From Tetradesmus obliquus (lineage: Eukaryota > Chlorophyta > Chlorophyceae > Sphaeropleales > Scenedesmaceae): a DNA stretch of 64,000 bases. The position numbers were made by a program, and so were the translations under genes. Location: assembly GCA_030272155.1 (NCBI GenBank), contig CP126205.1, positions 4,266,501-4,330,500 on the forward strand. Reading direction: 5' to 3'. Numbering within the stretch: the first letter of the stretch is position 1; each line of letters starts with the position of its first letter. Below the pieces are notes generated by a model. That model had not been told where the DNA came from and ran no database searches. It saw only the letters and a list, made by a program, of their open reading frames with translations. Below, piece after piece: positions 1 through 64,000 of the stretch.

Positions 1-1604
1 CTAGAGTGACACCCCGCTTGTCATGCTGCAGCTCGCCCTTGCTGGCATATCCATACAACTGAGGAGCATACAGGTCCTTCAACGCACTGCCAACGCCGCA
101 ACAGCGATCATGGGGAACTCTGCTGGAACAGTGCTGTTGTGGTGCACGCACTGGTTACCCAATTTGCTGCGCGTCTGCGTGTGTCATGGTCGCGCACAAC
201 AAAGAAACGTTTATATGTAAACTTATAAATGGCACAGGTTGCTGGCCACGCCCACCTGTGCTTCTGCGTCTCCAAGGCTCGCCACCACCAGCACGACTAC
301 CGGCAACAGCCCCATCATTAAGTTATATTTTGGCTTACTCATAATTTTGCGCAATCTGCTTAGGGAATCGGGTGATCACGGCAGTGATTTATAGCAATAT
401 TGAGCAAATCACCATCTCACGCGAGCTACAGCTACTCAAATTGTAAGGCTTTAATCGTTACGATAGTTATGTTTCAACCCGACTGTTTCAGGAGTGCTTG
501 CAGACAGTGATTAGGCGAGAAGTGGTTCGTCGATACGAACCAATAGTCATCGGTCATTTTTGAACATTTGATACACATACAAGCCATAGCAATAAGAGCA
601 GAAACAGGATAGATACAGTTGTTTCATGGTTCCTGCCAGTAAGCAATCGATGACAAATCGCCAAGCAAGCAAATCGCGAAGTTTTTGCACACGCCTTCCA
701 CGCATTCCTTTGCCATCACGTTGTGCTGTTCTGTCGGCCCATCGTGCATCCTTATGGCAACACTCAATCGCCTATGCGTACGTTTAGGCGGCCCCAACGG
801 GTTGCAAAGCTGCGCAGACCTCAAAGACCATGTAGGTGATGGTAGACACCTGGCAACGCGAATGATCCATCCCTCCACTGCCCTCTAGACGCGTCGTGCA
901 ACCTAAAGCCTCATTCTATGCGTGTGAGTACATATGTCGATGCGTTGCAGGGCTCCTGCAGCGGGCAAATGTTCAGGGTGGCAGCATGCTGCTGTCGACC
1001 CGGCATGGCATGCCATGAAAGAGTCACCTGCCTTTGACCAGGCTGCTGCAGGACATGAGGCAGCACGCATGCTGCTGTTCGGCTTCACAGTCCCAACCTG
1101 CTTTCACACTGCTGATTGAAATGGCAACCACCAGCAGCTGCAGCACTGCCCGTGCAGTGAACACTTCTGCCAGCAGTCGCAGCAGTACAGTGCGTGGTAC
1201 TGGCATGCAAGTACTGTATGAGGAGAATGGCGCTCAGATACATTGACGAGCGCTTACTAGTGCTGTTTCAAGGACTGTCACGGAGGGGGGTCGCAGATGT
1301 AAAATGACGAATTCTAGACAAAGCCAGGATGCCGAAGCACGCTGGTCATGCACAGCTGCGCACCTTCAAGCAATGCTGAGCCAGAAGACCCCCGCCAAAG
1401 TCTCCTGGCACTCCGAGTGGAGAGATGTGTCCTCACTGTCCCCACTGCGGCCGCAGGGCCACGATTAATGCATGCTGCAGCGGGACACTCGACACGCTAC
1501 ACAGGCTGGGGCAGTGCAAGAAACCAAACAATGGCAGGCAGAGCACCCAATCAGCAGCTGGGACAGCTGCAAGAGCCTCAACTCACGCCGCAGCTGAGCT
1601 CAAC
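1..1604. other. intergenic, no gene seen
   Basis: No open frame here has codon texture, motifs or splice context that I would call a gene. Positions 1353-1396 resemble 35434-35477 (shared core AGCTGCGCACCTTCAAGCA), so a small dispersed repeat may be present. The last part should hold the 3' untranslated region of the RHL1-like gene on the minus strand. Confidence 0.5.
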
Positions 1605-2023
1605 TCAATCAGAGTCGGCGTCATAGTCTGAGTCAGCATCGCCCCCACTGCCTGCCCCAGCATCCTCGTCTGTCTCCCCCCCAGAGCCCCCCTCGCTGCC
1701 ACCACCACCCTCACTCTGCGAGCCGCTGTCTGCTGCTTCTTCATCATCCTCATCATCTTCATCCTCTGTGTACCGCTTGCGCGCAGCTGCTGCTGCTGCA
1801 GATCGCCGCTGCCTGGGGCGGTACGCTTCCTCATCATCATCACTAGCTGCTGCTGCTGCTGCTGCTGCCAGGTCATCAACATCTGCTGCGTCATCATCGC
1901 TGCCTGCTGCTGCCGCTGCTGCCTTGCGCTTGGCAGCCGCCGCCTTAGCTGCTGCCGACCGCTTCGCTGCTCCTGCTGCTGCTGCCGCGTTGTCCTCGTC
2001 GCTGTCATCCAGCAGCACCACCT

Positions 2024-2060
<37 letters not shown>

Positions 2061-5051
2061 GTGCATGGTATAAGCGGCAACTGCAGAAGCAGCAGCTCAC
2101 GGCAACAAAGGAGCACCACAGCATGCACAGGCAAGTATGCGGCAACAGGCTGGGAGGGGTCACCCGCGCGAGAGAGAGGTTTGTTACAGGAGGGGGCGGC
2201 AAGCTATCACCCTAGAGTGCGTCACTTGCCCCTCTTTCATTTCACGTATCGCGCGAGAGAGAGAGACGTCTGTTACAGGGAGAGAGCGAGGTCTATTACA
2301 GGGAGAGAGAGGTCTGTTACAGGGGTGGGCAAGCTATCGCCCTAGAGCGAGTCACGTGCCCCTCTTTCAGCTCACATATCATGAGAACCCGATAGCAAGC
2401 CACAAGATGCAACCAAAGTAAAACTCCAGAGGCATCTTGCAGCCCCTACCTCCCCATAAACCAACAAGTACATGCAGTGCAGCATGTGCGAAGTGCAGCA
2501 CGAAAAGCAGCAGGGTGCTCAAAGCACAGGGCACAAAACGCACAAGGGAAGGCAGGCATGGTCCAAACAGCAAGCGGGATGCACAATGGTGCTGCTTACC
2601 ATAGGTGTTTGGCATGATTGCACCAAGGCACTGCTGTACACACCAGACTGCAGCAAGCAGGAGCACGCGGGTCCGACAGGAGACACTGCATGTGACATGC
2701 AAACTAAGGTGCTACTGCTTCTGCAATCCTCATGGCTGACAAGCACAGAAGCACGCAATGCGACACACAGAGCTGGAAAATCAAGCACAGTGACACACGA
2801 CATGCAACATGGCCTTGCCAGAAAGTGGAAATTGGACAACTACTGACAGCACATCATGTAAAAGCAGGAAGGTCAACTAGAGCGGGGCGCCAGTACAATG
2901 CGCAGCTGTGCTGGATCAGAACGCAAGAACGGGTGATCTCCAGGCACCGCAACACGCCAATGAGCCGGCGCAGCCTCCATTGCCACAAAATCAGCAAGCA
3001 ATTCCCAAAACCGCAAAACTGCCTGCTGCTACAGGGGTGCGCGAGAGAGAGGCAGCGGCACCCTGCAGCCAAGAGCAGCGGGAGGCTCTGCTGCAGCAAT
3101 CAGGAGAGGCAGCGGGCCCTGCCTGGCTGGGTTGCTCACAAGCACCCCCACCCCTTGTAGCTCAGTTGGCAGAGCGGGAGACTGTAGTAGTCACACCAAA
3201 GGCATCTCTAGGTCACTGGTTCGAATCCGGACGAGGGGATAGGTAAACAATAGGTAAACAATGCACCCACCATGATTGGTGCGAGTGTCAAGGTGTCTGT
3301 TTCATTAACAGACAACTTTGCACAGGCAGCAAGCTGTTGCTGGGCCATGAGCTCACCTCATCATCACTGGCAGCTGCTGCTGCCTTCTTCTTTGCGCGCC
3401 CAGCTGCAGCACCAGCAGCAGCAGCAGCAGACTTGCGGCCCTTGCCTGGCGCAGGGCTGTCCAGCATGATCACACCATCGTCATCATCACTGCCTGCTGT
3501 TGCTGCTGCTGCTTTCTTGCTGCCTCCCCTGCCGCCCTGCGCTGCTGCCGACTTGCGCGCTCGCTGCTGCTGCTGCGCACCAGCTGCAGGCTTGCGCCGC
3601 TTTGCCGCTGGCTGGCTGTCAGTGTCCTGGCTGCTATCTGTGGTGACACAAAGATTATACATCGGCACAGCAGCAGCAGCAGCAGCAGGCATGGTGTCCT
3701 GTCAGCAACAGCATGGCTAGCAGAGCATGCCTTGCTCACTTCACTGTGCCAAGGCAGTGGCATGTGCGGCGATGCAAGCACAGCCAGCCTGCCTGCATGC
3801 CACGTATCCGCTTGCAAGTTCTGTTGGACAAGCCAATGCTCCCATTCAGCACAGCATAACCAAATATGCCGCTTGTTGCTGTACCGCTGCTAGCTGCTTG
3901 GGGCACAGCAATCCGAAGCCACTCCTCAGCGGTCCCTCCCATACAGGCTGCGACAACACATGCGCATACAGACTGTTACACCTCAAGTACACACCTGCGA
4001 GGGCGTCACTGCCCTCCTCTTCCTCTTCTGAGTCGCTGCCCGCCAGTGCTGCACGGCTGCGCTTGGCTGCTGCAGCCGCCACAGGCCTGCTCGGCCGCCG
4101 CTGCTGCTGCTGCCGCTGCTTCGCTGCTGCTGCATCGCCGTCGCTGATGCCACCGTCGCTGTTGTCATTATCATCGTCACTGACGTCATCCGAGCCTCCA
4201 AAATCCGACTCGTTGTCTGCTGAGCCGTAGCTGCTGCGGCGCTGCTTCTTCTTCTGCTGCTGCTTTGCTGCTGGCTTCTTGGTGGCTGCTGCTGCGGGCC
4301 TATGGGGTAACAGCAGCAACTACACTCAACGCTGCAGATCCAGTTGTGTTGCATTGCATAGGCTACTCGTGTAAGAAAGGCTGAGCACTTGAACCACATG
4401 CTCTGATTGCTGCTCACCTGTCATGCAAGTCGCCGCCAGCCGTGTCTGTGTTTCACATGGAACGCTGTTCTTCCCACTTCCACAGACCCTGTTTGCATGC
4501 CGTACTGTGCCTACTTACATCGTGACAAGCAGACACATGCCGCACACTGGCCTCAGCTCACCTCTTGGTACCTGAAGCTGCTGCTGCAGCTGCTTCCTTG
4601 CCAGCTGCTGCCGCCTGCTGCTGCTTGCCAGCCTTGCCAGCACTCCTGCCAGCAGCAGCAGCAGCCTCATCCCCACCACCAGCAGCACCTGCTGCTGTTG
4701 CTGCTGCTGCTGTCTCGTCGGCAGCCTGCTGCTGCTTGGGCCGGCCAAAGGCGCCAGTGGCAGCAGGCACATAGCCAGGCTGCCTCTTCAACAGCACCAG
4801 CGCTGATGTGGCAGCGCCCCTGCTGCTGCCACGCGGCCGCCCAGCAACCTTGCTGCTGCCACCAGCAGCAGCCTCGTCAGCAGCGTCCCCTGACCCTGCT
4901 GCGTTTTCTGGTGAGTCACCGCCTGAGGCGTCGTCATCGCTGTCTGCGTCCCCATCGCCGTTTTCGATGTCTGCGTCGTCTGCGTATGACTTGCGCTTGG
5001 TGGCGTTGGCGCGCACCGAGCGGCGCATAGCTGAGCCAGGCGGAGTGGCCT

Positions 5052-5105
<54 letters not shown>

Positions 5106-5511
5106 GCCATATGTTCCGCGGCGCACGCAACCGCTGCAGCGGCAGCAACTCAAGTCGCACGCGCAACAGCAGCAGCATCAAGGCTGACAGGTAGCATGGC
5201 AGGCGCGGCACACACTGCAGCACAAGCTGACGTGGCACACAGCGCTGCCGGCTCACCTGTGTGCCCAGCTGGCACACGCCAAACAGCAGGCACGCTGCAG
5301 CACATGCTGACCCAGCATATAGCGTGGCTGGCTCACCTGTGTCCCTAGCTGGCTGCCCAGCTGGCTGCCATCCTGCTGAGTCATCATCACCACATCACCA
5401 TCAGCAGAAGCAGCAGAAGCAGCGTCCCCATCTAGCTGCGTGGGCTGCTGGCTGCCAGCTGCTGCGTCCTCTGCCGCTCGAGGTGGTGCAGCTGCAGGGG
5501 CAATTGATGCA

Positions 5512-5550
<39 letters not shown>

Positions 5551-6034
5551 TATACGAGTGAGCGTGTGCATGGATCCAAGGCACTGGTGCAATGCAGCAA
5601 TGTGAGCGCCCAGAATCACTGTTGAAGCACTGTTTATCAACACTTTTATTACTTACACCTCGCTGCACAATCGTGGGACACAGCAGCATCAAAACACTGC
5701 ACGCCACCAGCCAAGCAGTACTCTCAGTGCAAGCTGCTCCCTGCCCTGCTCCCCACCTGCGCCGTATGCATAGTCAGGTGCGCCTTCGTGCTGCACAGCA
5801 GCAGCGCCAGACAGCTCCTTAGGCAGCGGCAGCGGTGCTTCGCTGGGGTTGTCCTCAGCGGTGCCAACCCACACGGCGTCGCTGAACACAATCTGAGCGG
5901 CGGTACAGCAGCAGCAGCAGCAACAGCAGTCAGGAAACAGCAGCAGCAATGCGCAAGTGGCGAAGCACAAAAGTGGGATTGTCCTCTGGGGTGCCCACCC
6001 ACAAAGCGTCACTGAACACGATCTGAGGGATGGT

Positions 6035-6072
<38 letters not shown>

Positions 6073-6890
6073 CAGCGGCAGTGAAGGTTCAACAGGGCGT
6101 AGAGCTGTCCAGCAGGCACATTCCCTGCAAAGTGTCGCAGTTGAAAGCGCGTCCCCTGACTGCAGCAGTGACGCTGCAGGACACTCAAACACCTGTGCAA
6201 ACAAACCACACATGTGCCAGCAGCAATACATGCCAGCTGCACGCCACCATCATTATCGCCCAAGAAGGACACCAACACCTGCAGACTTTTTTTTGCACCA
6301 CTGCAAGCAGTGAAAAATTCCCGCCTAAGCGAAGCCGCACCACACTGTCCAACCTTCAATTTCAACGCACCATGTTGTCGAACACGTCCTCCGCCAGCAG
6401 CGCCCCGCCCGGCCCGCCACCCAGCCGCAGCACCAGGTACTTGTTCGCAGGAAAGGCCAGCGTGCCCGTGAACTTCAAGCGACCCGCCGGGAAGTTCATG
6501 TAGAACACGGGGTTGCGCGAGTCCAGGCGCGCCAGCGTGCCCTGCAGTGGGGATGTGGGAGTTTACAGTGGTCCAACACATGCAGCGTCCTTTTGTCTAC
6601 TGCAGCTGCTGCAAGCACACTAGGTGTCAAGCTTGGTTGCTGCAGTGCTGCACAGTGCAGTGCAGTACATGCTGCCAGCTGGCGGCAAGAAGACCTGGCT
6701 GGCGGAAAAGATGGCATTGCAGTGGCGCCTATGTGCTGCTTCCGCTGCTGCCCATGCGCCTGCATGGCTGCCCACACAACTGCTGTGCATATTCAACTGC
6801 TGCCTTGCTGCTGCCTGCTGTACCATTGCTGGCGCGTCACTGGAGGCTGCGGCTTCTGTGGCAGTGTGCCGCTTTTGCTGCTGCCGCTGC

Positions 6891-6936
<46 letters not shown>

Positions 6937-7838
6937 GCTCACCATGGGCCCTGCTGCTGCTGGCGCGATCTTGCAGTTGAACACCATCAGGTACCTTGCA
7001 GGACAAAAGACAGCGCAGATTTTCACGCAACACAATTTTTGGTCAACCCAGCTACCATTTGGGACTTGCAGGACAACTTTCAATGCTGACTCAGCACCCT
7101 GTTGATAACCAACAGAGCTCGCTGCCGCTGCGTTTGGAGTCAATTGGGTTGGACTGAGCCACAGCTGATGTGTCTGGCTGCACAGCTGTGCTGCTGTACA
7201 GCAGGCCAGTAATTATGCCCTTGGCTCTGCTGCTGCTGCTGCTGCTCCTGCAGGTGCCCCGCCCACCTGTTCTTGCGGATGGCGCTCTTCTTGACTATGT
7301 CCTTGCCATCAGCCCGCACCAGCGCTGCAGTGTGCAGAATCGCAAAGGTAAGACAAAGGCATTGACACTGGCGTTGCTACGCCTCCAGAGGACTCTGCTT
7401 GATGTTGCATGTGACGCTGCAGCACAGCCATGTCCTGCATGCAGTTTGTTGTACTGCCTGGGCAGTGCAGCTGCGGCATGTACGCCAGTTGTCCTGCAAG
7501 CGGTGTTGCAGTGCCGTACCCTTGCACAGAGGCAGCTGCTCATTTGACTGCACGGCCTGCTCGCTGATGACCTGCGGAGTGCAAGGAAATAAGCGAGACA
7601 ACAACAGCAGCAGTGACAGACCACAACAAGAAGACAAGCAGCAGCAGGTTTACATCTCTTGCATCAAACCATGCAGGGTCGGACCTTAGCTTATTGCAGG
7701 ATCAATCACAGCTGCAACAAAGCGGGCGCAGCTCACCCCTTTTGCGACTGCCTGCTTGAGCAGCTTGTTGTGCTGCTGCTGTGCCTGCAGCTCCTCCCCA
7801 GTGAGCTCCTTCTCTGCTTGGCCCTTCTTGGGAGCCAT
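1605..7838 (-). CDS. RHL1: RHL1-like DNA-binding protein (topoisomerase VI complex partner), 11 exons
   Basis: RHL1 (HYP7) is a plant nuclear protein that works with the topoisomerase VI complex in endoreduplication. Exons on the minus strand: 7838-7737, 7571-7520, 7324-7267, 6994-6943, 6541-6371, 5892-5757, 5491-5337, 5049-4562, 4299-3995, 3637-3357, 2021-1605. All phases agree and give about 738 residues. Family signatures in order are DGKDIVKKSAIRKNRY (near residue 58), NPVFYMNFPAGRLKF (near 97), the segment EDVFDNM-IVFSDAVWVGT across an exon junction, and EDNPSEAPLPLPKEL. The conserved part ends near residue 190. The rest is a long Ala/Gln/Lys tail with Asp/Glu-Ser clusters, roughly doubling the usual length of about 355. 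The start is the first ATG in an exon that opens MAPKKGQ. Introns contain a tRNA gene and two splice-junction echoes. The core assignment is strong; the low-complexity tail exons rest on phase and composition only. Confidence 0.88.
2160..2395. repeat. short imperfect direct repeats in RHL1 intron 10
   Basis: Two copies of a roughly 100-base unit occur. Each has GAGAGAG purine runs, a GTTACAGG motif, CAAGCTATC-CCTAGAG and TTGCCCCTCTTTCA-like segments. Between them the GAGAGAGGTCTRTTACAGG motif is repeated several times. No coding potential is visible. Confidence 0.6.
3151..3239 (+). tRNA. trnY-GUA: tRNA-Tyr (GTA) with a 16-nt intron
   Basis: The cloverleaf can be drawn directly. The acceptor stem is 3151-3157 with 3232-3238 (seven pairs, one T-G), with discriminator A3239. 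The D stem is GCTC 3160-3163 with GAGC 3172-3175. The anticodon stem is 3177-3181 with 3205-3209, with anticodon GTA at 3184-3186. The T loop is TTCGAAT at 3220-3226, with one A-A mismatch at the base of the T stem. Positions 3188-3203 interrupt the loop just 3' of base 37, the standard place for a nuclear tRNA intron; eukaryotic tRNA-Tyr genes typically carry one. The gene lies antisense inside the last intron of the RHL1-like gene. Confidence 0.93.
5199..5353 (-). repeat. donor-side splice echo of RHL1 exon 7
   Basis: The end of exon 7 and its donor (around 5330-5353) are repeated, diverged, at about 5251-5275 in the following intron. The plus-strand core GGCTCACCTGTGT is kept in both. Each copy is preceded by a similar stretch of about 55 bases. 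The copy lies downstream of the true donor in the direction of transcription. Confidence 0.6.
5965..6060 (-). repeat. acceptor-side splice echo of RHL1 exon 6
   Basis: On the minus strand a (CTG)n tract, a CTCAG acceptor ending at 6023, and sequence encoding IVFSDALWVGTPEDNPT precede the true exon 6 start (5892, encoding IVFSDAVWVGTAEDNPS) by 130 bases. The copy matches for about 55 bases and then diverges into unrelated sequence. It looks like a tandem duplication of the intron-exon border, now a pseudo-exon or an alternative exon. Confidence 0.75.
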
Positions 7839-8820
7839 GGCGAACCCAGCACAGCTTCACTGACTTGAAAATATTATGGCATTCTCAGGTGAAAGAAGCC
7901 GATCGTGTGCATGTGCCAAAGGCCGGAACTGGGGATGTCGCAGTTTGCTCGCGTTCAAAAGCACGCCAGCCCGCCGGATGAACTTGATCTCATTGAAGAT
8001 ACATAAAATACAATTGAAAACTTTGCTTGCTTCAACGTATCAACCTATCATCGCTTGGAGAGTCGTATAGGCATGACAATGTTTTGAGTGGGGAAGTAAC
8101 CTGCAGGACAGTTTGAAACTACAGACCGCAGTAATGCAGCTATGCCTGATCGCTATGCCTCGGACCTCTTACATGCCCTGAATGTCTTACTACAGTGCCG
8201 CCAGGTGCTGCTTTCGCCTGCTCAAAGCTCATCTGCTTGCTGCTGACCAGCGGGCTTTGGCCGTGCTAGCAGGGAGACATAGACAGCTAATAAGTGTACA
8301 TCAGAAGGCATCGTATAAATAAGGAACCGCAATCCTGCAAATCTTTAGCAGTGCTCTTGGCTAGTCATAAACGGTGCGTCCTGTATGCTGAGTCTGCAGG
8401 GCTAAGCTGGGCCGCCCAGCCAGGCTGGCTGGCCGTGGCAATGAGGCAGATTGGCAGTGCTGATGAGCTACATGTGCCTGGGCAGCGCCAGCAAAACGTT
8501 CGATAAGCCATGTGCTTGTACATGACAGCGAATACGTGCTGCACACCGCAACGGTGCCGTATCATTGCGCTTGTGTCAGGCAGCAGGGCTCAGGTGTTTG
8601 CCTTGCTGTCCAACTTGGCTCAATCCAACCCGTGTAACCACCCTTACAACAGAAACAACCTTGATATTGATTCTTTAGACCTGAAAATGTCGTCATCTCG
8701 ATTGTAATCGTCGACTTCCACATGCTTATGACAGCACTGGACGATCCCCACGATCACGAACGCCTGGGACAACCTTCCCATTGGGCTTTGTCCATTCAGT
8801 AGCTGAATATCATAGTTTTG
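7839..8820. other. intergenic between divergent RHL1 and PDZ genes
   Basis: The two genes are transcribed away from each other, so this 980-base stretch should contain both promoters and 5' untranslated regions. I see no convincing TATA box, RNA gene or open frame. Composition is less GC-rich and poorer in CAG than the flanking genes. Confidence 0.5.
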
Positions 8821-10146
8821 ATGCTAGCAACCAGCAGCTGCCCGTCGCTCAGGCGCACTGCAGTGCGTCCTCACGCTGCTGCTGACACAGCAGCACATGC
8901 CTGGCGCAGGCCCCAGCCCAGCAGCAGCAGGCACAGCAGCAGGCAGCTGCGGCTTCGAGCAGCAGCAAGCTCTTCCGCAACAACAGCAGCGTCTGTAGTT
9001 GTGCCCAACCCTCAGGGGCCTGGCTACCCGGCCTTTCAGGTGCAGCTGCAGCTGGCGCCTGGCGCTGAGGCCTACCAGGTGTCCCTGAAGAAGCCGCTGG
9101 GCCTCACCCTCACAGGTTGGAGCAGCAGCTGCATGCTGCGATTCTCTAACCCATTCGAACTCAAAGCAGCTGTGTTTCAGTACAGTCACTGGGACATGTC
9201 GTGTTGACCGTGTTGGGTGAAGCCTGTTGCGTGCAGTGGGAACCTGACAGCCAACAGCAGTGCTTTGGTCATCAGGACACCAGCACCGCCAGTGTCAAAA
9301 CGTTGCAATGCGCACCGATGGGTTTTTGGCTTGCAGCTGCACAGTGCTGAGGGCTCAGCATGCACTGCTCAGCGGCAGCACTGTGTGCTTACCAATGCTG
9401 AGCATAGCATTGGCAAACACCAGGCTGCCCAGCTGTTACCAATACTAGCCGGCTCCAGTTTTGCCGCATTGAGCATGCATGGCGTGCTGCTGCAACTGTG
9501 TTCTTGCCACAGAAAAGAGCGGCAGCATCCTTGTGGATGAGGTGGTGCCAGGTGGGCATGCAGCGCAGGCGGGCGTGCAGGCGGGAGACGTGCTGCTGGC
9601 AACAACAGCTCGGCCGCAGGTGGGGCGCAATCATGTTTCTGGTGCTGAAACCGTGCTGCGGCAGCAGCGGGCTGCTTGCTGAATTGCAACGGATCTGGGT
9701 CCAGCTGCAGTGTAGTGGCATGTGACAGCGATGCTGTGTGATTGGCGGCCGCCACGCCTGGCGGCGGCGGAGCAGCCTGCCATTGCCTGCTGCAGCTGCT
9801 TGCACCTCAGCATGAGCTGTAAATTTAATGTCACGCCAGGTGCAATGTTCAGCTGATGTAGCTGCTCCGTACCAGTGTTTCAGGGCGTGCATCGCTCGTC
9901 AGCTTACTGTGCAAGTGCCTGGCAGCATGTCGGCCCTCTGCAGCTGATTGCAAAGCACCCCTGCTGCTGTCGCTGCTGCCAATACCTGTCCATTCCGCGC
10001 AGGCTGGCAGTGGCGGGACAACGCAGGTGGTGCTGCTGACCACTGCTGGCCAGAGCTTCAAGACAGTCAGTGCAGCGCTGCGCTCCAACACATGTGCGCA
10101 GTGCAACATCCACCTGGTGCTGCAGCGCAGCCCAGCAGCCAGCTGA
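8821..10146 (+). CDS. small plastid-targeted PDZ-domain protein
   Basis: Three exons, 8821-9115, 9513-9619 and 10003-10146, have GT-AG junctions and keep frame, giving 181 residues. The first 55 or so residues are rich in Arg, Ser and Ala and poor in acids, as expected of a chloroplast transit peptide. Residues of about 80-135 look like a PDZ fold: the strand VSLKKPLGLTLT, then ILVDEVVPGGHAAQAG and VQAGDVLLATTA. That resembles the PDZ part of the MET1/ZKT thylakoid proteins, but no TPR region follows. The C-terminal exon adds VVLLTTAGQSFKTVSAALR and two Cys. PDZ domains bind C-terminal peptides; the partner cannot be inferred. The ATG at 8821 is the first in frame. A longer alternative 3' end cannot be excluded. 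Confidence 0.7.
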
Positions 10147-11441
10147 CAGACACACCACAAAGAGCCAGGGTTGTGGCAGGTTGAGGACTTGCGGCACTGC
10201 CAGACAGCCACGTGTCTGGGAATTTGAATGCATGGCTGCACTGGCTGCATATGTTTATTGATTTTTCAGACTATCATCAGCACCCGCCTCTGATGACAGG
10301 CGCACAGCAGTGTCAACCGCGTGGTGACGCACAATGTCTACTGTCCACCAGGAATATTGTGCATTACTTGCAGCATAGCAGTTACCATGTGCTGCACGTC
10401 TGGCACTTGGGGCTGTTGGTGCAAAGCAGCAGCATGCATGTGTGCGGGAGTGTGGCACCTCATGAATGTGAGTGGCACCCATTTGTTTAGTGCAGAAGAC
10501 GTCCGCAGCTGGCATTGAATGATTTTGTTGTTTCTGTATTGGTCCATCTGTGTGCTAGCTGCAGAGCATCAGGCTCACACCCAACGACAACAGGGTCACC
10601 CACGGTGCAGTCACTGCAGAGACGGTCTATGCAGTATGCTTGCGCACATGCTGATGTGCTGGTGTGTGCCCGGCACTGGCAGTGCATTGTTACACACGTG
10701 GGATGTACCAGGCATTTGCATGAGCATATGGCTAGATTTGCAGCCTGCGTTGGTTGCCCCTGTTGCATGTTCTGGGCACTGTGCGGTACCCAGGCTAGCA
10801 CCGTACAGCAGCCTGCATCTGAGATCATGTGGGCCACATGATGTGGCATGCTGCGGTACAGTTGCCAAGCAGTCGCAACGCCGAGGTATACAGGCGCACA
10901 TGCAGTAGATCATGATTTAATGAATGATCAGCTGCAGTCCATGAGCGCCAGACACATTGTGGCGTCAAGCAGGCGGGGAATGCAATGCCCAATGATTGGG
11001 CCCTAGATTTGGTGGATCTTTTGTGCCTGGACTACAGAAGGCAGGTTGTTCCCCGTCCTGCGCATGTAAATCACCCCGCTATTGCTTGGTACGGCGTGCA
11101 TGATTTTGCCTGCTTGTCTTGGCAGTGCTCAGCAACACCCAGTGGGCCTTGGCAGGCAGCAACACCTTGACGTGTCATTGACAGTCCACGGCAGCACGCC
11201 CCCACAGACCTGCTACATTGCCCAGCCAGCAGGCCAATGTTCCAGCTGTCAAGTTGCTTCCACTTGTGCATGTTGAGACCCGACAAGGTGTCGCCGACTA
11301 CAGCCTGTAGCAATCACGAGGGCATGTCGTGTTGTTGGCTTACGACGCTGATCACCTGAAGGTGTTTGAGTGTACATTAACCTCAGAAACCGTGTCTACA
11401 ACAGCTCGCTACAGCTTGTCTGCCTGGTGAAACAGCTTGCC
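10147..11441. other. intergenic, no gene seen
   Basis: This holds the presumed 3' end of the PDZ gene and the promoter of the next gene. Several short open frames overlap on both strands, but none has recognisable motifs or consistent splice sites. Confidence 0.45.
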
Positions 11442-13041
11442 ATGCCGTGCCCTCTGCAAAGGGCAGCTGGACAGCAGCATGGCCGTCAAAGCACTCAGAG
11501 TGTATTAGATAGTCCGCGTGCGCCGTGCATCTGCTTGCGCAGCAAGCCACAGCTGAGCTTGAGGCGAGCTGGGCCTTTCGCTGCTGCTCGCGCTCCTTCA
11601 CGCATCGGGAGCGTTGTAGATGGCCATAAAACCCACGTGGCAGTGCAGCAGCGTCATGGTGTTAGCAGCGAAGCTGCGCATCATGGTCAACAGCACCAGC
11701 ACAGCCACAGCCACAGCCACCATGCAGCAGGCTCGTCCTCCGACGACAGTGTGCGGGTGAGCATCAAGAAAGCAGTGCTTTTTACACCTCACACCATTAA
11801 AGGCCACCTGACATGGCTGTGCGGCATCTCGTTTGAGGCTGTGGCTTGTTGACAAGCAACTGTCAAACAGGTGCTGCCTGCTGTCAACTGCCAAATGGTT
11901 GCCAGTGGCGCAGCAGTCCTTGCATGGCGCTGCAGCGCAGCTATATGTTATAGGAAGACCTGTACGTTTCTCTTTTGCTGACTGAGCAGCCCTGGTTTCC
12001 GGAATCTGCGCGACAGGTGCCCCAGGCGCATGCTGTCCTGGGACACCTGGCAGGCCTGCAGCACCAGCTGCTGCAGTTTACGCTCTTCACCTCCTGCAGG
12101 CACCTTGCTGTCACCTCCCAAAGTATCCCCGATCCTTAATCACCTCACACGCTGCTGTCTGCTGTTGTGGCTGCGCTGCGTTGTTCCTGCAGATCATCAT
12201 GCTGCTGTCACTCAGCCTCACGCTGATGCTGCTGCCGTGGATGAGCCGGCACCCTGAGTTCCTCATCGCACCTCTACTGCTGGCGATCACACCAGTTGTA
12301 GGCAATGGTGTACGGCCAGTGCTGAAAGAGGTCGGCTCCGGGCTGCTGACCACACTCAAGCTGTCACTGGGCCTGCTCACTCATCACGATCAGCACCAGC
12401 AGCTGCCAGGCGGCCACCATAACAGCCACAGCCACCAGCATCACAGCCACAGCAACCACCGGCAGCAACAGCAGCAACACCAACAGCAGCAGCAGCAGCA
12501 GGTGTACTCGCAGTATGCTCAGCAGCAACAGCAACCTGCTGGGCCATATAGCCCCTGGCCTAACCCAGAGCAGCAGCAGCAGCAGCAGCAGCAGCAACCT
12601 GCTGGGCCGTACAGCCCCTGGCCAGCAGCAGCAGCAGCAGCTACGCGGGCCCCCAGTGAAGCAGACAGCGACTGGGCCCCCAGCAGCCCGCCAGACCCCC
12701 ACCAGGCTGATCCACACAGCCAGCAGCACCTGCAGCAGCTGCTGGCGGCAGACATGCAGGTCGAGCAGGAGCTGGGCCGCCCAGCAGCAGCAGCAGCTGG
12801 ACCGCGCAGCAGCAGCAGCCCTGGCAGGGGCAGCCCCAGCAGCAGGAGCCCTGCAGGCAGCCCCACCAGCTCGGTGGATGGCCTGGCAGCAGCAGCATCC
12901 GACCTGCTGCAGCAGCAGCAGCATGGGCACCACCATGTGCGGGACCCGCGCGTGCTGAGTCGGGAGGCGAAGCAGCAGCTGTATCACAACCACAGCCAGT
13001 ATGGGGCTGGCAGCCAGCAGCAGCAGCAGCAGCAGCGCTAG
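11442..13041 (+). CDS. unrecognised membrane protein with His/Gln-rich C-terminal tail
   Basis: I do not recognise the family. Probable exons are 11442-11756 (Arg/Ser-rich N terminus that could be a transit peptide, ending in a His-Ser repeat QHQHSHSHSHH), one from 11990, and 12193-13041. The last exon begins with a strongly hydrophobic stretch (IIMLLSLSLTLMLLPW), then PEFLIAPLLLAITPVVGNG, so one or two membrane spans are likely. It then runs into about 200 residues rich in Gln, His, Pro and Ser, including two near-copies of QPAGPYSPWP. The end of the middle exon is uncertain: a donor after GCGCGACAG at 12016 gives a 27-base exon, while a weak donor near 12106 keeps a longer helix (QHQLLQFTLFTSCRHLA). 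Both keep phase. The stop is TAG at 13039-13041. The His-rich stretches could bind metal, but that is speculation. Confidence 0.55.
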
Positions 13042-15279
13042 ATGCAGCTGGCTGTGATGGGTACGTGGCGGTGCTTAGCAGCATTTGAATGGCGGGAAGC
13101 ACGGCAGCAAGCGGCTGTCTTTTGAGCATCGATGCATCAGCAGTCAGGAAGTATGATACTGAGCAGGCGTTTGATGTGCTGATGGCAGCAGTGTTTCATG
13201 TGTTGGCGTTATGTGTGGGCTGTTGTGCTGCATTCTTATGTCATCTGTCGGCCATGCTGCCATTGGTTTGGTTCGCAAACGGCAGGAACTGACCTCAGTG
13301 TGTTCAAGTTTGGCTGGCCCTTTATGTATGGGGCGACAACATACCTTAAAGTCAGCTTGGGTGTGCAGTACAGCTTCAGAGCTGTGGTGGCACAGCACCA
13401 CCTGCACATGTTGTGACAGCCCCCTGATGGTGTGTGCCTTAAGCCTGCATTTATGCGACGTAACAGCACGAGCAGCACATGGCTGCAAGCTGCGTCTCAA
13501 TGCATTGGCCACCCGCATATCATGGAAAACGTGCATTGCGACAGGGTATGTGTTCGGACAGCTTTCAACTTGGCATGCAGGCAGCTGCAGCGGTGTCTGG
13601 CTTTTGATACACGTGTTTGTGGCCTGCTGCTGCCCGTTGTCAGCCTGTATTTTAGCAGGAGTTTACTGGCTTTGTGGGTCAAAGTGGGCCGTGTTGTTTG
13701 GTGGTGGTGTGAAAGGCATTTGCAAGCATGGGCTTGTGTGTGCATGATGTTTGGTGTGATTGCACACATGCTGCTCAGCTGATTGCTGCTGCTGATGTTT
13801 GGGTATGGGTTGGGTAGCTGCAGCCTGGTGAAGGCCAGGACTGTGCAGTGCAGTCGCAGGTGGTTGGGGTATTTGTGCTGCAGCCAGCAGCACAACAATT
13901 TGCGTGTAGCTGGTTTGCATTCTGCCACTGCATGTTGTGCCTGGCGATTGGGCTAGGCTACAGCTGTGTATGCTGATCTGGGGGCCTAACTGCATCCATG
14001 GACAACGTGGCATGCCACTGCAGGTTTGAGGAGGAGTAGGCCCACCTGTTTGCTTGCTTAGTTATTCTGAGCAGTGCAGCATGCGCAAAGGCCGTGTGTG
14101 CTGTTTTATGTCAGGCAGACGCATGTGCTTCTGCTTGTGCAATGGCGGCTCCTCTGCAATGGCGGCTCCTCATTACAATAACCGGACGTTGTTGTGCATC
14201 ATGTTCAGGCTACTTAGCTGTAGCCTGAGGCTGCATGCATCTGGGACGCATGCTGGTACTTGCAGTGCGGTGTTGTGCTGTCGCTGTCATGAAATGGTGC
14301 GCATGCGTAGTGTGGCGCCGCTACAGCCCACAGTCTGTATACTGCTCTTGCTCTGGCACAGAGAGGTGCCAGAGGTTGAGGAGTGCTGGGCTGCACGTGG
14401 CTTGCGGCTTGCCTTGCATGAAGCATGTGGCCGCCGCATGCGGCATCTTAAACTGGGCCAGCATGTGAGTTGCTGGTGATGCAGCTGATCTTGATGGCAA
14501 GTAACGCAGCCAGGCTCTGGGCTGGTGTTTTGGGTTGAGGCAGTTGCTGCAGCGGCTGTAGCCGCAGCTGTGCAGGCGACATGGTCCTGGGGGGCCCCTT
14601 CTTGCTATGTGAGTACGCATTATGTTGCATGCAACGATTGACCTGTAATGATTGACCTGCTTGCACGTTGTACCAATTTTATACATGGGTAAGGAACTGA
14701 CCTAGGAAAGCGACCCAAGCTGTTTCCTTGGATTCGATGTCGACCTTACAAGCACGGAAACCGCAAAAAGCGAGGACCCGGTCCATGTCATCACAGAATT
14801 CGCGCCCTTCTTCCACGACAGATGACTGGCATCAAGCTAGCACCGTTCTGCCCGGTAACCGTGACCAGGCTCACACTGGCAGGCACCCTGCAAGTTGCAG
14901 GTCACTGGACTGGTTGAACGTTACACCAGCGCACGCCAACACCTTGTGCGCAAAAAGCACAAGCATGCTGCTGCTGAAAGGTATGCCGCTCTGTCGCATG
15001 AAGACAGCGCAAAGCTGGAGCGCAGCGCAACATTAGGCAGCTGAAGGATGGCTGCAGCACACGCGGCGGCTGCAGTAGGGTCGGTGCAGCACTGGATGGC
15101 AGCCAAGCATGGGACAGGTTGATGACTGCAGAAAAATTGATGTCACTCATCGCCTGGAAGGGTGGGGATGCCGCCGCGTGGCTGCAGCCACAGCTGTGCA
15201 TGTGCAGCCGGCTCATCATCGTCTAACCACAAGTTCAGAGCTAGCAATGCATGCAAACTCGACTGCAAGTGTCTTGCCG
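13042..15279. other. intergenic, one dispersed repeat copy, no gene seen
   Basis: The stretch is T/G-rich just after the preceding gene and contains a direct duplication CAATGGCGGCTCCT at 14141-14169. It carries one copy of the dispersed repeat listed at 14545-14672. No open frame is convincing. Confidence 0.45.
14545..14672 (+). repeat. dispersed repeat family A, copy 1 (partial)
   Basis: The core TATGTGAGTACGCATTATG with flanks is shared with copies at 20262-20400 (-), 20740-20890 (-) and 61905-62075 (+). This copy also shares TTGACCTGCTTGCACGT with the copy at 20262-20400. The class is unknown; no target duplication was found. Confidence 0.6.
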
Positions 15280-17310
15280 ACTGTAATCAAAGCTAGTCAA
15301 AGTCAGCGCCACTGCAATATGCTGCAGTGCATGCGACCGTCGGACACACTGCATTCTCTACCGGCTGGAACTGTCATGTCATGCAGGATGTGTTAAGCTG
15401 GTGCATCAGCACACGAAACTCCGAAGTCTGCACCAACAGGGCAGCCAGAAACAGGCATCACGATACTCGCAAAACTCTGCTGTGACCTTATTAGCAGCTC
15501 CTGCCCTTGCTGCTAGGGGAGTAACACTGCTCAAGCAGCATGTCAGGCTTCAAGGTCTGTGCCGATAGGACAGGCGGGAACTTACTAGCACGGAAGCGTG
15601 AAGCTGGTGATCCTCACAGGGAGTGCACATGCTGAGTCTGGTGCAAAGTAGCGCGCACAGGACAAGTTCCTTCCAAAACTCCATGCGGGTATAGAGGCAG
15701 AAAAATCCACATAACTACACATAACACATCTGCCACCCTCCAGATCGTGACCCACATCTTCTCAACCAACGCTGCCCTGACCCACCATGCATCAATCAGT
15801 ACACTGTACTGGCAGCAGGCCATTTCCAGACACAACCTCTTCTTCAACGCCATCCCATTCATCCCATTCTTTTGTAGTCACTGGACAGAGACAGCTTCAG
15901 CATACATAACAAGCAGGCCGGCTACAGCTACAGGCACTGCTGCAGCTCGCACTGCATGCTGTGCTGCTGCCCGAGGCCTGCCGTCCTGTTCCGTACATAT
16001 GGGTGACACTGCAAAGCTGGCATGCAGTGCAGCAAGCAGCAGCTGAGGGCAGCTGCAGCACACAAGTTTTGACCACTGTAACAAAAGCTAGTCAACGTCA
16101 GAGCGTGTGAGATAGTGCATGCAACTGACACAGTGCATGCTCTATCGACTGGCACTGTCATGCCAGTGTCCAGCTGGTGCATCAGCATACCAAACGTCAG
16201 CATATCAAACCAAGTCTGCACTGACAGGGCAGCCAGAAACATGCATCACGGAACTCGCAAAACTCTGCTGTGACCTTGTTAGCAGCTCCTGCCCTTGCTG
16301 CTAGGGGAGCAACACTGCTCAAGCAGTACATCAAGCTTCAAAGTCTGCGCCGACAGGGCAGCCGGAAACTGAAGAGCACAGCAGCGTGAAAAGCTGGTGG
16401 ATGTGCAGAGACCCACTCCAGTGAGAGTAGCAAACACACACACATCTCCTCCAAAATCACCATGCGGACATAGATAGAGGCACAAAACACGCCCACATGA
16501 ACTGCCACCCTCCAAATTGCTACACAGTATTCGAGCAGCACCACCAAACGCCATGCATACGTGCATAACACCAACTGTCTTGATGTCGCTGAGTGTAGTC
16601 ATCATTCAAGCTGTGCTGCCACCTGTGCCTAGTGTTTTACGTTCGCCATCTGCATTGCCCATTGTTGAAGGGCTCACAGCACCACTGTTCCACCACACAG
16701 CAACCAGCATAGTAGGACCAGATGCAGAAATCATAAGCAGCTACATGGCCACCCAAGTTCATACCAACTTTCTGTGCACACTGCACAGGGCAACTTCCAC
16801 CTTGAAGCTGTGCAGACTACTACAGCGGCAGGCGCTGCTGCAACTCTCTCCCACTCTGGTTGAACTTGAACATTCAGTGCACGCAGTGCACGATGTGCTG
16901 CTGCCAGAGGTCTGCCGTTCTGTATCATGCACATGGGTGGAAGTGCAAACCTGGCATGCAGCGCAGCAAGAAGCAGCTGAGGGTTAGCGCAGCACACAAG
17001 GTAGCCACACAGCAGCAGCAAGCCTTGAAGTGTGGACACGCCGCATTGTGAGCGGCTCATGTGCACCTCGGGTTCAACTGTTTTGACAACTGTAATCAAA
17101 GCTAGTCAACGTCAGCCCCAGCGCAACAGTGCATGCGCTCCTGACACAGTGCATTCTTGCATCGGCTGACATCTATGTTGCCATGCGGAGTGTATGGAGC
17201 GCATGCAATGCGCTACGCACAAAACTGTTGATCCTGGTCTGCAGCTCCTACCCTTGCTGCTACGGAAGCAACACGTTTCAAGCAGCATGCCAAACTTCAG
17301 ACTTTGAGCC
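15280..17310. repeat. diverged tandem repeat, about three units of 0.8-1.0 kb
   Basis: The marker CTGTAA-CAAAGCTAGTCAA occurs near 15287, 16075 and 17087. Each is followed in order by CTGACACAGTGCAT-like, GCAGCTCCTGCCCTTGCTGC-like and CAAGCAG-containing segments. A second marker, GCTGCTGCCMGAGGYCTGCCGT with TGGCATGCAGYGCAGCAAG, occurs near 15970-16040 and 16890-16990. Spacing is about 790 and 1010 bases. No frame is conserved across units, so this is probably non-coding or a decayed duplicated locus. Confidence 0.75.
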
Positions 17311-17827
17311 ACCAGGCAGATTCAAGATTCCCCAGAACGCCTGCCAGGCAGCAGAAGCACAGGTGCAAAATGGTGCCACATGTCACCTCACCACCCTTCC
17401 AAGGCCTCTCAAAGCGCCACCCAACCCCTTGCACACCAGATGCTGCGTATTTATACATATATCTTCAATCAAGCTGTGCTGCAGGTATCAACTGGGTGCG
17501 CACCTGGTGCTCACGTTCAGCATGCACATGTGCCACTGCTGAAAGGCCACGCAGCACAACACACCAGCAAGTGCAACACAGCCAGATACTCACAGAACAC
17601 GCCATGCAGACCACATTCATCAACGTCTCAAACCCATGCGGTCACGTGCCCGTCCTCCAGGTGGCCACACGCACACTGTGCATGGCACGCACATGCTTGC
17701 TGCGCGCAACGCGGCCCCCATGCTCATGAGGCTGCCTCACAGGCGTATCACAGGCAAGCCCTTTTCAATCAAGCCCACGGCTGAGCAGTGCTCAAACACA
17801 CCTAGGTGCAGACGCAGGTGAACCCTA
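17311..17827. other. intergenic, no gene seen
   Basis: This C/A-rich stretch lies downstream of the minus-strand secreted-protein gene. It should hold that gene's 3' untranslated region. Confidence 0.4.
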
Positions 17828-19187
17828 CTAGGCATACTTGATGTCGGAAGAAGCAGTGATGCTGCCAGCTTGCAAGTCAATCGTCACTCCAGCGCCATCA
17901 CATACAATAGTGACCAATGTGCTTGCTGCGGTGATTGCGTTGCAGCTCAAATCACAACTGGTGCGTGTACCTCTCTCACTGCGCGTGCAAGTGTACGGGG
18001 TGCTATTCCGCCATTTGTGGGTGCACACACTGCCTTGGCCCCCTGAGTCACCTGTACGTCGCAAAATTCGGTGCCTCCGCTGTCAAGAGACAAATTACAG
18101 GCCCCGAGAAAAGTGTAAGATGACGCGAACGCGATGCTGTTTGGAGCAACCATGGCAGGCGGATTGACGGCGCCGAACCTTGTTACTACCTGCGTGAAAC
18201 TACACTGCCAGCTGCCACCAGTGCTGCTGCCAGCCGCGCTAAGTTCAAAACTCGTCTCGCTTTGGAGGGGGTCAGCTGATTGACGTTCAGAACAGGCCAA
18301 GCTTCCCACAGACCCTGACACACCAGCTTGAACCAGATCAAGCCGCCAACTGACATCACTCTGGATGAGCTGCCTCTGCTGCGTGCCAGCAGCGCGTGTG
18401 GGCCTTGCGCCCAGCAGGTGCCTGCTGGCACTTGCACTTGCAACAGCCGCTGCTGGCGCCACCTCCCTGTCAGCAGCTGCAAGCAAACCCAGGATGAGCA
18501 AGGCGGCCAGCAACAGGCACGGGCATCAGTTTGCTGCTATGGGATGTCTGTCTAAAAACCACAGCAGACACAGGCACCATGCCATATGCGTGCACAGCAC
18601 AGCAACGCTGTGCATGCATAACTGTATGCAATGCGTGGTGCTGAACGGCATGGATAGCAACGCAGCATACACACAGCCTGGACTCCAGCAAAACTTGGCA
18701 GCACCCCAGGTGAGTGAAGTTCATCTGCTGCTCATGCATGCAGGCATACCAGCTGGTAGACCATGCTGCCTGCTAGCGTTTTTCATCTTTGACTTGCTGC
18801 TGCTAAATGACTGTGGGTGGCTGCCAGCTGCATTAACTGCGCAGTTGCGGCTGCCTTAAACTTTGCTTGCAGCCGTCTACTGTAGCTACAGTTGCTATAG
18901 CAACTCTGATGGGATGGCAGCAGCAGCTGCTGCAGTGAACCACACACATATACACAAAATGGCAGCAAACAAGCATCAGCTGGGCTGTTTCGCCTGATGC
19001 ATATCTGTATAGTGGCACACACCAGTGCCACATGCGTGATCTGCTGCAGCTGCCACTGTTGAGAGCAGCACATGCTGAGCTGGCAAAAGCAACGTTAGGC
19101 GGTCTCACCTGCTAGGCAGTGGGTGGCCGTGGCCATGATGGCCAGCAGGCATGCCAGCACTGCAGCAATACTCCTCAGGGACAGCAT
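17828..19187 (-). CDS. putative secreted protein with Cys pairs, two exons, possible frame error
   Basis: Exon 1 (19187-19109) encodes MLSLRSIAAVLACLLAIMAT and a typical signal-peptide end, AHCLA-like. It splices in phase to exon 2 at 18476 (AADREVAPAAAV). Exon 2 continues with RHLLGARPTRAAG, DVSWRLDLVQAG, SWQCSFTQVVTRFG and NLSLDSGGTEFCDVQVTQG. This frame would stop at 17947, but the overlapping frame downstream (SCDLSCNAITAASTLVTIVC, then ITASSDIKYA and a stop at 17828) looks like the true continuation. The change falls near a GGGGG run around 18037, so either an assembly indel or a real frameshift is likely. With one frame change the protein has about 230 residues and roughly eight Cys, and is probably extracellular or cell-wall. 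The family is not recognised. The 632-base intron itself reads as a second hydrophobic stretch, which I treat as chance. Confidence 0.5.
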
Positions 19188-20261
19188 GGCTGGCGTCAAC
19201 GGCTGTATTGTACCTGCACATGAGTGCGGGCAGGCGCAGCATGTCAGAGGGAATGGACGACAGTGACGGTCACTGCGGCTGAGCTGCATGTGATAAATGA
19301 AACCTGAGCAAGCGCGTTTGCTGTCTGCGACATGCTTAGTAGGCAAGCAATATAGCGTACGAATCGTGTGCGCTGTAGCTACAGGCAGCGCAGTGCACAC
19401 TCAGTGTGCAGTGACTGCAGGAGCAGCACTGACTCAGTCAGCGAGTCAGCCTTGAGATCTCTAGATGCGGATCAGACCAATGCGTGGCAACGGTTCCAGC
19501 TGCGCATGCCAGCAAGGCGACTCAAAGCACCAGTGCCCAGGCCGAGAAGCCGAACGAGATCTGCTTCAAGCACTCACCTGGACACCTGCGAGAACTAGAC
19601 GACCTCTGGGCTGCAGGTGGTGTACTGGTGCGGTGAGGCAAAGGCTGGCTGCAGATCAAGAATATCAGAGATGTACTACACAGAGATTGCGTTAGCAGCA
19701 GTCGCTGTAGCTGCCAGCGCAGTGCGCTTCGCTGAAAGCGCTTTCCGCTAGCGGAGGTTGGCAGCACGACGCGTACGCGGGATGCGCGAGGCACGCTAAA
19801 CCGAAGTGTTACAGGTAAGTGAGTAGAAAAGACGAGTGTGTTGCTGTTTCGGGGTTTGGTACGTCCAGTAGCGTACAGTACGTATACGCTGTCGCTGCCT
19901 CAGATACACTAGCGCCAGTACTGGCCGTATAGGTGAACCTGAGCCACAACGGGACCCGTTTTAGAGCATCAAACATTTCATTAGTGAATGACTAGAATAT
20001 TTGTACGATACGACATCACGCAAAGAGATGCAGGGCGAGCAAGGTTGATCGTACTGGTCAACTGCACTGGTGGCCATCAGTGATAGGGGCAGCGCGAACC
20101 GTGCTGTTCTGCTATGATGTAACCTTTTGGATAGTAATTGTTTTCACAGCAGAATGCGTAGATACGGTGAGGTTGAGGAGGTCGTTCGCACCAGTCCAAG
20201 CTACCATGCAGGTGACTGCAGTCCACCTGGCCCCTGCAGCTGCTGTTGTGTAAAAGGGTTA

Positions 20262-20400
20262 CGACGTGCAAGCAGGTCATACGTTACAAGATCAAGAATA
20301 ATGCAACATAATGCGTACTCACATGGCTAGAGATGGCGTCCCCCGGCACCATGGCTGCTTGAACCTCAGATGTTGGAATTTGCTCCTGCTCCTGCATGCC
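20262..20400 (-). repeat. dispersed repeat family A, copy 2
   Basis: Reading the minus strand, ACATCTGAGGTTCAAGCAGC is followed by CCGGGGGACGCCATCT and CCATGTGAGTACGCATTATG. The order is the same as in the 61905-62075 copy, but more diverged. Confidence 0.65.
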
Positions 20401-20456
20401 ATGCTCAGCTTGCATTCCATTACCCGCGATTCTTTTTAGCTAAGAGACCACCACAG

Positions 20457-20777
20457 TCATTCGTGTAATGAAACCGCCGGTTCCCTCAAAATTTTCAATT
20501 CTTGGGCTGCGATTGAAGCAAAATCCACCATGAACTCGGAATGAACAGTACTGACCCATTGCCGTTTAAAAACCATGCGTGCGCCTTGAATTCGCTCCAT
20601 AATCACCATGTTGCCCGTTTTTGCGTAGCTGAAGCTGTACACTTTCGCGGGCATTGGAATGCCAAGCAGTGCTGCTGTGCACTGCAAGGGCTGCAGGACA
20701 CGCTGTAAACATCGCAGCACTCCGCTGTGATGTTGACTGATACAGCATCTTATATAAAGAAAGTTGCCGAATTGCAT
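20457..20777 (-). CDS. possible 106-aa open frame, unknown
   Basis: The frame lacks the Ala/Gln runs usual here and has a mixed, protein-like composition (IPMPAKVYSFSYAKTG, then MVIMERIQGARMVFKRQW and QELKILREPAVSLHE). Its N-terminal end overlaps dispersed repeat copy 3, so it may be a piece of a mobile element or an exon of a host gene. There are no recognisable motifs. Confidence 0.2.
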   Translation of the reverse strand: MQFGNFLYIRCCISQHHSGVLRCLQRVLQPLQCTAALLGIPMPAKVYSFSYAKTGNMVIMERIQGARMVFKRQWVSTVHSEFMVDFASIAAQELKILREPAVSLHE

Positions 20778-20890
20778 TCATTACAAGCATAAGCATCATG
20801 CAACATAATGGGCACTCACATGGCAAGAAGTGGTCCCCCGAAAGGCAAGCATCTTCAGTGACTACAGGTTGCTGCTGGCTAGCTATCACT
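20740..20890 (-). repeat. dispersed repeat family A, copy 3
   Basis: On the minus strand about 100 bases match 61955-62058 with only a handful of differences. They run from GCCTTTCGGGGGACC through GCCATGTGAGTG to GAATGCAATTCGGCAACTTT. The closeness suggests recent movement or conversion. Confidence 0.8.
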
Positions 20891-21298
20891 TGCCACAGAG
20901 CTTGAGACTTGCATCAAAATTGTTTCGAAAAGGCCAAGAGTGTTACACACAACACCCGCTCCGCTGTACAGTCACTCAGCTCCCTGATGGGGCGAGTTTC
21001 AACTGAGAAACACACACATGCACACGCTCGCAAAAGCACACCACACGAAAACATCCTGCAATGCTAACAAGCTAGGCCACATGCCTGAGGGTGCTGCTGC
21101 ACACATGTGCTGCGCACAAAACCTGATCAATCAGGCCAGGCCCCGCTACAAGCAATCCATGATCCAGGAACGAGCCACCATCTCCACCTCCCTGCGCTGC
21201 TGCTGCTGCCGTTGCTGCTGCAGGCCCTGCACAATTGAGGTCCACCCGCTGTCGGTCATCACACGCTATTAACAGTGCTTGCTGGATGCAAAAGCTGT

Positions 21299-24200
21299 TT
21301 ACAGGGTGGGGGTGCGCTCCTCAGCACCCAGCACGGTCAGCAGGTTGTAGCCTGCAGCAGCAGAATCCAGAAAGAAAGGAGTCACGCAGCAGGTCAGAAA
21401 GTGCGAGTACAATCCGCCCAGCCACCACATATCACAGGCAGCAAGCCACATATGCAACCTCACATGGATATCACCACATCAATACCAAGAGCTTGCAGGA
21501 CTGTCATATACGCCGGCTGACTGCCATGCACATAAATCAAAATCCCTGATGTATTCATCATGATGTAAGCTATCAACCAGCGATCGAGGCCAAAGCAAAG
21601 GAAAGCAAATAAAGGTATCTCTAACGAAGCTGAAGCTGCCACTCACCGAATGGATCAGCCACGTGCTTGGACCAGTTGGCGTATGGGCCCTCACCGGTCA
21701 CGTAGCTCTGCACAGAGAAGCCCTGCAAAGAAGAAGCAGCACACACAGCAGCGGTAAGGTTCAGCTGGAAGCTCTGACGTTTGTGCAGCTCAACAGCACA
21801 ACCCGCAGCAGATTAGAAGCCTGCTGTATCCGCAAACACCACGAGCACAACAGCACATGTCGCTGCTGTCTTGCCAGCCAAAAACACCCTGCGGTTGACC
21901 ATGCCTTCCCTTCGGTAACCACAACCCTCAGCATTTCACCTGAGGCTGCCCCCAAAATCAAGACCATTGCCACAGCAAACGCCACTCACCAGCACGGAGA
22001 TCATGGCGAGGCGGCCGTTCTTGATCTCCTTGACCTTGAGCTCCTCCAGCACCTCGGGGTCGTCAGCCAGGCCGAGGGGGTCGAAGGGGCCACCGGGGTA
22101 CAGGTTGTCCAGGCCATCAAAGACTGCAGCGAATGAAACACAAGCCAGCGGCAGGGCACGATGTCTTGTCAGCATCACCAACAGAGAAGCGGGTTTTAGC
22201 TGTCATTTAAGGACAAATAATGACACTGATTATTAGTTAATGGTGGCAGAGCAAGAGAGCTTGGCAGAGGGTAGCTCAAGGCTGTTGTGCTGGTGACAGG
22301 TCAAAGCACTCGCACAGCAGAAGCTGCCAGCTCAACTATCCTGCCAGATGCTGTTGACAAAAACTGAGGCAGCAACACCCTGTCTGACACCTATCAAGAC
22401 AACTGCATTCTTGTGGCCCGAACAGCAACACGCAGGTTTTCAGCAACAGAGCCAAGCCTGACACTCACTGCTGGCGTCGAACTTGCCCACACCCGGGCTG
22501 TAGCCAGCTGGGCCGGTGCCGTTGCGGCGGTATGCCTCAACGGCGCCCATCAGGCCGACCTCCACGGCGATGACTGCGAACAGGGGCAGGGGGTTGCTCA
22601 CGATGCCCCAGGGCACGGCAAAGTAGTTGAGGGTGCCGCCGTTGAGCATCTCAGCGCCGGTCTCAAACCAGGTCCCGCCGCGGATGTCAGCGCCGTTGGC
22701 CTGCACGTAGATAGCAGATTGCAGCGCAAGCAGCATAGGGTGAGCATGCATGTAGGGCAACGATTGAACAACTGCTATAAGAGACTACTGCGCTGTCAGG
22801 ACTCCAGCAGTGTGCCTGACCCATCCTGATGCAGGCACTCTGGCAGGATGCAAGCCATATGCGCTGATATGTGCACGTGTGCAGCCGCGCTGCAATTTGC
22901 TGCACTACACTAGCTGGTCAGCGCCAGCACTGCCTTTGCCTCAAGCAGCGCTACAGCACACACCACAGGCCTGCTCGTAACACACGCTGTATCATGCTCG
23001 CAGGCAGCTGCCAGGCCACTGGGCTGGTGCCCTTATGGCTCATCCATATGGTGCTGTTCTAGGACTCCCTCTCACATTTGTGCACATGTATGACATTGCA
23101 TTCTGTCAACCCGCCCCGGCCTTCAAGGATGATGATGCCAACATGCCTTCATCCCAATGTGATACGGACATAAGCATTTTGACTGTCATCAACAACACAA
23201 CTCTGCATCCTGTCCGCACCTGCAGGCCCTCGGGGATGATGATGCCAGCTGCGGCAAGCATGGCCCAGCGGCCGTGGATGAGCTCGTTGGCCCTGTACTT
23301 CTCAACTGTCTCCTTGTCCTTGCCCAGGCCAAGGGGGTCGTAGCCGTAGCTGCAAAGAGGCAAAATTTGACAGGTGGCGAGGCGGACGCAGGGAGAGGAA
23401 GCAGCAGCGCGGTGAGATGGTGTCTTGCACGAACACGAGATTTCACAGCAGCGCGTGGCGTCTTTGGTGCGCTTTGCAGGCAAGACAGAGGCACCGGATA
23501 CATGCGCTGCGCTGCATGCTTGTGCCAGCCTGAGTGCCCTTTAAAAGCTCCTGTGTCTGCTGAGGCTGTGGCTAAGAAAACGACACTGCCGATTTGTGGC
23601 TGCCGATATCCTTGCACTGCCAGCATGCCTTGCACACTGTTGAACCGTAGGCCTGCGGGCCGGCCTGCCTGCCATAGTAACACTGCAGCAGCGCCAGATG
23701 TTATTCAGCCCCAGCAGCATCCAGCTGCTGAACTGCTGCTGCTGTATCCATGAGGCTGTGCAGCTGCGTGTTGCAGCTGAATGTCCTGCAAGCGAGAAAT
23801 GGCTACTCACTCGCCGGCCAGGGTGCCATCTAGGTAGTCTGGCAGGTCATTCCTGTCCAGCAGACCACCGGGCAGGAACAGAGCGCGGTCGGGGCCTGGC
23901 AGCAGCAGCGGACACAGCAGCAGCAGTAGGACAGGTCAGCATGCTACAGCAGGAGCTGGTGTGTGATGTGCGCTGCCCTGCACCCCAGATCCTGCACAGT
24001 CTTATTAGAGTCGGTTAACAAACGTTTGGTGTGTGCATGGTCAGGGGTCAATTGTGCACAGATCCGGAGGACTGCTGGAAGCAAACGAGCACCGCAGGGA
24101 ACCTGCCAACAGCACAACAAGCACAATTGCTTCAGCTGCTGATGCCGATCTATATCTTAAACTAAAATCTGCCTCTTGTGACTGCGATTGACGCCAATGA

Positions 24201-24672
24201 AGCCCCGCAGCTGCTCGCTCGCTCGCTGCTTGTCCGCCTAACGCCTGGAAGGCAAAGCTCGGAGCCAGCACTGCATGCAGCTACTCACCATACCACTTGT
24301 CCAGACCCTGTGCGCCACCGGAGCCACCCAGCCATCCACGAGTGGCCTTGGTGCCGGTCACCTTTGACACTGCCTTCTTCGCGGCCTTGACGGGGGCCTT
24401 GGCAGCAGGGGCCTTAGCAGCCTTCTTGAACAGAGCCTGCCCGCACAACAACAAACTTCATGTCAAGCTGCGGCCGTTTCACAATCATCGCTAGCGCTGC
24501 ACTTCGATTGCACTGCACACTGTGCCTGCTAGTTCCCTCAGCCCGAGTGTCCGGCAGAGCAGCGGGCTGCAAAAGCCATTGGAGCTCTCCCCAAGACGTT
24601 CAGCAGCTGCTTAAGCTTCACTACGCCTTTGATGAGCTGCCAATTCTGATGGGCACCCACCTGGACCTTCAT
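21299..24672 (-). CDS. LHCB5: chlorophyll a/b-binding minor antenna protein CP26 of photosystem II, 8 exons
   Basis: CP26 is a monomeric antenna protein in the thylakoid membrane that passes energy from the LHCII trimers to photosystem II. Exons: 24672-24661, 24436-24289, 23895-23811, 23349-23220, 22700-22469, 22123-21990, 21722-21647, 21351-21299. Phases agree and give 289 residues. The first exon is only four codons (MKVQ). Residues 5-30 are Lys/Ala-rich, as in algal CP26 leaders. Then come [20 protein letters not shown] and [11 protein letters not shown]. Membrane helix B carries ELIHGRWAM (Glu, His and Arg pigment and ion-pair ligands). [11 protein letters not shown] and a middle helix follow. 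The helix A motif is [12 protein letters not shown]. The C terminus [23 protein letters not shown] ends ERTPTL, as in land-plant Lhcb5 (APTL). The WYGPDR N terminus and this tail separate it from Lhcb4 and major LHCII. The gene looks intact. Confidence 0.95.
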
Positions 24673-25599
24673 CCTGCCTGTGTTGTGTAAGGAGGCAACG
24701 GGTGAAATTCAAGCGGTAGGCAGCGACCTGTGTTGATGGAGACGGTGCTACGCTCGATTCAGCGTCTCTCCAGCCACTTTCAATGCGTCGATCTCGCGAG
24801 ATCAGCAGTGTTATCTAACAGTGAACCGCAAAGACCTGGCCCACCGCAGGTGCTCCCGTGCTCAATTGGTGTTGAAGCTTTAAGTAGTTTTGAAAGTGGT
24901 AGATTTGAAAGGCATGGGGCATGGCATCATGATCGCGTGCAAGGGCTTCTGCAAGGTCGTCGAGGACTGGGCTCTTGTTTCACCCATGCATGATTGGCTG
25001 CGATCCAATCACAGCTGAAAGAAAGATCCGATGTGCAAATGGTTGTGTCAGGTAGAATGTCAACGACACAGCGATACAGGCCAATGTCAATTAATGACAC
25101 CATCGCCTGATGCAGCAGTAAAAAAAAGCTGATCATGTTTTTCCCATCACAGCGCGGTTGTCACGAGTGATGCTGGTTGCAAGGATTCTCGATAATCTTT
25201 GAGGATTTCAACAGTAGCTGGTGGGTCTGACGGTGACTTGAGAGGAGCTATTCCAGGTGAATTTCTCGTGTCCCCTTGGCGCACAGCTGTGTGAGGCTGC
25301 AGCCTCACTGGCAGGTTTCACGGCCTGACGGTACCAAGCAAGGCTTCAACAAGATGCAGGGTTTCTGTTTAAAACAGCAATCAAGGTCTGCACAGTGTGC
25401 CTCAAATCGCAAGCTGCATGAGTTGCAAAACTAGTATTGTCACAGACTAGGGGAACACGGGACTCCTCTGCTTATTTTTTGGTCCGGGTGCTGGGCACCT
25501 CCTGTATAGGGATGTTGTTCACAGAGAGTTTGCATATAGCATGAAAGCATGGAAGTATTCTCAGCGCGTTTCAGTGTTGTGTTGAAGGCAACATGTTGG

Positions 25600-25705
25600 C
25601 TTGCTGTTGGAGGCAACGCCTTTGTGTCCCGTGCAGTCAGGTTCTCCTGACTGCTGCGTGTGACTAGCCTGGCAGTAGGATTACGTCCCCCCTGGTAACG
25701 AAGAC
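25600..25705. repeat. direct repeat pair B, copy 1
   Basis: It shares TTGTGTCCC-TGCARTCAGGTT, GCGTGTGACTAGCC, and a segment with CGTCCCCC and TGGTAACRAA in the same order with the copy at 26155-26260. The two are about 555 bases apart and diverged. The function is unknown. Confidence 0.65.
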
Positions 25706-26154
25706 ACGGGACACAACTCTGCCGGCGCTGCGGTGTACAGCCCTGCTGTACCTCACCTGTTGGATGATTGGACGCCCTCAATCGAGTGCTGAATTGAAAA
25801 AATGATATTGGCAATGCCACGCAGCCCACTTCACTGCAGAGCATCATGCTGCGACTGTTGCGCAGCCTTCGTTATTGGTGCCAGTTGCCTAATGTAGAGG
25901 CTAGCAGGCATGCAAATCCCAGGAAAAAAACAGCGTCAAGCTGGCACATTGAGTAGTTAACAGCAGCGTCAACCCTGATTTTATATGCCTTTGTTTATGC
26001 AGTAGTGGCATGCCCGTGGCGTGGATATTCATCCACATAAATGAACATGATGATAATAGTCTGCTTGTTGGACATTGATGAGTCCTTGTGACAAGTGGCC
26101 AATTCCTTGTGAGGCTGGATTCGGTTGTTGCCCAATGAGCCTGTCAGTTAGACG

Positions 26155-26260
26155 TGTCTTGCTGGTGGACGCATTGCCTTGTGTCCCCTGCAATCAGGTT
26201 TGCCTGACGGCAGCGTGTGACTAGCCAGTAGTATTTCGTCCCCCTTGGTAACAAAAAAAA
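26155..26260. repeat. direct repeat pair B, copy 2
   Basis: This is the partner of 25600-25705. Here GTCCCCCTTGGTAACAAA is followed by an A-run. Confidence 0.65.
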
Positions 26261-27308
26261 CATGAGCCTGTCACTGGCTTGACAACGGGTTGCGTTGACG
26301 TCGCGCAACACATGAGTTGCGAACTGCGAGGCAAGTGCATGCTGCTGTGAATGGCGGAAAATAAAAGGCCAAGACCAAGCTTATGCCAGCGGCGCTTGCG
26401 GATCATCGCTGGCACGGGCTCAACACAGCTGTGTATGCGATGTGTTTTCGTTGCAGCCTGATGAGTCATGCCTCTGTCAGGGCCCCCAGGCCAGGCTGGC
26501 ATGCTGTTTGTTGCCTGTTGGCAGAAGCACTTGCCACCTGTGGTGAACTGCTGTGGTACCACGCCCACTTTACTACTGACATGTCTCTGCATAATATACT
26601 GCTCTGAGGAGTGATGTCTGCATGTCAGCTCTGCAGCCGATCCTCAGCGCAGTGCCAGCTCAGCTCCCTGTCAGGGCAGCCTGAGACAAGCCCGTGAGTG
26701 AGGGCTGGTGAAACAAAGGGTCATACAGAAGCCCTGAGATGACACGACGCTAGTTGGTTACGGTTCAATCGGTTGGGTGGCGTCTTGTGTACAGATACTG
26801 TGGTGTACTGCCTGTTGCCACTGCGTTGGTTTGGTCCAAGGCTGTGCATCAGCACTGTCTGGAGCTGCCAGGCGCCAGAGCGCTACAAGCATGCTTCGAC
26901 GACGACCGCTTCTTCTTAAAACCTTTCAGCCCCGCTGAGCTGCGCAATGGCGCAAATTGTGTCAGTGTCAGGAGCAGCAACCGCTCATATTCCAAGATTC
27001 TGCCACTTGGGCGTGCTGATATAGCAGCGTCACCAGCGCCAATTGGTCAGTTTTGCTTCAACGAAGAAACAAATGCGTGCCCCCGACTTCCAGCACTCAA
27101 TTCCAGCCATTCCCCGGCTGCTGCATCGCACCCTGCTTCACTTCATGTTCGTCTGCGTTTGCTCAGATACCGAGTTTGGAAAGCCAGCTGGTTGAGCTTA
27201 CCAGCAGCCTGAAGCTTGGCCGCTGCTGGTCGATCAAATACAACGGGAAGCGAGCAACAACGCCACTGGGCAGGCAGCACGTGCAGGGTAGACGTGCAGG
27301 GTTTTCAA

Positions 27309-28738
27309 ATGAAGGTCCTAAATCCCGAAGCACCTGCGTATGTACCTGGCTGTGCTGCTGCTGGCAAAGCCGGCAGCGTCATCAGCGACATCAGCGCAGC
27401 ATCAGCAGCACTGGCTGTGAAGCCAGCTATCGCAAAGCTACTCATATCGACAACAAGCGATGGAGCAGTGGATGCTGCTCTGTCCACGCCGAACGGCCTG
27501 GCAGAACTGGCCACTTGCCTCTCAGACAACCTGACCTTCGAGGACATGTTTGACCACGGAAGCCGCCGAGGCTCGGTGAGCATGGCCAGCAGCTTGTCTA
27601 AGAGAGCTCTGTATTGTGAGCCAGGGTGCAGCAGCATGCAGTCAGGGTTTTGCCTGCCAGCCACCTGCTGCTGCTGCTGCTGCCACACTGGCGGCAGCGG
27701 CAGCAGTGCCCAGCTTGCTGCCGTGCCAGCATGCACATCCTGCCCATGCCATGCACATATCTCTTAGCATGCACCAGCGTGCGCTTCTAAGTTGCACGTG
27801 CAACCTCAGCCAGTACAGCGCACTTCCCTTGCCCTGTCAGTTTCCTTGCATTTGTTCCCCCGCCGCACACAGCACTCGCCCCTGCATGCATGAATGCACA
27901 TATCATTGCCACACGCAGCTAGAACACACACTGCTCCTCCCACCACCATCTCTGCATTGCCTGACGCCACGCACGTGCCTGCTCACACCCATTGTCAAAC
28001 CATCAACAGCTCGCCAGCCCTCTTGACGAGCAGCAGCAGGACGGGCACGACAGCAGCGATGACGCAGATGACGAGTTCCACGATGCCAACCCAGCACCCC
28101 CCGAAGACAGCAGCGACAACGCCAGCAGCTGCTCAGCAGACAACGCAAGCTCCCGCAGCTGCCCAATGCCCATCGGCCATGCCCGCAAAGGCAGCGGCGG
28201 CAGCGACAGGGAGGCCGCAGCAGCAGCCGCAGCCGCCGAGCAGCAAAAGGAGGATGCGGCAGCAGTGGCCAAGGCGCAGCGGGACCTGCTGGCGGACGCG
28301 GCGTACGTGCAGATGCAGAGCGCTGCCGTGACTGATGCCAGCCAGCCCAAGCTGGGCCCGCAGGACTTTGAGATCCTGCGCGTGGTGGGCCAGGGCGCGT
28401 TCGGCAAGGTGCGAGTGCAGACCGTGGTAAGGTTTTAGGCGCTGTGCCTACGCTGTTGAGGGCTGCCGTGCAGCAGCTGCTGCTGTGTTAGGGCGGTGGC
28501 AGTGCTGTGCTGCCGCCGCCAGCGCCAGTGGGTTGGCATTGGAGGCAGGAGAGATGCGCATGGCAGCGGCTGCTGGAAGCAGTCGAGCAGCGGCAGCAGC
28601 ACTGTGCCACTCAAGCAGCAGCCTTATCATGGTACTACTCTGGTTCACGTCTCCCCCCCCCCCCCCCCCTTCAGCACACCTTCCTTGCCTGCCAGCGCTG
28701 GCTCATTGACACTACTGCTGCTGTTGGTGGCTGCTCCC

Positions 28739-28788
<50 letters not shown>

Positions 28789-31619
28789 AGGTGTTCCAGG
28801 TGCGTGCGCGCGCCAGCGGCAAGGTGTTCGCCATGAAGGTGATGCGCAAGGAGCGCATCCTGCAAAAGGACCACGGCGACTACGTGCGGGCGGAGCGGGA
28901 TTTGTTGACGGCCGTGGTGCACCCGTACATTGTGACGCTGCGCTACAGCTTCCAGTCTGCCAGCAAGCTGTACCTGGTGCTGGACTTCATCAACGGCGGG
29001 CACCTATTCTTCAACCTGTACAGACAGGTGTGCGAGCGGAGGCGTCAGGGGAACGGGGACAGCAGCATGGTGCCAGCTCGTAGCTGCCCTGCGAGCCCGT
29101 CTTTGTTCAGTCACAATAATGGCTGTTTTACGCCCAGTGCCTTGGCTGCGCAGTTTGACTGCTCCTTCGCCACTGTGCCACGCCCCAGAGCGCCAAAATA
29201 AACCAACTCCCTTCTCAACATAATTTCTATGCTGCCGCACCTTGCAGGGCGTGTTTGACGAGGACGTGGCGCGGCTGTACACCGCCGAGATTGTCGCGGC
29301 GCTGGCCTACCTGCACGGCCGCGGCATCGTGCACCGCGACCTGAAGCCGGAGAACGTGCTGCTGGACAGCGACGGCCACGTGCGGCTGACAGACTTTGGG
29401 CTGGCTAAGGGAGACATGGCTGAGGGCAGCAGGTGCGGCAAGTCCTTGTTTACGTTGCAAATCAGGTGCTGTGCTGCTATCCTGCACTCGCAGTGTCAAG
29501 CCAGGGTTGATCTTACATCGTGGCTGCTTGTGCTCCCTGCCACCGCCTCCTGCAGGACCAACAGCTTCACTGGCACCATGCAGTACACGGCCCCTGAGAT
29601 CACAGTGCTCCATGCGTACGTGTTCACGCTTCTGTGCACACTCGTTCACTCATCTGTGGTCTCTGTTGTTACACCCGCAGGACTAACAGCTTCACTGGCA
29701 CCATGCAGTACACGGCCCCTGAGATCACAGTGCCCCATGCGTACGTGTTCACGCTTCTGTGCACACTCGTTCACTCATCTGTGGTCTCTGTTGTTACACC
29801 CGCAGGACCAACAGCTTCATCGGCACCATGGAGTACATGGCCCCGGAGACCAAATCACTGTTCTGACCGCCATGTGTCACGTTGCTACATTTGTTATATT
29901 GTGCCTGCAGGACCAACAGCTTCATCGGCACCATGGAGTACATGGCCCCCGAGATCATCGACGGCAGCGGCCACGGCCGCGCAGTGGACTGGTGGTCCAC
30001 GGGCATCCTGCTGTACGAGATGCTGGCGGGGCAGCCGCCCTTCAGGGCCAAGAGCAGGAGTGCGCTGCAGCAGCAGATCACGGGCGCCAAGCCCAAGTTC
30101 CCCAAGTTCCTGTGAGTGCCATGCTGCATTCATGTCATTTCTTGTCGCTATTCTTACTCTTGTCACTGCAATAGCCCAAGTGGCTGGCCGGCAGGAGGTT
30201 CTGAGTGCATGGTGGTGCAGCAGCAGATCACCGGCGCCAAGCCCAAGTTCCCGAAGTTTCTGTGCGTACCTCGAGTACCTTGTTCTACAACAATTTCTGG
30301 TTTCTAGTCATTCAAGGCTGGCATCAATGCTCCAGGCAGTTTGCCCTGCGTCAGAACTGCGCTGATGGAAGCCGCATGCACAAGCCCGCTTCTGATGGTC
30401 TGCTCTTTGCTTCCGCTGCTCCCGTGTGTGTGCAGCTCCAGCAATGCGCTCAGCCTGCTGAAGGGCCTGCTCACGCGTGACCCCAGCCATGCACAGGCCT
30501 GCTGCTGACCCCCTGCTGCGTTTTGCTTCTGCTCTCTTGTATGTGCTTGCAGCTCCAGCAACGCGCTCAGCCTGCTGAAGGGCCTGCTCACGCGCGACCC
30601 CGCACAGCGCCTCGGCGGCGGCCCTGATGGCGCTGCCGCCATCAAGCGGCACCCCTTCTTCCGGGGGCTGTCATGGTCAGCGCTGGAGGCGCGGCAGCTG
30701 GAGTCAAAGTTCAAGCCCGGGGTCAAGTGCAGCCTGGTGAGTGCCTGTGCCGATCATCTTGCTTTGGTTGTGTGCCGGATGCTGCGTGCTGTGATGTTTG
30801 AGGGTTGGAATGGTGAGCTGCGGCAGTTTCGTTGTTTTATGGCTGTTGTGTGCTGGGGTGTGTGCAGTGTTGCGGCGGCGGTGCTCGGGTTAGCTGGAGT
30901 CAGAGTTCGAGCCCGGCGTGAAGAGCAGCCTGGTGAGCTGCGGCTGTGTGCCTTTGTTGTTGCCGTGTGCTGTGCCATCAAGCGGCACCCCTTCTTCAGG
31001 GGGCTGTCGTGGTCAGCGCTGGAAGCATGCCAGCTGGGAAACAAGTTCAAGCCCGGGGTCAAGTGCAGCCTGGTGAGTGCCTGTGCCAATCGTCTTGCTT
31101 TGGTTTTGTGCCGGATGCTGCGTCCTGGGGTGTATGTGGGGGTTGGGGGCTGCCGTGACTCTGGCTGGCTGGTTTCCCAAGTCTAAGCCTGGCGTCAAGT
31201 GCAGCCTGGTGAGTGTCTTTGGGCTGCGCACGTGGCTCTGCTGGATTCGGTTGCTCTGCTGCAATCGCTTTGCTCATTGCTGTCCCTGGTCTGCGCAGGG
31301 TGTTGTATGCTTGCTGAGGGTATAGTTTTGAGATGGCCGTGGGTGTGTAGCCTTGTGGCAGCAGCGCTGACCTCCCCGCGCCCGAACTGATATCCTCAAC
31401 CCTGAACCCCCTGTGCTGCGTGCCGTGCAGAGCGTGGAGAACTTTGACAAGATCTGGACGGAGCAGCGCCCCGTGGACAGCCCCTGCGGCACGCCCACTG
31501 ACCCGGCCTATGCTGGGGCCTTTGAAGGCTTCACCTACGTTGCCCCCAGCTTCATGGCCAGCAGCATTGAGGCATGGGGCGCTGCAAAGGCGGCACAGCA
31601 GCAGCAGCAGCAGCAGTGA
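27309..31619 (+). CDS. S6K: plant-type p70 S6 kinase (AGC family) with N-terminal PAM2-like peptide, 7 exons
   Basis: S6K phosphorylates ribosomal protein S6 and other translation factors downstream of TOR and PDK1. Exons: 27309-27575, 28034-28408 (start approximate), 28791-29027, 29248-29432, 29911-30111, 30553-30736, 31431-31619. They keep phase and give about 545 residues. The N terminus has [10 protein letters not shown], a match to the PAM2 peptide, and FEDMFDHGS, aligned with the FSDVFGPLP element of Arabidopsis S6K. The kinase domain shows [47 protein letters not shown], the activation loop [14 protein letters not shown] and [13 protein letters not shown]. The AGC tail keeps [10 protein letters not shown] and the hydrophobic motif FEGFTYV. 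All catalytic residues are present. The protein ends in a short Gln run. Introns 4, 5 and 6 contain splice-junction echoes. The family call is firm; the PAM2 role is inference. Confidence 0.93.
28653..28669 (+). repeat. C17 homopolymer in S6K intron 2
   Basis: An uninterrupted run of 17 C lies about 120 bases upstream of the exon 3 acceptor. Its length is likely unreliable in the assembly. Confidence 0.9.
29556..29870 (+). repeat. three acceptor-side echoes of S6K exon 5 (activation loop)
   Basis: Copies start at 29556, 29681 and 29806, each right after a CAG acceptor; the true exon starts at 29911. The first two are near-identical 125-base units. They encode [17 protein letters not shown], then reach a GTACGT donor-like site after exactly 60 bases without a stop. 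The third is closer to the true exon in sequence ([14 protein letters not shown]) but soon diverges. See the separate finding on possible cassette use. Confidence 0.88.
30213..30264 (+). repeat. donor-side echo of S6K exon 5
   Basis: About 50 bases encoding [15 protein letters not shown] plus the donor region repeat the end of exon 5 (30067-30111), one intron fragment downstream. Two silent third-base differences and a GTGCGT donor in place of GTGAGT are seen. Confidence 0.85.
30426..30487 (+). repeat. acceptor-side echo of S6K exon 6
   Basis: A GTGCAG acceptor and the first 49 bases of exon 6 ([16 protein letters not shown]) appear 117 bases before the true exon at 30553. After ACCCC the copy runs into unrelated sequence. 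Confidence 0.85.
30893..31213 (+). repeat. three donor-side echoes of S6K exon 6
   Basis: The exon 6 end (FKPGVKCSL and donor GTGAG) recurs at about 30893-30945, 30975-31128 and 31178-31213. The middle copy is longest: it starts at [17 protein letters not shown] and continues about 50 bases into the intron (TGCCTGTGCC and CTTGCTTTGGTT). Confidence 0.85.
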
Positions 31620-34600
31620 GCCGCTGCTGGAGCTTACTCAGCCCTTATGACGGCAGTCCTTTGTTCCATGTTTTGGGGGGCCAGATGCGGGTGTTAGTGG
31701 GGGAAAAATTTGCTGGCTGGGCCGGGCACATGCACTATCGGCAGTGCAGGCCAAGCTGCAATGTAGTGTGTGGCCGCAGCCGCAGCCGCAGCCAGGCAGC
31801 TGCGCCAACGTGCTGCAGCATGCGGGCGGCGTGCCCTGACGGCAGCTGCAGTGCCGGTTGAATGCCGGCCTGGCAGCATGAGTGCATGTGTGCAGCTTGA
31901 GACAATGTGTGATGTGGTGGTTAAGGAGCGGGTGGTGTTGGTAGCGCAGAGCATCAGAGTATCAAACAGCTCCTGCACATGGCAGGCTGTGTGGTGTCGG
32001 CTGTAGGGTTGGGCGTTGCTGATGGTGTGTGCTGCAACAGCTGCAGCTGCTGTGCTCCAGCGCTACAGCGTGTGCTCTGTGTGAGCTGCAGAGGGCACAG
32101 CAGGTTGACACAGGGGTTGCATGTGTGCCGTGTACTAACAAGAGTGGTTGTGTGATTGAAGAGCTGCGGGTGTTTGTGTGCTGCGGCTGTGCGGCGCCTT
32201 GACGCGCCCGCAGCTTTGTTAGTAGTAGGGAGTTCATATTATGGGAGAGGCGAGTCTTGTCCCTCTCAAATGTGTAGAGTGTTGGTGGCGTGCGTAGTGT
32301 TGTCTATATGGGCTGCTACTGCAGTGTAGGCTTGTCATACACATGATACTGTGGTGTTTCTAGCGTGGTGCTGCTGCAATCGCTCATGCATACTAGGATG
32401 AATGGCTGACTGCAGGACATTATGTTTCCTGCAAGCTCTGGCCAGCTGCAGGACATCATGGTTCTTGCAAGCTCTGGCCAGCTGCAGGACATCATGGTTC
32501 CTGCAGGCTCTGGCCAGCTGCAGGATATCATGGTTCCTGCAAGCTCTGGCCAGCTGCAGGACATCATGTTTCCTGCAAGCTCTGGCCAGGTGCAGGACAT
32601 CGTGTTTCCTGCAAGCTCTGGCCAGCTGCAGGACATCACGTTTCCTGCAAGCTCTGGCCAGCCCCAAAACATCACTTTTCCTGCAAGCTCTGGCCAGCTG
32701 CAGGACATCAAGTTTCCTGCAAGCCGGCACGACATGCGTGCTTGTGCAGTGCCCCTGGGTGACATGCATCACAGCTATTACAGCTACGCAGCCTGTGCAC
32801 ATTGCCAGGCTGGCAGCAATGATGCTGGCGTAGCTCTTACTGGCGGCTGGCGTCTTTCGACCATGATTTATGGACTGCAGCAAATAGTCTGCAGCAAAGC
32901 ATGGTCAGCCACAGCTGAATGGGTGGCAGATGGTAGGTACCCATTTGATGCGGGACTCTTCACATGTGCTGCTCTAGTATTGGGTCTGTCACATTTGAAG
33001 TTTATCGCACGCTGGCGGTGGCTTTCATTGCTTGGCAATGAGTGATTCAGCGGGCGCCAGCTGCTGCCAGCTTATACGTTCATTTGCGGTCAAGCATGCG
33101 TGCAGGCTTGCTCTATCACATCGGTGCGGCACATTGATCACACCTAACATCAGCTACTGCACTGGTTAGGCCCTGAACTGGTTTTTAGCGTTATTCATAG
33201 TGGAGAGACTTGTTCACACGCAGCGCTAGGCGTCGTCCTCGTTGGTGCATCCATGTGCACGGCTGCTGGTGCTGTGCTTGTGCTGTTTTGTGCTGTGCTG
33301 CATGCAGTTTGATTCAGAGGCCGCGTGGCTCCATTACATGCCACTGCACCGGCCGGGGTTCAAGTTACACACACCACACACTGATGCAGGGGCATGAGCG
33401 CAAACCTGCCTTGCTCTAGCTCTTGACTCGCCGCAGCGTTGTGTTGAAACGGCGTGGCACTGTGAGGCTCTGCATGCTGCCGATGCAGGCCATGCACATG
33501 CTGGCGCGTTGCTGCAAATGCAGCGTGTGGTGGGGAGGCAGGTGCGCACTTGCATTGTGTTTGCTGGGAAGCAGCAGCAGCAGAGCCAGGCTGTGTTGGT
33601 TGCAGGGCGTTGTGTGGGCGGCTTGCTCTTGTTGCTGGGTCCATAGCACCCAGGCAGCGGTGCGGCAGGCAGCAGCTGCGCTAGCCAGGGCATCTGCATG
33701 CTGTGTTGCAAGGCTGTTGCCGTGCCTGGTTGAGTATGCCCCGTGGCAGCAGGCATGCTGTGCTGTGTGGCTGGCTGCAGCTTGCTCAGCAGACAACAGG
33801 CTGTTGGACTGTGGTCTGTCAAACGTGGTGACGGCTGGCTGCAGCAGGCGTGAGATCATGCACAGCCGGTGCTGCTTGCAGTGGATGTCTTCCTGAAACA
33901 GCAGCATGCATGGCTGGTGTGTTGCTCCTGGCGTGTGGACATCTGCCACATGCAGGGTGCCGCAACATATCTAGTGTTTCACAGCAGCGTGTTTGTTCTG
34001 CAGCTCTTGGCTGTCATGTGCACACCGACTGCGCAAAGGCTGGTTCAGTCAGTCTGCAGTCTCTATACAGAGTAGTTCATTTAGCCAGGTGTTGGCGTAC
34101 TAGAAGAATGGTCATAGATCTAGGCCTAGTAGACTGCTGGTGGTTTTGCAGACATGCCTGTAATTAAACAGAAGTCGACTCTCGTACCGCACGCGGTTGT
34201 GTGCGAGCGGGCTTGCTGTTCAGCTGGGGACCTCTGCTGCTGTTCTGCCGTAGCGTAGTAGAATGAAACCAGGTGATGCACCTTACTATGTTGGGACGTT
34301 ATTGCAGCGTGGCTACTGTCTGGTTGGACCTGTGCCTGCCGCAGGCTTTGACTTTCTCTCTGCACAATCAATGTGCCCCCGCACAGCATGCAGTGCTTGC
34401 AGGCAAAGAGGTCCCTGGTGTTCTTGCAGCTGAGCTGCACTACAGCAGTCGTGCACAGACTCTGTGGAGGTGACCTCCAGCACAAGCCTGCAGCTCATGA
34501 GCAATGTGCTGGCAAGCCAGCCGCGTGCAGCCCACGTTATGTCCCTTGAAAACTGAGACCCTGAGGTTCTTTGTAACAACCCTACCTGTGGCAGCCTGCC

Positions 34601-34847
34601 ACGGTACAGCGGCTTTGATTGGTCATCTTATGAGCGGGCCTGTACCCTGTTTCACCGATTGATAGTAGTGTGGCTGCAGCTGGAAAGTCCCATAAGGCAC
34701 AACAAGCCTCGGTGTTCTCGGCGCCTTCGTTGTAAATGTGTCCCGACGCTTCTCACGACCAGCCCTCGCAGCCTAAAAACTAAATTCATTTTTAGTGCAT
34801 ATCGAAGAAGAACACTTTACACGGAACGGAATTAAGCAGCTCTGAAG
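31620..34847. other. intergenic, minisatellite only
   Basis: This 3.2-kb stretch lies between S6K and the first MYND gene. Apart from the 36-bp minisatellite at 32410-32724 I see no gene, RNA gene or transposon ends. Open frames inside it reflect the repeat or chance. Confidence 0.5.
32410..32724. repeat. 36-bp minisatellite, about 8.7 units
   Basis: Units read CTGCAGGACATCATG, then TTTCCTGCAAGCTCTGGCCAG with small changes, at a strict 36-base period. Because 36 is a multiple of three, both strands stay open (one frame gives LQDIMVPASSGQ per unit). There is no start, splice or domain context, so I treat it as non-coding. Confidence 0.9.
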
Positions 34848-36678
34848 ATGGCCAGCAGCAGCAGCAGCGGCAGCAGCAGCAGCAGCAGTACTGCTGCCCT
34901 GAGCGCAGCCAGGCAGCTGAGCAGCCTATGGAAGTCACGCCAGGCCGCCAAGCTGCTGAGGGCGCCGCCACCCGCTGTGCTGACCGGCGCAGCCAAGCAG
35001 ACAGTGCAGGAGAGCACGCGCCTGCTGGAGCTGCTTACAGCAGCGTTGGACACAAAGTCTCTTGCAGCAGATGCGGAGCAGACACTGCAGAGCCTGTTTC
35101 AGCAGACTGATTTCGTGCCGCTTGTGGCATCCCTGGCTGCCTGGCTGCAGCAGCTGCCAGATCTGTCTGCAGTGACAAGCGACCGAGCACGGCCGCTGCC
35201 CTGATGTGGGTGGGCTGTGTGCAGTGCTTCATGCAGTGCTACAACCTACTGGCGGACTGCAGGCCTACCCACAAGTTGTGTGAAGCAGTTGTTGAACAGC
35301 TGGCGTCAGTGCTGGACGCTGCAGGTGCGCTGCAGGGCAGGCACTGCGCAGCCGGCCCACAGGAGCCTGCAGCAGCATGGCTGCTTGATGTGGAGTCCAT
35401 GTAAAGATGGACAGTCTAGCATGAAAAATGCAAAGCTGCGCACCTTCAAGCATTGCTTGCCCAGGAGACCCGCCGCCCTACGTCCCCCAGTGCTCCAAGT
35501 GGGCTGTCCACGCAAGCACTGCTGTCCAGCATCATAGGCATGTGATGAAATGCAACTTGCAGTCATCCATGGGCCATGGGTGATCCGTACCCGCCGCAGC
35601 TGCATACAGCACCGTTCACACCACCATTGGTAGCAACTGCGACATTTTGCTTGGCATCTGCACACCGATCGCTCACCGCGTGCAGGGCATGGTTGACGTG
35701 TGCAGAGAATGCTGCTAACCCTACTGCTGCTGCTGCTGTGCAGGCCTGCTTGACAGTTGGCCTCAGATCAGGGTGACGCCCCTGGCCCCTGAGCAGCAGC
35801 GGCAGCGGCAGCAGCAGCAGCAGCTAGTGCTGCAAACACACAACTGGCTGCCGGCATTGCTTGTTCTCTCTGTACAGGCTCATAGCTGGTTCTTCTGGGG
35901 GCAGGCGCTGCGCAGCAGGCCCGCGCTGCTGGCCCCGCTGATGCTGCGCACTGCTCAGCCGCTGCTGCAGCAGGTGCAGCACTGCTCAGCCGCTGCTGCA
36001 GCAGGTGCAGCACTGCTCAGCCGCTGCTGCAGCAGGTGCAGCACTGCTCAGCCGCTGCTGCAGCAGGTGCAGCACTGCCTGGCGCTGGCACTGGCTGATG
36101 ACGGTGGCGGCAGCAGCATCAGCAGCAGCCTCAGCGCGCTGTTTGGTCCTGGTGGCGCAGACAGCAATGCGTGTGACGCTGTGGCCCAAGCGCTGGTCCT
36201 TCAGCAAGCTGTGCTGAGTGGTGTGCTGGATGTCTGGAGGCTGCCTGGCTCAAGCGAGGCAGCAGCAGGTGTACTGCTCGGCGACAATGTAGCAACGGCA
36301 GCGTTGCAGCAGCTGCTGGCTGCATGCACGCTGCTGCACAAGCAAGCTGAGCTGCAGCCGCCGCCTCACACACAGCTGCCGCCAGGTACGTTTGTGCGGC
36401 CGCCGCCGCCCGGCGGGCCGCCACGCCTTGCTGAGTCGCTGCGCCACCTGATGCCGGGAGGCAGCCATGCATCAGCGTACGCGGCAGCTGTGGAGACGAA
36501 CACTGCCTCTTTGTTTGCATTCATGCCAGCGCCACAGTCGCAGCTCGGTTACGCTGGCCGGCACACGTGGAAGCTCTCGAGCATGGCCGCTGATGCAGCT
36601 ACGCTGCTGCTTGCGCACAGCAGTGCTCGCTGCCGTGAGCATGCAGCTGCTGCTGCAGCAGCAGCTGTGCAGGGGCTG

Positions 36679-36722
<44 letters not shown>

Positions 36723-38270
36723 TGTGCAGGGGCTGCCAGCAGCGGGGCATGTGCAGCTGGCTGTGGAGCTGGTGCTGCTGGCAGCACACCTGGTGCCGCT
36801 TCACCAAGACTTCCATCCGCTGCTCAACAGCAGCGACGCGCTGCTGCAGCAGCTGCTGCGCGAGATTGACTGCCTGCAGCTGAGCAGCAGCAACCTGCAG
36901 CAGCTGCTGCAGCGGCCTGCACAGGAGGGGGGTGCGCCGCCGCTGCTGCTGCTGGCGCTGGCGGCACCTGTGCAGGCTGTGGGTAGTCGGTGGCAGCCAC
37001 TTGACAGTAACAGCTGGAGTGCAGGCGATCAGCTCATGGCGCTGAGAGTAGCAGTGGACAGCGCAGGCTGCAGGCTGGGCGCAGGTGGGATGTGTGGCTG
37101 CTGTATACAAGGAGTTTGCAGAGTTGTTGAGCATGTAGAGCATATGGATGTTTGCATCCGCAGCTGCTGTGTTGCGCTGGCACTTGGGTGATGAAGTGTG
37201 GAGAGGCACTCGACAATGCTGGGTAAAACAGGGCCCTCAGGGTGTTGCTGCTCCAATGATCTCTGCTGTGTTCCACTATGTGCTTGTTCAGGGCCTTGGG
37301 AAGCAAACAGAACCTCGGACAGGTGGCGCTAAACAGTGTTTGTTGTGTGGTGGTGTGGCAGCCTGCCACAGCTGCTACGGCAGTTTTACGATTGCTTTGC
37401 AGTAATGCAATGTTAGCTGTGAGTGCTACAACAAGTGGCCAGCACTTGCACATCCATACTTGGGCCCTGGCTACAAGCAACCCTGGCAAGGCCCACACCT
37501 GTGTGCTGCGTTGTGCTGCTGTGCAGGGGAGGCGCTCGGTCTCATCGAATGTGCAGGGGAGGCGCTCGGTCTCATCAAATGTGCAGGGGAGGCGCTCGGT
37601 CTCATCGAATGTGCAGGGGAGGCGCTCGGTCTCATCGAATGTGCAGGGGAGGCGCTCGGTCTCATCGAATGTGCAGGGGAGGCGCTCGGTCTCATCGAAT
37701 GCTGCGTGCGCAGCCCACACTTGAAGGCAGCCGACATGCTGCTAGCTGGGCAGCAGCTGCAGCAGGCCTGCAGCAGCAAGGCCCTGGCAGCAGCACTGCA
37801 GGACCCAGCAGCTGTGCCTGCCTTCGCGTCTGCGCTGGCCAGTTTCACCAAGCGCGGGGCAGCGCTGGTCAGAGCAGCTGCGGCAGTACCTGCACAGGCC
37901 ACAGAGCAAGACGGGGCAGGTTCAAATGAGCCCCATGAAGCAGCAGCAGCAGCAGCAACAGCAAGCCATTCAAGCCAGGCAAGTGCTGCTTCTGGCGTGC
38001 AGGCAGATGCGGGCGCAACACATGCGACAGAGCAATCCGACACAAGTGCTGATGCTCTGAAAGACGCTGCTGGGCTGCTGCTGGACTCAGCGGCAGGCAG
38101 CTGTGAGGCTGCTGCTGCTGCTGCTGCTGCCTGCTTCCCTGCTGCTGCACCTGCCCTGCTGGGGTACGTCTGTTGCGTAGCGCGCAGCATGCAGCAAGCC
38201 ACAGAGGGGTGGAGGCAGCAGCCACAGCACCAAGCTGGCAGTGCGCAGCAGTGCAGTGCGAAAGCTGGAT

Positions 38271-38306
<36 letters not shown>

Positions 38307-38721
38307 GCAGCCTTACCAGCCAGAACAGGGCGAGTGCTGCGCTGCTGGCTGTGCTGGCAGCCAGGTCTGTGGTGGTGCTGGCAGATGCAATGGAGGCAGC
38401 AGCAGCGGCAGCAGGCAGCACGCCAGCGGAGCTGTATGCAAGGTGAGTTGCTTCAGTTTCCGCAGCAGTCAATCTTTGCAGTGCAGGACACGCACGGTCG
38501 CTGCATGTGCAGATCAAACCTATGTGAGCTGCACTGGTGTGCATGTAGAGCACGCTGCTCAGCGGCTTGCCTGTTGCCTGCAGGTGTGCCGCAAGCCGGC
38601 CGTGTCTCTTCGAGAGCTGGTACGGCGCTAGCAGCAGCAGCAGCAGCAGCAGCAGCGGGAGCCGCCGGGTGCCGCTGCCAGCCCCTGAGCAGCCGGGTGC
38701 AAGCGATGAAGCCTGGAGTGC

Positions 38722-38761
<40 letters not shown>

Positions 38762-39511
38762 CGGCAGCGGCGATGGAGGCACTGGCAGGTGGCTCCGCTG
38801 GCGCTGGTGCAGGTGCTGCACCCGCTGCTGCTGCAGCTGGGCCTGGCTGGGCCTGAGGGCTTCAGCTGCCAGGCCATGGCAGTTTCAGATGCAGCAGACA
38901 GTCCTGTCGTCACTAGTGAAGCCAGTGCTGCTGGAAACACGAGCAGCAGCGGCAGCAGCGCAGTGCCACCTGCCACCACGGCAACAGCAGGGGCAGATGC
39001 AGCAGGCAGCGGAGAAAGTGCTGCGGATGCTGGCAGCAGCGGCTCAGCAGTGCCAGGCACGACCAGGTGGGGCTACCTGCTGCCGCAGCTGCAGCAGAGC
39101 AGGGCCTGGGATGAGGCAGCAGCAGCCTTCGACAGCAGCTGGCCTGGTGTGCTCAGGAGGACTGCTGTTGGTGCGCAGCCGCCAAGATACATAAACGCGT
39201 GCAGTGACAGCGGCAGCGGAACTAATGCAAGCGATGCAGGCACTTCTCAGGAGCAGGCAGTGGACATTGATCAGCTGCGTGCAGATGCGCTGCAGCTGTG
39301 CCGGGCGCTGGTGGCTGCTGCGCCGCTGCCGCTGGTGTGCAACAACCCGTGCTGTGAGAACCTGGAGGGAGCCAGTGACGCAGCAGTGGCCAGCAAGGCA
39401 TGTGCTGGCTGCCGCTGTCGCTACTGCAGCGCAGCCTGCCAGGCAGCTGACTGGCGGCGGCACAGGAAGGGCTGCAAGGCCATGGCGTCAGCAGGGCTGG
39501 TGTGCGGGTGA
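34848..39511 (+). CDS. large MYND zinc-finger protein, paralogue 1, 4 exons
   Basis: Exons 34848-35324, 35744-37084, 37527-38442 and 38584-39511 give about 1220 residues. The first exon needs one frame change near 35165-35195: it stops after SDRARPLP, while the overlapping frame continues CFMQCYNLLADC as the paralogue does. The body is Ala/Leu/Gln-rich and helical. The C terminus is a complete MYND finger, VCNNPCCENLEG, then KACAGCRCRYCSAACQ and DWRRHRKGC, with all Cys and the His in place. MYND fingers bind proline-rich peptides or act beside SET domains. No SET domain is visible, so this belongs to the algal MYND-only group of unknown role. It carries a 31-bp and a 30-bp tandem repeat in coding sequence. 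A paralogue follows in tandem at 40382. Confidence 0.75.
35949..36072 (+). repeat. 31-bp tandem repeat, four exact units, inside MYND1 exon 2
   Basis: The unit begins CACTGCTCAGCC and ends CAGGTGCAG. The length is not a multiple of three, so successive units are read in different frames (QPLLQQVQH, then SAAAAAGAA, then LLSRCCSRC), and the fourth unit is back in the first frame. Three added units are 93 bases, which keeps the reading frame open. Confidence 0.92.
37521..37700 (+). repeat. 30-bp repeat, six units, carrying the MYND1 exon 3 acceptor
   Basis: Each unit is GTGCAGGGGAGGCGCTCGGT followed by CTCATCGAAT, with one base change in the second copy. Every unit holds a possible TGCAG acceptor followed by codons for EALGLIE. 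The true exon may start at any of six sites, all in frame. The following sequence CCVRSPHLKAADML matches the paralogue. Confidence 0.92.
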
Positions 39512-40381
39512 TGTTGGTTGTAGCGCTATGTGGCACAAGGCGTCTGGCGCCTACAGCAGCAGCACATACATCAACTCCCTCATTCTGGATAAGGGCAGGA
39601 CTGGTACCGTTTGGGCCATACCAACGCCGTCATCGGCCCTACGCAGGCAGCGGCATTGTGCACTATAACAATGTCAGCAGGGAGAGTGGCAGTAACCTGT
39701 ATGTGGCAGCAACAACAGCAGCAGGAGCAGCAGGAAGGCGTGTTGTCCAAGGTTATTGCTGCATGCAGGGTGCTGGGCATGTCAGCAGCAGCCATGGACC
39801 AACTGGGACTGCAGTGCATAGTACTAATGGTGTAAAGCGTGGGGTTTTGCCAGCTTTGACAGTCCCTTTTACTATTGTGTAACACTGCCAGGCCAGTGAG
39901 CAGAGGCCTAGGCCTCTGCTCTCCCTGAAGGCCTTCAGGGCCTGCTTTTGCGTGTAGGCCAGATGGAGGCGCTACATGACGTGCTGCTCCCACGCGGTCA
40001 CAACAGTGATGTATATGGCTGGAATCTTGGCAATATCAGCGTGCTTGCTGGTGTGTAGGGTGCCAGATATGCTGCTGCTGCCCCGTCCTGACGGTTGATC
40101 CTTCGAGTAAACCGCACAGTCAATGTCATGCAGACACGCAGCCTTGCCGCAGTCAATCCCTCTGGCATTTGGCATTCGTACCATAGCTTTGGCTCTTGGC
40201 AGCTTATGGTTGGATCAGTGTTATAGTGGCTCGTCACACTCGTGCTGTAGCCCGGCAACTGTGTGCAAGGGCCTGCACTCTCGTCTTACGATACGGCTTC
40301 ACTAGTGACGAGCAGCAGCAGCAGCAGCGATACGGCTGAGTAAGAAAGGATCTAATCCGTTGAACTGTCGCACGGCACGGA
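39512..40381. other. spacer between MYND paralogues
   Basis: This is the 3' region of paralogue 1 and promoter of paralogue 2. TGTAA motifs, the usual green-algal polyadenylation signal, occur near 39832 and 39879. An inverted AGGCCTTCAGGGCCTG-like stretch with CAGAGGCCTAGGCCTCTG lies at 39900-39945. No other gene is seen. Confidence 0.5.
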
Positions 40382-40901
40382 ATGGCGAGCCGGAATGCAG
40401 CACGCAGCAGCAGCACTAGCAGCAGCAGCGGGACGAACTCACCAACTCAGCAAGCTCTTGAAGCAGCGAGGCAGCTGCAAGCCATGTGGACAGGCCACAG
40501 CCAATCTTCAATCCAACGGCTGCTGCTGCTGCTGCAGCCACCACCGGCTGTCTGTAGCGGCACATTGCAAGACGCTGTCTGCAGCAGCACGCAGCTGTTA
40601 GGTGCAGTTTGTGCGGGACTGGAGTCAGGAGCAGCCCAGAACAGTCTGAATATGGCCACATCAATGGTCAGCAGCATCATGGATAACTCCGTGCTCAAGA
40701 CAGTAGCAGGCCTAACAGTGTGGCTGCAGCAGCGGCCAGCGCTGACCACCCAAGCGCACAGCAGCAGCGGGCCCTACTTTGAGCTGTGGTTCATCTGCCT
40801 TCGCTGCATCTTGGCTACAGCAGATGTTTGCAGCAAGTGCGAGGCTTTGGCGCGTGTCAGGCATGCAACGGAGCTGGCGAGTGTGCTGTATTATGCAGGT
40901 A

Positions 40902-40942
<41 letters not shown>

Positions 40943-41245
40943 TTGGACAAGATGTATGCAGGCTGCACTCTATGCCGCATTGTGCATGCTGACCTGCAGA
41001 CATCCTGTGGCTGTCACTGGCAAGCGTGCTGATTTGTGGCGTGGATTGATTGACAGCAGCGCTCCACAAGCAACATCCTTGCACATTGGCAGTAGGCATC
41101 TACAGCACGTCAGGCAACCACGGCTATGCAAACCATATGCACTACGGCCAGAACCAGCTGGAACCATGAGATTGTTACATATTTGTATTATTTTTGTGCA
41201 GACCTCCTGGACAGCTTGCCGGAGCTACTGGTGCCTGATGGCATC

Positions 41246-41277
<32 letters not shown>

Positions 41278-44200
41278 GCAGCAGGGCGATCAGTGGGCAG
41301 CCGTCATGTCGGTTGCACACGTGCAGTGCCGTCTGTGGCAGCTGTGGGAGTCAGTGCTGCCTGCAGCACCGGCACGGCTGACATCGCTGCTGCTGCTGCT
41401 GAGCTTGCATGTCATGCCAAAAGTGAGGCAGAGCATGCAGCTGGCATTCAGCAGCAGCAGCAGCAGCAATCCTCTTTGCTCCGGCACAGGCCGCAACCTA
41501 GCTGCGTTGCAGGCAGCTTTGCTGCAGACCGTGCTGGCCATGCAAGGGCCACACGTGCAGCGGCTGCTGTCACAAGCTGAAGAGGATTGTCTGGACAGCT
41601 TTCTAGCTCAAGCGGGCCTGGGGCGACCAGCGCAGGCGCAGCTGATCGCTGTGTGTCACTTGCTGCAGCAGCAGCAGCAGCAGCGGCGGCAGCAAAGTGC
41701 AGCAGCAGGCGGCATTCCTGCCTTCCACGAGTCGCTGCTGCATCTACTGCCAGGCGGCAGCCTGGCCTACTGCAATGCACTGGCAGCAGACAGGACTGGC
41801 AGCAGTGGTGGGCTGCAGGGACCTCTGCCAGCTGCTGCTTCCACAGACACTGCTGCTGCTGCTGCTGCTGCTGCCAGCCACCTGGAGCATGTGGTTGCTT
41901 GGGGCATTGCTGCTGCGAGGCTGCTGTGCATGCACATTGAGCGGTGGCAAGGAATTGAGAGCGATGATGAAGCGGCAGCAGCAGCAGCTGTTGAAAGCCG
42001 TCAGGGGCCAGAGCTGCTGGCAGGCATGGCTCCTGCTGACTGCCTGCAGCTGGCAGTGGAGCTGCAGCTGCTGGCGCAAGCCTTGTTGCAGCAGCAGCAG
42101 CAGCAGCAGGATGCAGAGCCGTTCAAGATGCGGGTGCTGCTGCTGTTAACTAGCAACCAGCTGCTGCTGCAGCTGCTGCACCGCTGCTCAGCAGTGCCTG
42201 AGCACAGCGAGGACCTGCGGCAGCTGTTTGCAGAGCAAGATGCGATGCTGCTGCTGCTGCGCGCGCTGGCTGCGCCAGTGCAGCCTACGTTTTGTGATGC
42301 TGCGATGCGCTGCGGCTGGCTGGCAGCTGGTGGTCTCCGGGTGACCAGCTGCTGGCAGTGCAAAAAGTGCAGCGCATTGTGCCACAAGGTGAGATTGATG
42401 TGTTACTGACATGTTAGTGACACACTGTCATCAGTTTAAAACAGGTGACCATCTGCTGGCACTGCAGAGGGTGTAGCAGAGCTTGACAACAGCAGGAGCC
42501 ACACTGATATCCGTATAACAGTGTTACATGATGGTAACATGTTGATGACGTAGAGTTAGGTACACCAGGTTGAGACAAGCGTGCTGCAGAGGCGTGATAG
42601 TGGTGTTTTGGTGACAAGCTGCCATGTGCCAAAAACAATCTCGGGTTGGTGAACGCGAGGCATGTGGAGGAGGCACTAGCTCTTGTTGTGATGCGCTGCC
42701 ATGCTGCGTGCCAAGGAATCAGCAGCAGCAAGTTTGCTGCCCAACATAGACATGCCACAATCCTAGCAGATGACAAGTCTTCTGCAATAAGCGTACCTAA
42801 ACATTTGCCAAAAATTGTTTTTTCAGCAGATCTATGCAGCGTTCGAGCACCAGGAACAGCACGGACGATGGACAGCACAGCGCCAGTTGACACCCTGGTG
42901 TGCAATCAGCGCCGCATTACAGCCCAGACGCATTTTGCGTGATGTTTGCAGGCACCGCGCAAGCAGCACACCACGCAACCTGCGCCAGCTGTGCGGTGTG
43001 CCTCCTATGCTGGAGTTCTCTGATGTCTGCTGCTGCTGCTGCTCCTGCTGTTGCTGCTGCCGCGTCTTTCCTGTTTTGCCACAGGCTCGCCAGCTGCCAC
43101 AGCAGCGGTTGCTGGCCTGATTGAGAGCTGCGTGCGCAGCCCACACTTCATTGTATCAGACATGCTTGCAGCAGCACAGGTGCTGCGCACTTGCGGGCCT
43201 TCGGCAGCTGACTACAAAACATGCCTGTCAGACAAGGCTGCAGCTGCTGCACTGGCATGCGCGCTAGCCAGTGTGGTGAAGTGCGCTGCTGCGTGCATCA
43301 AGGCAGCAGGCGCAGCGCAGGCGGCGGCTGGTGCTCTGCCTGCTGCAGGCACGGATGAGCATGCAGCCTACTGCTTCCCAGCTGTATTGCCTGATGTTCA
43401 GGCACTGCTCGCCAGCCTCATTGGACTGGAAGCTTCTACGCAGGGAGTAGACGTAGCTCAGCAACTTGGCGGTACAGGCATTGCCGCTGCTGCTGTTGCT
43501 GCTGCTGCTGCTAACCGCGCACTGGAAGCCACCGGGGACTCCCACAGATCATTGGAGGATGTGTACTGCCAGCTGCAGCAGCACAAGGCCGGCTTGATGC
43601 TGCTGGCTGTGCTGCTGGCCAGGTCGCTGGTGGTGCTGGCAGATGCAATGGAGGCAGCAGCAGCGGCAGCAGGCAGCACAGCAGCACAGCTGTTTGCCAG
43701 GTGGGTTGACGTCGTCCTTTGTGGGCCAACAAAAGAGGCCACAAGCGGTGAAAGCGGTGAAAGCGGTGATGGATACTTTGATGATGATGATGATGGTGAA
43801 GCGGTGAAAGCCACGTGCAGATGCCAATGCTCGTGTCCTGACTGCTTCGGTTGGGAGAGTCTCTGCTGCCGACTGTTGCATCTGCACCAGGCGCCGGCAG
43901 CGCCCGTTCAACCTTGCTGCAACCAGCAACAGCACGCAGCATGCTCTGTATACTGCGGCCTCGGCGGTACTGTACCCTTGGCGGTAGTGCAGGCTCATCA
44001 TGTGCCTTGCATGCGTGTGTCACTTGTTGGCACCATGGCACAAATCATGGCTAACATAGCTGCAGGAATGTTTGCGGCGCTTCTTCAACGAGGCAGCAGC
44101 AACGAGGATTACATGTACTACATCGTGCAGTAGTATCTGCTGTCCCCTTGTCTGGGTAGTGAGTGCTCCATAGCCTTACCCATTGTTGAAACGTCTGCAA

Positions 44201-45006
44201 CCAGCATCAGCTGTCAACGTGCTCTGATGTGCTGGTGCCTCCCTCTTGTGTTGCAAACAACACGATTGCCCGACTGCAAGTGTCCATGCTGTGTGCTGTG
44301 TGCTGTGCTCGCATGGCTGCTCTGCAGGAGTGTGATTCTGAGGCCCTCATTTACACACGGCAGCAGCAGCGATGGCAAGCGCAGCTTTGCGAGGCTAGGC
44401 GTGACTGGTGCTGGCAGCGTGCCTGGGCAGTGGCAGCGATGGCAGCTGGGCAGCTTGCAGGGCTTCTCACTGCTGCATGCGCTGCTGCAGCTGCTGCTGA
44501 TGCCGCTGCCAGAGTGCAGCAGCAGCAGCAGCGCAACAGATGCTGCTGGCAGCAGCAATGCCGCGGCGGCTGGCAGCAGCAGCAGCAGCAGCAGCCTCAG
44601 GCAGCCCATGTGGGGCCACCTCCTGCAGCTGCAGCAGAACAGACGCTGGGCAGAAGCAGCAGCAGCTTTTGACAACAAGTGGCCTGACGCTTAAAATGCA
44701 GTCAACACCGCAGTGCAACAAGCAGCCAGCAGCAGCAGCAGAGGTGAGGCGCAAGTGGACATCAGCCAGCTGTATGCCGGTGCGCTGCAGCTGTGCAGGG
44801 CGCTGGTGGCTGCTGCACCGCTGCCGCTGGTGTGCAACAACCCCGGCTGTGAGAACCTGGAGGGAGCCAGTGAGGCAGCAGTTGCCAGCAAGGCGTGTGC
44901 TGGCTGCCGCTGCCGCTACTGCAGCGCAGCCTGCCAGGCAGCTGACTGGCGGCGGCACAGGAAGGGCTGCAAGGCCATGGCAGCAGCAGGGCTGGCATGC
45001 GGCTAA
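40382..45006 (+). CDS. MYND zinc-finger protein, paralogue 2, possibly decaying
   Basis: Exons 40382-40898, 41202-42388, 43085-43700 and 44328-45006 match paralogue 1 in order and phase. The opening is MASRNAARSSST with WLQQRP; the DLLDSLPELLVPDG exon follows; then GLIESCVRSPHFIVSDML; and a C-terminal MYND finger, VCNNPGCENLEG, KACAGCRCRYCSAACQ and DWRRHRKGC, almost identical to copy 1. Two defects are seen. A one-base frame change is needed near 42280-42310 (the frame giving SWWSPGDQLLAV is the one that matches paralogue 1). A TAA at 44692-44694 lies in frame just before the finger (after FDNKWPDA). Either the copy is a pseudogene with a preserved finger, or the region is spliced differently, or the assembly has errors. 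The spared finger argues against old decay. Confidence 0.65.
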
Positions 45007-45648
45007 GACTGGAAGGCTCAGCGGCTGTGAAATGGCATTTGCTTGGTGTTTGCTGCCAGCTGCATGGGCTGTGATGGCTTGCACGTTGTCATCAGGTGTT
45101 TGCAGTGGCGCTGCACAGCAGTGTCATGCCACTGGCATCATGCATATGCTATCGCATGCACTGCTGCAACAGTGCACCTGCACCGTCTGGCATGTGGACG
45201 TCTGGAATGTGGCTGCTGCAGTGCTTGGCTTGATGCACCTTACACTTATTAGATGCAAAAAAGTTGCATCTTCAAGATGCTGCTACTATAACACTGGTGT
45301 CAGATGTCATTCACAGTTTGTACTTGAGAGGTTAGGGTCCACAACTGCAAGATGCTGTGCATGTGTCGGCAGCCTTTGCTGCACAGTTCACATTGCTGTC
45401 CAGCATCATCATCGGAGAAAGTTTCCAGTACCACTGCTGCACGGTTCGTGCTGTTGCCCAACTTGAACAGAGTGCTCCCAGCCTTGTTTGCACTGCCTAC
45501 TGTACTGTTGCTTCAAACCTTCCGATCGTGTGCTGAAATACAACAACAGGAACGCTCGTGTGTCTCTTTGTCGCTACTTCTCCCTGCTGTCCAGTAGTAG
45601 CTCGCTGAGCGTGAGCCAGGCCAACGCAGCTAGGGCTAGCAAAGCAGC
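45007..45648. other. intergenic, no gene seen
   Basis: This is the 3' region of MYND2 and presumed promoter of EMC2. A small hairpin-like stretch AGATGCAAAAAAGTTGCATCT lies at 45251-45271. Nothing else is recognisable. Confidence 0.45.
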
Positions 45649-46871
45649 ATGAGCAGCGAAGACGTAGAAGAGGCGCGGCAGCTGCTGTTGCGATATGCAG
45701 GGTCCGAACGAGCAATGCCTACTTGCGATGAACTGCGGCAGTTCCTCAAAGCAGTGCGTATCTCGAGCAACAGAGCAGTAGTGCTGGGCAGGTTGGGTGC
45801 AGCTGCTGATCGGCATCATTCGCTTGCTGCAGAGTCGTGAAGCCAGAATAAGGAACCCAGAGGATGTAGCAAACTACGGATCGTTGGCGCTCAGACACTA
45901 CAAGAGCCAGCTGGCAGAAGAAGAGCGTGAGTACTGCTGATGCTACTGCTGCAAATGCTGACCCGATCAGCATCAACACCTGCCTCTACCAGCAACAAGA
46001 ACAGTGCAATCAGCCATTTGTGGACCCTGCCTGAGAGTTTTCAACACATGTATGCGGCTGCTGAGCATGACCATGATAGCTGCAGGCCCTAGGAATACCC
46101 CTTCAGCAGCTGGCGATGCGCCTGCCGCTGACGTCCCTGTGTTGTGCTCTGCAACCAAGCCAGCCCATCCAGCAACTAAAGACTGCCCACCTGCTGCTGC
46201 TGCTGCTGCTGCTGCTGCTTGGCGTCACCGCAGTGTGGCTGCTGCACGAGCAGGTGGGCATCGCGCTGATGGAGTGCGGCGCGCTGCAGCAGGCGCTGCC
46301 GCTGGTCAAGGCCGTGCTGCTCAAATTCCCAGGCAGCATACGTGCGCGGAGGCTGCAGGTAGGTGCTTTATCATCATATCAGCAGCAGCAGCGCAGCAGC
46401 AGCAGCAGCAGCAGGTCAAACGTCCGGTGCTGCTCAAGTCCCCCGGCAGCATATGCGCGCGGCGGCTGCAGGTGGGGCTCGTGGCCCTTTACGAATATGC
46501 ATTCGCTAGCAGCAGCAGCGGCAGCAGCAGTAGCAGCAGGTCAAGGGTCCAGGCTGCACCAGTAGATAGTATCACTCCCAGCAGTGCACAGCACGGCTGC
46601 ACCCGGCGATGTGCTGCTCTACTGCAGCTGACGTCACAGTAACACCGGCATTTCCGGCGACGGCAGTGCAGCAGCACCAGCAGCACGGGCACCCCAGGCA
46701 GTTGCATTGGTGTATCCACTGGCGGCAGCCGAGTGCAGACTGTACAGCTGTGTGACAGCTGGCGCAGCTGCTGTAGTTCGCGCTCCTGCAGTGCATTTGG
46801 ACGCTGACCTCTGGGGCGGGCGGAGTAGAACATGCATTGTCTGGGTCTGTGTTGCAATGGCACCTTGAACG

Positions 46872-46913
<42 letters not shown>

Positions 46914-49200
46914 GCTGCAGGGCATGTACTACCAGGCAGCGGGCAAGCCCGCGCAGGCGCAGCAGCTGTACGAGGAGCTGCTCAGCGAGCAGCCACACAA
47001 CGACGTCATCCCCAAGCAGCTGGTGAGGGCCTTGAGGGTATATAATTGATCAACATCTATTCTGTTAGCATAACTATTCAAGCACATCAATTCAGAGCTT
47101 GCGCCAGCAGCGCAGCAGCTGTACAAAGAGCTGCTGGCGCTGCAGCTGCATGACACGACGTCATCCCCGAGCAACTGGTGAGGGCCATGCTATGATGCAG
47201 CACGTGCGTGCAGTATGTACAGCTACAGCATACATAGAGCATGCATAGATCCTGTGCATAAAGCCTTCATGTGGCATCCCAAGCAGCTGGTGAGGTGCTT
47301 CAGGCTTTAGCAGTCGTTTATGTAGGAGAGCACATCCCTCGCAGCAGATCTGTTTGAGCAAGCCGCCAGGGCAGCAGCTGTTCAAAGGTCTGGTGTAGCA
47401 GCTGCACGGCATGACAAAGCAACTGGTGTGGCTTGGTATGATTCAAGGTGCCACATATGGCATGCGTGCTGCTGCACAAGGGGCGCGTGGGTCCTGCTTG
47501 TGTGGGGCATGATCAGGCACCCTGCAGCAACTTTCACAGCGTGTCAACTTGCATGGTATGCATACGTCTCTCCCACCAAGAATGAGATTAGTACTGCTGC
47601 AATGACCCTCTTTGCATCTGCTGCTGCTGCGGCTGCTGCTACTGCTGCCCCCTCAGGTGGTGCTGCACCGGGAGGCTGGGGCACTGAGCGAGGCGATTGG
47701 TGTGCTGGTGACGTACCTGCAGCACTACAGCAATGACAGGGAGGCATGGGAGGAGCTGGCAGACTGCTACCTTGAGGTGCGGTTTGAATCTTGTTATGGT
47801 GTGTGTTATAACATGTTGCATTTCAAGTTGCCAAAGGACAGATGTATGATGGTGGCCTGTGGAGCAGCGCACTACAGCAACGACAGGGAGGCCTGGGAGG
47901 AACGGGCAGGCTGCTACCTGGAGGTGCGGTTTGAATCTTGTTATAGTGTGTTATAACATGTTACATCATTATTTATGAAAGGATGAAAAAGTAGTGGTGG
48001 GCTATGGTGGAGCGGCGCCGTAAGGCAACAACAAATTTTTAAATTTTACACTTCACCATCACATGTCACATCATATTGAACCGTTCTGCTGCCGCAGACC
48101 GGCATGTACCGCCAGGCTGCCTTTGCCCTTGAGGAGGTGCTGACCATGGGTGTGCTGGCGCCCCTCACCCTCATCAAGTACGGCGACACACTGGCCAGCA
48201 TAGGAGGGGCGCCACAGCTGCGCACCGCACGCGCCTACTACGCTAAGGGACTGCAGGTGTGTGGGCGTGTCTGGTTTATGTTTCCTTGATGCAGGCTACA
48301 CCTTGGCCTCTACTTTTGTTGCCACAGGCCGTGACGCGCATATGGGTGTGCTGTGGCAGTTTCGTGGGTATGTCTGCCTGGTGTCGTGATGCAGTGCTGC
48401 TCGCCTGTGCCGCTGGCTGCTTTGCTGTTACACCGTGCAGCAGCTGGAGGCAGTTGGTGACTGTTGTTCTGCCCCCACTGCTCCTGTCCTGCTGCTGCTG
48501 CTGCTGCTGCAGGTGTCTGGTGGGCGCAGCGTGCGTGCGCTGTACGGGCTGATTGCTGTGGCCAACCAGCTGCCGGACAAGGTGCGCGCTGGCGCAGCAC
48601 ACGGTGCTTAGCAGCTCAGCACAGCACAGCACAGCATGGTGGGCAGGTTGCACAATCGCATCTTGCACCACATGTTCAGTGCTGCCTGCCTGCTGTGGCT
48701 TTGTTGCTTCCTGACAGAGTGCAGCACAGCATGTCAGCAGTAGCGACAGCACTGGGAGCAGCCGATGTGCATTGGCAGCGCCTATGATGTCAGTCGGCGG
48801 ACAATCGGCTGCCCGACAAAGTGGGGGCTGTTGCAGACTAGCGTGCTAGGTGTGGGGTAGGCTGCGCAAATTGTTGTGTGTGTGTCAGGTAATGCATGAT
48901 GTATTGCGGCACAGTGCGTCTCATGTTTACTTTGGCTGAGATTGGGCCACCGCCCGCCAGAGGGTGCGGCGCAGTAGAGCACAGCAAGGCAGGGCAGCGT
49001 TCAAGATGTTGCTTTCGCACTGTGCAAGATGTGCTTAGAATTGCGCCTGCTGCTGCTGCTGCCTGCAGGACGCTGGCGCGGCCGGGTCAGCTGCGCAGGA
49101 GCTGCCGTCTGCTGCTGCGGAGGCGCTGGTGCAGCAGTACAGCAGGGATGCACCCGACAAGCTGCCACTGGTGAAGCAGGCCCTGGCTCGGTACCTCTGA
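45649..49200 (+). CDS. EMC2: EMC2, TPR subunit of the ER membrane protein complex, 8 exons
   Basis: EMC2 is the cytosolic TPR scaffold of the ER membrane protein complex, which inserts tail-anchored and multi-span proteins. Exons: 45649-45753, 45803-45926, 46234-46358, 46921-47022, 47657-47776, 48098-48256, 48513-48581, 49069-49200. All are in phase, giving 311 residues, which is normal for the family. The first intron is only 49 bases. Family landmarks are IRNPEDVANYGSLALRHY, LWLLHEQVGIALMECG, VLLKFPGSIRARRLQG, a TPR with YYQAAGKPAQAQQLYEELL, YSNDREAWEELADCYLE, MYRQAAFALEEVL, YGDTLASIGG with RAYYAKGLQ, and SVRALYGLIAVANQL. The end is close to plant EMC2. The gene looks intact. Introns 3, 4, 5 and 7 carry degenerate copies of the preceding exon's 3' end, and five acceptors follow (CTG)n tracts. 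Confidence 0.93.
46413..46478 (+). repeat. donor-side echo of EMC2 exon 3
   Basis: The end of exon 3 (FPGSIRARRLQ and donor) recurs about 115 bases downstream as CTCAAGTCCCCCGGCAGCAT followed by GGCGGCTGCAGGTGGGG. A shorter trace (CAGGTCAAGGGTCCAGGCTG) appears at about 46535. Confidence 0.85.
47098..47297 (+). repeat. two donor-side echoes of EMC2 exon 4
   Basis: A copy at 47098-47190 repeats AQQLYEELL through the donor GCAACTGGTGAGGGCC with several substitutions and small length changes. A shorter copy, CCCAAGCAGCTGGTGAGG, lies at 47278-47295. Confidence 0.82.
47864..47962 (+). repeat. donor-side echo of EMC2 exon 5
   Basis: Sequence for HYSNDREAWEE, then CYLE, the donor, and about 35 bases of the intron (GTGCGGTTTGAATCTTGTTA) repeat the exon end at 47721-47815. 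It is the clearest case of exon end plus intron start copied together. Two codons are changed (L to R, D to G). Confidence 0.9.
48790..48832 (+). repeat. donor-side echo of EMC2 exon 7
   Basis: GGACAATCGGCTGCCCGACA followed by AAGTGGG repeats the end of exon 7 (ANQLPDK and donor at 48560-48590), diverged. Confidence 0.65.
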
Positions 49201-50269
49201 GCGAGGCACTGTGCTGAACAGGGTTCACACATGCAGGATGGTCTTGTGGGAATGTGCAGCATTGCCGCATTGTGGTGCTGGTGCAACAGTGCAGTAGTTA
49301 TGCGCTGCTGGTGTTATGCCAGGCAGGGCTGCCGCCGGCTTCGCCTGCGGTCTGCACAGGCCCTGGCGTTGCTGCTACAATGCGTGGCACACAATGTGTG
49401 TGTGTGTCAGGGCTGTCGCTGCACAGCTGAGCATCATGGCGGTGGGGCAGCAGCAGAGGCTGCTCAGTTTCACCTTGTGTGTTGTGCCATATGCTGCAAC
49501 AAAGGGAAGCGGCCCGGTTTCCCAGGATTCTATCCAGGCAGGCAGGCAGGGCAGGACAGGGCAGAGCAGAGCACAGCAGGGCGGGACTTCTCCTTCCGTA
49601 GACCACCGTTGGTCTGAGAGTTTGCAGCTGTGTTTATGCTGTGTGCTTCTAAACATTACTGAAGTGCGCAGGAAGCGCTGATATACCCCATCTGTCAAGG
49701 TGGCACCAACTACGACGGGAGTGCGTGCGCCACGTCAGCATTGCCAAGATGTTGTGCCAGGTTGCACGGCTGTAAAGGCAGAAAACATGACGGCCGTGTC
49801 TACAGAATGCTCCCTGAGCACGCACCAGGTGCACGGTGCAGTGGCGGGAAAAAGCCCGCGAAATCAGCCACGGCAGGGTCCGCAGTCAACTTGTTACGGA
49901 CAACGCGGCAGGCCGCCTGCACGGTTCGTGCCAATGCACTAGCTCGAAGTATACTGAAAATATATTCAATGAAAGTCGGAAAGCGCGAGGAAGCCGCTTG
50001 GCATCAACAGCAACATAGATGTGTCAGCTGGACCCAGTGACTGCAGCAGTAGACAGCAGGCGGCACATAGTGCGGTGCTGTCCTGCTGCAGCTCACTTTC
50101 TGCGTACCGTATCGTGTGTTGAAGGCTGTGTGATATAGCCGTGCAACGGTTGGCAGCCGGGAAGCACCCAAAGGCCTGCAGCCTGCTAATCTGCGGCAGT
50201 CCTGCAAGCTCAGGTGTGCTGAATCAAATGCTGCTGGCACATCAGTGCTACTGCACTTGCGTTTCCTCT
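49201..50269. other. intergenic between convergent EMC2 and bZIP-like genes
   Basis: This is the presumed 3' end of EMC2. A repeated GGCAGG/GGGCAG run lies at 49536-49585. No gene is recognised. Confidence 0.45.
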
Positions 50270-50810
50270 TATAGTTACAACTGCTGCCAGCAGTGCCACA
50301 TTTCAATTGCACCACATCCAGCGCGCAGCAACCTGCCAGTGCTGCTGCTAGCTAGCCCGCGTCCCCTCCAGCAGCCAGGTGCTGATGCCGCCCACGAGCG
50401 GGGCGAAGGGTGTCGGGATTGAGTAACATAGCATGAAGTGGCAGCAGCAACGGCTTGATACAATGGCACCTGACGTGCCACTCAGCATCTCAGCTACACT
50501 TGCCGTATCATAGTTGACTTGTGCGGTGGATTACACAAGGCTGCAATCCCAACCTTCCCAAACCCTTGTGACGCAGCATTGCAGCTGCCACCTACTGCGC
50601 AGTAGCATGCTAGCTGGCCGGGTCCCCTTCCAGCAGCCAGGTGCAGATGCTGCTCGCGCCTCAAAGCCACTGCGTTTGCTTAATATTCCTCCGCTCACAA
50701 CTGCCGCCAGCAGAGCCACACTCTAACACAATTAACGCACAGCAACCTACTCGGCATGCTGCTGCTGCTAGCTAGCCGGCTGCCCCTCCAGGTGCAGATG
50801 CTACACCCTT
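50270..50810 (-). repeat. three echoes of the last exon's end, downstream of the bZIP-like gene
   Basis: The 3' end of exon 7, with its stop codon (plus-strand TAGCTGGCCGGCGCCCCCTC near 50888), recurs near 50348-50400, 50608-50655 and 50755-50800. The first and third copies share about 110 further bases, including CAACTGC-GCCAGCAG-GCCACA, so this is a tandem array of the gene's terminus. Confidence 0.78.
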
Positions 50811-50887
50811 GGCTACATCAACCTCTCCAGCCGGAACGTACCCAGGCGCACTGCAGATCACCCTAGACTCCAACCATTCACTCGCTG

Positions 50888-53800
50888 CTAGCTGGCCGGC
50901 GCCCCCTCCAGCAGCCAAGTGCAGATGCTGCCCATCAGCGGGAAGAACGGCCAGCTGCTGACCACCACCTGCGCCAGCTGCAGCTCATCCAACAGCATAA
51001 ATATCGCATAGTCAAACAGAATCATGATCTGATCCTCGCGAGCCATATTCGCATCAATCGCCTCCGCGAGGTCCCAGTACTCATGCTGATTCAGCACATC
51101 GTCGAGAAGCTTCTCGTCGCTGAGCAGCAGCGATGAGTCATTGGGGCCCGCCAGCGCCAGCCCGCTGCGCAGCCCGCCTTCTGCGAGGCCGACGCCGGCG
51201 GCGTCCGCAGCCGCAGCGGAGCGGTGGCAGGTCTCCAGCGCACCCTGACACAGCACGCAGGCAGGCAAGAGCACAACCAGGTGTCTTGCGATTGACATCC
51301 AGGTGATTCCAGGTGTCGGGTGATGCTTGGGGTTCTGTTGGGTTACTGGTGTCTAGGTTCAATGCTAATTTTCTTGAAAAGGCTTGGGGTGTGCGTAATG
51401 CTTGCAAACATGATGGTGTAGTCCCTTCTGTTGCCGCTCCATTGGGGCGCGGGGCCGATGGCGTTGATGCTATGGCTTGATGGGTAACATGATGATGGTG
51501 ATGATGGTGGTGATTCCAGGCAAGCAAGCAAACAAGAATTGCACACGCTGCTGGGCGGTTTCTTGGTGCACACAATGCGCAAGTTCAACCTTCACAAGCA
51601 CCTCAACACAGTATGGCTGCAGGACACCCACAACAACAAAGAGCAGCAGCAGTGCAGCTGCGATGCACGCCAGCAATGGCCAGCAGCCCCCACCTGCAGC
51701 GGCCGCATCAACCGCCCCCGCTCCCCGTTGACCTTGGCCAGGCTGGTGCATGCACTGTGCAGCTGCCGCAACTGCCACACAAACTGGCCCTCACATGCAG
51801 CCGCCGCATGAGCAGCCCTCGCTCCCCGTCAACCTTGGCCAAGCTGGCGCAGTACAGGGCAGCCAATGCAATAAATAAGCCATGCATATACACACCAGCC
51901 AGCAATGAGTAGCAGCCCCACCTGCAGCCGCCGCATGAGCAAGCCCCGCTCCTGGTTGACCTTGGCCAGGCTGGCGCTGTATAGGCTCCACGCGGCAGCC
52001 AGGCGCTGGGCCTGCCCGGGGCGCAGCGTGAGCTGGCCCGCCACCACGCGCCAGATGGCCGGCTCGATGCTCTCGTGCTTCTGCAATAGGGAGAAGCAAC
52101 AAACAGGAGGCATGAGAATTGTAAGACAGGTGTCGATGTAAACAGATGGAAAGTGGAAGGGAAAACTCAGCACAAGGAGTGTGCCTTGGCTGAAGCCTGG
52201 AATTTTAACGGGCCTGTCAAAACTCAGCAGCCTCGCCACCACGCGCTAGATGGCCGCCTCGATGCTCTCGTGCTTCTACGCAAGAGAGAAAGAAGCAGGT
52301 GTGATACCAAGAAAATCGACGGTGAGAGGGGGTATGACTGGCTGGCTGGCTGGCTGACTGACCGGCTGGCAATGCACACACACACACACAATCAGGGATT
52401 CAGCGAAGCTGCTTTATTCCCGACGGCTGCACTTCTGCTGCGCCTTACACAGCCCACTCACCCCTGTGAGCAGGTTGATGGCAGGCAGTGCTGGCGGCAG
52501 CCGCTCATCATTGCCCAGCGCCAGGAACTCACCCAGCCTGCAGCAGCAGCAGCACATGGCAGCAGCGGCAGCTATGTTGAAGTTGCCGCCTCTCCAGGGT
52601 TCATTCATCAAGCGAGCAACATCGCTTGGCAGTCGCGCGCGTTCAGCAGACCTGCATACCCAACAGATGCAGATGTGACGAGCAGGAGAGTGACGAGTGC
52701 AGATATTACAGCAGAACAAACAGCACAGCCCGCACCTGAACGGAGCTGGGGGTATGGCCACCCCCAGTGCTGCTGCCTCCTCAGCACTCATGCAGCCCAC
52801 GGCAGCAGGCAGCACGGTGCTGTTGCCACCAAACAGCCCGGGCTGCTGCTGCTGCAGCAGGGACGCTAGCTGCTGCAGAGCTGCTGCTGCTGACGCCACA
52901 TAGGCCTTGTACCTGCAAGGGGGCAAGCACGGACTGCTAAAGGTTTGTATGGGGTTTGCTTAATTATATCATGGCAGCACTAGCCCTGCACCTAACCAAA
53001 CATAGATGCATACATGCATAAGCTGTCACAGTTATTCACGTGCCGCAACTCACTGACACGCAGCATGCAGGACGTGCACTAGCAACCAGTACTACTGCAG
53101 CCGCACTGCAAGCAGATCCTAAGCTGTGTCTCAAACCACATCTCCACATCTACAACCCCATCACCCACCTGTCCATAGAAGCAAACACGTATGAGCCGTC
53201 ACAGTTCGTCAAGTGCCGTCACTACCCCACGCATAGCACATGCCTGCAGCAGCAACCACCATGCGCGGCTGCCGCTGTGCAAGCAGATCTTAGGCGGTGT
53301 CTCAAGCTACACCCAGCTAAACCAAAACGCCCGCCACCCACCTGTCCAGCAGCATGTGCACATCCAGCTGCTCAGGGCCCAGCAGCGGACCTGACACGAT
53401 GCGCTGCACAGGAATCCTGCTGCTGCTGCTGTTGCTGATGCCAGCCCAGTCAGGATTATTGTTGTTTGCAGCCGCATCACCACCAACAGCATCATCATCA
53501 CCAGCAGGGTTGTTCAAGTCAGGCTCGGCAGCAGCAGCAGCATGTTGATCTGCACCCTGCTGCTCGCCTGTGACAGCCGCAAGCAGTGCCGATACGTCAG
53601 CTGCTGCACCCGGCTGCTGTTGCTGCTGCTGCTGCTGCTCTGCCACTTGCAGCGCCGATAGCTGCGCCACCACTCGCTCCTGAATGACAATGGTGCTCTC
53701 CAGGGCTTCCTGCTTGTGTTTTAGTGCCACATTCTCCTGCTGCAGTGCTGCCAGCTGCGCCAGCTTGGCTGCAACTGCCGCCTCCATCTCCTCCAGCTGC

Positions 53801-54239
53801 GGCAGGCAGAAACATTACAGCGTCATGACAGTGATACAACATAGTGATGTAACAGTTGCACATCTTACATGACGCTGAGGACAGGTGCCACTGCCGCCTC
53901 CATCTCCTCCAGCTGCACGGGAAGAAAGATAACAGTGTTATGCCCATCATACGTGATAGTGTTATGAGGGCGGGGACATGACGATGGTGCAACAGTACCA
54001 CTGCCACCTCCATCTCCTCCAGCTGCAGCTATCAGCCACACCAAACCCGTTTGACTACAGTATCAGTGCTACATACCAGCTGCTAGGTGTTGCACTGCGC
54101 ACCTCGTTCCGCTTGCGGGCGCGGTACTTCTTGAGCGCTGCATACGCCGTGCTGTACGCGCCGTCAGCCTTAGGCGGCCGCCCCCGCCGCCCCTTGCGCG
54201 CCGGCTCTGCCTCTGCTGCTGCATCCTGCTGCTGCTGTG

Positions 54240-54277
<38 letters not shown>

Positions 54278-55083
54278 AGCTCTGTGGTCATCACCGCCTG
54301 CTGCTGCTGCTGCTGCATCAGTAGGGCCTCCTGCGCCTGCTGCATGACCAGCTGCTGGTGCAGCAGCTGCTGCAGGTTCTCCTCCCCACCAACCAAGCTG
54401 CTGCGAGGAGGAGTCCTGCTGCCGCTGCTGCTGCCAGGCACACCAAATGTCCCTACTGCTGAAAGTGGTGCTGCTGCTGTGACATCAGGTGTTGCAGGCC
54501 TTACAGCTGGTGCTGCTGCTGCTGCAGCTGGGGTGCGAGGTGCTGTTGCTGCTCCCAGCAGCAGCTCAGGAGAGAGGCCTGAAAAGGGGCTGGTGAGGGC
54601 AGTGACGGAGGCAGCGCTGCTTGCAGGCAGCTTAGGAGCAAACTCTCCGTATGATCTTGCTGCTGTCCCTGCTGCGCCACCAAGGGGAGAGGCTGGCTGT
54701 GCAGCGACAGGTGGTGCTTGCTGCTGCTGCTGCTGCTGGCCTGCAGCAGTGTGCTGCAGGCCCTCAGGGAACAGCACGCCCATGTTGCTGCTGGCCTCTG
54801 CATCGCTCCATGCAAACATGTCCTGGATAAGCTGCAGCAGCAGTAGCAACAGCGGCAGCAGCAGCAGCGCAGAAGCAGCAGCATGGGGATTTACTCAAGC
54901 CGTTCACAGGCCAGCAGGCAGCATGTGAAACATTGAATGTGGTGCCGATGATAACAATCACGGCCAGCAGTTGTGCTGCTGTGTAGCTGCTGCAGCACAT
55001 ACCTTTTCAAAGGAGTCAGCAGTACCTGCCCGGGCCTGCATGCTCAGGTACTGCGCCCCCTGCTGGAAGGCAGATCGCTCCAT
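50888..55083 (-). CDS. bZIP-like transcription factor with AT-hook, 7 exons
   Basis: Exons: 55083-55003, 54831-54103, 53796-53342, 52912-52736, 52651-52462, 52080-51922, 51244-50888. All phases agree, giving 715 residues. After a Pro/Ser/Gln-rich region there is an AT-hook core (GRRGRPPKADG, about residue 245), a basic stretch ALKKYRARKRNE, and a leucine-zipper-like coiled coil (LAQLAALQQENVALKHKQEAL). The usual Asn of bZIP basic regions is not at its place, as far as I can align it. The C-terminal half has AIWRVVAGQLTLRPGQAQRL, LAKVNQERGLLMRRL and a helical end (IMILFDYAIFMLLDELQLAQ). That resembles the long C-terminal regions of chlorophyte bZIPs, from memory. It is probably a nuclear DNA-binding regulator; target unknown. 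Introns and the 3' flank are full of splice echoes. Confidence 0.78.
51688..51845 (-). repeat. two donor-side echoes of bZIP-like exon 6
   Basis: The plus-strand segment with CTGCAGCCGCCGCATGAGC and TTGACCTTGGCCAGGCTGG (true copy 51921-51981) recurs at 51768-51850 and 51690-51752. The copies lie downstream of the true donor in the direction of transcription. Confidence 0.88.
52215..52290 (-). repeat. acceptor-side echo of bZIP-like exon 6
   Basis: CGCCACCACGCGCTAGATGG, then CTCGATGCTCTCGTGCTTCT, repeats the start of exon 6 (52040-52085) on the upstream side. Confidence 0.85.
53100..53345 (-). repeat. donor-side echo of bZIP-like exon 3
   Basis: GCAAGCAGATC-TA and GTGTCTCAA (near 53108 and 53279), each followed by CACCCACCTGTCCA (53161 and 53336), form two units about 175 bases apart. 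The second CACCCACCTGTCC is the true donor of exon 3. Confidence 0.65.
53885..54030 (-). repeat. two acceptor-side echoes of bZIP-like exon 3
   Basis: The exon 3 start, CTGGAGGAGATGGAGGCGGC on the minus strand after a CAG acceptor, lies at 53796. Copies lie at about 53916 and 54024, each with its own GCAG. They match for about 30 bases and then diverge. Confidence 0.85.
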
Positions 55084-55892
55084 TAAAACGTTTGGCTTTG
55101 TCTACAAGTGCTTACGAGGCCACATCAACACGCTCTCTGTGTATCAAATCCCGGGAGCAGAGCTCGGCAGCTTGTCAAACCGTTCGTGCATTCACAAGAG
55201 TTAGTATAGAGTATAAGCAAACACATGTGCGTCGTGCGCGTACCTGGTGCTGAACAATGCCAAGGTGTTACGAGGCGTCGTACTGAATATTACTACACCC
55301 TGCTTTGGTGCCCTGCTGCGCAAGTCGGAGCCTTACCAGGCACAGACCTCCAATCTGGTCAAAGTGTTGGGCTTATATGTAGAGGCGGGCTGGTCCCCAT
55401 GTGTAACAAACACAAACAAAGGCACATAGTGACAGCCTAGGCTGTCATGTCAGGCCTGTGCCACATGGCATTTCACACTACAGCAAATTCATCATCGTGA
55501 AAAGTGTGAGTCCCGCAATGGTCAGTGGCGTGAGCGGAATAGCGGCTCGCTGGGGTAGTGCCTGAGATAGGTTCACGTCATGAAGCGCATTGGTACTGAA
55601 AGTGGGGTTGCCTGTAGGCCTTAGCCTAGGTCCGGGACCGTGACCAGGTCGCCCCTCCCAGAGTGTGTCGTCAAGTGACTACCTGTAAAGTAGGCCACAC
55701 GTAGTGTGACCGTCGTGTGACCAATATAACTAGTATATATGTAACAGTACTGTTACGTATGTTGCTCAGCATCTTGCCGGAGGCCTCTGACTGACCGGTT
55801 GCTATCACACAACTAGTCACAACTAGTCACACAATGAATTACACGATGAATCGCATTTGGATATCACAAGAGTAACCTTGCACGTTGAGGAG

Positions 55893-55913
55893 CCCTAAAC
55901 CCTAAAGCCTAAA
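55893..55913 (+). repeat. short telomere-like repeat (CCCTAAA)n
   Basis: Two perfect CCCTAAA units and one variant (GCCTAAA) stand in a row. This is the plant-type telomere motif, but three units can occur by chance or by break repair. Confidence 0.5.
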
Positions 55914-56834
55914 TCACACCGTGTGGCAATGCCAGTGGGAAGATCTGCTGCAGCAGCTGCCCAGTAGCTGGCGGCCGCTGTGTCAGCTGCATGTTGCAAT
56001 GTTTGACAAGTTCACTCGTCACGTGACAGAGGCGCTGCTTGCTATCGCAGCGGAACCACGTTGTTAAAGTGCACTGTGCAACACAATGATGGTGAAGCAC
56101 TTGGGGATTGAGCGACACCCTCACAAGCTTGCCTGGACATATCAACACCCTCAAAAGGCCATTCACTGTGCGTCTAGACTTGATAGATCTATTAACGTCT
56201 CCGTCGACAGCTGCCAGCTTCTTGCCAAAGCATTCAAGGTATTGATGCAAATGACTGCTGCAGGCAACTGAAGCTCATCAACAAACCTCAAGGATGTTCA
56301 ATGCATATCACGAGCGCCAACCATTCCCTTAGTGAACAAAAGCATACTAGCTGCGAGGCAGTTTTTCAAGGGATAGGGCAGCTTGCCACATGATCATCAA
56401 AGGGAAGCAGGAACCATGCAACAATGTGCCACACTGTGTTTTAGTGTGGCACACTCTGATTGGCCCATTACAAGGCAAGCCGATGGGCCCTGCCACCATG
56501 CTCCCAACAAAAAACGCTTGCTAGAACTTGCTGCTTCAGCATCATGATGATGATGACACCCACAACGCTTCTCACAGCCAGTACATTGCATGTGCTATGA
56601 CAAGTAGCCTCTGTCGCGCCAGAGAATGTACAAATACATATGCACATCGTTCACCAAGCACTGGATCATGCATAGATGCAAGATGCAGCTTCACTGTCAA
56701 CAGCCACTGCATGACGATGGTTATCTTGTGGTGACCACCGTTGGTGTTGGCAACATGCTGCTCCATGGTGAAACACATGCTTGCTGTTCTCTGTCTTGCA
56801 ATGGAACCACACATTGTGCTGGTGCTTGGGAGTA

Positions 56835-57362
56835 TCACCCACGGCCATTGTTGCCGTTTTGCCCACGTGGCTTTGGTGTGGGATTGAACCCTATTGGAAT
56901 GGTTGTAGTGGATGTAGTACTTGCAGCATATCCATATCCAAATCTTGTCCGTTCATTAGCATAACACTGAATGGTGCCAGAGTGCGGAGGAGCATTGAAT
57001 TGCATCCAGTACGATGTTATTTCTATCTCACCGCTCACACCATCGCATGTCAGAGGCCACCAAAACTTTTTTGAGCTACACAGTGCTTGACCTGTTTCTC
57101 TTAAATGCTCACATGCGTTCAAATACCTGAAGCACTCTTCAAAGGGAACACACCCATGCCATAGGCCGCTGCAAATGGGCCCATCGCACATCATGAATGC
57201 TGACTGGCTTTCCCACGTACACTGCCCAGGCTGGTTTCTGTCTGCCCCTGGCAGCGGCCCGTAGCACCCAGCAGCCACTGGCTGGCTTGCAACCAGCACA
57301 AGCCTGCACGCAGTGGAACATGCACAGACACGCATAGGTGAGGCACAGAGAAGGCCTCCCAA
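56835..57362 (-). CDS. possible 175-aa Cys-rich open frame
   Basis: An uninterrupted frame with a hydrophobic start (CRLVLVASQPVAAG) and regularly spaced Cys (CTWESQSAFMMCDGPICSG, then CVPFEEC and ACEHL). It lacks the CAG texture of the neighbouring genes. It could be a secreted protein or part of a spliced gene, but it has no recognised domain and may be chance. Confidence 0.25.
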   Translation of the reverse strand: MGGLLCASPMRVCACSTACRLVLVASQPVAAGCYGPLPGADRNQPGQCTWESQSAFMMCDGPICSGLWHGCVPFEECFRYLNACEHLRETGQALCSSKKFWWPLTCDGVSGEIEITSYWMQFNAPPHSGTIQCYANERTRFGYGYAASTTSTTTIPIGFNPTPKPRGQNGNNGRG

Positions 57363-58609
57363 CCAGCTGTGGCAGTGCTACATACTCTACAGTAAGAATG
57401 CGGCGGTAACATGCAATGTACATGATTGTGTAGCAACCAGCTATAGCGCTACACTAGTGCAGATTAGATGCAGTACTGCAGCAGACTCAACTTGTAGCGT
57501 GCTGTGCAACCACGCTTGCAGGCGCGCAGACATCAGGATCAGCATGTACATTGCAATCAGTGGCTTCTGCCACGTTGCCACATGGACTGGCCAGTGCCAT
57601 GCACGGCATGGCACTGTGTGGAGCTGCCTAGCCTAGTACTACTGCCTGAGGCCTGGCTGGGTGACCATCATACAAATGCACTAGTGGACACTGACAGAAT
57701 TGACTGCAGCTCATATCTGAATAAAAGATGACAAGCCCTTCACCCGTAATCTATGCTAAGCAGACACGGCACAGAGGCTTATGCCATTGGGTGTAAGCTG
57801 GCAGGACCATGCCTAGCCTGCTAGCGGCTAGCATTGTACAGTCCAGAGCCATGTGTGCTGTCGTCAGCAGGCTATGCTCACCTACAAAACAAGACCACGG
57901 CCCAGGTCTGCCGCATAAGGCCTGTAGTGTCCATATGTTGGGGAACAAACGGTGGCAGCACCTGGGCGCTTCTGCTGTACTTTGGCACCCACTGTGGAGG
58001 TCGAGTAGTATTCTCCGGTCGGTTACATCTTCGCAAACATCAAAAAATGGGTTTCGATCATGTATGCGATGCAGGTCATGGGGCGTTGTCTTAAGGGGAA
58101 CGGACACAACACCGTGCAGATCCAAACATGTTACGTCCCTGTCGCTTGAGGGGTGACAGCTGCACATATGGGAGGACTGCCGCCTTTAAACTCCCAAAAC
58201 AAGCATCAACACTAGCTCGGCTGCATATGTGCGTTCAGTCGTTGCGGTGCTGTTCTACGCTCTCGACACGTGGTGTCACACCACTGGTGTGCCTCAGCTG
58301 GCAGGGCAAACTGCTGCCGAAGGTGCAGATGCGTACGCCAGCAGCAGCAATGCCTGATAGCTGGTGCAGCAAGATCTATGTTGCATCAGTGGCGCGGATA
58401 CAGTCAACGTGGGTGAGCAACCTAGTGCCGTGACACACTTCGGCTAGCAACAGCAGCAGCAGCAGCAGCTGTAGGTGATGCGGCATTGTGCGTGTTTGTG
58501 AGCTTCGCATGTTTTTGAGAGGAAAACACAGCGTTCATCAGCTGCTGCATTCTATGATGCCACTACCCAGCACATCTGGTTTAGAGCCCTACTCAGCAGC
58601 CAGCTGGCC

Positions 58610-59164
58610 AAGGGCCTGTTGACTCCCCTAACTCCCTGTCACACCCCTTGGGGCGGAGGGGTAAATGGTGGATGTTAGTGATTCTGCTTGCACAGCTGTG
58701 TTGTACGTGGTCTGAAAGGGCCAAAGCAACATAGTGAAGTTTTAGCTTTTTTAACTTCTGGTACCTCCCAACTCCCACAAATATAGGCTGTCCCACTGAT
58801 TTTTACCTCCTAACTTCCCTTTGAAAGCCTGTTCTCTGGGATAAAAGGGAAGTTAGGGAATCAGCTGACTCCCCTAAATCCCTGGCTGTCACTCATTTCT
58901 CCCTGCACGTGTGTTGCCACTAAATCCCAAAAGCTCCCAACTTCCCCTGTTCCGGCCTTGCCCACTGATTCGAAATGAAATGAAGCTCCCAACTTCCACT
59001 GACTTCCCACCCCTGATTGAAGATTTAATTCTAGGGGAAGCTAGTATACACACAACCGTGTGACGCTTCTTACAATATTTCTGCCGTTTTGCATATTCAC
59101 TTCCATCATTTACCCCTCTGCCCCAAGGGGCGTGACAGGGTGTTAGGGGAGTCAATGGGCCCTT
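58610..59164. mobile_element. MITE, non-autonomous DNA transposon, 8-bp target duplication
   Basis: The first and last 68 or so bases (58610-58677 and 59097-59164) are inverted repeats of each other with about seven differences. Both begin AAGGGCC, then TTGACTCCCCTAAC. The element is flanked by a perfect direct repeat AGCTGGCC at 58602-58609 and 59165-59172. The inside is non-coding, with several CTCCCAACTTCC-type motifs. An 8-bp duplication fits the hAT or P superfamilies; the long inverted ends are typical of MITEs. It is complete in structure but has no transposase. Confidence 0.93.
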
Positions 59165-59172
59165 AGCTGGCC

Positions 59173-59488
59173 TGCTGCAGCCCGGCTGAAGCTCAGCTCA
59201 GGCAGGCAGTGCCACTGGGCGGACTGCAGCAGTTAAGCGACGGCTGCAACTTTGCTGCATGCCAAAGAATTCTGCTAAAGACAGCCTCTGCATGCCATCA
59301 CACATGCCGTGATGGTGACACAAGTCCACGGCTTCGTGCAGCTGAACGGTACTGCACACCTGTTCTGGACAGCTGACAGAGTACAAAGCAGATGTGCAAT
59401 TCGGCATGCCTGTGCAAGTATATGTTCGCAACCTAATCCCAGCAAAACTTGGATTGGTTTCTGCTTGCTGCAGGTCCAGAAGGTGTGG
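59173..59488. other. short upstream region of the two-span protein
   Basis: A CTGCAG acceptor-like site sits at about 59468-59473, so an extra 5' exon is possible. Otherwise nothing was recognised. Confidence 0.4.
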
Positions 59489-61148
59489 ATGCATCTGAGG
59501 ACATGGTGGAGCAGCGTGCTGCTGAGCAGGTTCCTCAACGACGCAGAACTCATTGACAGACTGCCAGCTTCACCGTCAGCAAGTAGCAGTTGTGTGGGCA
59601 CGGTGAAGTTCGCACGCCACGTCCTGGTTGCTGTTGTGCTGCTGATCGTCTTGCCAGCCTGGCTTGTATCTGACATAATGCGCTTCGATGGGCTGGTGCC
59701 TGGTGCAAAAGACTCCTTTGACACCCAGGCACAGCAATTTAATGAGAGCCGTGCTGACATCATCAAGTGGTTTACAAACCCAACAGATGATCCAAGCTAC
59801 AGCTGCATCTGTTCTTTTAGGTCCAGTGGGTCTGGAGCCATGCTTTGGGGGGCCCCAGACGCGTTGTTGCGGCAGGCCAACAAGCAGCAAGCTATCGACA
59901 TTGGCACCATCTGGAGTTACTGTACAAACAACGAAACGAATGTGCCTGTAATGAATGGAACCACCAAGGAAGACAACATCACTCTAGAACTTGCAGCGCG
60001 CTTCCTGATGCAGGTCGGCCACACAGTTGTCAGCCCGCCTGTCACATCTGCGCTGCTCACCAAGCCGGCATGGCGGATGGCGCGGCTCAGCGAAGCCAAA
60101 AGTGAGTGCTGAGCATGATGAGCATGAAGCTGTGCATTCAATTGATCTCATGATGGATTGCAAGAGTATGTGTGGTTGTCTGTTGTGGCCTGGCCTGCAA
60201 CACTGCCTTTCTGCTATCACCATTGCCAGTTAACAAGCAGCACAGCCTCCAAGGAGCATGCTCCAAGGAGCTGCGCAGCTGCACACATGTCACCCTCTTG
60301 ATTCACATTTGTCGCACGTCAAGGCCCGCAACAGGTCCCCAGTGCAGAATTCAATGTAAGAAGCAGCTTTGAAAGGTCAGCCGCTATAACAACAACCTCC
60401 TGCATGCATCACCTAAGAGCATCTTGCATGAAAGCACGCATCTGCACTGAAGCTGTTGGGGCTGCAACTCATGCCCCTGTCAACCCCGTTGGTTTAACCC
60501 GGTTGGGCTGTGTGTGTGGCAATCCAGTGAGACCCCGTCCCTTGTTTGCCCAGGCCTTAGGCCTGTGTGCTGCATGACTGATCCCTAACTCTGCGGGCCC
60601 TTTGCTCCTTTGCAGGGATGGTCTACCTTGCTGCAGCACACAGCAAGGCTGAGATGCAAGTCAAAATGAACAACCAACCCCCGGACCAAACTGAGATAAG
60701 GGAGGCGCAGCTCTTGGTGCTTCAAAATGCTTACCTGGCCTTCTTTGCCGCCTTGTTGGTCGATAAGATTAGTGATGTGCCTGATGCAGCAAGCAACATT
60801 CCTGTGTTTGACACCGTCATTGGCAGCTTTTCATCAAAAGTGCGCATCAACTGTAATGTCGTGAATGTCCCTCTCCCTTTCATTTTGGAGGAGTTTTGCT
60901 GCACTTCATCAACAACAGGCGCTCACAATCTGTCAGCGTGTGTGCAAACCCAGCCTGGTTGTGCTGACGCCTACGGTGCATACGTGGATTGGTGTGAACC
61001 AGTGTTGTGTCATCAGCTGAGCAAGAAAACACCTTACCTGTACACCATGCAGTTGTTGGCAGCCATTGGCGGGCTGTATGGCACGCTGACTCTTTTTGTG
61101 GTGGTGATCGTCTGGAACTGTTGTGTGCTTGGTTGCTGCCGCCAGTAG
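59489..61148 (+). CDS. unrecognised two-span membrane protein
   Basis: Exons 59489-60101 and 60616-61148 join in phase (381 residues). Residues of about 35-60 form a membrane span (FARHVLVAVVLLIVLPAWLV), and a second lies near the C terminus (LLAAIGGLYGTLTLFVVVIV), followed by a Cys cluster (CCVLGCCRQ). The 280-residue loop between them has about ten Cys and several N-glycosylation sequons (NES, NET, NGT, NIT, NLS), so it is probably outside the cell or in the lumen, with both ends cytosolic. No family is recognised. The start ATG at 59489 follows a possible acceptor, so a 5' exon may exist. Codon use is less CAG-rich than in its neighbours. Confidence 0.68.
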
Positions 61149-61632
61149 CGCAGCCCAGCAGGGACCTGGGGCAGGATCAGCTGGAGCGTTGTTGGTTCAA
61201 GTAGTCGCACCATGTTTGTAGTATTCAGTGCGTAGCACGTAATATGCACTCCGAGTGCACTCTGAGTCAGCAGTACTGCTGCCAGCTGTTGTGTCGAACG
61301 CAACTTGCCAAAGCAGCAGACCTAAGGCGTGCATGTATTTGAAAATACCGTGAGAGAGCATTTGGTGATCTGGCATCAACATGTACTAATAGTAGGTATA
61401 TATAGAACCATCTTTCGAGTGATGTTGAACTCAGCAGCGCTGACGCTAGTCCGTGCGCATTCAGGTGTGCACATGCGAGCAGCAGCACTCGTGGCGGCTG
61501 TTGGGGTAATCATGCTATTGCAGCAGAGACAAGCAGCAGCTTGTCCTGCAGCATGCAGGACGATGATCATGCGCTGTATTTGAGAATTTTCAAACTTAAA
61601 CTAAGGAATATTCCTTTTAGCTCTGATGTTGA

Positions 61633-61893
61633 ATGACAGTAGTACGAAACGGTAAAGCAGGCATACACATTCCCCCATTACATGCAATTTACACTACTGC
61701 CACTCCTGCTTCTTGCGAGGTAAACTTCACCTTCAATCTGAGCTACGGTGTCAACCAAGTGGCGTCACTGACAAGGTGTCACTACCCAGGCTACCAAGGA
61801 CTGCAAGAGGATGGAAGACTGTCAGTGCCGTTGCCCCCGAAGGGCATCGTGGCTCTTCGGGACGGCGCTGACCAGGTGTTGTTATGGTTGCAG
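61633..61893 (+). CDS. possible exon, unknown
   Basis: An open frame with protein-like text (VNFTFNLSYGVNQVASLT, then GIVALRDGADQVLLWLQ) reaches a possible donor TTGCAG|GTAATA at 61893. No partner exon or domain was found, so it is weak. Confidence 0.2.
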
Positions 61894-61904
61894 GTAATAC
61901 TAGA

Positions 61905-62075
61905 CGACATAGGAGCAGAAGCAGGAGCTGCACATGCTAATCTGAGGTGCAGCAGCCACGGTGGCCTTTCGGGGGACCACTTCTTGCCATGTGAGTGCGC
62001 ATTATGTTGCATGATGCTGATGCTTGTAATGAATGCAATTCGGCAACTTTCCTTATATGTTGATCAGGGGTTTAT
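61905..62075 (+). repeat. dispersed repeat family A, copy 4
   Basis: This is the longest copy. It begins around GCAGAAGCAGGAGCTG, passes TCTGAGGTGCAGCAGCCACG and TGCCATGTGAGTGCGCATTA, and ends near GGCAACTTTCCTTATAT. It is nearly identical over about 100 bases to the copy at 20740-20890. Confidence 0.8.
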
Positions 62076-62079
62076 AATG

Positions 62080-62102
62080 CCTTACTAAACTATTTAGTAA
62101 GG
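62080..62102. other. perfect 10-bp hairpin next to repeat A copy 4
   Basis: CCTTACTAAA, a three-base loop, then TTTAGTAAGG. It could be an intrinsic structure at the end of the repeat element. It is not present in copy 3. Confidence 0.7.
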
Positions 62103-62432
62103 TTACCTGCTCAACTTGAATGTGTACAGAGGTGCGGGTTGGTTGCTCAATCTGCTGCAGCAGCTGGCTATCTTGTGCACGCCTGAAATGACTGTAATGC
62201 ACCGCAGGCACATTGCATTGTGCACTATAAATGTTGCTCCCTGCTGCTTTTCCTCACATGGGGCGTGGGCCAATGGCGACGTTTGAAACGGGTTACATGG
62301 TAACAAAGTGATGACCGTCACGGACAAGTTGGTGCCGGCCAGACCCAGGATTCCATGTATGCAGATTCATGCACCAGAAGCACGACACAAATCCATGCCG
62401 TCCCTCCCAGCCAGCCGCACGCATGGACTAGG

Positions 62433-62937
62433 TCACGCTTGCTCATTCCTTGTGGCGTCATCATCCCCTGGCCCTGCCTGCAGCTCATCTCTGCTGTCGT
62501 GCTGCTGCCCATTCGCGCCTTGCGCTGGCTCAGCAGCATCAGCAGCAGCTGCTGCTTCAACTGCTGCAGCTGTTACTTCGGCTACTTGCAAGGTAGCAGG
62601 TGATACATCGTCTGCTGCTGCTGCGTCTGCTGCTGCACCGTCTGCTGCATCATCTGCTGCAGCCGTTTCAGGTGCTTCTGTATCTGCTGCAGCAGCTGTG
62701 TCCAGTGCTGCTGCAGCAGCTGTAACAGATGCTGCATTTGCATAAGTTGCTGCAGGTGCGTCAGGTGCTGCATCTGCTGCTGCAGCTGCGTCAGATGCCG
62801 CTTCTACTGCTGCAGCTGCGTCAGAAGCCGCTTCTGCTGCTGCAGCCGCTACGTCTGTCGCTTGGGTGGAAGGCGCCTCTACATCTGCTCCCGCTGCTGC
62901 TGCAGGCACCTGCTGCGCAGCCTCACCTATGCCTTGC

Positions 62938-62969
<32 letters not shown>

Positions 62970-64000
62970 TTCTTGCAAAGGTAGCAGCGCTTCTGGTGCA
63001 GCCTTATCAGGCGCCGGCGACTGCTGCTGCTGCTGTGGTTCATGCTGGTCTGGTTCCTGCTGTTGTGATTCATGCATTTGCGTATCCTGCTGCGCCACCT
63101 CTGGCTGCCGCTGCTCTTGCTGCGGCTGCTCCACTTGCTGCGGCTGCTCCACTTGCTGTGGTGGCTCCTCTTGCTGCTGCTGCTGTTTCACTTGCTGCTG
63201 CTCCTGCTGCAGCTGTGGGATGGCTGCAGCGCCAGCAGCGCCTGCTGCAGCAGCAGCCACTGCTGCGGGTGGCGTCTTGCTGCGGATCTTGATGGTGCGG
63301 CCAGGCGCCCGGCCAGTCCCAGCAGCAGCAGCAGCAGCACCACCACCAGTAGCACCTGCCAGCAGCGCCCTGGCAAGGCTGGTTGCAGCCAGCGGCTTGC
63401 TCACAAACCGTTGGTGCTGCTGCTGCTGCTCTAGGCCAGCGCTGCTGCTGCGGTCTGCGTCCTCTCGCTGCTGCTGCTGCTGCTGCCGCTCTGCTGCTGC
63501 CATGGCCCCAGCCAGACCTGCCTCCACCAGCATCGCCTTCAGCGCCTCCATCCACTGCAGGAGAAAGCAATAGCAGCAGGAGCGGCAGCAGCAGCAGCAG
63601 ATTGACGCCTTTATGAAGGCATAGAGGGCAGCTGCGTTCATGCATCATGATGCCACAGACAGAGCAGCACGGGAGCAGGTTGCAGCGGCACATGCCTGTT
63701 GCCACAGCTCGATAGCTTGAGGGATCTCCAATGCCACAGCTGCAGCACTCACCCGCGTGCAGCTGTCCGCGCCCTAGCTGTGTAGCCACCAAGCGTGCAT
63801 GCTGCCCAGCAGCTTGCCCAGCCAGCTGCCAAATACACTTGCCCATCCTCCAGACCATACCACAGCTATGCTGCTTATGCAACCGCCTGCACCCCATCAC
63901 CGGCTGCACCCCTCACCGGGCCCAAGCACCTCGCATGCACCCATTTTTTAACAGGCCTCGGCATGCCGACAGAACAGCCCAGCAGCCACACTCACCCGAC
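62433..64000 (-). CDS. 3' end of a Gln/Ala-rich gene cut by the window edge
   Basis: The last exon runs from 63554 (after a TCCTGCAG acceptor) to the stop at 62433, 374 codons in phase 0. It opens WMEALKAMLVEAGLAGAMAA, then GRTIKIRSKTPPAA, followed by about 200 residues of Gln/Pro/Glu repeats (QPQQVEQPQQ type) and an Ala/Asp repeat region (EAASDAAAAVEAASDAAAA). A donor at 63995-63994 (GTGAG) shows that at least one more exon lies beyond the window; donor-like sites also occur near 63752. The family is not recognised; it may be a nuclear low-complexity protein. Confidence 0.6.

Follow-up and report, generated by a model that had tools for sequence, protein, structure and literature searches.

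Direct copies of exon edges with strong polarity and coding-like divergence in introns of Tetradesmus obliquus genes

Introns of Tetradesmus obliquus genes contain short, direct copies of the edges of adjoining exons together with the splice site, and these copies are real and present also beyond the window, that is, the whole stretch of 64,000 nucleotides that was analysed. The sample consists of the window and 20 random 10-kb stretches of the same genome, with exons called by a self-trained gene finder and supported by homology for some of the genes only. The best explanation, to which we give an even chance, appears to be local duplication of exon edges followed by exchange with the real exon.

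The original prediction was that, in five genes of the window, copies of an acceptor with the exon start lie upstream of the true exon and copies of an exon end with the donor lie downstream of it. This arrangement is found in the S6K-like kinase, EMC2 and the bZIP-like gene but not in RHL1 and MYND1, where the matches are weak or minisatellite-like; the minimum of 17 copies counted by eye is close to the 16 counted here, although these come from three genes. The S6K-like kinase (plus strand; exons 28791-29027, 29248-29432, 29911-30111 and 30553-30736, supported by translation and by kinase matches in PDB and Pfam) has eight exon-edge copies, all eight with the claimed polarity. Exon 29911-30111 is the source of acceptor copies upstream and a donor copy downstream. 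The acceptor copies are located at 29549-29602 (47 initial exon bases; 91% identity to 29904-29957), 29674-29727 (also 47 bases, sharing a 125-base unit with the preceding copy) and 29799-29852 (44 initial exon bases; near-identical to the exon), and the exon-end and donor copy at 30216-30270 (91% to 30066-30120). Exon 30553-30736 is the source of one acceptor copy, an adjacent tandem of intron end, acceptor and exon start at 30375-30484 (83% to 30488-30601), and of three donor copies with the exon end, at 30892-30937 (89% to 30696-30741), 30974-31140 (including about 68 intron bases; 89% to 30638-30804) and 31179-31221 (86% to 30707-30749).

Three copies of the claimed polarity are found in EMC2 (46.2-49.2 kb, plus strand): an exon-end copy at 46391-46476 (80% to 46281-46363) and exon-end and donor copies at 47110-47189 (81% to 46957-47034) and 47869-47966 (90% to 47722-47821). 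The bZIP-like gene (minus strand, 50888-55083) contains five such copies, namely two acceptor copies within 53886-54029, at offsets -116 and -226 upstream of exon 53342-53796, an acceptor copy at 52226-52297 (85%) upstream of exon 51922-52080, and two donor copies within 51669-51858, at +127 and +228 downstream of the latter exon. In RHL1 (minus strand, 1605-7838), one match scarcely exceeds the null (26 vs 25 of 30), a second lies on the wrong side, with an exon end resembling upstream sequence, and there is a single BLAST pair at 5211-5353. MYND1 contains only a perfect 31-base minisatellite (35948-36078) and a weak match adjoining it. The junction scan of the window yielded three more wrong-side matches, all from predicted mini-exons that themselves resemble copies.

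Across the window and the random stretches, local repeat pairs less than 1.5 kb apart are almost exclusively direct (286 vs 2 inverted), and a predicted junction lies inside 122 of the 205 direct pairs located in predicted genes. In the controlled test on the same sample, which used 36-mers from 108 internal exons after removal of low-complexity ones, exon starts are matched in their own upstream intron for 19 of 101 exons and in the downstream intron for none of the 101; conversely, exon ends are matched downstream in 10 of 104 cases and upstream in 0 of 104. Exon middles, the internal control, are matched in only 1 (upstream) and 4 (downstream) of 101 cases. There were no matches to the flanks of other loci in any of six comparisons (four of 0/505 and two of 0/520; 3,060 in total), nor any inverted matches in the six same-locus comparisons. 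Altogether, 29 of the 205 exon edges tested, about one in seven, have a nearby copy. When low-confidence exons are included, the 72 arrays contain 66 upstream and 11 downstream acceptor copies and 53 downstream and 8 upstream donor copies; among the 53 arrays on confident exons (log-odds >10), 91 copies lie on the right side and 6 on the wrong side. The latter all belong to L019, L020 and L024, where copies were probably predicted as exons by the gene finder. At least one confident array is present in 10 of the 20 random stretches. Thus, a strong polarity, an excess over exon-internal segments and the spread to many unrelated genes are borne out in this sample. The polarity can be attributed to the message staying intact only if a copy lies on the intron side of the real junction.

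The identity, spacer and codon analyses were confined to 51 of the 72 arrays, those with a true exon of log-odds >10 and right-side copies only; the minimum exon-side length varied from 18 to 30 bases depending on the analysis, so that copy totals differ between analyses. Of 90 copies, 66 lose their homology no more than 9 bases into the intron and 10 keep it for at least 20 bases, whereas on the exon side it covers 23-86 bases (5th to 95th percentile) with identity averaging 0.89; the lack of gaps there follows from the definition of exon parts as gap-free. With this combination of junction-limited intron homology and a long exon side, random tandem breakpoints would not yield the copies. The mean spacer identity is 0.57 (91 copies), compared with nulls of 0.51 and 0.49; the gap between 0.89 in the exon part and 0.57 in the intron part sets these arrays apart from plain intronic minisatellites, with their uniform unit evolution and lack of a link to exon edges. 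Nevertheless, 62 of the 157 within-array spacer pairs exceed the between-locus 95th percentile, and 27 of the 51 arrays contain at least one such related pair. The nearest copy is 80-260 bases away in 47 of the 51 arrays. Spacing is regular in L026 (111, 111 and 111 bases) and L027 (about 122-142, repeated), and in L027 five of the seven copies stop at a common exon position, 85-86.

The differences between copies and exons are concentrated at third codon positions (0.171 vs 0.039 and 0.027 elsewhere), and the N/S ratio per site is 0.16 overall and 0.06-0.25 in all strata, whether defined by type, rank, distance, identity or length. Three arrays whose junctions are uncertain or whose sequence is of low complexity (L019 D 1498, L024 D 8854 and L021 A 6991) are retained in these two analyses and in the count of broken copies, and are removed from the tests of private changes, cassette frame, synonymous divergence, codon saturation and identical runs. 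Changes private to one copy, in 53 copies from arrays with at least two, show the same tendency (33/846, 19/850 and 61/753 at positions 1, 2 and 3); the odds ratio of position 3 to position 2 is 4.3 when stratified by CpG, GC and AT, which excludes base-composition bias as the sole cause. Synonymous divergence is nearly constant at about 0.20 per site, with a dispersion of 0.79 compared to 4.05 and 2.03 in simulations with exponential and uniform ages, respectively. Codon-usage saturation does not account for this constancy because 0.17 of the codons differ, compared to 0.46 for independent draws. Copies within an array are separated by 0.25 per site, similar to the copy-exon distance, with 1 of 48 pairs at zero, and 5 of 73 copies carry no synonymous change. 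The mainly synonymous differences indicate that the copies are not simply inert, decaying debris. A stop, a frameshift or a lost splice dinucleotide occurs in 22 of 89 copies, a few of which look like mis-set junctions, so that many copies are no functional exons at present. Single arrays, those of S6K, L021 8864, L017 and L026, are near neutral in appearance. Selection breaking up long identical runs was also considered; the effect is weak (mean run 21.2 vs 22.6 expected, with 67% of 63 copies under expectation).

Under the preferred explanation, exon edges, each with its splice site, would have been placed in the adjoining intron time and again by short local direct duplications, and some arrays would have grown afterwards through further tandem duplication. 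The exon part of the copies would then be held or replenished in a coding-like state while the intron spacer is lost. Replenishment could proceed by recombination between direct repeats, diverged alleles included, such that sequence passes between the real exon and its copies, which are drawn again and again from functional exons. That the copies were created by duplication, and that the real exon rather than the copy is normally spliced, is what we infer from the sequence. Exchange is the preferred reading of the coding-like state and also the weakest part of the explanation: it predicts mosaic copies, yet only 3 of 347 site pairs are incompatible in the 12 arrays examined. Furthermore, intronic copies whose divergence began inside one haploid lineage would be expected to show an N/S of about 0.5 per site; given the observed 0.16, exchange within a lineage would be insufficient by itself, and diverged alleles or direct constraint would be needed. 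Candidate causes are exchange, import of sequence from diverged alleles, and direct constraint on the copies. It is conceivable, albeit with a probability well short of even, that these are arrays of spare exon edges under coding constraint although not ordinary exons, exchanging with or standing in for the real edge.

A rival and rather unlikely possibility is that some transcripts use the copies in place of the usual exon edges, which would put them under direct protein-coding selection. The low N/S in every stratum is compatible with such use, as are median donor scores in the copies similar to those of real donors (6.8 vs 6.5), with acceptor copies being weaker (5.5 vs 7.4). At their far ends, donor-type copies have acceptor-like sites (score >=4) more often than spacer does (0.20 vs 0.03), but far-end sites show no clear excess over the exon part itself. 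Two arrays, L027 and L016, have an internal AG|GT through which the copy could substitute the exon edge in frame; however, an in-frame splice pair scoring >=4 is present in only 13 of 83 copies, those of S6K not among them. In-frame replacement pairs seemed enriched, against a control that is itself biased by AGGT. An initial test for frame-preserving cassette exons was positive, yet the frame preference in the copies is that of the real exon and vanishes beyond the copy end (7/7/7), so that the signal reflects codon structure; stops and frameshifts in some copies also speak against such use. Tandemly duplicated exons with mutually exclusive splicing are likewise coding-like, diverged neighbouring copies, but each algal copy covers part of an exon and has a single splice site, and a frame-preserving second site is not supported; hence neither cassette nor mutually exclusive duplicated exons are supported by the sequence.

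Similarly doubtful is an origin from haplotypes that had diverged, from hybridization in the past or from homeologues since lost. In this scenario, only exons could be aligned, and unequal repair or exchange within them would have left edge duplicates separated by the intron of the other parent. This would account for the junction-limited homology, the synonymous differences and the near-constant synonymous divergence. However, because copies within an array are as distant from each other as from the exon, many sources would be needed, not two; introns should probably still align at a synonymous divergence of about 0.2; and searches with two genes, those of the L027 and S6K array regions, revealed no close paralogue of either.

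The mechanism originally proposed, plain neutral tandem duplication followed by decay within the intron, is quite improbable, and this reading is already disfavoured. Direct, local, junction-spanning copies, the polarity and the relatedness of spacers in some arrays agree with tandem duplication, and the four near-neutral arrays also fit neutral decay. What does not fit is the junction-limited homology and the predominance of synonymous differences, with the third-position excess extending to copy-private changes; the very unequal divergence of spacers and exon parts, given that spacers beside 90-100% identical exon parts should match too; and the scarcity of young copies. Chimaeric assembly of diverged haplotypes or strains would leave the same signature as a hybrid but is highly improbable, considering that arrays contain as many as seven kept copies, regularly spaced and with common breakpoints, and that contigs measure 3-11 Mb.

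Introners are widespread intron-associated repeats, as are the algal arrays; unlike introners, the spacers of the two queried regions (L027 and S6K) are not dispersed in the genome, and these queries match elsewhere in exon parts only. The original prediction knew of no named description of the pattern, but the basic event has been published for a potato RdRp gene: a tandem duplication across an intron-exon boundary includes the 3' side of the intron and the 5' side of the exon, so that the acceptor and exon start are present twice, and the new intron and inserted exonic sequence are backed by RNA reads (PMC4974935). The algal copies are likewise direct duplications that double the acceptor and exon start; compared with what is described for this one gene, they involve many genes, multi-copy arrays and donor-side copies, with mostly unrelated spacers and mainly synonymous differences. 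The AGGT model of intron gain, in which an exon-internal AGGT is duplicated, also doubles splice signals near exons (reviewed in PMC3443670), whereas in the alga an existing junction is duplicated and few copies have a usable internal AG|GT. The genome-wide pattern of exon-edge copies itself was not found in the literature search.

One genome would thus allow statistical study of how introns grow, of decoy splice sites and of intron gain through boundary duplication, in place of reliance on single cases. The mainly synonymous divergence, if confirmed, would point to selection or exchange acting on sequence usually termed non-coding and, if true, a genome-wide reservoir of spare exon edges would represent a new mode of gene-structure evolution.

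Local sequence pairs within 1.5 kb of each other are almost exclusively direct (286, versus 2 inverted), as determined by self-comparison of the window and 20 random 10-kb stretches of the same genome (L009-L028), a sample of 264 kb from a 104.66-Mb genome in 17 contigs. Predicted genes hold 205 of the direct pairs, of which 122 include a predicted junction, and the pairs on predicted junctions form 72 arrays, each consisting of an exon edge and its nearby same-direction copies. These arrays show a distinct polarity: copies of the acceptor with the exon start lie upstream of the real exon in 66 cases and downstream in 11, and copies of the exon end with the donor lie downstream in 53 and upstream in 8. 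For exons with log-odds above 10, an array is present at 44 of 236 junctions in the random stretches and at 9 of 61 in the window; two of these 53 arrays have exclusively wrong-side copies. When the same exon models were tested directly with k-mers, 19 of 101 exon starts recurred upstream and 10 of 104 exon ends recurred downstream, with none in the opposite directions (0/101 and 0/104, respectively), 1/101 and 4/101 for exon middles used as control, no match in 3,060 comparisons with flanks of other loci, and no inverted matches. The density of copies varies by gene, from 7 of the 18 tested edges in L027 to none in L011, L014, L018 and L022. Two predicted genes in L022 (1936-4858 and 6799-9721), 4863 bases apart and identical in size, score and protein start, are likely the products of a very recent tandem gene duplication; the edge test detected no exon-edge copies in either (0/4 each).

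Exons were predicted with a self-trained exon-chaining gene finder that recovers the S6K-like exons known from translation and homology; in a few arrays, the junctions are doubtful. Among the five genes for which the original prediction claimed splice-junction copies left by tandem duplications, homology searches support S6K (Pkinase, 3.5e-74), EMC2 (9e-15) and MYND (8.3e-6), whereas the names RHL1 and bZIP-like are putative because the searched fragments (261 and 106 aa) have no Pfam match; one searched L021 exon likewise lacks a Pfam match. The L027 exons match a DEAD-box gene, those of L019, L024 and L017 match Pyr_redox_2, Aldedh and alpha-amylase, respectively. The match of a predicted gene at window positions 21299-22736 to the chlorophyll a-b binding family shows the organism to be photosynthetic, probably a green alga. 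Near RHL1, about 300 bases (2300-2600) belong to a repeat that is near-identical on many contigs, often clustered (68 matches for a 996-base query, including the window copy), and ARAGORN places a tRNA-Leu at 3151-3239 (+) in the RHL1 gene region, on the opposite strand. Segments of the MYND gene (38341-39507 and 43599-45002) repeat at a distance of about 5.3-5.5 kb, with identity reaching 92% over 249 bases, consistent with tandem gene duplication. The window also contains minisatellites at 32410-32724 (36 bases), 35948-36078 (31) and 37520-37701 (30), the last two nearly perfect, and a dispersed repeat in the form of an inverted pair (20752-20846 and 61964-62058), 97% identical and 41 kb apart.

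A typical copy consists of the splice consensus and an exon stretch whose median length is 48 bases. The real junction and its nearest copy are 80-260 bases apart in 47 of 51 arrays, and the median distance is 147. Mean identity is 0.89 over the 36 exon bases adjoining the junction and, with the consensus left out, 0.57 on the intron side versus 0.51 and 0.49 in the null controls. Intron-side homology ends within 9 bases in 161 of 221 junction alignments, at any exon confidence, and extends for at least 20 bases in 31.

The divergence of the copies is mainly synonymous. Copy-exon differences at codon positions 1, 2 and 3 amount to 59/1523, 41/1525 and 259/1515, with N/S per site of 0.16; about 0.5 would be expected if the copy were neutral and the exon under constraint. 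Changes private to one copy, which occurred on the copy's own branch, show the same bias (33/846, 19/850 and 61/753; odds ratio of position 3 versus 2, 4.3, stratified by CpG, other GC and AT). Counted over all 20 multi-copy arrays, there were 68 synonymous and 62 non-synonymous copy-private changes versus 18 and 2 private to the real exon, so that constraint on the copies is partial and weaker than that on the exon. The synonymous excess persists across strata of type, rank, length and distance, but some genes depart from it: N/S is 0.71 in L017 and, taken singly, the S6K, L021 (8864) and L026 arrays look close to neutral. In 22 of 89 copies there is a stop, a frameshift or the loss of a splice dinucleotide, and even these damaged copies differ by 0.056, 0.050 and 0.168 per site at positions 1, 2 and 3. 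Across 73 copies, the synonymous divergence per site is 0.20 and its dispersion 0.79 (simulated: 4.05 for exponential and 2.03 for uniform ages); between copies, the divergence is 0.25 (48 pairs). Codon-usage saturation as the source of this pattern was rejected given that usage is not saturated.

Spacers are partly related, 62 of 157 within-array spacer pairs exceeding the between-locus 95th percentile, so that many arrays are tandem units. Such units are, for example, 125 bases in S6K, 111 bases in L026 and about 122-142 bases in L027, where 5 of 7 copies end alike at exon position 85-86. In S6K, the copy at -105 hardly differs from the exon and their spacers are unrelated; between this copy and the one at -230 the spacer is identical and the exon part differs. 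The exon part and the spacer therefore have different histories.

Duplication combined with exchange is the first-ranked candidate for the cause, with direct constraint on the copies and import from diverged alleles as rival candidates. Diverged-allele import accounts for both the synonymous pattern and the sharp limit at the junction but must also account for many sources at equal distance; close paralogues of two queried genes were not found at the sensitivity of the search. A minority of copies (13 of 83) could replace the exon edge by way of an internal AG|GT or a comparable in-frame pair, the donor array of L027 being the clearest case. Translation of the copies as cassette exons is not supported by the sequences.

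The titles and abstract openings searched, covering few subscription journals, describe no exon-edge arrays with such polarity or synonymous divergence. Tandem duplication as a route of intron gain has been reviewed (PMC3443670), and the closest known case is a potato gene in which the duplication spans an intron-exon boundary (PMC4974935).
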